The notes under the pieces were generated by a model. The model was not told the DNA's origin. It saw only the letters and a program-made list of their open reading frames with translations, and made no database searches. Source: a virus. From it: a stretch of DNA of 28,054 nt. Shown piece by piece: positions 1 to 28,054 of the stretch; the first letter of the stretch is position 1; every line of letters starts with the position of its first letter. A program made the position numbers and the translations under genes. The stretch lies in the IMG/VR virus record IMGVR_UViG_3300050821_004203, positions 1 to 28,054 of that record. One strand, 5' to 3'.

Positions 1-279
1 GAGCAGCCCGAGCAGTCCGAGCAGTCCGAGCAGTCCGAGCAGTCCGAGCAGCGCGAGCAGCCCGAGCAGTTCGAGCAGTCCGAGCAGCGCGAGCAGCCCG
101 AGCAGTTCGAGCAGTCCGAGCAGCCCGAGCAGCGCGAGCAGTCCGAGCAGCCCGAGCAGTCCGAGCAGCGCGAGCAGCGCGAGCAGCCCGAGCAGCGCGA
201 GCAGCCCGAGCAGTCCGAGCAGCGCGAGCAGCCCGAGCAGTCCGAGCAGCGCGAGCAGCGCGAGCAGCCCGAGCAGTTA
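1..279. repeat. 9-bp tandem repeat array, 31 units
   Basis: Thirty-one copies of GAGCAG occur exactly 9 bp apart. Only the third triplet of each unit varies (CCC, TCC, CGC or TTC, with TTA closing the array). The array reaches the window edge, so its full length is unknown. On the minus strand it encodes Cys-Ser-X triplets in the gene starting at 389. Perfect periodicity with synonymous conservation of TGC and TCG codons suggests recent expansion or homogenisation at the DNA level. Confidence 0.97.
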
Positions 280-389
280 ATACAGTTTTTACATTTACTC
301 AGGCTGTCTAAGGCTTGCTGCGCTAGTTCTTCTGAGCCAAAGTACTCGCTACTACACTGATTACCGTTACTGTCTTTTAACCAACTCAT
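1..389 (-). CDS. Cys-Ser-X triplet-repeat protein (partial, C-terminus off window)
   Basis: The gene starts at ATG 389 behind a strong AAGGAGAG site and has 129 codons in the window. The first 36 or so residues are ordinary (MSWLKDSNGNQCSSEYFGSE and on). From the KCKNCINC segment the protein becomes (C-S-x)n with at least 30 repeats; x is only Asp (10), Gly (9), Arg (9) or Asn (2). Cys and Ser codons never vary (TGC, TCG), while x varies. Cys-every-third-residue proteins are seen in phages and gut bacteria but I know of no assigned function. Metal binding, a stacked-cysteine helix or a disulfide-rich rod are inferences. Its leader has a CTCAAG-type hairpin at 410-423. The complementary plus-strand frame (E-Q-x) is also open but has no start or ribosome site. 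Confidence 0.85.
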   Translation of the reverse strand, partial: MSWLKDSNGNQCSSEYFGSEELAQQALDSLSKCKNCINCSGCSRCSRCSDCSGCSRCSDCSGCSRCSGCSRCSRCSDCSGCSDCSRCSGCSDCSNCSGCSRCSDCSNCSGCSRCSDCSDCSDCSDCSGC

Positions 390-409
390 AAGTTTCTCTC
401 CTTTTGCAC

Positions 410-423
410 GGGACTTGAGACCC
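410..423 (-). promoter_or_regulatory. leader hairpin with CTCAAG loop (weak member)
   Basis: On the minus strand GGG, loop TCTCAAGT, CCC lies 20 nt upstream of the start of the Cys-Ser-X gene, directly before its AAGGAGAG site. The stem is only three G-C pairs, so this is the weakest of seven similar leader hairpins. The 13-bp sequence AGTGCATTACACG at 438-450 recurs upstream of the hairpin at 12419-12436. Confidence 0.5.
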
Positions 424-480
424 TTTCGCCTTAGCGAAGTGCATTACACGGCGATCATACAGACTCGCCGGCTCTCTGCA

Positions 481-888
481 TTACTCCATCTCTTCTGCTT
501 CTTCCTCTTCAACCTCCGTTTCCTCGACTTCCTCTTCGGGTTCGGCTTTCTTCGCTTTCTTGGCCGCTTTCTTTGCGGGGGGAGCAGCTTTCTTCCTACT
601 TTTCTTCGCGGCCTTTTCTTTCTCAGTTTTTGCCGCCGCGTTGGCTTTGCGCTCTTCCTGCCGCTCTTTGTACTCTTCGATCATTTTGCGCTCAGCCTTG
701 AGCGGGTCACCGATCTTCCACTCATAGCGTTGTCCCTCGCTGCCCTTGCCAGCAGCACGCAGAACGGAGCGGAAAAACTTGGGATCCACCCCGAGTTGCT
801 TCGCCACGTCCTTAGTTCCCCACATTTTGGGAGCTTCAGGTTTCTTCTCCTTCTTTGCGGGTGCTTCGACTTCTTTCTTGGTGGCCAT
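481..888 (-). CDS. HTH protein with histone-like Lys/Ala and acidic tail
   Basis: A 135-residue protein. Residues ~20-65 (WGTKDVAKQLGVDPKFFRSV onward) look like a small helix-turn-helix followed by a basic wing. The rest is a Lys/Glu helix, then AKKSRKKAAPPAKKAAKKAK, then an almost purely acidic tail. That resembles histone H1/HU-tail architecture, so a DNA-coating or nucleoid-acting role is inferred. The 69-residue protein at 12185-12394 has the same HTH pattern (AKEVA, NFRKHLR, QYEF). Start chosen at ATG 888 because of the GAAGGAGA site. The frame is open back to ATG 1050, which has its own GGGGTGAGG site and an ATGA overlap with the upstream gene, so a 189-residue form is possible. Confidence 0.85.
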   Translation of the reverse strand: MATKKEVEAPAKKEKKPEAPKMWGTKDVAKQLGVDPKFFRSVLRAAGKGSEGQRYEWKIGDPLKAERKMIEEYKERQEERKANAAAKTEKEKAAKKSRKKAAPPAKKAAKKAKKAEPEEEVEETEVEEEEAEEME

Positions 889-1046
889 ATTTGTTTCTCC
901 TTCTGCCTCGGTTACGCGATGGCTTGCGATTTTGAATCTGTGCGTCCTAATTCTGTGGCGTTGTGGCGTGCCGATGGGATTCGGGTACTGCGCTCGAACT
1001 TCGTGATCGTAATCCCGCATGTCGTAGTCGCGTAAGGCTTCGAGCA

Positions 1047-1331
1047 TCATCGCCTCACCCCTTTCGACTTTGGGAGTACGAGAAGATTTCGCGGGTCACA
1101 CTGTCGGGCTACTCGCTCGGCGCGCTTCCCTCTCAGCACTGGCGGGCCGATACGCATGTGAGCCGTACGCATGAAACCCACACGCCAGCGAGTTTCTTTC
1201 CTCTGTTCCCGATTGGGCGGCTGTACATTCGGAGCGACTTTGTTAAAGCGCGGGATGTCACCGTACTTCTTTCTCCCGTGCCAGTCGCTCAGTTGCTTCA
1301 TCTTCTCCGCAGCCCAGTTGAGTAGCTTCAT
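1047..1331 (-). CDS. small basic hypothetical protein
   Basis: A 94-residue, strongly basic protein (MKLLNWAAEKMKQLSDWHGR at the N-terminus, VLPKSKGVRR at the C-terminus). I recognise no domain. The start ATG 1331 overlaps the stop of the upstream gene (ATGA) and sits behind a near-perfect AAAGGAGGTGACAGC site, so translation is coupled. Its own stop overlaps ATG 1050. The Arg/Lys content suggests nucleic-acid contact, but no motif shows it. Confidence 0.75.
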   Translation of the reverse strand: MKLLNWAAEKMKQLSDWHGRKKYGDIPRFNKVAPNVQPPNREQRKETRWRVGFMRTAHMRIGPPVLRGKRAERVARQCDPRNLLVLPKSKGVRR

Positions 1332-2266
1332 GCTGTCACCTCCTTTACTGCGCCGTGCCCGATGAGTTCTTTCAAGAAACGCAGGCAGATCATATCCCAG
1401 TCCTGCTTCGTCTTGAGGAACTTCTGAGCCGCAACCGAAAGCTCCGCGAACGTAAATGATTTGCCTTTGAACGTTTGCGCTGCTTTCAGCAGATCAGACT
1501 CTCTTCCCGAGGCTACGTGTGGCTCACTCTTGCTGCCCACAGCGACCACTTGAAACGTCTTCGACATGAGTATAGACTTCTCGCTTCTCGGCGCTCTTGG
1601 AACACGTTGGCCCGTCTTGGCGTCAACCCTTGACTCTGCACTCGGAGACCAAGATAGCAGAGCTTTGTGGTATCTGTCAAGTGAGAGGTGAATATTCTTT
1701 TCCAGATGCTCGCCGTTGAATTTGATATGCGGGTCCCCGATATCTCTAAGCCACACCCACTGTACGAGATGATTGATCGGGTCTCGCACAAGTTCCCTCA
1801 CAAATGGTTCTGTCTTCATTCCCATCTGTTGACAGATCGCGGCAAGCTGTGAATCCATGAGTCGATCCAACGGCGAGTCTTCCCGATTCGCGCCGATGAC
1901 CTTATTCAGGTCCTTCGTATCGACAGCGAAAGCCACATCGCCACAGACGAAGTGAGCTTCTCCCTTCTTTACGATGTGGATATGTGGTCTGTCGTCGGGC
2001 AGTTCTTTTGTGGCGATTGTGTTTCGCACAATTCGCTCCGCGTCGTGGCGAATGCGCCCCTTGTCGATCTGCTTTGCTACTCTTTCCTTGTAACGATAAC
2101 GCGGGTTCTTTAGGGCCGCTTCGATCTCTGCCTCAGAGACGCCGAACTTGTTTCTGTCCAGCATCGAGCGAACCTCTTCGTTCTTCGCCACAACCTCCTC
2201 GTAGCTGTTCGGCTTCGTGAAAGTCTTCTGCTCGGGTAGAGAGACTTTAGTGGCTCGTTTGTACAC
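1328..2266 (-). CDS. hypothetical protein, 312 residues
   Basis: The start is GTG 2266 behind GGGGAGGTCAGC; a longer frame back to GTG 2308 has no ribosome site. The protein is mixed alpha/beta and soluble, with no membrane segment and few cysteines. An Arg/Lys/Glu-rich helical N-terminus is followed by a segment HIHIVKKGEAHFVCGDVAFA and a long C-terminal helical part. I recognise no family. Its start lies inside the 56-residue gene 2247-2417 in another frame (20-bp overlap), and its stop overlaps the next start, so it is expressed with the small-gene operon that begins at the promoter near 3761. Confidence 0.8.
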   Translation of the reverse strand: MYKRATKVSLPEQKTFTKPNSYEEVVAKNEEVRSMLDRNKFGVSEAEIEAALKNPRYRYKERVAKQIDKGRIRHDAERIVRNTIATKELPDDRPHIHIVKKGEAHFVCGDVAFAVDTKDLNKVIGANREDSPLDRLMDSQLAAICQQMGMKTEPFVRELVRDPINHLVQWVWLRDIGDPHIKFNGEHLEKNIHLSLDRYHKALLSWSPSAESRVDAKTGQRVPRAPRSEKSILMSKTFQVVAVGSKSEPHVASGRESDLLKAAQTFKGKSFTFAELSVAAQKFLKTKQDWDMICLRFLKELIGHGAVKEVTA

Positions 2267-2417
2267 GCTGACCTCCCCAGATACCAGTCTGTGCGCGTAG
2301 CAGAGCACGCCGCGCTTTCTTGACGGCCGGGTCCATCTCAGCCCGCCGCAGTTGCTTGCGAATTTCCCGAACGATCTGCATCCGGGTCTTGCCTTCGATC
2401 AGCTTGCGTTTCGCCAT
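2247..2417 (-). CDS. small basic protein, 56 residues
   Basis: ATG 2417 lies behind AGAGGA (spacing about 6). The product begins MAKRKLIEGKTRMQIVREIR, is rich in Arg/Lys and ends QTSH. It is predicted to be mostly helical; no family recognised. It overlaps the start of the 312-residue gene by 20 bp in a different frame. A leader hairpin with the CTCAAG loop (2432-2450) precedes it, although this gene is inside an operon. It could be a small nucleic-acid-binding protein, which is inference only. Confidence 0.7.
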   Translation of the reverse strand: MAKRKLIEGKTRMQIVREIRKQLRRAEMDPAVKKARRALLRAQTGIWGGQRVQTSH

Positions 2418-2431
2418 AGTTCCTCTTTTCT

Positions 2432-2450
2432 GTCAGCCTTGAGAACTGAC
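2432..2450 (-). promoter_or_regulatory. leader hairpin with CTCAAG loop
   Basis: On the minus strand GTCAG, loop TTCTCAAGG, CTGAC forms a 5-bp perfect stem ending 14 nt upstream of ATG 2417, just before AGAAAAGAGGAACT. It spans the stop codon of the upstream gene (2433-2435). I see no convincing promoter, so here the element would act inside a polycistronic transcript. Confidence 0.65.
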
Positions 2451-2717
2451 TAGGGATTGTAAATCTTTGCCACTACCCTTGTTTTCAAATACAATCGTGT
2501 AGTCTCCGAAGGGTTCACGAACGAATCGCCAGCGTTTCCACTCGCCCGACTCACAGACGAATAGATAGTCCAGCCTATCGTCTTTTCTGCGAAGAATCCA
2601 TTCATCTATCCCGAGCATTCGATGTACAGCGTCGGGACCGATGTAGACTCTCCAGCCCGCTGTTTTGAGCTTCGCCACAACCAGATCGAATTTGTAACGC
2701 TGTGCCATTGTTGTCAT
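2433..2717 (-). CDS. hypothetical protein, 94 residues
   Basis: The start ATG 2717 overlaps the previous stop as TAATG and has a GGGGGT site. The product is a small alpha/beta protein (KFDLVVAKLKTAGWRVYIGP, then IDEWILRRKDDRLDYLFVCE). The pattern of a helix with 'GW.VY.GP' and alternating strands suggests a compact globular fold. No family recognised. ATG 2708 (MAQRYKFD) is a possible alternative start. Confidence 0.75.
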   Translation of the reverse strand: MTTMAQRYKFDLVVAKLKTAGWRVYIGPDAVHRMLGIDEWILRRKDDRLDYLFVCESGEWKRWRFVREPFGDYTIVFENKGSGKDLQSLVSSQG

Positions 2718-2953
2718 TATGCACCCCCTACTTCATGTTTATCACCGTGATACAGATGCCAGTTCTGTGTACAACCACACCCACGAATAGCATGTATCTC
2801 GGCTCTCCATTTCTCTGTGTAGCTGGCTACTACGGCTGGTTGCTCTGACTCGGGCGCAGCGCAATCGACTACATGCCAGATAGTCTTTGATTCGCCGTGT
2901 ACTGCTACTACCCCGAAAACGTGATCTGTTCCCCAGCGAATGAATTTTTCCAT
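2717..2953 (-). CDS. hypothetical protein, 78 residues
   Basis: Start ATG 2953 was chosen because of GGGAGGTCAGTG and an ATGA overlap with the upstream gene; a longer frame to 2980 lies inside that gene. The product begins MEKFIRWGTDHVFGVVAVHG. It contains KTIWHVVDC, SYTEKWRAEIHA and GCGCTQNWHLYHGDKHEVGG near the C-terminus. The Cys/His content could bind a metal. No family recognised. Confidence 0.75.
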   Translation of the reverse strand: MEKFIRWGTDHVFGVVAVHGESKTIWHVVDCAAPESEQPAVVASYTEKWRAEIHAIRGCGCTQNWHLYHGDKHEVGGA

Positions 2954-3480
2954 CACTGACCTCCCATAATCGCAGCGCATTCCGGCCCAATGCCACGCTC
3001 GACTGACTCGGGAACAGTGAGCTTACGATCGCAACGACCGCATTTTCCCTCATGCCAAAGTGATAAGTCTGCGGGAAATTGTCGATTCGCTAGATGCTGA
3101 TACAAGTAGCGGAACGCACGAACTGGCATAGACTCATCGGTCATCTTGCTGGCTCGCGTCAAGGAGAATACTTTCTCCTTAATCATCCCGAGATAGCTGT
3201 AATTCGTTGAGTTCTCTGGTCCCGTCAGCAGAGACACAAAGTATATGGGATTCGCCCAGCACTTGCAGTCCTTCTTACCGCAGCGTGAGCAAGTCCCACG
3301 ACTGACGCGAAAGGTATAGCGTGTGCCTGTCTTCTGTGACCGCACAGTGAAGTACGCATTACCCGCAAGAATGAATCGCAGGGCATCGTCGGCGCTAGTG
3401 ATCTGAGACGGGAGGGAGCAGTCTGTCGCTCCCTCTCGATCTCGCGTGTCGAAGTCGGGCAGATTGAGTTGGGTTGCCAT
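2953..3480 (-). CDS. DUF6011-like zinc-ribbon protein
   Basis: A 175-residue protein starting at ATG 3480 (GGTGAAGTG site, ATGA overlap). The C-terminal segment CGRCDRKLTVPESVERGIGP followed by EC matches the DUF6011 pattern: a Cys pair, a short hydrophobic linker, S-x-x-x-G-x-G-P-x-C. The family is common in phage and plasmid accessory proteins and is thought to bind zinc. A second Cys cluster, CSRCGKKDCKCW, is in the middle of the protein, so two zinc sites are plausible. The exact function of the family is unknown to me. Confidence 0.8.
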   Translation of the reverse strand: MATQLNLPDFDTRDREGATDCSLPSQITSADDALRFILAGNAYFTVRSQKTGTRYTFRVSRGTCSRCGKKDCKCWANPIYFVSLLTGPENSTNYSYLGMIKEKVFSLTRASKMTDESMPVRAFRYLYQHLANRQFPADLSLWHEGKCGRCDRKLTVPESVERGIGPECAAIMGGQ

Positions 3481-3686
3481 CACTTCACCGCCACGAGAAA
3501 GCCGTTCTTCATCGTGCCTTGAGCGTACCACTTGTGGGGCTCAGGGTAGTGAGGACCTTCGAGAAACACTGTGCCGTTCTGCGGCGCTGAGCCGATGCCT
3601 GGCTGAAAGACATCTACTCTCTTTCCCGACGCCAGGTAAGCCTTGAGTTCCTTTTTCGTCTTGAAGTTTATCTCCGTGTAAGCCAT
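3480..3686 (-). CDS. hypothetical protein, 68 residues, first gene of operon
   Basis: ATG 3686 behind AGAGAGGAACAC is preferred over the in-frame ATG 3761, which lies inside the promoter. The product begins MAYTEINFKTKKELKAYLAS and ends GTMKNGFLVAVK. The segment KKELKAYLASGKRVDVFQPG reads as a helix followed by strands. No family recognised. It is the first gene after the promoter at 3732-3761 and the leader hairpin at 3703-3721. Confidence 0.78.
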   Translation of the reverse strand: MAYTEINFKTKKELKAYLASGKRVDVFQPGIGSAPQNGTVFLEGPHYPEPHKWYAQGTMKNGFLVAVK

Positions 3687-3702
3687 GTGTTCCTCTCTTT
3701 CT

Positions 3703-3721
3703 GCAAGTCTTGAGTACTCGC
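3703..3721 (-). promoter_or_regulatory. leader hairpin with ACTCAAG loop
   Basis: On the minus strand GCGAGT, loop ACTCAAG, ACTTGC. The 6-bp stem includes one G-U pair. It ends 16 nt before ATG 3686, immediately upstream of AGAAAGAGAGGAACAC, and lies in the leader of the promoter at 3732-3761. Confidence 0.7.
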
Positions 3722-3731
3722 TGACAGAACT

Positions 3732-3761
3732 ACGATAGCAGACCAAGGCATATCGTGTCAA
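3732..3761 (-). promoter_or_regulatory. sigma70-like promoter, CCCCTTGACA class
   Basis: The -35 is TTGACA at 3756-3761, preceded by CCCC; spacer 18 bp; -10 is TATCGT at 3732-3737. The same CCCCTTGACA block occurs at 5147, 6468 and 7844 on this strand and at 13843 on the plus strand. It drives the operon 3686 down to 1. Confidence 0.75.
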
Positions 3762-3784
3762 GGGGCCCGCGGATTAAAGACAGC

Positions 3785-4579
3785 CTAGTTTAACTGTCGA
3801 TTTGGTCCGCCAGCGTTCAGCGGGCGATTCAGATTCAAGCCATTTGCCGCGTTCTTACCTGCGCTATATCCTGCGTCATTGAAATGCTGAGGCCCGCGAA
3901 CGCGAGAGGCCATCTTGCGGAACTTGTTCATGTAATCCAGCACGGCGAGAGCCTCTTTATCCACACGTACAAGTGCGGTTGACTGTGTGGGATTATTGAA
4001 CTTCTCCCGTTCCTCTTTCATGCGTTGCCCGATGCGCTCACAGAAGCCGCGCAGCCAAGACTCTCTGAATCCCCTCGGCGTCATGCCTGCCCCGCCGTTC
4101 TGCTGACGCCACGCGGCACGCTGCTTCTTTGCCGCGTTCGAGGACATCTTATCTGCGGCGCGAAGCATGGTGAGATACAGATACTCGACCATCGCCACAT
4201 TCGACTTGTGTCCGACAAAGTAGATGATCGAAGAACCTTGCACAACGAGAAAGCGGCAGCTGTAGGCGTTGGACACAATATCAGCCAAACGCTCTGCCCA
4301 CTCGCGCCGCTGCCCGACTACTTCCACGTCGGGAAAGTCTTTGTAGACTCGCCCGCGCTTCATGTCGTAGATTGTCTCAGGGCGCTGCTCCACGATGGGT
4401 TCTGACTGCATTTCCTTCTGATAGTTGATGTCCGTCATTTCGAGCTTATGGCGAAGCAGGAGATTCTGAAGCATGCCAGCGAAAGCCTGCGCCTCAGCCT
4501 CGTTGCCGATTTCCTTCGCAGAATCCATGTGACGCTTGATCTTACCCAACTTGTCGAGAATCTTTTCTGTGTCGGTCAT
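3785..4579 (-). CDS. DUF2786 domain protein
   Basis: A 264-residue protein. The N-terminal ~50 residues (KILDKLGKIKRHMDSAKEIG, then NEAEAQAFAGMLQNLLLRHK and LEMTDI) match the DUF2786 helical hairpin. That domain is widespread in phages and usually sits before a DUF7168-type domain, which the middle part here (REWAERLADIVSNAYSCRFL, then IIYFVGHKSNVAMVEYLY) resembles. The C-terminus is Gly/Asn/Arg rich (LNLNRPLNAGGPNRQLN). The biochemical role is unknown. The start overlaps the upstream stop (ATGA) with a GGCGGT site. It is the last gene of the operon that starts at 5083. Confidence 0.88.
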   Translation of the reverse strand: MTDTEKILDKLGKIKRHMDSAKEIGNEAEAQAFAGMLQNLLLRHKLEMTDINYQKEMQSEPIVEQRPETIYDMKRGRVYKDFPDVEVVGQRREWAERLADIVSNAYSCRFLVVQGSSIIYFVGHKSNVAMVEYLYLTMLRAADKMSSNAAKKQRAAWRQQNGGAGMTPRGFRESWLRGFCERIGQRMKEEREKFNNPTQSTALVRVDKEALAVLDYMNKFRKMASRVRGPQHFNDAGYSAGKNAANGLNLNRPLNAGGPNRQLN

Positions 4580-4872
4580 GCTGCACCGCCTTTCTCTATT
4601 GCCAGCATTGTGGCGTCATCGAGCCTGCTGTAGTTCACATAGTAGACACAGTCTACGCAGATGGAAAAGCTCACGACCTCAGAGTTCCCTTCCTGATGAG
4701 CGAGGAGATCATACCGTTCTCCGCCATCGCCGTCTTGGCAGCAGTCGCAACGGTCCCACGAGAAGTGATTCTCATTGCCCGTACTGAGATGCGACAGTTT
4801 GAACTCCGTGACGAAGAGATCCACCGTCCGCTTGTACTTGCGATAATCTTCGGCTGTTTTGACGTTAGCCAC
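4576..4872 (-). CDS. small Cys-pair (zinc-ribbon-like) protein
   Basis: A 98-residue protein starting at GTG 4872 behind GAAGGAGGC, overlapping the upstream stop by 8 bp. Two Cys pairs, DRCDCCQDGDGGERYD and SICVDCVYYVNY, would form a zinc knuckle pair across a short beta hairpin. The N-terminus (MANVKTAEDYRKYKRTVDLF) is helical. No named family recognised; the zinc-ribbon call is from Cys spacing only. Confidence 0.75.
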   Translation of the reverse strand: MANVKTAEDYRKYKRTVDLFVTEFKLSHLSTGNENHFSWDRCDCCQDGDGGERYDLLAHQEGNSEVVSFSICVDCVYYVNYSRLDDATMLAIEKGGAA

Positions 4873-5083
4873 GATTAGCCTCCTTCTTCAGTAACTCATT
4901 GAAGGCTAGTTTGGGCGGCGTTCTTTTGATGCCGAATATGCACCAATTGTCGGGACTTTCAACGCCGATTGCTCTTGCCAGCAGATTGAATTGGTTGCAG
5001 ATATGTTCGGGGATAAGTTCTACGTTATCCCGCATGTAGTCTCTGATCTCCACGAGGGCTTCGATCTTCTCTTGCCTTTTCAT
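4865..5083 (-). CDS. hypothetical protein, 72 residues, first gene of operon
   Basis: ATG 5083 lies behind AAGGAGAGAGACA. The product begins MKRQEKIEALVEIRDYMRDN and is helical, with the segment DNWCIFGIKRTPPKLAFNEL in the second half. No family recognised. It follows the promoter at 5123-5152 and the leader hairpin at 5098-5118. An in-frame ATG at 5152 lies inside the promoter and is rejected. Confidence 0.78.
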   Translation of the reverse strand: MKRQEKIEALVEIRDYMRDNVELIPEHICNQFNLLARAIGVESPDNWCIFGIKRTPPKLAFNELLKKEANRG

Positions 5084-5097
5084 TGTCTCTCTCCTTG

Positions 5098-5118
5098 TTG
5101 CGCTCTTGAGTAGCGCAA
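5098..5118 (-). promoter_or_regulatory. leader hairpin with ACTCAAG loop (best stem)
   Basis: On the minus strand TTGCGCT, loop ACTCAAG, AGCGCAA: a perfect 7-bp stem with a 7-nt loop. It ends 14 nt before ATG 5083, followed by CAAGGAGAGAGACA. It is the strongest member of the leader hairpin set. Confidence 0.8.
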
Positions 5119-5122
5119 GACC

Positions 5123-5152
5123 AGAATAGCGCAGTGAGTGCCGACTTGTCAA
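5123..5152 (-). promoter_or_regulatory. sigma70-like promoter, CCCCTTGACA class
   Basis: TTGACA at 5147-5152 preceded by CCCC, 18-bp spacer, -10 TATTCT at 5123-5128. The TGA stop of the upstream gene (5149-5151) lies inside the -35 hexamer, so gene end and promoter share bases. Confidence 0.78.
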
Positions 5153-5295
5153 GGGGTCTGGTTAGCTTTAGTCCGCAGCGCTTCCTGAGCGATAGCCTGA
5201 ATCTTTCTCTCGGCTCCGGTCAGATCGAGGGTGTCAATCCCTCGCAGAGTATCGAGGATTCTTTCGAGAGCCTTGCGATAGTTCTTGGATTTCAT
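5149..5295 (-). CDS. small helical protein, 48 residues
   Basis: ATG 5295 overlaps the preceding stop (ATGA) behind TGGAGG. The product begins MKSKNYRKALERILDTLRGI and ends RTKANQTP. It is one or two amphipathic helices with no recognised family. The final TGA is embedded in the -35 box of the next promoter. Confidence 0.65.
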   Translation of the reverse strand: MKSKNYRKALERILDTLRGIDTLDLTGAERKIQAIAQEALRTKANQTP

Positions 5296-5453
5296 TTGTC
5301 CTCCAGTGCTTCGCGCAGAGTGATAAGAGCCTCAGACGGATCTTCATTCAGCCCGGCGTCCTCATCCTCGGCTTCAAGCAGAGCGATAGCGTTACGAACC
5401 GCCCTTTCCAGCTTCTCCAGCCTTTCGAGTGTAGCGATCTTGACATTAGCCAC
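5292..5453 (-). CDS. small acidic coiled-coil protein, 53 residues
   Basis: GTG 5453 lies behind TGGAGGTGGCAC and overlaps the upstream stop by 8 bp. The product begins MANVKIATLERLEKLERAVR and contains the acidic stretch LLEAEDEDAGLNEDPSEALI. The Leu/Glu heptad pattern suggests a short coiled coil. It shares the MANVK start with the gene at 4576-4872, including the CGTGGCTAATGTCAAG type start region, which hints at duplication of a start module. Confidence 0.68.
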   Translation of the reverse strand: MANVKIATLERLEKLERAVRNAIALLEAEDEDAGLNEDPSEALITLREALEDK

Positions 5454-5664
5454 GTGCCACCTCCATTACGAGAGTCTCTTTGAGCCGAGTGCCGTCCTGA
5501 ATATAAATGATGCGAGAGCCACAGGCGTGATTCCACATCTTTGTGCTATCAGGCGCGAATGCGACCTTCACCGTCAAGTGACAGTACGGGCACTCGAATC
5601 TGTAGCGATTCCTACCGAGCACGTAGCCGACGAATTCGATCTTGAAGGTTTCATTATGGATCAT
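5446..5664 (-). CDS. zinc-finger-like protein, 72 residues
   Basis: ATG 5664 (TTGGAGG site) overlaps the upstream stop (ATGA). The product has FECPYCHLTVKVAF followed by WNHACGSRIIYI: a C-x2-C plus H-x-C arrangement typical of single zinc ribbons. It is a beta-rich small protein; no named family recognised. Confidence 0.75.
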   Translation of the reverse strand: MIHNETFKIEFVGYVLGRNRYRFECPYCHLTVKVAFAPDSTKMWNHACGSRIIYIQDGTRLKETLVMEVARG

Positions 5665-6101
5665 TCAGACCTCCAATTCTTCATGTACTCTTCTTCCGCT
5701 ACCACGTCTTTACCACAGCAACCCGATTGACCTGTCGAATATGCGCTCTCTGTGACTGTCTCTCCACAATCGGAGCAGACTGCGCCGGGATGCTTCGCTC
5801 CCAGAGATGTCTGCGATAGTGAGTCAACCGCAACCATCTGAGCCTTAATTAGTTTCCGCAACGGCGCATGATCGATTAGAGTCTCAGGCAGCCACTCATT
5901 GTCTATCTCACCGTCAGTGCAACGCAGGTTAATGAAGTCGGCAACAAGATCGCTCATATCCTGCTCTTCGCCTTTTGCAATGCCCATGCTAATCATGCGA
6001 CCGTTGTCTTTCGTCGTGTTCTCAGCCATCTCCTCAGCGATGCCATAATTCCACGACCATTCGAGATACTCACGGATGCGATTCTGCTGTGCCTTGTTCA
6101 T
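5661..6101 (-). CDS. hypothetical protein with C-terminal Cys cluster
   Basis: A 146-residue acidic protein. The N-terminal 90 residues are helical (MNKAQQNRIREYLEWSWNYG onward). The C-terminal part has VCSDCGETVTESAYSTGQSG then CCGKDV, a plausible four-Cys zinc site. The start overlaps the upstream stop (ATGA). No named family recognised. Confidence 0.75.
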   Translation of the reverse strand: MNKAQQNRIREYLEWSWNYGIAEEMAENTTKDNGRMISMGIAKGEEQDMSDLVADFINLRCTDGEIDNEWLPETLIDHAPLRKLIKAQMVAVDSLSQTSLGAKHPGAVCSDCGETVTESAYSTGQSGCCGKDVVAEEEYMKNWRSE

Positions 6102-6400
6102 CGCCGTTCCCTTTCCATCTCAGGCTCACTGTGATCCTTCAGGCAGTCTTCTGCGCCACAGATGAGGCAGCGATTGTTGTTGCCACGCTTGACAAAGTAC
6201 AGCACCTCATTATCGTCCTGATAGATGCGAAAAGTGGGAAAGTTTGCGGCGAAGAAGTTATCGGGCGGCGTCATTGCTGCCGCCTGCTCGGCAGTATACT
6301 CTTTCGCGTCGGCTGGCAAAGCGTCAACGGTATTGAGAGTGCGGATATCTTCGTTGGAAAACTGATCGTCGTCGCTGGTAATCTGATAGGTGTAGATCAT
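6098..6400 (-). CDS. hypothetical protein with Cys/His cluster, first gene of operon
   Basis: ATG 6400 lies behind GAAAGGAGAAACAC. The 100-residue product begins MIYTYQITSDDDQFSNEDIR and ends with CLICGAEDCLKDHSEPEMER, a C-x2-C-x4-C-x3-H pattern that could bind zinc. It follows the promoter at 6445-6473 and the leader hairpin at 6416-6432. No family recognised. Confidence 0.78.
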   Translation of the reverse strand: MIYTYQITSDDDQFSNEDIRTLNTVDALPADAKEYTAEQAAAMTPPDNFFAANFPTFRIYQDDNEVLYFVKRGNNNRCLICGAEDCLKDHSEPEMERERR

Positions 6401-6415
6401 GTGTTTCTCCTTTCA

Positions 6416-6432
6416 AAGCTCTTGAGTAGCTT
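6416..6432 (-). promoter_or_regulatory. leader hairpin with ACTCAAG loop
   Basis: On the minus strand AAGCT, loop ACTCAAG, AGCTT: a perfect 5-bp stem ending 15 nt before ATG 6400, followed by TGAAAGGAGAAACAC. The loop is identical to those at 3703 and 5098 while the stem is different. Confidence 0.72.
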
Positions 6433-6444
6433 CGATCTAGAGTG

Positions 6445-6473
6445 AGTGTACAGCGTCAGGCGAATTGTGTCAA
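6445..6473 (-). promoter_or_regulatory. sigma70-like promoter, CCCCTTGACA class
   Basis: TTGACA at 6468-6473 preceded by CCCC, 17-bp spacer, -10 TACACT at 6445-6450. It lies in the short gap downstream of the ligase stop and drives the genes from 6400 leftward. Confidence 0.8.
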
Positions 6474-6485
6474 GGGGTCAGAGGA

Positions 6486-7373
6486 CTAATCTCTTGCGTC
6501 TCTGAAACCCAGATAGATTGGGTGGCGGGGTAAGTCTTTGCCGCCGGTCGGGAAGTACTTCACCTTAATAGTCTTTCCCTTCAGGCTGTCTCGCTGCGCC
6601 CACAGACTCTTGCGCGTGGATGCGTCGAACCCCGTCCCGACGCGAAATTCTACGCCGTCATAGTCTCCACCCTTACCCACGACAGTGAAGCCACCCAGCG
6701 TATCCAAGCCTGTCTTATTTGCTTTATGTGACGAGCGATGCGTGCGGCCCAACTCGTTGACTGTCGCCTCATTGCCGTTGTGCTCCAACTCGAAACTGCC
6801 CGTTATCATAGCTTCGCAGTCGCGGAACCGCTTGAGCTTCATCAAACCACCCTCACGCAACGTCGAACGTCCCTGCTTATAGCTACCCTGCGGGTCGCGT
6901 AGCATGATCCCCTCTGCGCCTTTGCCCAGCATTGACTCCTCGTACTCAGCCAGCTCTGTGACGTTGTGAATCATAATGTGAGGGACAAATACTACGGCTG
7001 AGTGAGGTACGCGAGAAGCCTCGAACAGGCGAATAGTAAAGCCTTGAGGAGAGAATTTGTCGAAGACCCACAGTACCAGAGTCTTTCCCTTGAAAAAGTT
7101 AAGCGGCTTATCGTCACTCATCACAAGGCTCATTGTGTCTCGGTAACAGGCTGGATCGAACGGATCCCCGAGTATCAGTTCTCCGTCTAAGCCGTCGGGT
7201 AAATTGTGGAAGAGACTTTGCACAAACTTGTTAGGTATGGGTTTCAGTCGGCGCGAGTACAGTATGCCACCCTGCATCAGAGCGCGGATGCCATCGAGCT
7301 TTTGACTGGCAAGCAGGGGAAAGTGTAGCTGGCCCTCGTCTTCTACAGTTGCCGCAAGCATAGGCTTCCACAT
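6486..7373 (-). CDS. ATP-dependent DNA ligase
   Basis: A 295-residue ligase that would seal nicks in phage DNA during replication or repair, using ATP through a lysyl-AMP intermediate. Motif I is KLDGIR with the adenylated Lys at residue 25. The LDGELI block follows, then VFDKF (motif III), EGIMLRD (motif IV) and LMKLKRF (motif V). The C-terminal ~90 residues, with KTIKVKYFP, form the expected OB domain. It is shorter than T7 ligase (359 residues), as is usual for compact phage enzymes. ATG 7373 lies behind GGAGGGTAAACTA. It is the second gene after the promoter at 7821-7849. Confidence 0.95.
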   Translation of the reverse strand: MWKPMLAATVEDEGQLHFPLLASQKLDGIRALMQGGILYSRRLKPIPNKFVQSLFHNLPDGLDGELILGDPFDPACYRDTMSLVMSDDKPLNFFKGKTLVLWVFDKFSPQGFTIRLFEASRVPHSAVVFVPHIMIHNVTELAEYEESMLGKGAEGIMLRDPQGSYKQGRSTLREGGLMKLKRFRDCEAMITGSFELEHNGNEATVNELGRTHRSSHKANKTGLDTLGGFTVVGKGGDYDGVEFRVGTGFDASTRKSLWAQRDSLKGKTIKVKYFPTGGKDLPRHPIYLGFRDARD

Positions 7374-7403
7374 TAGTTTACCCTCCTTGAGGAATATGAT
7401 CTG

Positions 7404-7790
7404 CTAATCCCACCAGGCTTCGATCTGGCAAGTTCCCGTGAGTTCTGGGTCATCATTGACTCGCACCTCATCAGCCGCGAGAGTTGACACGAACTCCACA
7501 ATCTCTGCCTTGCTGAGGCTATTGAGATCGAAGCGGATAGTGTCGAACCAGAACTCTCCAGCCACGTCATCGATGATGCTAGGTTGCATCTCAGTGATGA
7601 GGCTCATTTTACCCTCAAAGGCCTCCTCGATTGTCTCTGAAGTATTGTGCAGAATGAATGTGCCTTGCGGGTATAGCCCTCTCCATTCTGCATATGTCTT
7701 GAAGGGATGATCTTCCTCACCTTTTAGTTGATCTTCCCCGTAATGCCCAGTGATGTGATTGTCCAATGCGTTGCGTTCCTGTTGATTCAT
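7404..7790 (-). CDS. acidic hypothetical protein, 128 residues
   Basis: ATG 7790 lies behind a modest GTGAGG site and is the first gene after the promoter at 7821-7849. The acidic product begins MNQQERNALDNHITGHYGED and ends TGTCQIEAWWD. The segment SKAEIVEFVSTLAADEVRVN is a probable helix. No family recognised. It is co-transcribed with the DNA ligase, so a role near DNA replication is possible by association only. Confidence 0.75.
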   Translation of the reverse strand: MNQQERNALDNHITGHYGEDQLKGEEDHPFKTYAEWRGLYPQGTFILHNTSETIEEAFEGKMSLITEMQPSIIDDVAGEFWFDTIRFDLNSLSKAEIVEFVSTLAADEVRVNDDPELTGTCQIEAWWD

Positions 7791-7820
7791 GCCGTTGCCT
7801 CACTTTCTCTCTACATTCTC

Positions 7821-7849
7821 AGTGTATAGAGTCTGGCGACGCTTGTCAA
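7821..7849 (-). promoter_or_regulatory. sigma70-like promoter, CCCCTTGACA class
   Basis: TTGACA at 7844-7849 preceded by CCCC, 17-bp spacer, -10 TACACT at 7821-7826. It drives the 128-residue gene and the ligase. Unlike the other members, its leader has no CTCAAG hairpin. Confidence 0.8.
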
Positions 7850-7877
7850 GGGGCTGAGGGGTAATCTATTAGCCAAT

Positions 7878-7904
7878 AAAAAACCTCCCGCTGGTCTGGG
7901 AGGT
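7878..7904 (-). terminator. rho-independent terminator
   Basis: On the minus strand a perfect 7-bp stem ACCTCCC / GGGAGGT with an 8-nt loop is followed by TTTTTT. It ends the leftward operon 10564-7948 and lies just before the promoter of the ligase operon. It is the only clear intrinsic terminator I found. Confidence 0.85.
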
Positions 7905-7947
7905 GCTGAGCTACGCCTTGCCGGGCCCTGCTATGCGGCGCGAGTCT

Positions 7948-8259
7948 TTAATCTGTATAGCCTCTCATAAAGACTGGATTCTCGGGCAGGGGGTAGTTCG
8001 CCGGGTAGTTTCCGATTATTTCTCTGTACATGAGGCACTGCTCATCCCAGTCTGCTCTGTCGGTCTGATGCAGCAGAATAAATGGCTGTGGGAGTTCATA
8101 GATGCCACCATACTCCCCATTTGTGAAGCGCGTTATCCTTAAACCAACTTTCTTCTCCACGCCGACGAACACGAGATAGCCACGCCTGTTATATACCTCA
8201 ATGAGAACCTGATGGGCCTCTGACAGCGTAATGGCTCCGGCTCCCCCTGAACCGATCAT
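7948..8259 (-). CDS. hypothetical protein, 103 residues
   Basis: Start ATG 8259 was chosen for its CAGGAGGCGAG site and ATGA overlap; the frame is open to 8328 inside the upstream gene. The product begins MIGSGGAGAITLSEAHQVLI, with RRGYLVFVGVEKKVGLRITR as beta strands and NYPANYPLPENPVFMRGYTD at the end. No family recognised. It is the last gene before the terminator at 7878-7904. Confidence 0.75.
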   Translation of the reverse strand: MIGSGGAGAITLSEAHQVLIEVYNRRGYLVFVGVEKKVGLRITRFTNGEYGGIYELPQPFILLHQTDRADWDEQCLMYREIIGNYPANYPLPENPVFMRGYTD

Positions 8260-8720
8260 CTCGCCTCCTGTTTTACGACATACAGTATCCCCTTCTTGCC
8301 AAACTCTCGCGCCTTCTTTAGCGTCCAACAGCCACCGCTCTTGACGTGTGCGGGCGGTTCTAGCACATCGTTAGCGCAGTGATAGCAGTATACAAAGCGC
8401 CTGCCGGTATAGCCTGCGGGCAGATATGGCACCGTTATGTTGTGCAGCGCGTCTGAGTAGCGTGCAATCTGTAGGTTACGCCGCTTGAAGAACTCCCAGC
8501 TGCTACCTTCAGGCGGAAACGGCGTGAACTTCTTGCCTAGCTCCTCTGCCACCTGACGTGCCCACTTATCGACCCCGCCCAGCGGGCACTCGCCACTGCA
8601 TACTTCTGTTACCTGTGGGTCTAAGACAATGCGCCGTATAAATGTCAGCGCACATGCCTTACCATACGCCGTGAACTTGCGTTCCTCAGCACCCACAATG
8701 CCAGCGATCACAAGCCGCAC
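8256..8720 (-). CDS. SLOG / DUF2493-like nucleotide-binding protein
   Basis: A 154-residue protein if started at GTG 8720 (MRLVIAGIVG). The core is a first strand LVIAGIVG, then TEVCSGECPLGGVDKWARQV, which fits the S-G-x-x-x-G-x-D turn of the SLOG/DUF2493 superfamily. It continues with KKFTPFPPEG and a late SGGCWTLKKAREFGKKGILY. The family binds nucleotides or nucleotide derivatives; substrate unknown. GTG 8711, overlapping the upstream TGA, is an alternative start but would clip the first strand. Confidence 0.7.
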   Translation of the reverse strand: MRLVIAGIVGAEERKFTAYGKACALTFIRRIVLDPQVTEVCSGECPLGGVDKWARQVAEELGKKFTPFPPEGSSWEFFKRRNLQIARYSDALHNITVPYLPAGYTGRRFVYCYHCANDVLEPPAHVKSGGCWTLKKAREFGKKGILYVVKQEAR

Positions 8721-8983
8721 TCCGTTTCTTGGATGTCGTTGTCCCGCCACAGCAGGAATCTCTGATGCCTCTCGTCACATAAGATCAATTCGCTCTGATC
8801 TACAGGGTAGAGTAGTCCCTGCTCGGCTAGAAATGCCGTGAAAGCCTTGACTTCGTGAAAAGCAAAGCCGCCCTTGAACACAAGATAGCCGTCTGAGTCT
8901 CGATATATTCCAAGTTTAGCTCCTTCAAATCCATCCCGCCAGGGATGTTCTTCGAGCCACTTCATTAGCTCTTGATCGCTCAT
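8708..8983 (-). CDS. hypothetical protein, 91 residues
   Basis: ATG 8983 lies behind AAGGAGAAAAAGAA and overlaps the upstream stop (ATGA). The product begins MSDQELMKWLEEHPWRDGFE and has GYLVFKGGFAFHEVKAFTAF, LILCDERHQRFLLWR and a QETECGL end. It is a compact alpha/beta protein with no recognised family. Confidence 0.75.
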   Translation of the reverse strand: MSDQELMKWLEEHPWRDGFEGAKLGIYRDSDGYLVFKGGFAFHEVKAFTAFLAEQGLLYPVDQSELILCDERHQRFLLWRDNDIQETECGL

Positions 8984-9267
8984 TTCTTTTTCTCCTTGAT
9001 CTTAGCCCTCTCATCTGCCGTGAACTCTCGCCCGAATATTGCCGTCTCGATGATGTCTGGCAGTATGACTGCCGCTTTCTCTAGAGCCTCTTGCATGAAC
9101 GGGCGGTGTGTAGGGCCATTATGCCATATACCCCTGTAGTACCTGTTATAGTCATCCTGCGATATGTGTGGGTTCTCTTCATTCACTTGCCGAGCCATCT
9201 GCTCTGTCTTGCACTCACAGAGTACGGGCTTAGAGCAGACGCCACAGAGAGTAACTGCCGGTTTCAT
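8980..9267 (-). CDS. small Cys-cluster protein, 95 residues
   Basis: The product begins MKPAVTLCGVCSKPVLCECK; four cysteines in the first 20 residues make a likely zinc knuckle. The remainder is helical and polar (RPFMQEALEKAAVILPDIIE) with a Lys tail. The start overlaps the upstream stop (ATGA) inside the TGGAGATTACACTATGA repeat. No named family recognised. Confidence 0.75.
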   Translation of the reverse strand: MKPAVTLCGVCSKPVLCECKTEQMARQVNEENPHISQDDYNRYYRGIWHNGPTHRPFMQEALEKAAVILPDIIETAIFGREFTADERAKIKEKKK

Positions 9268-9280
9268 AGTGTAATCTCCA
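9264..9280 (-). repeat. 17-bp exact repeat, copy 1 (gene-junction module)
   Basis: On the minus strand TGGAGATTACACTATGA. It encodes the C-terminal EITL, carries the GGAG ribosome site and includes the ATGA stop-start overlap. An identical copy is at 9464-9480. Confidence 0.9.
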
Positions 9281-9467
9281 ACCCGTCGATCTGTACAGGT
9301 TTCTTGATCTTGCGCGAGAGCCTTCTAGGATTACGAGCCTCGATCTGACTAGCCGCCTCTACACGCATCTCGCCGTCTTTCATTTCCTTCAGCAGCCTCT
9401 TGCCGCGCTCCGACTTATTCAAGAGCTTCTGCCTTTCTTCCATCGCCTCCCGTTCTCTATTTCTCAT
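9264..9467 (-). CDS. small basic protein sharing a C-terminal tag with its neighbour
   Basis: A 67-residue, Arg/Lys/Glu-rich helical protein (MRNREREAMEERQKLLNKSE onward). Its last 16 residues, RKIKKPVQIDGLEITL, closely match the end of the upstream 366-residue protein (GKIKRKVHVDDLEITL). The 17 bp coding EITL, the stop and the next start are identical in both. This suggests a small gene born by duplication of the end of its neighbour. The DNA also supplies the ribosome site for the following gene. Confidence 0.72.
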   Translation of the reverse strand: MRNREREAMEERQKLLNKSERGKRLLKEMKDGEMRVEAASQIEARNPRRLSRKIKKPVQIDGLEITL

Positions 9468-9480
9468 AGTGTAATCTCCA
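9464..9480 (-). repeat. 17-bp exact repeat, copy 2 (gene-junction module)
   Basis: Identical to 9264-9280, exactly 200 bp apart. Both copies link two genes by translational coupling, so the module has been duplicated together with the end of the coding sequence. Confidence 0.9.
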
Positions 9481-10564
9481 GATCATCGACATGCACCTTT
9501 CTTTTGATTTTTCCCACTACTCGGGCTGTCGGCTCACCCAGCGTTATCTTCTCTTCACCGTCGCCCCAATCACGCCAGCGGCTCATCTCATCGGGGAAAC
9601 GCTGTAGCATCTGTTTCTTATAGCTCTTAAAGTTAGCCAGCGCCTCGTCGTGGGCTGCTGGTACGTCACGATGCTTTCTTACCTGCTTAGACAACCATCG
9701 CAAGCGATCCATGCGATCCCTTGACGTTGATGGCATCCAGTCAGGCTCGTCGTTATCCAAGGTTAGTACCTCTACCTTTGACTGAGTAGGCGGCTTACGA
9801 TTCAGACTATAATTTCTATCGCGCCAGTATTCCTTGCCATTTATCTCCAGCTTCTTTATGGACCCCAGTTTTATTCTAGCCCTTTCTAAAAGCACATGAC
9901 TTTCCCATCTCTTCTCTTTCAAAGCGAGGGCGTAAACTTCAGAGGCTTTGATCTGCCCCCTGTCGTAGAGAAGTTGACCCAACCAGTCAATCACGTCTTC
10001 CGAGACGTGAACCCAACGCCATACCCCGTCCTCTCCTCGATAGTTTCGGATGCCTAACTCTCTCTTGGAGGTGTAGATTTTGGACTTTAAATGCCTTTTC
10101 ATTGCCCGCAATACATCTTTTATGGGACAATCGAGATGATGAAAGACCATATATTTTCTCAACTCCTCAATTTCTCTGTTCCATGATTTTGTGCGAGTCA
10201 CATTCTTGCCGTGACAGAATGGGCAACGAATTCTCTTCTCTGAGGCGGGAGCATCAAATCTTACAGTTCCCGGAATTGGGTTGGTAGGACAGAACATACA
10301 GACGTAGATGATTTTCTTTATTCTGCCCAGGGCCTCCTCAGGTGTGCGTTTAGGCGCGAACCAGCAGAAACGACCAGCAATCTTCTTTGATTGCACCCCC
10401 AAGAGCTTACGCGCCTTTACAAGTGTAGGCTTAGACCCTTTAAGTTGATCGAGGGCATCTTTTGCGAGGATTCTTCGTTTGCCATAGAGTCTCTTCTTAT
10501 CCACAAAAAGTTCGTAGATGCGATGCACTGCTGTGCGTACTCTGGTCTTTTCTAGATTCTTCAT
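9464..10564 (-). CDS. zinc-ribbon plus winged-helix-like DNA-binding protein, possible replication initiator
   Basis: A 366-residue basic protein. Residues ~15-75 contain DALDQLKGSKPTLVKARKLL and GRFCWFAPK. Residues ~180-245 contain ASEVYALALKEKRW, LLERARIKLGSIKKLE and a closing YW. Both resemble the 'L.RA+..LG......W' winged helix found at the ends of many phage primase/RepA-type proteins (inference). Between them CMFCPTNP and CPFCHGKN form a four-Cys zinc ribbon. A polar C-terminus ends in DDLEITL. It is the first gene of the leftward operon and lies next to the iteron-like repeats at 10667-10818, so an origin-binding or regulatory role is plausible. ATG 10564 has a weak GAGAG site. Confidence 0.7.
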   Translation of the reverse strand: MKNLEKTRVRTAVHRIYELFVDKKRLYGKRRILAKDALDQLKGSKPTLVKARKLLGVQSKKIAGRFCWFAPKRTPEEALGRIKKIIYVCMFCPTNPIPGTVRFDAPASEKRIRCPFCHGKNVTRTKSWNREIEELRKYMVFHHLDCPIKDVLRAMKRHLKSKIYTSKRELGIRNYRGEDGVWRWVHVSEDVIDWLGQLLYDRGQIKASEVYALALKEKRWESHVLLERARIKLGSIKKLEINGKEYWRDRNYSLNRKPPTQSKVEVLTLDNDEPDWMPSTSRDRMDRLRWLSKQVRKHRDVPAAHDEALANFKSYKKQMLQRFPDEMSRWRDWGDGEEKITLGEPTARVVGKIKRKVHVDDLEITL

Positions 10565-10601
10565 TTTTGACTCTCTATATCGATAGATATGGGTAGCATC
10601 T

Positions 10602-10620
10602 GCTATTCAATGTGTGTATT
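10602..10620. other. imperfect palindrome upstream of the 366-residue gene
   Basis: CTATTCAAT and ATTGATAG flank a short GT-rich centre in the leader of the leftward gene at 10564. It could be an operator or hairpin. One base is unpaired, and I see no good promoter hexamers nearby. In the rest of the 10565-11066 gap see the repeats at 10667-10818 and the promoter at 11032-11060; 10820-11010 holds nothing I can recognise. Confidence 0.4.
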
Positions 10621-10666
10621 GATAGCATAAAGACTGAGCCTTTGCAAGCTAATTGAAAATGGCAGA

Positions 10667-10703
10667 GTCAACAGTATAGGGACATGGGTGAGTCAATGGT
10701 ATA
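10667..10703 (+). repeat. iteron-like 12-bp repeats, left pair
   Basis: GTCAACAGTATA at 10667-10678 and GTCAATGGTATA at 10692-10703, both followed by GGG; start-to-start distance is 25 bp. They are the inverted counterparts of the right pair at 10782-10818. Confidence 0.85.
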
Positions 10704-10781
10704 GGGGAATGGTCGACATTGCGAGTTGAATGCACCTATAAATAAAGTTAAATTAGCAACTTTCAATGTACGCCAGTGCCT

Positions 10782-10818
10782 TATACTGTTGACTGGGCCA
10801 CTCGTCTATAGTGTTGAC
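10782..10818 (-). repeat. iteron-like 12-bp repeats, right pair (inverted)
   Basis: TATACTGTTGAC at 10782-10793 and TATAGTGTTGAC at 10807-10818, again 25 bp apart. Read on the minus strand they are GTCAACAGTATA and GTCAACACTATA. The outer left copy and the inner right copy agree at all 12 positions. An AT-rich segment of about 80 bp lies between the two pairs. Confidence 0.85.
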
Positions 10819-11031
10819 TTATCCTTTTAATGGAGAGGTTAATTTATGTAGTAAATATCATATCAGGAATGTAATCGAGTTAGCATCGTCATCTTTTCGC
10901 AATACGCGCGACACCTTGAAAGTCCCCCAGAACTAACCGTGATAATCTGACACCGGTTGCTCTCACTGTTTGTGTCTGTACGTTTTGGGAAATTTGCGTG
11001 CCCTGAAAGGACCAATTGACACTGACACCAC

Positions 11032-11060
11032 TTGACATTCACTTACATCATATGTAATGT
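11032..11060 (+). promoter_or_regulatory. promoter of leaderless ribbon-helix-helix gene
   Basis: TTGACA at 11032-11037, 17-bp spacer, -10 TAATGT at 11055-11060. The -10 ends 6 bp before ATG 11067, so transcription should start at or next to the A of the ATG. A second TTGACA lies 16 bp upstream at 11016. Confidence 0.78.
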
Positions 11061-11064
11061 AAGT
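11041..11064. promoter_or_regulatory. operator-like palindrome over the -10 box
   Basis: ACTTACAT, 8-bp centre, ATGTAAGT: perfect 8-bp arms. A nested palindrome TTACAT-CAT-ATGTAA overlaps it. Both cover the spacer and -10 of the promoter at 11032, the expected position for autorepression by the ribbon-helix-helix product. Confidence 0.75.
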
Positions 11065-11066
11065 AC

Positions 11067-11237
11067 ATGACACCTACTAACAGAGATCGCCTGCTACAAA
11101 TCAGGCTCACAGATAAGGAATTGGAGCACATCAAACTGTGGGCAAAGGAAGCCAATCAACCAGTTTCATGGTTTATGCGAGCCGTCATTAAGTTCTGGGT
11201 GGATGGAAATCGAAAGAAGAACGGAGTATTTCAATGA
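11067..11237 (+). CDS. ribbon-helix-helix transcriptional regulator 1
   Basis: A 56-residue protein. The segment RLLQIRLTDKELEHIKLWAK, then EANQPVSWFMRAVIKFWV, fits Arc/MetJ/CopG: a short DNA-contacting strand (LLQIRLT), helix A, a turn with Pro-Val-Ser and helix B. It should bind DNA as a dimer at palindromes such as 11041-11064, which overlaps its own promoter, so autorepression is inferred. There is no ribosome site and the predicted transcript begins at the ATG, so it is probably leaderless, as for lambda cI from PRM. The stop overlaps the next start (ATGA). Confidence 0.82.
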   Translation: MTPTNRDRLLQIRLTDKELEHIKLWAKEANQPVSWFMRAVIKFWVDGNRKKNGVFQ

Positions 11238-11647
11238 GAATCCCCGTATACCTCAAAGGCCAAGACCCAGCTCAAGCTCCAGCGAGCCATTCAGCTTCAA
11301 CGGCACTGTGTCAACTTGTGTTGGCTTGTGGGTGTGGGGTTCTGGCTACCGTAGACGGTCGCCGAGTGCTCAAGCTCTCAACGGATGAGACGTGGCGGGC
11401 ACTGAAAGATCGCCTGAAGCCAGATAAACACGGTCATGTGATCGTAAGGCTGAAGGCACCACGAAAACCGCTGGCCCTGGACCTCTCCTATCCCGAGAAA
11501 GGGCGCGAGAGCGGGCGCCATCCACATGAAGCGATGCTCAAGCAGTGCATAGTAATAAGAGAGAAGAGAAAGGCGCTCTTGGCTCAAGCTAACGCTAGTA
11601 CGGGCGCACAGGCATCAGCTCAAGCACAAGAAAGCACAGCAGTATAA
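11234..11647 (+). CDS. hypothetical protein with Ala-Gln repeats, 137 residues
   Basis: ATG 11234 overlaps the previous stop and lies behind CGGAG. The product has a hydrophobic segment TALCQLVLACGCGVLATVDG followed by a polar middle (ETWRALKDRLKPDKHGHVIV) and a low-complexity C-terminus rich in Ala, Gln and Ser. The coding region contains five of the eight GCTCAAGC octamers of this stretch. A different frame (11559-11826) is open without a start codon past the end of this gene, so a frameshifted extension cannot be excluded. No family recognised. Confidence 0.7.
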   Translation: MRIPVYLKGQDPAQAPASHSASTALCQLVLACGCGVLATVDGRRVLKLSTDETWRALKDRLKPDKHGHVIVRLKAPRKPLALDLSYPEKGRESGRHPHEAMLKQCIVIREKRKALLAQANASTGAQASAQAQESTAV

Positions 11648-11854
11648 AGAGAAGCAGCAAGCGGGTGCTCGCCTCATATCCGCCCGAATTTTCATCCAAC
11701 ATTTCCTTCGTCTTTGTCGTTTCGTTGACCGCGTACTGCTCTTTAACCGCCGCTACGACCTGCGCACGCCTCCTCAGAGCTTAGTTAGCTCAAGCATAGC
11801 CGCGCCTAGCTCAAGCACAAGCCGTGACTGACACTGCCGCACGTTTGCTCAAGC
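11270..11854 (+). repeat. eight dispersed GCTCAAGC octamers
   Basis: Exact copies start at 11270, 11368, 11536, 11582, 11618, 11788, 11809 and 11847. Chance would give far less than one in 600 bp. Five are in the 137-residue gene in more than one reading frame and three are in the noncoding gap 11648-11855, so protein coding does not explain them. The core CTCAAG is also the constant loop of the leader hairpins. Confidence 0.85.
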
Positions 11855-11855
11855 A

Positions 11856-12077
11856 CTAGTCTCTTAATTTCAGTTTAAGTTCCGTCCTCAGCAAGTAGAT
11901 CGCAGCTTCCTTCCACTTCTTACTGTGATCCACATACTCGTCGTCTTCCACTTCATCAACTATCCACTCTATCGCTCCGCTGAGAGTGAGTAGTCCCGCA
12001 CAGACTTTCTCCGCAGTCTCTCCGCTTCCCGCTGCGAAGTCATCCGCAATAATGCGTATTGCCTTCTGCTGTGTCAT
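11856..12077 (-). CDS. acidic hypothetical protein, 73 residues
   Basis: ATG 12077 lies behind GCGAGG. The product begins MTQQKAIRIIADDFAAGSGE and ends TELKLKLRD. It is helical with a strongly acidic centre (EWIVDEVEDDEYVD). No family recognised. The leader has a 6-bp hairpin TCAGAC / GTCTGA (12094-12111) with a loop unlike the CTCAAG class. Confidence 0.7.
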   Translation of the reverse strand: MTQQKAIRIIADDFAAGSGETAEKVCAGLLTLSGAIEWIVDEVEDDEYVDHSKKWKEAAIYLLRTELKLKLRD

Positions 12078-12144
12078 ATAGTGCCTCGCTTTCTCAGACT
12101 GATGTGTCTGATAGAGCGCTCGACTCGCGTCTAGTGTGCATGAA

Positions 12145-12174
12145 AGAGAGCGCTCACAAGTGCAAGCGCTCTCT
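12145..12174. repeat. perfect inverted repeat AGAGAGCGCT
   Basis: AGAGAGCGCT, 10-bp centre, AGCGCTCTCT. It lies between the 69- and 73-residue minus-strand genes. On the minus strand the stem is followed by TTTC only, so it is at best a weak terminator; an operator or processing site is equally possible. Related AGCGCTCT strings are frequent from 12080 to 12900. Confidence 0.7.
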
Positions 12175-12184
12175 ATCTCACAAG

Positions 12185-12394
12185 CTAGACTCTCGCGTCT
12201 TCGCTCTGCTCGATCTCTTCGTCAGCAGCGAACTGCGCAACGATCTTGTCAGCTTGCTTTGACGTGAACTCATACTGCTTTTGCTTGCGCTCTGCTTGAA
12301 TCGAGTTCTCGCGCAAGTGCTTGCGAAAGTTCTTCGCAGTCATATTGCACATTGCAGCTACTTCTTTCGCTGACAGCTTGTCTGATTTTGACAT
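12185..12394 (-). CDS. small HTH protein, 69 residues
   Basis: Start ATG 12394 behind GAGAGAAACTACA was chosen over an upstream in-frame codon in the leader. The product begins MSKSDKLSAKEVAAMCNMTA and has NFRKHLREN and QKQYEFTSKQADKIVAQF. The pattern (A/T)K(D/E)VA, F/N-FR-x-x-LR, YE-F/W matches the HTH of the 135-residue protein at 481-888, but without the Lys/Ala and acidic tails. The two are probably diverged paralogues of a DNA-binding protein. Confidence 0.78.
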   Translation of the reverse strand: MSKSDKLSAKEVAAMCNMTAKNFRKHLRENSIQAERKQKQYEFTSKQADKIVAQFAADEEIEQSEDARV

Positions 12395-12418
12395 TGTAGT
12401 TTCTCTCAGATGCACGTT

Positions 12419-12436
12419 TCGAGACTTGAGACTCGA
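12419..12436 (-). promoter_or_regulatory. leader hairpin with CTCAAG loop
   Basis: On the minus strand TCGAG, loop TCTCAAGT, CTCGA: a perfect 5-bp stem ending 24 nt before ATG 12394. Upstream at 12464-12476 is the 13-bp AGTGCATTACACG that also precedes the hairpin at 410-423. Confidence 0.68.
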
Positions 12437-12472
12437 TAGAGCGCTTAGATCGTGCTGCGCTCTAGTGCATTA

Positions 12473-12499
12473 CACGACACACAACTAGCGCGTGTCGTG
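12473..12499. repeat. perfect inverted repeat CACGACAC / GTGTCGTG
   Basis: Eight-bp arms with an 11-nt centre in the leader of the 69-residue HTH gene. There is no T-run on either side, so it is more likely an operator or RNA structure than a terminator. Confidence 0.7.
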
Positions 12500-12534
12500 C
12501 TCTCTGCGATACAGAGTATTTGATGCTGCAAAGC

Positions 12535-12828
12535 TCAGTCTTGATTCAGACTGCGCTCTCTGTAGCTCTGCGCTGCGCTCTCGCTGAATACGTTGACATC
12601 GTTCGAGTAGACGATCTGTGAGCTAAGCTCTGCTACGTCAGACAAAAAACGCTGACGCGCTAGCGCTGCGCTCAGTCTCTTCTGCTCATCGATGCGACGA
12701 TACAGCACAGCGTCTAGCTGCTCGTCTAGCGTCTTCGCTGCGAAGTTAGAGTGATATGCTTTTTCGATCTGTTCACAGACTGCGCTGCGATACTGCGCTT
12801 CTGTGTGTGTGCAAGATACGCGTGTCAT
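12535..12828 (-). CDS. hypothetical helical protein, 97 residues
   Basis: Start ATG 12828 behind AGAGAGAAAC was chosen because the longer frame to 12888 runs through the promoter and hairpin. The product begins MTRVSCTHTEAQYRSAVCEQ and contains RRIDEQKRLSAALARQRFLS; it is helical and polar. No family recognised. Its codons are unusually rich in AGCGC/GCGCT strings compared with neighbours. It is the first gene leftward from the divergent region 12829-13250. Confidence 0.72.
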   Translation of the reverse strand: MTRVSCTHTEAQYRSAVCEQIEKAYHSNFAAKTLDEQLDAVLYRRIDEQKRLSAALARQRFLSDVAELSSQIVYSNDVNVFSESAAQSYRERSLNQD

Positions 12829-12843
12829 GTTTCTCTCTTTTCT

Positions 12844-12860
12844 GATCGCTTGAGACGATC
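12844..12860 (-). promoter_or_regulatory. leader hairpin with CTCAAG loop
   Basis: On the minus strand GATCG, loop TCTCAAG, CGATC: a perfect 5-bp stem ending 15 nt before ATG 12828, followed by AGAAAAGAGAGAAAC. It lies downstream of the promoter at 12875-12904. Confidence 0.72.
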
Positions 12861-12874
12861 TCGATTCTGTGAAG

Positions 12875-12904
12875 AGTGTAGCGCACAAGCGCGATTGTTG
12901 TCAA
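12875..12904 (-). promoter_or_regulatory. sigma70-like promoter
   Basis: TTGACA at 12899-12904, 18-bp spacer, -10 TACACT at 12875-12880. A second TTGACA lies 7 bp further upstream (12906-12911). It lacks the CCCC prefix of the other minus-strand promoters. Confidence 0.75.
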
Positions 12905-12936
12905 GTGTCAAATGAGTAAACACGTCACTTTTTTCT

Positions 12937-13083
12937 ATTCGCTTTTCATTCGCATTGCATATATTGTATCGTGCTACGATATATCATTCTATGAGATATG
13001 CGAAGCGAAGACGCTGCGAAGCGAATGTATGTAGAGAAGTGTAAAGAGCCTCTTAACAATGTTATTCGCTTTCCTTTCGCATT
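12937..13083. repeat. TTCGC/GCGAA repeat region (iteron-like)
   Basis: Two 20-bp direct repeats (12937-12956 and 13064-13083, 18 of 20 identical) each hold two TTCGC pentamers 11 bp apart. Between them at 13000-13025 lie four GCGAA in the opposite orientation with offsets 0, 5, 16 and 21. A palindrome TATCGT-GCT-ACGATA is at 12967-12981, within flanking GCATAT / ATATGC. A further palindrome TCTGAG-AATC-CTCAGA lies at 13100-13115. This occupies most of the 422-bp gene-free divergent region 12829-13250; 13116-13210 holds nothing I recognise. Confidence 0.75.
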
Positions 13084-13213
13084 AACTAGATCGATAACAT
13101 CTGAGAATCCTCAGAGAAACCAAGAATGCTTTTTCGCCTCAATTCGGTGGCTCTATCTATTTCCGTGAGGCATTTCCAAAGGCAAGGCTAAAATTTTCCG
13201 GCCTCTCGTAAAT

Positions 13214-13243
13214 TTGACAATGTATATAAGTTTATGATACGTT
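13214..13243 (+). promoter_or_regulatory. promoter of second leaderless ribbon-helix-helix gene
   Basis: TTGACA at 13214-13219, 18-bp spacer, -10 TACGTT at 13238-13243, 7 bp before ATG 13251. The geometry is the same as at 11032-11067. The -10 is weak, so a repressed or activator-dependent promoter is possible. Confidence 0.62.
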
Positions 13244-13251
13244 ATATAACA
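13221..13251. promoter_or_regulatory. imperfect operator-like inverted repeat
   Basis: TGTATATAA, 12-bp centre, TTATATAACA. The arms pair with one inserted base (TGT-ATATAA against TGTTATATAA). It covers spacer, -10 and start codon of the second ribbon-helix-helix gene, where autorepression would act. Confidence 0.6.
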
Positions 13252-13388
13252 TGAAAATGATTTCACTCCTTCTCAGAGAATCCCAACTTCAACATCTGAG
13301 GGAACTGTCTCGAAAAACAGGCGCTCCCGTATCCGAGTTGATAAGAAGGGCGATAGAGAGATATCTGGTATGGAGGGAATCTCGATGA
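13251..13388 (+). CDS. ribbon-helix-helix regulator 2
   Basis: A 45-residue protein, MKMISLLLRESQLQHLRELS onward, with TGAPVSELIRRAIERYLVW: strand, helix, Pro-Val-Ser turn, helix, as in CopG/Arc-type regulators. There is no ribosome site and the predicted transcript starts at the ATG, so it is probably leaderless. The stop overlaps ATG 13385 of the endonuclease VII-like gene (ATGA), so the two are co-expressed. It may repress its own promoter through 13221-13251. Confidence 0.8.
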   Translation: MKMISLLLRESQLQHLRELSRKTGAPVSELIRRAIERYLVWRESR

Positions 13389-13840
13389 GATATGCGCCAA
13401 TAAAAAAGTGTCCTCATGACTTAACAAATCCCGAGAATGTTTATCGCTACGTCTACGGCATCTTCTGCAAGGCTTGTATTAATGCCCGAAAGAGAGATGA
13501 GAGACACGGACCGGGAGCTGCCCAATACTTTGAATCTCGACTAAAGAAACAGAAAGGTCTGTGTGATATCTGCCGTTTATTTATGAAGCGCCCACAACAA
13601 GATCATGACCACTCCTGCTGTCCCAATGAGTTTTTAGTCGGCAGACAGTATCGCATTAGTTCCTGTGGCAATTGTCTTCGCTCTTTGCTATGCACTCGGT
13701 GTAATACCCTGCTGGGGTATATTGAGAGAACCTTAACACTGTACCCCAGCTTGAGAATTGATCCGAAAGACCAGTGGCTTCTCAAAGCACATAAGTATGT
13801 TTGGAAGTGGCGGAAAATATACGACAAAGCGAAGGCTTAG
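13385..13840 (+). CDS. endonuclease VII-like HNH nuclease
   Basis: A 151-residue member of the recombination endonuclease VII (His-Me finger) family. Cys60-x2-Cys63 is followed by DHDH at 73-76 (catalytic His/metal region), then C94-x2-C97 and LLC103-TR-C106-N107-TLLG, the usual closing motif. An extra N-terminal Cys set (C9, C28, C31) may bind another zinc. T4 endonuclease VII resolves branched DNA before packaging; many small phage relatives are nicking or homing enzymes, so the role is open. Start ATG 13385 has a GGAGGG site inside the preceding gene. Confidence 0.9.
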   Translation: MRYAPIKKCPHDLTNPENVYRYVYGIFCKACINARKRDERHGPGAAQYFESRLKKQKGLCDICRLFMKRPQQDHDHSCCPNEFLVGRQYRISSCGNCLRSLLCTRCNTLLGYIERTLTLYPSLRIDPKDQWLLKAHKYVWKWRKIYDKAKA

Positions 13841-13846
13841 AGCCCC

Positions 13847-13875
13847 TTGACAAGGAAAAGTCAAGTCTCTATGCT
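13847..13875 (+). promoter_or_regulatory. sigma70-like promoter, CCCCTTGACA class (plus strand)
   Basis: CCCC then TTGACA at 13847-13852, 17-bp spacer, -10 TATGCT at 13870-13875. It drives the gene at 13912 and is the only plus-strand member of the CCCCTTGACA set. Confidence 0.78.
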
Positions 13876-13911
13876 TGCACAAAATCGCAGTACACAAAGG
13901 AGAACACTACT

Positions 13912-14220
13912 ATGACAGCAGCAAGAGCTAACGCATGGTCAGGCATGACAAAGCAAGAGAGATCCGACGAGATGAAGCGCAGGAGACAAGTAGCAGCCAA
14001 CAGAAAACTTCAGCTTACACCCAAGAACAGTGCGGCGAGACCTGTCTCTGTGCTGGACAAAGTAAAGTCTCTCTTTGAAGAGATTGAGGCTGAGATCGCA
14101 GTAACGGCAAATAAGATCCAGCGCATTCAACTGGACTTGCAGACAGCCCAGACAGAATTGGCGAATCTCAGCGCCATGAGAAACAGGTTGGCAGCTGCTG
14201 GAGGAGATAATGAGGCGTGA
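13912..14220 (+). CDS. basic coiled-coil protein, 102 residues
   Basis: ATG 13912 lies behind AAAGGAGAACACTACT. The N-terminus is ARANAWSGMTKQERSDEMKR, a basic stretch of a type common in small phage proteins. The C-terminal half is a long coiled coil (SLFEEIEAEIAVTANKIQRI, then heptads). No enzymatic motif. A DNA-associated or structural role is possible; family not recognised. Confidence 0.75.
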   Translation: MTAARANAWSGMTKQERSDEMKRRRQVAANRKLQLTPKNSAARPVSVLDKVKSLFEEIEAEIAVTANKIQRIQLDLQTAQTELANLSAMRNRLAAAGGDNEA

Positions 14221-14259
14221 GCGTCTGCAAGACCTCACTCCGGGGATGGACTAACTCAC

Positions 14260-14288
14260 TTGACACCCTTTACAGAATTCGCTACACT
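14260..14288 (+). promoter_or_regulatory. sigma70-like promoter
   Basis: TTGACA at 14260-14265, 17-bp spacer, -10 TACACT at 14283-14288, 28 bp before ATG 14316. The TACACT hexamer is shared with several minus-strand promoters. Confidence 0.78.
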
Positions 14289-14315
14289 TTCTCAGCACAT
14301 AGAAAGCAGGTGCAC

Positions 14316-14519
14316 ATGGCAATCGAGCGTATTCCTCGGTACAACTTCGGCGACTTCATCGAGAAAGCGCAGAAAAGCCTAAAAGTGATCGTCTGGGCTG
14401 AGTCAGGGGACAGAGTCGTTGAGGCTTACACTTGTGATACGCAGCAGGAGGTTCTGGCTGTTAAGAACCTCTTAGCCTCGCAAGGCGAGATATACCAGAC
14501 CCAGGAGTATCAGGCATGA
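14316..14519 (+). CDS. hypothetical protein, 67 residues
   Basis: ATG 14316 behind GCAGGTGCAC was chosen because the longer frame to 14217 crosses the promoter at 14260. The product begins MAIERIPRYNFGDFIEKAQK and ends EIYQTQEYQA, a small alpha/beta protein. No family recognised. The stop overlaps the next start (ATGA). Confidence 0.75.
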   Translation: MAIERIPRYNFGDFIEKAQKSLKVIVWAESGDRVVEAYTCDTQQEVLAVKNLLASQGEIYQTQEYQA

Positions 14520-14671
14520 CTGAGAATCTTCAGCGTGAGATGAATGACAAGTGGAAAAGACCGCAACAGGCATTTTGCGATTGCGGCGTATTCGCCAAAC
14601 TGACAATCTACGGAAGCTGTCAGAGATGCGGTCGGGACGTGCGCCCATTGAGCGCCAAGGAGAAGGGATAA
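14516..14671 (+). CDS. zinc-ribbon protein, 51 residues
   Basis: ATG 14516 overlaps the previous stop and follows CAGGAG. The product begins MTENLQREMNDKWKRPQQAF and has CDCG then CQRCGRDV, a compact two-knuckle zinc ribbon. The last codons and the stop at 14669-14671 run into the tRNA-like sequence that begins at 14676. Confidence 0.72.
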   Translation: MTENLQREMNDKWKRPQQAFCDCGVFAKLTIYGSCQRCGRDVRPLSAKEKG

Positions 14672-14675
14672 GGCG

Positions 14676-14725
14676 CACGTCTGGGGGACGTGAGGTCGAG
14701 AGTTCAAATCTCTCCAGCCCGACCA
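14676..14725 (+). other. 3' half of a tRNA-Pro(GGG)-like sequence
   Basis: Anticodon stem CACGT / ACGTG with loop CTGGGGG (T33, anticodon GGG, G37), variable loop AGGTC, T stem GAGAG / CTCTC with loop TTCAAAT, 3' acceptor strand CAGCCCG, discriminator A and encoded CCA. G72 and A73 fit proline tRNAs. No matching 5' half (CGGGCTG and D arm) precedes it; those positions belong to the 51-residue gene. This is how an attP core derived from a host tRNA looks, but no integrase is within the window. A tRNA remnant is the alternative. Confidence 0.65.
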
Positions 14726-14759
14726 TTTTGAGGGTCAAATATCGGTTGCCCGAGTTCGA

Positions 14760-14801
14760 CCATGGTTTCGGAAGTGTAAAAGCGGGTGCGCTCAACCATG
14801 G
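14760..14801. repeat. inverted repeat CCATGGTT / AACCATGG
   Basis: Perfect 8-bp arms separated by 26 bp, each containing the palindrome CCATGG, 35 bp downstream of the tRNA-like sequence. The gap 14726-14945 holds no gene I can support; this is its only clear structure. Confidence 0.6.
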
Positions 14802-14945
14802 CGACTCTTCGAGCGTAAAGGACAGACATGTCCGAGACGAATTACTGTCTCACATACCGAAGGGCCACAAGTTTAGATGTGCCAGTGTAGGTTTGAATTC
14901 GGGGCGCGTGTGGCTGCGGAAGCGGAGCAGGGGAAGGAGAAGTAA

Positions 14946-15395
14946 ATGACGCCGGAAGAGTTTTGGCAAACGTGGAAACCGAGCAACAGGAAAGATTTCA
15001 CGTTTGAGTTAGCCGAAGACTATGCAGGGGCCGAGAACGCCGCCCTCGCGCAGCAGGTAGCGGAACTGACACGGAATATCGAAACGGGTTTCATGAATGG
15101 CGCTTATGCTCGCTTACAGGAACTTCAAGCCGCCGAGAGACGGGTAGCGGAACTGAAAGCCGAACGCGCCCTGATGCGGGATGCCACAAACAAGGAACTG
15201 GTAAGCCTGCGGGAAAGTTGGAACGAGGCCGAGCGCAAGATCGCAGAACTGCGGGAAGCGATTGGTAGGGAACTGGTGCGTGAAATACCCTGCTACCACT
15301 GCCGCAAACGATTCATACCAGAGCGCAAAGAACTTGAAGCCGATACCGAGCGTGCTCTAGCCCCCGGCGCAGAGCCATCGGAGGAGAAGAAATGA
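14946..15395 (+). CDS. coiled-coil protein with C-terminal Cys pair
   Basis: ATG 14946 lies behind GGAAGGAGAAGTAA. It is 149 residues long. The N-terminus is MTPEEFWQTWKPSNRKDFTF. Residues ~30-110 are a continuous coiled coil (QELQAAERRVAELKAERALM and similar). Near the C-terminus is IPCYHCRKRFIPERKELEAD, a C-x2-C that could bind zinc with another partner. The tail is acidic. No family recognised; the stop overlaps the next start (ATGA). Confidence 0.78.
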   Translation: MTPEEFWQTWKPSNRKDFTFELAEDYAGAENAALAQQVAELTRNIETGFMNGAYARLQELQAAERRVAELKAERALMRDATNKELVSLRESWNEAERKIAELREAIGRELVREIPCYHCRKRFIPERKELEADTERALAPGAEPSEEKK

Positions 15396-15586
15396 AGATT
15401 CTTGAATCGAAGCAGCATCGACGTATGAGGCTGGCTCGAACGGCGAGGCACATTGCCAAACGCGCCAAGAAACAGGGCCTATCGCCTCTGGAGTACATGG
15501 CCGGAGTGATTCAGCGTGCTTGGTCTCGATCCTCACAGCTTCATTACCGCGCCGCAAAGCAAATCGCGGCAGAATTGGGATACTGA
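15392..15586 (+). CDS. small basic protein, 64 residues
   Basis: ATG 15392 (GGAGGAGAAG site, ATGA overlap). The product begins MKILESKQHRRMRLARTARH and is Arg/Lys/His rich throughout, ending RAAKQIAAELGY. It is helical; nucleic-acid binding is likely from charge but no motif is diagnostic. Confidence 0.72.
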   Translation: MKILESKQHRRMRLARTARHIAKRAKKQGLSPLEYMAGVIQRAWSRSSQLHYRAAKQIAAELGY

Positions 15587-15589
15587 GCC

Positions 15590-15856
15590 ATGAACATCGA
15601 CATCGAAGAACTGATGTGGTGGGCTATGGCGCAAGCCCCCTCTGAACCATCACCGTGTGGGCCCTACGTCTCTGAACGCCGTGCCGTGCGGCTGGAGTTC
15701 GGCGAAGAGGCGATCCCGCAAGGCCAATACTTCGTGTCAGGCATCGTGGCCCGCGTCTACCTGCGCGACCCAAGGTGCTTCCACGGCTCAACTCTCGAAG
15801 TAGATTATCCGCCGAAGTGCGAGTGTGGACCTATCGCGGAAAGGCGGCTCGGGTGA
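15590..15856 (+). CDS. hypothetical protein, 88 residues
   Basis: ATG 15590 lies 3 bp after the previous stop. The product begins MNIDIEELMWWAMAQAPSEP, has several Pro/Cys residues and ends CECGPIAERRLG. The last codons and stop are in the 25-bp repeat that recurs at 17167-17191, where the same PIAERRLG ending closes a 23-codon chimeric frame. No family recognised. Confidence 0.7.
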   Translation: MNIDIEELMWWAMAQAPSEPSPCGPYVSERRAVRLEFGEEAIPQGQYFVSGIVARVYLRDPRCFHGSTLEVDYPPKCECGPIAERRLG

Positions 15857-15857
15857 A
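15833..15857 (+). repeat. 25-bp exact repeat R1, copy 1
   Basis: Begins ATCGCGGAAAGGCGG and ends at GGGTGAA. It encodes PIAERRLG, the stop, and the GTGA start of the next membrane protein. The second copy is at 17167-17191. Confidence 0.92.
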
Positions 15858-15960
15858 ATCCCTCGCCGTGCTTCTGGAATTCTTCGATCTCCCGAGTTAC
15901 TTACTTGGCTGCGCGATCAGTATTTTGCTTATGTTCATTTTTTATCGGAGGAAGCCGTGA
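15853..15960 (+). CDS. 35-residue single-span membrane protein
   Basis: GTG 15853 overlaps the previous stop (GTGA). The product begins MKSLAVLLEFFDLPSYLLGC and continues with AISILLMFIFYRRKP: one transmembrane helix followed by a basic cytoplasmic end. It could be a tiny inner-membrane factor. It is one of several mini-proteins in this cluster that share start modules. Function unknown. Confidence 0.6.
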   Translation: MKSLAVLLEFFDLPSYLLGCAISILLMFIFYRRKP

Positions 15961-16502
15961 AATCTATCACTGTACTTTCAGTTATTGCGGTTTGTTTACC
16001 GTTGGTTGTAACCTCCGACGCTCCGCCGTCCTACAAGGGTCTGGTATGCATGGGGTGGGTAAAGCCCGAAGCACAGGCCTTGGCTGATGGAGATTCTCAG
16101 GGCGAGAATTTAGTGGTTAACACCCCACTCACCGAAAACGAAAAAAGAGAATTGTATTATGCGCGGCAAGAGGAAGAGGTTGCCATGCACAAAGAGTCAG
16201 CAATCGAGAACTCAATACTTAACCATCATCACTTGCTATTTCCTTTATCGCCTGGTAGCGAATGGCTCCGGGAAGGTCCGTGCGGCGATACTCCGATGAT
16301 TCGCTTGGATGAATACCACATTACTCAATTCGTGCCATCGAATCCCAAGTACCCCGCCAACGATGACGTGATGATGGCCTTCTACCATGCGAATCCTACC
16401 GAATGTCGGGCCTACTTTGCCGAGATGCGGAAACGGGCGGTCCCCGCGAAGTACGGAAATGATATGACTGAGAAGTACTCACCAAACGGGAGGAAGCCAT
16501 GA
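15957..16502 (+). CDS. secreted hypothetical protein, 181 residues
   Basis: Start GTG 15957 behind GGAGGAAGCC, overlapping the previous stop (GTGA). The signal peptide is MKSITVLSVIAVCLPLVVTS, with cleavage likely before DAPPS. The mature protein is polar and His/Tyr containing (HHHLLFPLSPGSEWLREGPC). It ends SPNGRKP in the module that precedes the next MNRIAVFLLC start. No family recognised; periplasmic or exported location is inferred from the signal peptide. Confidence 0.72.
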   Translation: MKSITVLSVIAVCLPLVVTSDAPPSYKGLVCMGWVKPEAQALADGDSQGENLVVNTPLTENEKRELYYARQEEEVAMHKESAIENSILNHHHLLFPLSPGSEWLREGPCGDTPMIRLDEYHITQFVPSNPKYPANDDVMMAFYHANPTECRAYFAEMRKRAVPAKYGNDMTEKYSPNGRKP

Positions 16503-16530
16503 ACCGAATCGCTGTGTTCCTGCTCTGTGT
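16492..16530 (+). repeat. 39-bp exact repeat R2, copy 1
   Basis: Starts at GGAAGCCATGAACCG, covers the ATGA overlap and the codons for MNRIAVFLLCV, and ends TGCTCTGTGT. An identical copy is at 17362-17400. It is a portable ribosome site plus signal-peptide start. Confidence 0.93.
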
Positions 16531-17122
16531 GGGGATGGCCGCGCAAACGAATGGCGATAATCACTGTCATCACATCGTTGGTGTAGCAGGCGAGCTATTA
16601 ACCGACAACTGGGCGAAGTGCGGGAACGTCATGGTCGTGCCCCCTTGTTCTCCAGGTATGGATTGCACCGCGTTTATTTATGGCGAACCGTCTGAGTCGT
16701 CGCTCGACGTGCCTGCTGTCAAGCCGAAGAAGGCCGCGCCGAAATCTACGTTTGTAATCTCGGACTGCCCGAAAGACGGAACGGTGGTCCATGCCAAGGA
16801 CAGGCTGTGGGCCATCTCGAATTCCGGCTGCACGGTTTGGACGAAGAAGGAGTGGGACGAGGCACAGGCAAGAACTAGCGGGTTCGGGACGCACGAGGAG
16901 CACACTAGCGGCGTGCTGACTCAAATGCTTCCCCCGGGCTTCACAACATTAGACTGCATACATTGCGAGCCGATTGACACGCCAGCGCTCCACATTAACC
17001 CGAAGTGTTCGGGCGGATGCGTACCACCGCCCGATTATTGGACCTGCGCCGACAAGTCCCGCATCCTTGAGCACGACGAGAACGATCCGCCGAAGTACTG
17101 GTGCAGGAAGGTGCAGCCATGA
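16499..17122 (+). CDS. secreted Cys-rich protein, 207 residues
   Basis: ATG 16499 overlaps the previous stop (ATGA). The signal peptide is MNRIAVFLLCVGMAAQTNGD. The mature part has about 14 Cys (for example CHHIVG, MDCTAF, LDCIHCEP and KCSGGCVPPPDYWTCADKS), suggesting several disulfides in an oxidising compartment. The end KVQP is shared with the phosphatase at 17664-18158. No family recognised. Confidence 0.75.
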   Translation: MNRIAVFLLCVGMAAQTNGDNHCHHIVGVAGELLTDNWAKCGNVMVVPPCSPGMDCTAFIYGEPSESSLDVPAVKPKKAAPKSTFVISDCPKDGTVVHAKDRLWAISNSGCTVWTKKEWDEAQARTSGFGTHEEHTSGVLTQMLPPGFTTLDCIHCEPIDTPALHINPKCSGGCVPPPDYWTCADKSRILEHDENDPPKYWCRKVQP

Positions 17123-17143
17123 CCCGCTTCTCCAAAGACGCGC
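17108..17143 (+). repeat. 36-bp exact repeat R3, copy 1
   Basis: Starts AAGGTGCAGCCATGACC and ends at GACGCGC. It encodes KVQP, the stop, the ATGA overlap and MTRFSKDA. An identical copy is at 18144-18179. Confidence 0.93.
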
Positions 17144-17190
17144 TTCTCGCTCTCTTGCTGACCCCCATCGCGGAAAGGCGGCTCGGGTGA
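17119..17190 (+). pseudogene. 23-codon chimeric remnant of two duplicated modules
   Basis: ATG 17119 overlaps the previous stop. The frame reads MTRFSKDALLALLLTPIAER then RLG. Its first part equals the start of the 67-residue gene at 18155 and its end equals the last residues of the gene at 15590. It looks like a junction left when R3 and R1 modules were joined. Whether it is translated is unclear; it keeps stop-start coupling on both sides. Confidence 0.65.
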
Positions 17191-17191
17191 A
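17167..17191 (+). repeat. 25-bp exact repeat R1, copy 2
   Basis: Identical to 15833-15857. In both places it is followed by a GTG-started membrane protein, although the sequences diverge after the second codon. Confidence 0.92.
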
Positions 17192-17372
17192 TTTCATCAA
17201 AACGTTCTTGGCAGTGGCATTCATTATAGGCAGTGGCTTAGCGTGGGGCGTTGTAACCATCGTCCTGATCATATACGTTAGCGACAAGCCAGCATGGATG
17301 CTGCCACTTCCTTTTCTGTGGTTTGTCTTGGGCGTAACAATCGTATCTATGTTGGAGGAGCGGAAGCCATGA
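17187..17372 (+). CDS. two-span membrane protein, 61 residues
   Basis: GTG 17187 overlaps the previous stop (GTGA). Two transmembrane segments, FLAVAFIIGSGLAWGVVTIV and LPFLWFVLGVTIVSML, are joined by a short YVSDKPAWM turn; it ends EERKP. Holins have this size and topology and small phage membrane proteins of unknown role do too. I see no endolysin next to it, so holin is only a possibility. Confidence 0.7.
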   Translation: MNFIKTFLAVAFIIGSGLAWGVVTIVLIIYVSDKPAWMLPLPFLWFVLGVTIVSMLEERKP

Positions 17373-17400
17373 ACCGAATCGCTGTGTTCCTGCTCTGTGT
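17362..17400 (+). repeat. 39-bp exact repeat R2, copy 2
   Basis: Identical to 16492-16530. It gives the 83-residue gene the same ribosome site and MNRIAVFLLCV start. Confidence 0.93.
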
Positions 17401-17620
17401 CTTATCGGTCAACGTGCTGCTGGTGGACGTTGTGGCCTACCGCGTGGATAGATCGCTGCGGAGTCAACGGGATTTAACGTGCGACTTCTTCCGGCCATAT
17501 CACGAATCGGATACGCTCCGCATCTCGATGGGCGGGGGGGTTAATCACAGCGAACTCCACTTCTACGGCTGCGATGCCAACGGCCACAAGTACCGCTTCT
17601 GGGAGGAGCGTGCGAAATGA
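17369..17620 (+). CDS. small secreted or membrane-anchored protein, 83 residues
   Basis: ATG 17369 overlaps the previous stop (ATGA). The N-terminal hydrophobic segment MNRIAVFLLCVLSVNVLLVD is a signal peptide or anchor. The rest is polar with two Cys (LTCDFF and YGCDANGHKYRF). It ends FWEERAK. No family recognised. Confidence 0.7.
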   Translation: MNRIAVFLLCVLSVNVLLVDVVAYRVDRSLRSQRDLTCDFFRPYHESDTLRISMGGGVNHSELHFYGCDANGHKYRFWEERAK

Positions 17621-17667
17621 CGAGATTTCTGGGTGTGTTTCTGCTGTGTGTGGGGATGGGAAAATGA
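17617..17667 (+). CDS. 16-residue signal-peptide-like mini-ORF (remnant or leader peptide)
   Basis: ATG 17617 overlaps the previous stop and TGA overlaps ATG 17664 of the phosphatase. The product is MTRFLGVFLLCVGMGK, close to the MNRIAVFLLCVGMA signal peptide of the gene at 16499. It looks like a decayed copy of that start module, now serving as a coupling leader for the phosphatase. Confidence 0.5.
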   Translation: MTRFLGVFLLCVGMGK

Positions 17668-18158
17668 ATAGTGAACTCAAGGCCGATTTTACTTCGCATC
17701 ATATCGAGGGAATTGCACGAGAGGGCAATAAACCTTTTTCTGTGCCGCTGATAACGCAGGTTGACGAATCACTCTGGCAGGGCGGCTGCATTCATGGCGT
17801 TAGTCTTGGTGGGAAGTTCAAGCACGTCATCAGCCTTTATCCTTGGGAGCAGTACATAGCTGGTGGGGAACTGGATAGCGTGATGATGGTGCGGCTGTTT
17901 GACTCCTGCGACATGCCGCCGACGCGGAAGTTGTACGCTATTGCACGATGGATCAATGTTTGCCGGAAAGAAGGTCTCACGCTCGTGCATTGCCAAGCTG
18001 GGTTGAATCGGTCGGCTCTCGTAACGGCACTGGCCCTCAAGCTCTCGGGCATGAAGATGAAGGATGCAATCGCCCTGCTTCGAGCGCAACGCTCACCCGC
18101 AGTGCTCTGCAATCAGGCATTCGAGAACTGGTTACTTAAACACAAGGTGCAGCCATGA
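17664..18158 (+). CDS. tyrosine / dual-specificity protein phosphatase
   Basis: A 164-residue cysteine phosphatase. The P-loop is VHCQAGLNRS with Cys110 (nucleophile) and Arg116. A conserved Asp in LFDSCDMP (residues ~79-85) is a candidate general acid. The N-terminal ITQVDESLWQGGCI and FKHVISLYPWE are the usual strands of DSP-like folds. There is no signal peptide, so it should act in the host cytoplasm on phosphoprotein, phosphoinositide or another phosphate ester. ATG 17664 overlaps the mini-ORF stop. The end KVQP comes from repeat R3. Confidence 0.88.
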   Translation: MNSELKADFTSHHIEGIAREGNKPFSVPLITQVDESLWQGGCIHGVSLGGKFKHVISLYPWEQYIAGGELDSVMMVRLFDSCDMPPTRKLYAIARWINVCRKEGLTLVHCQAGLNRSALVTALALKLSGMKMKDAIALLRAQRSPAVLCNQAFENWLLKHKVQP

Positions 18159-18179
18159 CCCGCTTCTCCAAAGACGCGC
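18144..18179 (+). repeat. 36-bp exact repeat R3, copy 2
   Basis: Identical to 17108-17143. It joins the phosphatase to the next gene exactly as copy 1 joins the Cys-rich protein to the chimeric remnant. Confidence 0.93.
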
Positions 18180-18358
18180 CAGCCGAAGAGTACGTCTATG
18201 AATTGGCCCAGACCCGCCAAGAGGCCATAGAACTAGCAGAGGGTGGTTTCGGCTATGACACAAGGGCGGCAGCGATTGAGAGCAAGAAAAAGGCGCTGAA
18301 GGACGGCGCAGATAGCTTCTACATCAACAAGCTAAAGGTGTTTCGAGTACTTGTTTAG
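18155..18358 (+). CDS. hypothetical protein, 67 residues
   Basis: ATG 18155 overlaps the previous stop (ATGA). The product begins MTRFSKDAPAEEYVYELAQT and ends FYINKLKVFRVLV. It is helical with a Lys-rich centre and a beta C-terminus, soluble. No family recognised. The first eight residues are those of repeat R3. Confidence 0.72.
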   Translation: MTRFSKDAPAEEYVYELAQTRQEAIELAEGGFGYDTRAAAIESKKKALKDGADSFYINKLKVFRVLV

Positions 18359-18389
18359 ATGGCAGGTTCCCGAAGGGAAGGATGAAGAA

Positions 18390-18596
18390 ATGCTGAGATT
18401 CATCATTAAGCGCCAGATTTATGATGGGGCGTGCTTGAATGCGCTCGAAACGTATTGGGAGACTGTCGATGCGAACGTGCCAGAACTGGAGAACGCATTG
18501 CATGGCGGAAAGGGCGGCGGTCCCGATGGCGATGCATTTAATATCCCGCAAGTGGTAGGCATTCAACAGTTACCAGACGCGAAGGTGACGCCATGA
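18390..18596 (+). CDS. hypothetical protein, 68 residues
   Basis: ATG 18390 lies behind GAAGGATGAAGAA; a TTG at 18351 in the same frame would add 13 residues and overlap the previous gene by 8 bp. The product begins MLRFIIKRQIYDGACLNALE and ends LPDAKVTP. One helix-rich half is followed by a Gly-rich loop (HGGKGGGPDGD). No family recognised. The stop overlaps the next start. Confidence 0.68.
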   Translation: MLRFIIKRQIYDGACLNALETYWETVDANVPELENALHGGKGGGPDGDAFNIPQVVGIQQLPDAKVTP

Positions 18597-19210
18597 AATC
18601 CCTCTCTCTTCTCCTTCTCACCTGCTGCGCTCTGGCTCAGGTGCCCGACACGCCGCAGCCGCAATGCCGCGGATGGCAATTTCAAACCGATCCGCCGATG
18701 TGCGTTCCAAGTTCGCAACCGCAGACAAAGGAGGAAACATGCCCGACGACATTCCGAGCTATTGGAGGCGAATCTGGTGCTGGCTGTTCCATCAACGATA
18801 CCGCCGACGATGGGCCGGATACGACATCGACGGCACATTCTGTTCCTACTGCAAAGAATCATGGTGCGACAACTTCTGCTGCTACGAAAAGCAGCGCTGA
18901 TTCTTTCTGGCAGACCCGCCGCTGGAACGAGCCGGACCTAGCCTCGAACAAGCAGGTGTTCAAGAGCAAGGTATTCGTGATCTCGCACCTGGCCGCGTTC
19001 GGATTGGCAATCGCCGCGAAGAAGCACGCTACGGTTGCGGCAAATGGCGGAGCGATTCCGGGCTGGGGCGACACCCTCGGGCCACCCGCCCTCCTGACGG
19101 GCATCGACTACGTGGCCTACCGCTGGTTCTGGAAACCGTTGTCGCTGATTGGGGCTACGGGAGAAGGAATCTACCAGATGAAGGCGATTGTGACCAGGAA
19201 GTACCAGTGA
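18593..19210 (+). CDS. secreted / membrane protein, 205 residues, with an out-of-frame nested gene
   Basis: ATG 18593 (ATGA overlap). The N-terminal signal sequence is MKSLSLLLLTCCALAQ, possibly a lipoprotein signal of poor fit. Residues ~50-100 are Thr/Ser/Ala low complexity, exactly where the nested gene 18739-18900 lies. The C-terminal ~100 residues contain hydrophobic VFVISHLAAFGLAIAA and a second candidate span near LLTGIDYVAYRWFW. The nested Rz/Rz1 spanin layout comes to mind but the order of signals does not match clearly. Function unknown. Confidence 0.68.
   Translation: MKSLSLLLLTCCALAQVPDTPQPQCRGWQFQTDPPMCVPSSQPQTKEETCPTTFRAIGGESGAGCSINDTADDGPDTTSTAHSVPTAKNHGATTSAATKSSADSFWQTRRWNEPDLASNKQVFKSKVFVISHLAAFGLAIAAKKHATVAANGGAIPGWGDTLGPPALLTGIDYVAYRWFWKPLSLIGATGEGIYQMKAIVTRKYQ
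18739..18900 (+). CDS. nested Cys/Trp-rich protein, 53 residues (overprinted)
   Basis: ATG 18739 follows a near-perfect AAAGGAGGAAAC site, one of the best in the window. The product begins MPDDIPSYWRRIWCWLFHQR and ends FCCYEKQR, with FCSYCKESWCDNFCC as a Cys cluster and five Trp. It is wholly inside the 205-residue gene in another frame, and the host frame there is low complexity, which suggests the nested frame is the constrained one. It could alternatively be a remnant of a zinc-binding gene now read through. Confidence 0.62.
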   Translation: MPDDIPSYWRRIWCWLFHQRYRRRWAGYDIDGTFCSYCKESWCDNFCCYEKQR

Positions 19211-19425
19211 TTCTCTATCTTCAAGTCTCTACGTTCTGGCGATCTTGTGCCGATGCCAGACACTTCTATGGTACTGTGCGTGACCGCCAGAATAAAGTTA
19301 AACTCGAAGTGCTGAGACAGTCTTCTCGGAGCGCAGTCATCAAACAGGCTCGCCTAGGGCTAAAGAAGCATTACTCAGGACAGCGCTATCGACTTGTAAT
19401 TGCAGCACGAACAGCCCACTTTTAG
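19207..19425 (+). CDS. small basic protein, 72 residues
   Basis: GTG 19207 overlaps the previous stop (GTGA). The product begins MILYLQVSTFWRSCADARHF and has an Arg/Lys-rich centre (RDRQNKVKLEVLRQSSRSAV) and the end RLVIAARTAHF. Beta-rich and basic; no family recognised. It is the last gene before the terminase module. Confidence 0.65.
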   Translation: MILYLQVSTFWRSCADARHFYGTVRDRQNKVKLEVLRQSSRSAVIKQARLGLKKHYSGQRYRLVIAARTAHF

Positions 19426-19433
19426 ACCTACGC

Positions 19434-19503
19434 TTGACAGTATCTCTCTTCTCTGTGTTACTCTCTCACCCAAATTGAAGCTGCGTCTTCCGCTTCGCGG
19501 GAG
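19434..19503 (+). promoter_or_regulatory. candidate late promoter and leader hairpin of the terminase module
   Basis: TTGACA at 19434-19439 is followed at a long 19-bp spacing by TACTCT (19459-19464), so the match is imperfect. Downstream at 19487-19503 CTTCCGC, loop TTC, GCGGGAG forms a 7-bp stem (one G-T pair) in the leader. The start of the small terminase at 19567 has no good ribosome site. Confidence 0.45.
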
Positions 19504-19566
19504 CCGCGGTTATTCCTGAATCCTTTCAGATGATGTCACCGCTACGCCAACTCCGGGACTCTGAAT

Positions 19567-20178
19567 GTGGCCGGCACTCCCGTTAAGCGTTTTAAGAGGG
19601 CCATCAGTCCACTTGATGAGGACGGACTTACCCCCCAGGAACGTCACTTCTGTCTCCGATGGCTTACTCACAAAGATCCGGTTCGCGCCATGCGAGAAGC
19701 CTTCGGAGACACTCGCCAGAGTTCTAAAAAGATTCTGGCAAACCCTAAGGTTACAAAATTCATCAACTCTGAGATGGAGCGCCTTAATAAGCGTCACGAA
19801 CTTCAGGCCGAGTGGGTTCACGCCGAAATTGGGAAGATGCTTCGAGCCAGAATTTATAACCTCGTTAATATCGATGGTACTCGAAAGACTCTCAATGAAT
19901 TGGATGATGAAACCGCAGCGGCTATCGCAGGCATTGACGTTGAACCCATCTACGAGAAAGATGACTCCGGGAAAAAGGTTCAAGTCGGAGAGAGGATCAA
20001 GTATCGTTGGATCTCTCGCACAGAGGCGGCCGCCCTGGCTACTCGTATTCTCGGAACAGATCACGGCTCAGACTCTCGCGGGGCAGACCGCTTGAAGGAA
20101 GTAGTTGATGTTTTCAAAAATGGTCCAGTGCCCCGTCAGATAGAAGGTGAAGAAGTAAAGAAGGAAGAAAAGAAATAA
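19567..20178 (+). CDS. terS: terminase small subunit
   Basis: A 203-residue protein that would recognise phage DNA for packaging. The N-terminal LTPQERHFCLRWLTHKDPVR, then AMREAFGDTRQSSKKILANP and KVTKFI, is the classic terminase small subunit HTH of the terminase_2 type. The central part is a helical oligomerisation region. The C-terminus (GEEVKKEEKK) is charged and probably contacts the large subunit. The start is GTG 19567 with a weak ribosome site; GTG of the large subunit follows 3 bp after the stop. Confidence 0.88.
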   Translation: MAGTPVKRFKRAISPLDEDGLTPQERHFCLRWLTHKDPVRAMREAFGDTRQSSKKILANPKVTKFINSEMERLNKRHELQAEWVHAEIGKMLRARIYNLVNIDGTRKTLNELDDETAAAIAGIDVEPIYEKDDSGKKVQVGERIKYRWISRTEAAALATRILGTDHGSDSRGADRLKEVVDVFKNGPVPRQIEGEEVKKEEKK

Positions 20179-20181
20179 AGT

Positions 20182-21453
20182 GTGGATACCCTCAGCTATC
20201 TTTCTCCTAATTCTATACTCAAGCCTTATGGTGAGAAGGCTTTCAAATTCGCCTTTCGACCTCCTAATCAAGACAGACGCATCAACATTCTGGAAGGGGC
20301 TGTTCGCTCGGCCAAAACCTGGGCCATGCTTCCAAAACTCCTTCAGTTGTGTGACTACAATGTGCAGGGCTGGAGAGTCATTACTGGGGTTTCAAAACAG
20401 ACCGTCTATAATAACGTCCTCAATGATCTCTTCGACCTCATTGGCTCAAAAAATTACGACTACAATCGGCAAACTGGGGAACTTCGTATGTTCAAGACCC
20501 AGTGGCTGGTTATCGGCGCAAAGGATGAAGGCTCAGAGAAGTACGTCCGCGGTCTTACAGTTGGTGTGGCATACGGAGACGAGGGAGTTCTTCAGCCACC
20601 CAGCTTCGTCCGCATGTTGCTCAATCGCATGTCGCCTTACGGAGCTAGGGCTTACTTCACGACAAATCCCGACAGCCCTCATCATCCCTTTAAGACAGAA
20701 CTCCTCGACAACAAGGAACTTCGAGCCAATGGCAGTCTGTGGTCGGAGCACTTCGATCTTGACGATAATCCAAATCTGGACCCGGCTTACAAGCGCCATC
20801 TCAAGGCTCTTTATAAGGGTGTCTACTATCAGCGCTTCGTTCTCGGTCTTTGGGTTGTGGCAGAAGGGGCAATTTACAAAGATTGCTGGTCGGATGACCT
20901 TCTCTACGACGATTCAACTGCTCCTCAGAGACTTAGGGGCGAGGGCAAAGTTGAAGAGTATATCGGCGTGGACTGTGGAGTCGATCACCCTCAAGTCTAC
21001 CTCTATGTCATTGATGACGGTACAACCCTGTGGGTAGATGATGAGTACTATTGGGATAGCCGCGCTGAGATGAGACAAAAGACCGAGCGGGAGTATCGCA
21101 TCGACTTGCAGAAATTTATGGCAAAGTGTGGTGGCAAGAATGCTCAGGTCATTATCCCGCCTGAAGCTGCATCCTTCGATGCCGAATTGAATTCTGAAGG
21201 TATCTGGCATATTGACGCCGACAACGATGTAACTGAGGGAATTAAGATCACCTCTTCCATGATGGGTCTTCGTCGCATTCGCGTACACCGCGAGAGGTGC
21301 CCACAGACTGCTAGAACAATTCCCACTTATGTGTGGGATCCGAAGAAAGCTCTGAGAGGCTTGGAAGAGCCGATGAAGGTAGACGATGACCCCCCTGATG
21401 CCCTGCGTTATGTAGTAAAGACCAAGATGGCGCCTTATAGACTAGCCGCATGA
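20182..21453 (+). CDS. terL: terminase large subunit
   Basis: A 423-residue packaging motor of the PBSX/terminase_3 type. ATPase domain: Walker A GAVRSAKT at 39-46, Walker B VGVAYGDE with Asp133-Glu134, coupling motif TTNPDSP near 160-166. Nuclease domain: IGVDCGVDHP, then PPEAASFDAEL, then DDDPPDALRY, giving the acidic metal ligands of the RNase H-like fold that cuts concatemers. The start is GTG 20182. The length is normal for the family. A LuxR-type HTH gene overlaps its stop (ATGA). Confidence 0.96.
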   Translation: MDTLSYLSPNSILKPYGEKAFKFAFRPPNQDRRINILEGAVRSAKTWAMLPKLLQLCDYNVQGWRVITGVSKQTVYNNVLNDLFDLIGSKNYDYNRQTGELRMFKTQWLVIGAKDEGSEKYVRGLTVGVAYGDEGVLQPPSFVRMLLNRMSPYGARAYFTTNPDSPHHPFKTELLDNKELRANGSLWSEHFDLDDNPNLDPAYKRHLKALYKGVYYQRFVLGLWVVAEGAIYKDCWSDDLLYDDSTAPQRLRGEGKVEEYIGVDCGVDHPQVYLYVIDDGTTLWVDDEYYWDSRAEMRQKTEREYRIDLQKFMAKCGGKNAQVIIPPEAASFDAELNSEGIWHIDADNDVTEGIKITSSMMGLRRIRVHRERCPQTARTIPTYVWDPKKALRGLEEPMKVDDDPPDALRYVVKTKMAPYRLAA

Positions 21454-21701
21454 GCACAGCTATGACTCGCGGGTGGACTCAACGAGAGATAGAAGTCTTA
21501 GCTCATCCCGAGATCAACAATAGGGAGATTCATGTTCTACAGCTTGCGGCTGATGGAGAAAGCTGCCGTACTTCAGGGGAAATGATGGGACTGAGTCCCT
21601 TCTATGTCAAGAATCTGCGCCACAGCGCTGCGCTAAAATTAGGCGCTGACACTACGACTCACGCTGTAGCCATGGCCCTACGAAGGCATTTGATCGTATG
21701 A
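21450..21701 (+). CDS. LuxR-type HTH protein
   Basis: An 83-residue stand-alone GerE/LuxR helix-turn-helix: INNREIHVLQLAADGESCRT, MMGLSPFYVKNLRHSAALKL, then GADTTTHAVAMALRRHLI. The four-helix pattern and final 'KLGA.....AV..A.+..LI' match the family. No sensor domain is present, so it should be a constitutive DNA binder. Its position between TerL and the portal suggests control of late genes or a role in packaging; both are inference. ATGA overlaps on both sides. Confidence 0.85.
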   Translation: MSTAMTRGWTQREIEVLAHPEINNREIHVLQLAADGESCRTSGEMMGLSPFYVKNLRHSAALKLGADTTTHAVAMALRRHLIV

Positions 21702-21901
21702 GTCTCCTGCGATTCACAGTTGCTTCTTTAGTTTTCGTCTGTGGGTGCAGTATTCGACACGTCCCAGTGAATTATTTCGTCCCAGCAGCCTGCATCACAA
21801 AGGCTGAGTTATTCGATTGTAGCCTGATTGAATCGCCGCCTAGCTGCAAACTCGAACGAGTGACTTACAAAAAAGGTTGCGAGGAACTGGTGACGAAGTG
21901 A
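21698..21901 (+). CDS. small lipoprotein, 67 residues
   Basis: The signal is MSLLRFTVASLVFVCGC with lipobox VCGC; Cys17 would be lipidated. The mature 50 residues contain four further Cys (ACIT, FDCS, PSCK, GCEE). The start overlaps the previous stop (ATGA). Small phage lipoproteins can act in superinfection exclusion or as outer-membrane spanins; nothing here decides between these. Confidence 0.75.
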   Translation: MSLLRFTVASLVFVCGCSIRHVPVNYFVPAACITKAELFDCSLIESPPSCKLERVTYKKGCEELVTK

Positions 21902-22047
21902 AAACCGGAATAATTTATAAGGCAACAAATCTGGTCAACCTCGGGAGAAAACGTACCGCTGAGCCTCGGGAAAAAATGAGACAATCAGCCTTAGCCCGTG
22001 GTGAAAGGCAGAGGTTAGCTCGATTTAATTCCGAGGTAATTCAGTGA
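21898..22047 (+). pseudogene. remnant resembling a GIY-YIG / NUMOD3 homing endonuclease
   Basis: GTG 21898 overlaps the previous stop and TGA overlaps GTG 22044 of the portal. The 49-residue product begins MKTGIIYKATNLVN, like the first strand of GIY-YIG domains (G.IYkatN..NGK). It then passes directly to GRKRTAEPREKMRQSA, like the NUMOD3 DNA-binding motif that follows the catalytic domain in such enzymes. The catalytic Arg/Glu part is absent, so the gene looks internally deleted yet keeps the coupled reading frame. It may survive as a short basic protein. Confidence 0.6.
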
Positions 22048-23954
22048 GCGCCTCTACTAGAACCCATAAACCACATATTACTGTGGATAAGTTTGAACAG
22101 TGGCGAGAGGGGATAAGAGAACAGCAAAGGGCCGCAGACTCTTTCTCTAATCAAGCTGCCCGGCTGGGCTTTGGAACTAATAACCTTCTGGAAGGTACTC
22201 AGTATCATTTAACCCGCCTATCTTTCAACTACATACTTCTCCAGGCACTTTTTAGGTCCAATTGGATAATCCGAAAAGTAATTGAGATACCCGCGGAGGA
22301 TATGACGAAGAATTGGGTCTCTCTAGTAACTGAGATGGATCCGAAACAAATGAAGCGTTTCGAGCAGGTTGTGTCTAAGACTGGAACACAGAATCAGATG
22401 CTCACCACATTGAAGTGGGCGCGTCTCTTCGGGGGCGCAGGTGGCTTGATCGTCATCAAAGGTCATGAGAAGAGACTTGATAAACCTTTGAAGATCGAAG
22501 ATGTAGAGCTAGATTCCTATCGAGGTCTTATTCCGCTTGACCGCTGGTCTGGTATTGTACCCGGCGCGAATCTGTGTACTGATATCGACAAGCCTCTTGA
22601 GTTTGGCCTTCCTGAGACTTATCGAGTTATCACTACGACGGGAAAGAACTTCGAGGTGCATTCCTCTCGCATTGTGAGGTTCATTGGGAAAGATGTCCCG
22701 GTGTGGGAGAAGCAGGTCGAGCAGAATTGGGGTATCAGCGAAGTAGAGGTCATGTACGACGAGTTGAAGAAGCGAGACAATACCAGTTGGAATATCGCCT
22801 CACTAATCTTCAGGGCTAACATTGTGGCCCTAAAAAGTAAAGACTTGGCTGGGATGCTGTCGGGATTAAACTCTTCGCCAGCAGCGCAGCAAAGATTTTA
22901 CTCCTCTCTTCAAGCCCAGGCCCAGCTGATGTCCAATCAAGGCATGATGGTTCTTCCCGAGGAGGGTGGTCTTGACGAACATCAATACAGCTTCGGCGGT
23001 GTAGCTGATGTCTACGAGGCATTTCGAGAGGATATATGCGGAGCAACAGGAATTCCCTACTCTCGCATGTTTGGTCGTACTCCAGGTGGATTGTCTACCA
23101 CTAACGAGGGAGAGGAACATATCTACTACGAGTCTATCGCCGCAAAGCAGCAGAGAGAACTAGATCCGCAAGCGACAAAACTTTTCCCTGTAATTGCTAT
23201 GTCTACGTGGGGCGAAGTGCCCGATGATCTCGAGTGGAGATGGAATCCAGTTCGCAGTCTTAGTGACAAGGATCAGATGGAGCTTGGCAAGTTGAATGCG
23301 GACTCTGTGGTAGCCGTGTATAATGCCGGACTCACAAGTCCGCGTACTAGTCTGAAGGAACTGAAGCAGCAGAGCGGGGTCACAGGCATATTCACCAATA
23401 TCACAGACGAAGATATTGAGGCGGCAAGTGACGAGGCTTTACCCGTAGCCGATGAGATGTTAATGGGTGGTTTTGGTGAAGAAGGAGATAGCAAAGATAA
23501 GAAGTCAGAAAAGAAGACGGAGAAAAAGAAATTAAAGGCGAAAGACTCGGCAAGTGAGGATGATATGCCCAGCGAGATTGAGAATACCGTCATGTTTGCC
23601 GGGCTTCATATCGCTATCGAGAATCCCGTAGGGAGTGTACGAAGTGGTCTCGGTTGGTCTGTCAAGATGCAGAACGACTACGGTTACATTGTAGGGTCAA
23701 TCGGTGTAGATGGCGATGCCGTCGATGTATTTCTCGGCCCTAATGAATACGCCCAAAAGGTCTATATTATCCATACAGACGGAGATGACGTTGAGGATAA
23801 GTGCATGGTCGGGTTCGACTCAGCGAAGACCGCAAAGGAAGCCTTCGTTAGGAACTATACGTCTGAGAAGTTCTTTGGCAGTATGGATGCGATGTCGCTT
23901 GCGGAATTTACGCGCAAGATATTTTCCACGAAATTGGGTAAGAAGGTAGCATGA
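22044..23954 (+). CDS. portal protein (DUF1073-like) with C-terminal pyrophosphatase-like domain
   Basis: A 636-residue protein. Residues ~40-470 match the DUF1073-type portal: an N-terminal LIRK-like start (SNWIIRKVIEIPAEDMTKNW), the GGAGGLIVI strand, SRIVRFIGKDVP, and GIPYSRMFGRTPGGLSTTNE. A dodecameric DNA channel at the capsid vertex is expected. A Lys/Glu linker (~485-515) leads to a separate domain with VDGDAVDVF at 555-563. This is the D-G-D-x-x-D signature of inorganic pyrophosphatase-like domains known in phage polyvalent proteins, followed by MVGFDSAKTAKEAFVRNY. The start is GTG 22044. Confidence 0.9.
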   Translation: MSASTRTHKPHITVDKFEQWREGIREQQRAADSFSNQAARLGFGTNNLLEGTQYHLTRLSFNYILLQALFRSNWIIRKVIEIPAEDMTKNWVSLVTEMDPKQMKRFEQVVSKTGTQNQMLTTLKWARLFGGAGGLIVIKGHEKRLDKPLKIEDVELDSYRGLIPLDRWSGIVPGANLCTDIDKPLEFGLPETYRVITTTGKNFEVHSSRIVRFIGKDVPVWEKQVEQNWGISEVEVMYDELKKRDNTSWNIASLIFRANIVALKSKDLAGMLSGLNSSPAAQQRFYSSLQAQAQLMSNQGMMVLPEEGGLDEHQYSFGGVADVYEAFREDICGATGIPYSRMFGRTPGGLSTTNEGEEHIYYESIAAKQQRELDPQATKLFPVIAMSTWGEVPDDLEWRWNPVRSLSDKDQMELGKLNADSVVAVYNAGLTSPRTSLKELKQQSGVTGIFTNITDEDIEAASDEALPVADEMLMGGFGEEGDSKDKKSEKKTEKKKLKAKDSASEDDMPSEIENTVMFAGLHIAIENPVGSVRSGLGWSVKMQNDYGYIVGSIGVDGDAVDVFLGPNEYAQKVYIIHTDGDDVEDKCMVGFDSAKTAKEAFVRNYTSEKFFGSMDAMSLAEFTRKIFSTKLGKKVA

Positions 23955-24145
23955 CTGAAGGCGTAATGAAGACGGCTCGGGGGTTCGGTGTTCACTTGAT
24001 GGTGTTTTGTCCTTGTGGTTGGTTAATGCAGGACTGCGAGAGCGGGACTTATTGCGTCAACTCTGAGTGTGGTCTCCGCACACGACTCTTTGAAGTGTCT
24101 GTGAAAATTGATGAGATCCCTTTGCCCAAAGGAGCCGCAGCATGA
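23951..24145 (+). CDS. zinc-ribbon protein, 64 residues
   Basis: ATG 23951 overlaps the portal stop (ATGA). The product has FCPCGWLMQDCESGTYCVNS then ECGLRTRLFEV, giving two Cys knuckles of the usual zinc ribbon. It is beta rich. ATG 23966 (MKTARG) is an alternative start. It could bind nucleic acid or stabilise the head, which is inference. Confidence 0.75.
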   Translation: MTEGVMKTARGFGVHLMVFCPCGWLMQDCESGTYCVNSECGLRTRLFEVSVKIDEIPLPKGAAA

Positions 24146-24315
24146 TTGTCCGTAAGCCACACATGATTGGGAGGCGACGAGCGGCAATTATGAGGGCAAA
24201 GGAGATTCGTGAATTAACTGTCTCTACCCCTAAGCCCGTTACCATCAACTCCCAGGTAATGGTAACGGCTGGACCAGTTACTTTACAGACTATTAAGAAA
24301 CGGACAAGACGTTGA
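24142..24315 (+). CDS. small basic protein, 57 residues
   Basis: ATG 24142 lies behind AAGGAGCCGCAGC and overlaps the previous stop (ATGA). The product begins MIVRKPHMIGRRRAAIMRAK and ends QTIKKRTRR; the middle is Thr/Val-rich beta. No family recognised. A position between portal and MuF genes is common for small head factors. Confidence 0.7.
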   Translation: MIVRKPHMIGRRRAAIMRAKEIRELTVSTPKPVTINSQVMVTAGPVTLQTIKKRTRR

Positions 24316-25136
24316 ATCCCAAAGACTGGAAACCGAGTCAGAGAGTTGAGCGTGAGTACGCCGCTGATATCTGGTCAATCTTCGAGCGATTCTATGCAGA
24401 GTCAAAGAGACACGGCATTGCAGCACATCTTCTGAGTGCCGTAGAGTTCCTCCAGAAATACGCAGAGCAAGCTGCGCTGCGAATGATTACTGGTCTTTAC
24501 TGGAAGAATGCGAGAACCTGGCGAGAAGCGGCAAGACTCTCTGGAAAGACTGCTTTGATCCATCGCGCTTTACATCAAGAGATGCAGGGACCCGTTGGGC
24601 AACGAGTTAGGGATCTTGTGCGGGAACAGGCTCATCTTATCAGCACATTCCCAGAAAGCGTGGCTGAGTTGGTGGCTACTCATGCCATGGCGCAGTATCA
24701 GGCGGGTGGGCGATCTGCCGAGCTTGCGAGAGGCGATGGCTTGCTGCTTCGCGTTGCCCACTCGCGGGCGCGGTTGATTGCTCATACACAGGCGAGTAAA
24801 GCGAGTACAGCGTTGACCCGGGCAAGAAGTGAAGCCCTTGGATTAAACTACTACATCTGGCGAGGTAGTCTCGATCAGCGGGAAAGAGCAAGCCACAGAC
24901 TGATGGAAGATGTACTGATTCGCTTTGACGATCCGCCTTCACCCGAGATGCTTCTGGGATTAAAGTCTCAGGGTTACTACAACGCCGGCGATATCTACGG
25001 ATGTCGCTGTTATCCAGAAACTTTAGTAAGACTCGAACAAGTTGCCTGGCCCCATAAGGTATACTACGCTGGGAAAATTCAGCGCGTGACTTTGGCTCAG
25101 TTTCGCAGAATCAATCAACTCAAGGAGGCAGCATGA
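24312..25136 (+). CDS. head morphogenesis protein, SPP1 gp7 / Mu gpF (MuF) family
   Basis: A 274-residue minor capsid protein that joins the procapsid with the portal. The C-terminal half carries the MuF signature: ARLIAHTQASKASTALTRAR, LNYYIWRGSLDQRERASHRL (the D-x-R-x-x-H-x-x-x region), then GDIYGCRCYPETLV as the C-R-C end. The start is a TTG at 24312 overlapping the previous stop (TTGA), with a weak ribosome site. Length is normal for the short form; no toxin domain is attached. Confidence 0.9.
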   Translation: MNPKDWKPSQRVEREYAADIWSIFERFYAESKRHGIAAHLLSAVEFLQKYAEQAALRMITGLYWKNARTWREAARLSGKTALIHRALHQEMQGPVGQRVRDLVREQAHLISTFPESVAELVATHAMAQYQAGGRSAELARGDGLLLRVAHSRARLIAHTQASKASTALTRARSEALGLNYYIWRGSLDQRERASHRLMEDVLIRFDDPPSPEMLLGLKSQGYYNAGDIYGCRCYPETLVRLEQVAWPHKVYYAGKIQRVTLAQFRRINQLKEAA

Positions 25137-25645
25137 AGAATCTCAAAACGTTTGGAGTTATCGCAGTATTTCTTGTTGTGGTACTGGGAAGTATGTCACT
25201 ACTGCTTTCTGCGCCACACGCCTTTGCCGTAGGGCCCAATATCACCAGCTATTTCATCACAGCGCCCAGCGGCAGTGACCCGTGTCAAAATCCCTCTGTA
25301 GCAAAGGCTAGCGCCTCTGTGGCCATAACTTCGGCTACTACCACTGCCCTGGTCACTCCGACCACGGGAAACTTTATTTCTCTGTGTAAATTTCAGTTTA
25401 CCGTAGTGGGGACTAACCCTACAGTGCAGTTTGAGTATGGCACGGTAACTAGCACCGCCTGTGATACCGGGGCTACGGCTCTTACGGGGGCTATGGCGAT
25501 TCCTACTACTACTATTTTTGTCGGAGTTAGTTCCGACGGTCTGATGCTAAGAACTCCGGTGGTTAGTCAGGAACTCTGCCTTGTGACTGGTGGAACCATC
25601 ACCGGTGTTGAGGGATATATTACATATGTTTCTCAACCGTACTAG
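25133..25645 (+). CDS. secreted / surface protein, 170 residues
   Basis: ATG 25133 behind CAAGGAGGCAGC, ATGA overlap. The N-terminus MKNLKTFGVIAVFLVVVLGS leads to a hydrophobic stretch ending SAPHAFAVGP, a signal peptide or anchor with probable cleavage after AFA. The mature part is Thr/Val/Ser-rich beta protein with five Cys (SDPCQNP, SLCKFQF, TACDTG, ELCLVTG). A virion or cell-surface role is likely from context. A Sec signal is unusual for a head-region gene. Confidence 0.75.
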   Translation: MKNLKTFGVIAVFLVVVLGSMSLLLSAPHAFAVGPNITSYFITAPSGSDPCQNPSVAKASASVAITSATTTALVTPTTGNFISLCKFQFTVVGTNPTVQFEYGTVTSTACDTGATALTGAMAIPTTTIFVGVSSDGLMLRTPVVSQELCLVTGGTITGVEGYITYVSQPY

Positions 25646-25683
25646 CGAGTAAGCCTTCGGGCGGAAAGTGGGGTGATCCCATC

Positions 25684-28054
25684 TTGAGAATTAAGTGGCT
25701 AATAGCCGTCTTTCTTCTGTCGACGGTTTCAGCCTTCAGTCAATCACCTAGTGGTGGGGTAGTTCAAAACTCCTCTGGGACTTTGACGGCCAGCGGGGGG
25801 ACTGCGGCAACGTGCTATCCAGTCAACTCAGCCGGGGTTGGGAAATGTCTTGTAGTTGTCAACTCAAACGGGGCTTATGGGGCAACTTTTGAGGAAGTTC
25901 CTTCTGGTTCTCCCACAGGGGTGAGTGTTGTAATCTATGGGTGTATGAGGGGTGGTACGTGTAGTGCAGCAGTAGATACGAACAGTTCCACCTCAGCGGC
26001 ATTACGCCCAGTAACTTTTACGACACCCTACGATGTCTTTGTGATCGTAGCTACCACACTCTCTGGTGGAACTAATCCCACGGTTCTAATAAATCTGAAG
26101 GCAAGCACCGCTAACAACCACACCGGCGGTGGGAGTTTTACTGCCGCCGGTGACTTATCAGGCACATCGAGTACTCAGGAAGTTGTAGGTATTCTCAATA
26201 ATTCCCTGCCAGCTCTGTCTACGGGATATCTGAATTGGACGGGGTCGGCTTGGGCTTTCAGTGCCGCTGGGGCAGTTTCGTCTGTTTCAAATAGCGATGG
26301 GACGTTAACGATTTCTCCCACTACCGGGGTAATTGTTGCGTCCCTCGCTCTCAGTCATGCAAACACCTGGGTGGGAACTCAGACTTTTACTGCCCCCGTA
26401 CTCGGTACCCCCGCATCAGGTACTTTGACAAATACTACGGGCTACCCGTGGTCTTCCTTAGTCTCGGGTTCTACAAATCTAAATATAAGCCCAGGAGGCA
26501 CTACTACTCTAAGTACAACCACCGCCGCTACAAATTTCTTCTCTTTGGCGAACACAACCGCCGCCACTTCCAGTACTTCCCAATCCAGCCCAACCTCTAC
26601 ACTGTGCGGAGCAGAATGGGTCACAGGACCAGCCTCAGGCGTGGGCTGCCTGTCGTTGCAGTTTGTCCCTAATAATGGCTTGAATGCGGGCGGGACCTTT
26701 GCGTTTACGCACACGGGAACGGGAACTGGAGCCTACGGTACGACGTTTCCCGGCTCGGTAGCGGCAGGCAGTACAAACGGAGGCATCTCCAGCCCCGAGG
26801 GTACGGGCGCGAGCGCGGGAACGCCGGCATCCGGCACCGATATTATGTGGGCAGACTCAACCGCCCATCGCTGGAAAGTGAACACCAATAATGCCGGAGC
26901 CACGACCTTAGCGGTCTTTACGGATAACTTGAGTGTCTTTGCCAGCGGCGGAACGATTAACCCGAGTGCGATCTCTTGCGGGGTGCTGAATACGACCGCT
27001 TGCGTCATCACAGGTTATGGTTCAACCAGCGGCACGGCCACGCTAACATGGCCCGCAGTAGCGGGCACGACTTCAAACCCTATCGTAGTGAGCAATGAAC
27101 TTGGCGTAGGGTCTAACGCTCCCACGCCGACCCTAGGCACAGCAGGCGGGCAAATCGCCGTATGCGGTTCTGCATTTACGGGGATCGCCAGCGACGGCGG
27201 CTGGTATTGCAATTCCAGCAACTTTGTGGACTTGATGAGCGGGACTACCGACTTGGGCTCTGCCATCGGGGAAACTTCCATCATCGCGGTGAATGTCATC
27301 CCTAAGGCCATTGGCACGAATCCCGGCGTTACAAATTCGTCGATCACGGACAACGGCACGGTCGTAAGTTCAACGGAACCATTCGCCTCCGCTGCCCATG
27401 AAGGCGCCGCCACCAATGCGGCGGTAACCGTGCAATCGGGGCAGGATGCTACTACGACTGGCGCAACGGCCGCATTGACAGTGCGGGGCGAGAATGTTAC
27501 TGGCGGGTCTACGGCCTCCATCTCAGGCGGAGCGGTAACGGTGAATGGTGGCGATAATGCAAGCAGCGGAGCCACGGAAACAGGAGGCGCTCTCACTCTG
27601 CGCGGCGGGGACACAACGAATGCAAGTGCAGCCGTACAGACCACAGGTGCGGTGACCATTCGCGGGGGCAATAACACTTCGACCGGAGCTTCGACACTAG
27701 GCACCGTGACGATCATGGGGGGAACGCAATCGGGCGCGGCGACGAATGGTTCCGCCGCCGATGTGATCATCGCAGGTGGTCTGGGGACGGGTACGGCAAC
27801 TCCCGCGCATGTCTGGATTAAATCTCCAGGCTTAGGTCTGACAAGTGGTACGGCAGCTCAAACGCAGGTCACGCGCCGAGTCACACATGTCAAAGCCGGG
27901 AGCACGACCAGCGCAACGCCAACGACGATGTTCAATGTTACCTCCGCCACGAATACGGCATGGGGTCTGGAGATTCTTGTTCACGTCGATCTGATCTCTT
28001 CGACGCCGAACGTCTGCGGCACAACCGAGAGAATTTCGCTGACGGGGACTAACA
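25684..28054 (+). CDS. fibre-like Thr/Ser/Gly-rich repeat protein (partial, runs off window)
   Basis: An uninterrupted frame of at least 790 codons from TTG 25684 (GTGGGGTGAT site) to the window end. The N-terminus MRIKWLIAVFLLSTVSAFSQ is a Sec signal peptide. The rest is low-complexity beta protein. Residues coded at ~27475-27790 contain five repeats of about 19-20 residues with the core T-V/L/I-R/N/M-G-G-D/N, a beta-solenoid pattern. This is followed by a segment (KSPGLGLTSGTA then TRRVTHVKAGSTTSA) like the start of a fibre end domain. Codon usage becomes ACG/GGC/GCG rich after about 26690, so it may be chimeric. Confidence 0.85.
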   Translation, partial: MRIKWLIAVFLLSTVSAFSQSPSGGVVQNSSGTLTASGGTAATCYPVNSAGVGKCLVVVNSNGAYGATFEEVPSGSPTGVSVVIYGCMRGGTCSAAVDTNSSTSAALRPVTFTTPYDVFVIVATTLSGGTNPTVLINLKASTANNHTGGGSFTAAGDLSGTSSTQEVVGILNNSLPALSTGYLNWTGSAWAFSAAGAVSSVSNSDGTLTISPTTGVIVASLALSHANTWVGTQTFTAPVLGTPASGTLTNTTGYPWSSLVSGSTNLNISPGGTTTLSTTTAATNFFSLANTTAATSSTSQSSPTSTLCGAEWVTGPASGVGCLSLQFVPNNGLNAGGTFAFTHTGTGTGAYGTTFPGSVAAGSTNGGISSPEGTGASAGTPASGTDIMWADSTAHRWKVNTNNAGATTLAVFTDNLSVFASGGTINPSAISCGVLNTTACVITGYGSTSGTATLTWPAVAGTTSNPIVVSNELGVGSNAPTPTLGTAGGQIAVCGSAFTGIASDGGWYCNSSNFVDLMSGTTDLGSAIGETSIIAVNVIPKAIGTNPGVTNSSITDNGTVVSSTEPFASAAHEGAATNAAVTVQSGQDATTTGATAALTVRGENVTGGSTASISGGAVTVNGGDNASSGATETGGALTLRGGDTTNASAAVQTTGAVTIRGGNNTSTGASTLGTVTIMGGTQSGAATNGSAADVIIAGGLGTGTATPAHVWIKSPGLGLTSGTAAQTQVTRRVTHVKAGSTTSATPTTMFNVTSATNTAWGLEILVHVDLISSTPNVCGTTERISLTGTN

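Follow-up and report, generated by a model that had tools for sequence, protein, structure and literature searches.

The window, a 28,054-nucleotide stretch of an uncultured phage (viral record IMG/VR IMGVR_UViG_3300050821_004203), carries seven minus-strand hairpins in the leaders of early genes, and all seven were present where the initial annotation had placed them (Table 1). They end 14, 14, 15, 15, 16, 20, and 24 nt before the ATG, as had been described, and the ribosome sites of these leaders resemble one another (GAGAGAAAC-like). The reported loop core CTCAAG was found at every site, while the loop length, given as 7–9 nt, could be refined. Five hairpins have a loop of exactly 7 nt (WCUCAAG), and those at 410 and 12419, to which the longer spacers of 20 and 24 nt belong, one of 8 nt (UCUCAAGU). 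One stem, in the hairpin reported at 6416–6432, extends 3 bp further than had been given. When we counted all hexamers in hairpin loops of 7–8 nt that precede a ribosome site and a start codon, CTCAAG was found at seven sites and the next-best hexamer at two. The maximum in 40 Markov-1 control sequences was three.

Table 1. Features of the early-gene leaders, in coordinates of the window
Feature	Position	Strand	Remarks
Predicted twister ribozyme 1, type P5	406..480	-	Leader of Cys-Ser-x repeat ORF (ATG at 389)
Ribozyme 1, GAGAG strand of L1	476-472	-	
Ribozyme 1, predicted cleavage	between U446 and A445	-	
Ribozyme 1, P4 hairpin and L4 loop	423-410	-	
Possible post-cleavage helix, ribozyme 1	405..443	-	UGCAC 443-439 with GUGCA 409-405; from folding and complementarity
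Hairpin GUCAGU-UCUCAAG-GCUGAC	2432..2450	-	Leader of ORF 2417-2247
Hairpin GCGAGU-ACUCAAG-ACUUGC	3703..3721	-	Leader of ORF 3686-3480
Promoter TTGACA-18-TATCGT	3732..3761	-	Ahead of hairpin 3703
Hairpin UUGCGCU-ACUCAAG-AGCGCAA	5098..5118	-	Leader of ORF 5083-4865
Promoter TTGACA-18-TATTCT	5123..5152	-	Ahead of hairpin 5098
Hairpin UCGAAGCU-ACUCAAG-AGCUUUGA	6413..6435	-	Leader of ORF 6400-6098
Promoter TTGACA-17-TACACT	6445..6473	-	Ahead of hairpin 6416
Possible post-cleavage helix, ribozyme 2	12410..12470	-	AUGCAC 12470-12465 with GUGCAU 12415-12410; from folding and complementarity
Predicted twister ribozyme 2, type P5	12417..12508	-	Leader of ORF 12394-12185
Ribozyme 2, P4/L4 hairpin	12436-12419	-	
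Ribozyme 2, P3 hairpin	12464-12437	-	
Ribozyme 2, predicted cleavage	between U12472 and A12471	-	
Ribozyme 2, GAGAG strand	12504-12500	-	
Hairpin GAUCG-UCUCAAG-CGAUC	12844..12860	-	Leader of ORF 12828-12535
Promoter TTGACA-18-TACACT	12875..12904	-	Ahead of hairpin 12844

Stem covariation had also been claimed, and pairing and covariation scores compared with shuffles confirmed it once the sites at 410 and 12419 were set aside. In the five remaining stems, 25 of 25 base-pair cells were paired, all five pairs varied on both sides, and none of 500 shuffles reached the observed pairing or covariation score. The initial annotation had grouped the seven hairpins as one family and as an RNA-level element common to the early operons. 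The shared loop core, the RNA level, and the covariation stood, but the hairpins are not of a single kind and the ribozymes had been overlooked: two of the seven are twister P4/L4 hairpins, while the other five stand alone.

The minus-strand leaders 480–406 and 12508–12417 are, on strong sequence evidence, type-P5 twister ribozymes located between operon genes, and they are predicted to cleave. In the model alignments, the stems P1, P2, and P4 occurred in type-P5 order at both sites, with one bulged U in P1 of ribozyme 1. Both contained the conserved L1 and L4 residues and the U-A cleavage dinucleotide (GAGnG, UAA, UCNCAAG), and GCAGAGAGC, GUAAUGC, and GUCUCAAGUC are common to the two. Pseudoknot T1, in which CnC of L4 pairs with GnG of L1, was found in both, with A pairing U at the variable position, and so was pseudoknot T2 (xC of L2 with Gx' of L4), in which AC pairs GU. 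A covariance model (R1) built only from 31 twister sites of other viruses, and thus independent of the window, scored ribozyme 1 at 31.7 bits (E 8.4e-9) and ribozyme 2 at 43.4 bits (E 1.5e-12); the next-best match in the window had an E value of 0.45. Rfam model RF02684 aligned with both ribozymes end to end at 27.6 bits (E 3e-4) and 33.6 bits (E 8e-6), respectively, under the gathering score of 37.6 bits, which is a score cut-off and not a structural feature. With default filters, a whole-region search with this model listed only one of the two. The twister assignment follows from this end-to-end alignment, the independent viral model, and the T1 and T2 pairing held in the window. Ribozymes 1 and 2 begin 1 and 27 nt past the preceding stop codon, and no promoter was found there.

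A TTGACA-17/18-TAnnnT promoter precedes four of the five stand-alone hairpins, and its −10 box ends 4–14 nt upstream of the hairpin. Ahead of the hairpin at 2432 there is only a −10-like TACAAT and no clear −35 box. Since the four hairpins directly follow TTGACA promoters, they would lie at the predicted mRNA 5' end or no more than about 8 nt away. Inverted repeats just downstream of four promoters might also be DNA operators. This reading was rejected on the hairpin covariation and has next to no probability: the arms differ completely between sites, conservation is confined to the single-stranded loop and to one strand, the promoter distance is as variable as given above, and the two ribozyme sites have no promoter.

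We do not class the five stand-alone hairpins as twister ribozymes. None gave an R1 model match for the ribozyme core (GAGnG, UAA cleavage site, P2), and no UAA or P2 in any order was seen around them on inspection. A third twister permutation, with the hairpin first and GAGAG after it, was rejected because there was no UAA or P2 strand; no natural example of it is reported (PMC10085705). We infer that these hairpins likely mimic, or derive from, the twister L4, with which they share the loop core CUCAAG. Against this, their loops are 7 nt long, compared with 8 nt in L4, and have only that hexamer in common with it.

Alternatively, the five hairpins might be plain 5'-terminal stabilisers or decayed ribozymes, with a functionless loop kept by recent descent. 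Stem-loops at the 5' terminus protect bacterial mRNAs (ompA type), and four of the five hairpins are at predicted 5' ends. However, the five loops have stayed unchanged whereas the stems have wholly diverged with compensating changes, a pattern that recent descent would not give unless the loop were under selection, and no trace of GCAGAG or UAAUGC was found upstream of the five. We consider this explanation doubtful, though it deserves some weight. A role of the leader hairpins as mRNA stabilisers, as proposed in the initial annotation, is still among the best guesses.

Recurrence in other phages had been expected of the hairpin, and it was found for the twister ribozyme and not, or hardly, for the bare hairpin. 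In another 31 viral records, twister ribozymes lie just ahead of start codons, with as many as 20 in one record. At 72 of 76 viral twister sites, a ribosome site and a start codon followed within 60 nt, compared with 24% of random positions. T1 pairing was present, with covariation, in 45 of 45 homologues, with the base left free in the search pattern, and T2 occurred as AC:GU, GC:GC, and CC:GG, indicating covariation. In one other virus (L207) an L4 hairpin is driven by a promoter. GCAGAGT in that promoter's spacer was considered as a ribozyme remnant and rejected; it belongs to an ATACT..AGTAT repeat with three copies there. No promoter-driven L4 hairpin was found in 30 twister-bearing records, where the sole pattern match (G030) was without a stem. 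Scans of viral contigs for a promoter, WCTCAAG, and a purine-rich site gave only chance matches without stems. As for the early region itself, no close relative was found through the proteins of ORF 10564-9464, the DUF7168 ORF, and the ligase: the first two had no protein relatives and the ligase only distant kin. Terminase relatives share only late genes with this phage, and no such hairpins or twisters were found in them, in records that do not cover the homologous early region.

The homologues bear on two further explanations. The stand-alone loop might pair with GAG of its own Shine-Dalgarno sequence, reusing the T1 pairing in a small pseudoknot that would make the ribosome site inaccessible. 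The loop CUC can pair with ribosome-site GAG in all five leaders, and U at the variable position (n of CNCAAG) fits GAG. However, this would be three base pairs only, GAG is present in nearly every Shine-Dalgarno sequence, and phages with CCC or CAC loops show no matching change of the ribosome site, which leaves this explanation quite improbable. The second is that a single trans-acting factor binds all seven loops. It would be an RNA-binding protein of the phage or the host, or a CUUGAG antisense RNA, and would repress, stabilise, or mark early mRNAs, with the ribozymes as one scaffold for its site. The loop core is unchanged in seven of seven sites while the stems are free, and each of the five stand-alone loops has U as n even though it has no T1 partner. 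The sole CTTGAG cluster on the transcribed strand consists of eight GCTTGAGC copies at 11854–11270, but it may be a DNA site. Moreover, CNCAAG in the ribozymes is required by T1 and the active site and needs no further explanation there, n varies together with its T1 partner in other phages, and no candidate binding protein was found. A single factor for all seven loops is unlikely.

Instead, we favor, with fair but not high confidence, the explanation that twister leaders and mimic hairpins yield the same front end of early mRNAs. It draws on the structures, covariation, promoters, positions, and ribozyme recurrence in the sequences, from which we infer cleavage, the L4 mimicry or origin of the five hairpins, and a function in 5'-end protection or factor recognition. 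Ribozymes 1 and 2 would cut themselves at U^AA within operon transcripts, and the downstream mRNA would then begin with 5'-OH-AAUGCAC, followed by the P3 and P4/L4 hairpins and the ribosome site. In the remaining five leaders, the hairpin stands alone, with the shared loop core (WCUCAAG) but without the core of a ribozyme. Early mRNAs would thus share a 5'-terminal CUCAAG hairpin 14–24 nt before the AUG, made by promoter initiation or by ribozyme cleavage inside the operon. Two routes are proposed because the ribozymes follow stop codons without a promoter, while the stand-alone hairpins follow promoters. The sub-gathering Rfam scores, the 7-nt loops, the lack of a clear promoter at 2432, the 30 twister-bearing records without a promoter-driven L4 hairpin, and the failure to find a close relative of the early region count against it. 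The likely use would be an mRNA whose 5' end is defined and protected from nucleases and whose ribosome site is open, and the loop may also be bound by a factor. Cleavage might in addition allow the helices listed as possible in Table 1, which are suggestive only. When AAUGCnn was tested against the segment that immediately precedes the ribosome site, the mean score was 9.53, compared with 8.92 ± 0.12 for permuted partners and 9.43 ± 0.09 for partners permuted within contigs; given the within-contig control, a general post-cleavage helix is only a suggestion. More tentatively, the twister L4 hairpin may have been turned into a common 5'-end tag of early mRNAs, through cleavage or promoter-made mimics, with either a protein or the CUUGAG-repeat RNA (11854–11270) as the phage factor that recognises it. 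We hold this to be possible rather than probable; if true, it would give phage twister ribozymes a natural role.

The hairpins resemble several known elements. The MS2 coat operator, the T4 gp43 operator, and the iron-responsive element are 5'-leader hairpins with a conserved loop and a freer stem, as are the hairpins here; however, the loop is explained by a ribozyme at two of the seven sites, and no candidate binding protein was found here. The SAS/ESAS elements of cluster K mycobacteriophages are likewise short and repeated within one phage genome just ahead of many start codons, but their sequence is fixed, whereas the stems here vary with compensation and the hairpins have a relative among ribozymes.

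The structure of the type-P5 twister (RF02684) has been reviewed (PMC5408937). The two ribozyme leaders match it in P1–P4, GAGnG in L1, U^AA, UCNCAAG in L4, T1, and T2, and differ in the sub-gathering score, a P3 insert, and the position in an mRNA leader directly before a ribosome site; the five stand-alone leaders have only the L4-like hairpin. Self-cleaving RNAs of another class, the hammerheads, also occur in phage operons. Excerpts of PMC3088659 describe them arrayed around single prophage genes and, in halovirus HHphage, 13 nt before a start codon, and propose that they cut long transcripts into gene-length mRNAs; these excerpts do not describe copies of a ribozyme hairpin that stand alone behind a promoter. 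Bacterial twisters are enriched near Mu-like phage genes and other ribozymes, and the biological reason for bacterial and phage twisters was given as unknown (PMC10085705). The viral twisters here share the phage context and clustering, but they lie regularly just before ribosome sites (72/76). Twisters as regular 5' leaders bear on why bacteria and phages carry these ribozymes, and together with a hairpin that seems to be reproduced at promoter-made 5' ends in one phage they suggest that selection may act on the product, a specific hairpin at a defined 5' end.

The seven minus-strand hairpins described in the initial annotation are all present, 14-24 nt ahead of an ATG. For each hexamer, a count was made of the 7-8 nt hairpin loops in the window that contain it and stand ahead of a ribosome site and start codon: CTCAAG was found at 7 sites and the next-best hexamer at 2, and the highest count for any hexamer in 40 Markov-1 sequences was 3. 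When the five hairpins with 7-nt loops were aligned over 5 bp, standard pairs occupied 25 of 25 cells and each of the 5 pairs was altered on both sides in some sequence, which bears out the stem covariation that had been claimed. None of 500 shuffles matched the observed pairing or covariation score, and shifting the partner strand by one base abolished the pairing signal. Since the stems are free, the loop is fixed and a single strand is used, the feature is, judged from these sequence patterns, real and works at the RNA level. The initial interpretation, one RNA-level family common to early operons, was partly right: the RNA level stood, and the seven sites divided into two ribozymes and five stand-alone hairpins.

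In sites 410 and 12419 the loop, UCUCAAGU, is 8 nt long and is preceded by a second hairpin, and the two sites share an upstream CGUGUAAUGCACU. At a relaxed threshold, the Rfam type-P5 twister aligned end to end with both, and its scores for site 410 (E 3e-4, 27.6 bits, 181 bp) and site 12419 (E 8e-6, 33.6 bits, 156 bp) were below the gathering score of 37.6. The sole match listed in an Rfam search over 13.4 kb was 480-409 (E 0.023), and again only this match was listed for the whole record; ribozyme 2 was presumably missed because its long P3 insert is lost by the search filters.

In viral contigs, a twister-core pattern matched 45 sites in 36 stretches. The free n of GCAGAGnGC was complementary to the free base of GGUCnCAAG in all 45 (A-U, G-C, U-A); n was unconstrained in the pattern, and this pairing is the T1 pseudoknot. 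A wider scan, selected for complementary T1 and P2, gave 87 distinct sites with the P2 forms GCA/UGC, GUG/CAC and GGU/ACC, and the T2 pseudoknot, outside the selection, was AC:GU, GC:GC or CC:GG with a few G-U. A covariance model built from 31 of these sites, none from the window, found ribozyme 2 (43.4 bits, E 1.5e-12) and ribozyme 1 (31.7 bits, E 8.4e-9), with the next window match at E 0.45. Twisters are defined by P1, P2, P4, conserved L1 and L4, T1, T2 and a U-A cleavage site (PMC5408937). All the sequence parts of this definition were found in both copies, so the two leaders are filed as twister ribozymes, to which they almost certainly belong.

Positions of features in the window
Feature	Position	Strand	Remark
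Stand-alone hairpins	2432, 3703, 5098, 6416, 12844	minus	loop exactly WCUCAAG
Ribozyme 1	480-406	minus	holds hairpin 410
Ribozyme 2	12508-12417	minus	holds hairpin 12419
Gene behind ribozyme 1	1-389	minus	Cys-Ser-x triplet-repeat protein (CSGCSRCSDCS...), runs off end; no Pfam match
TCAACAGTATA/TATACTGTTGACTC-type repeats	10650-10810	both	possibly iterons or operators
Ribbon-helix-helix ORF	11067-11237	plus	RHH_1, E 1.4e-5; adjoins octamer cluster
Octamer GCTCAAGC cluster	11270-11854	plus	8 copies, one orientation, 585 bp; none elsewhere in window
Portal ORF	22044-23954		fused to C-terminal inorganic-pyrophosphatase-like domain (InPase, Pfam PF18823)

The Rfam model found twisters in 31 of 31 viral records holding the pattern, with up to 20 copies (G029; 15 in G020 and 14 in G024), and none in the window's terminase relatives or 14 control genomes. 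A slightly stricter pattern matched just 2 of 84,980 species genomes. A ribosome site and start codon lay within 60 nt of 72 of the 76 viral sites with enough flank (24% for random positions), the end of P4 being a median of 23 nt away; thus the twister is, by its placement, a 5'-leader element in these viruses. Products of the genes behind it are mostly small with no obvious function. Following up the initial observation uncovered two ribozymes and a broad set of viruses that use twisters as leaders. Stretches L187, L188 (G029), L189 (G020), L190 (G024), L191 (G037) and L192 (G034) carry 8-20 type-P5 twisters per record, in a single orientation and each ahead of a start codon; among them are the P2 variants GUG/CAC and GGU/ACC, which a strict pattern overlooks. 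Twister-like leaders with the GCAGAGnG strand after the L4 hairpin (type-P1 order) occur in L198 (about 4523, minus) and L200 (about 5198, plus), whose records also hold type-P5 copies.

The five stand-alone leaders gave no match to the viral model in the window search and are not filed as twisters. A TTGACA-17/18-TAnnnT promoter precedes four of the five hairpins, with 4-14 nt from -10 box to hairpin. Assuming transcription starts about 7 nt past the -10 box, the predicted 5' end falls at the hairpin start or within about 8 nt of it, and the leader would run from a few bases through the CUCAAG-core hairpin to a GAGAGAAAC-like ribosome site. These hairpins are placed at predicted transcription starts, unlike the ribozymes: ribozyme 1 begins immediately after the ORF 1050-481 stop codon, 26 nt lie between the ORF 12828-12535 stop codon and ribozyme 2, and the sequence directly ahead of each ribozyme yielded no sigma-70-like promoter. 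Hairpin 12844 and then ribozyme 2 precede successive genes.

Cleavage at U^AA would leave an mRNA beginning AAUGCAC, then P3, P4/L4 and the ribosome site. Ribozyme and stand-alone loops would share the hexamer by chance with a probability of around one in a thousand; from this, the common loop core and the similar ribosome site, we conclude that the stand-alone hairpins probably copy or mimic the ribozyme 3' hairpin, and a relation to L4 itself is fairly likely. What matters is probably the hairpin as well as the cut; confidence in any particular function of the CUCAAG loop is low. Counting against mimicry, the sole promoter-plus-L4 pattern match in 30 twister-bearing records lacked a stem. 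Outside the window there is one clear promoter-driven L4 case, viral stretch L207 (TTGACA-17-TATACT, then GCCGG-UCACAAGC-CCGGC, then AUGGAGGAAUAACCAUG), and a doubtful one, L247; neither record has a convincing twister. In L269 (G046), one hairpin, GTTTACACAAGTAAAC with a CACAAG loop, recurs just before two ribosome sites (493 and 1795, minus); it may serve as an operator or be a further CnCAAG leader hairpin.

The expected product 5' end AAUGCnn can pair with the segment just ahead of the ribosome site in both window copies (UGCAC with GUGCA) and several other viruses (AAUGCGG with CCGCAUU, GCACA with UGUGC, AAUGCCC with GGGUAUU). Over all sites this pairing was about five standard deviations above permuted partners; no excess was seen when partners were permuted within contigs. 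We suggest a post-cleavage helix that would replace P2, render the cut irreversible and tuck the mRNA 5' end into a helix.

Minus-strand RNA of the octamer cluster, GCUUGAGC, would be complementary to CUCAAG loops. Within ORF 11234-11647, three of the eight copies specify AQA and two specify LK; the remaining three fall beyond this ORF, so coding is no explanation.

The literature covered, outside which the two founding twister papers fall, gave no account of twisters arrayed as leaders. PMC3088659 reports prophages in which a single gene is flanked by several hammerheads and a halovirus whose hammerhead lies 13 nt ahead of a start codon, with the idea that hammerheads cut long phage transcripts into gene-length mRNAs. 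According to PMC10085705, twisters in bacteria are enriched near genes of Mu-like phages and close to other ribozymes, for reasons unknown. The principle of self-cleaving RNAs in phage operons is therefore already known.
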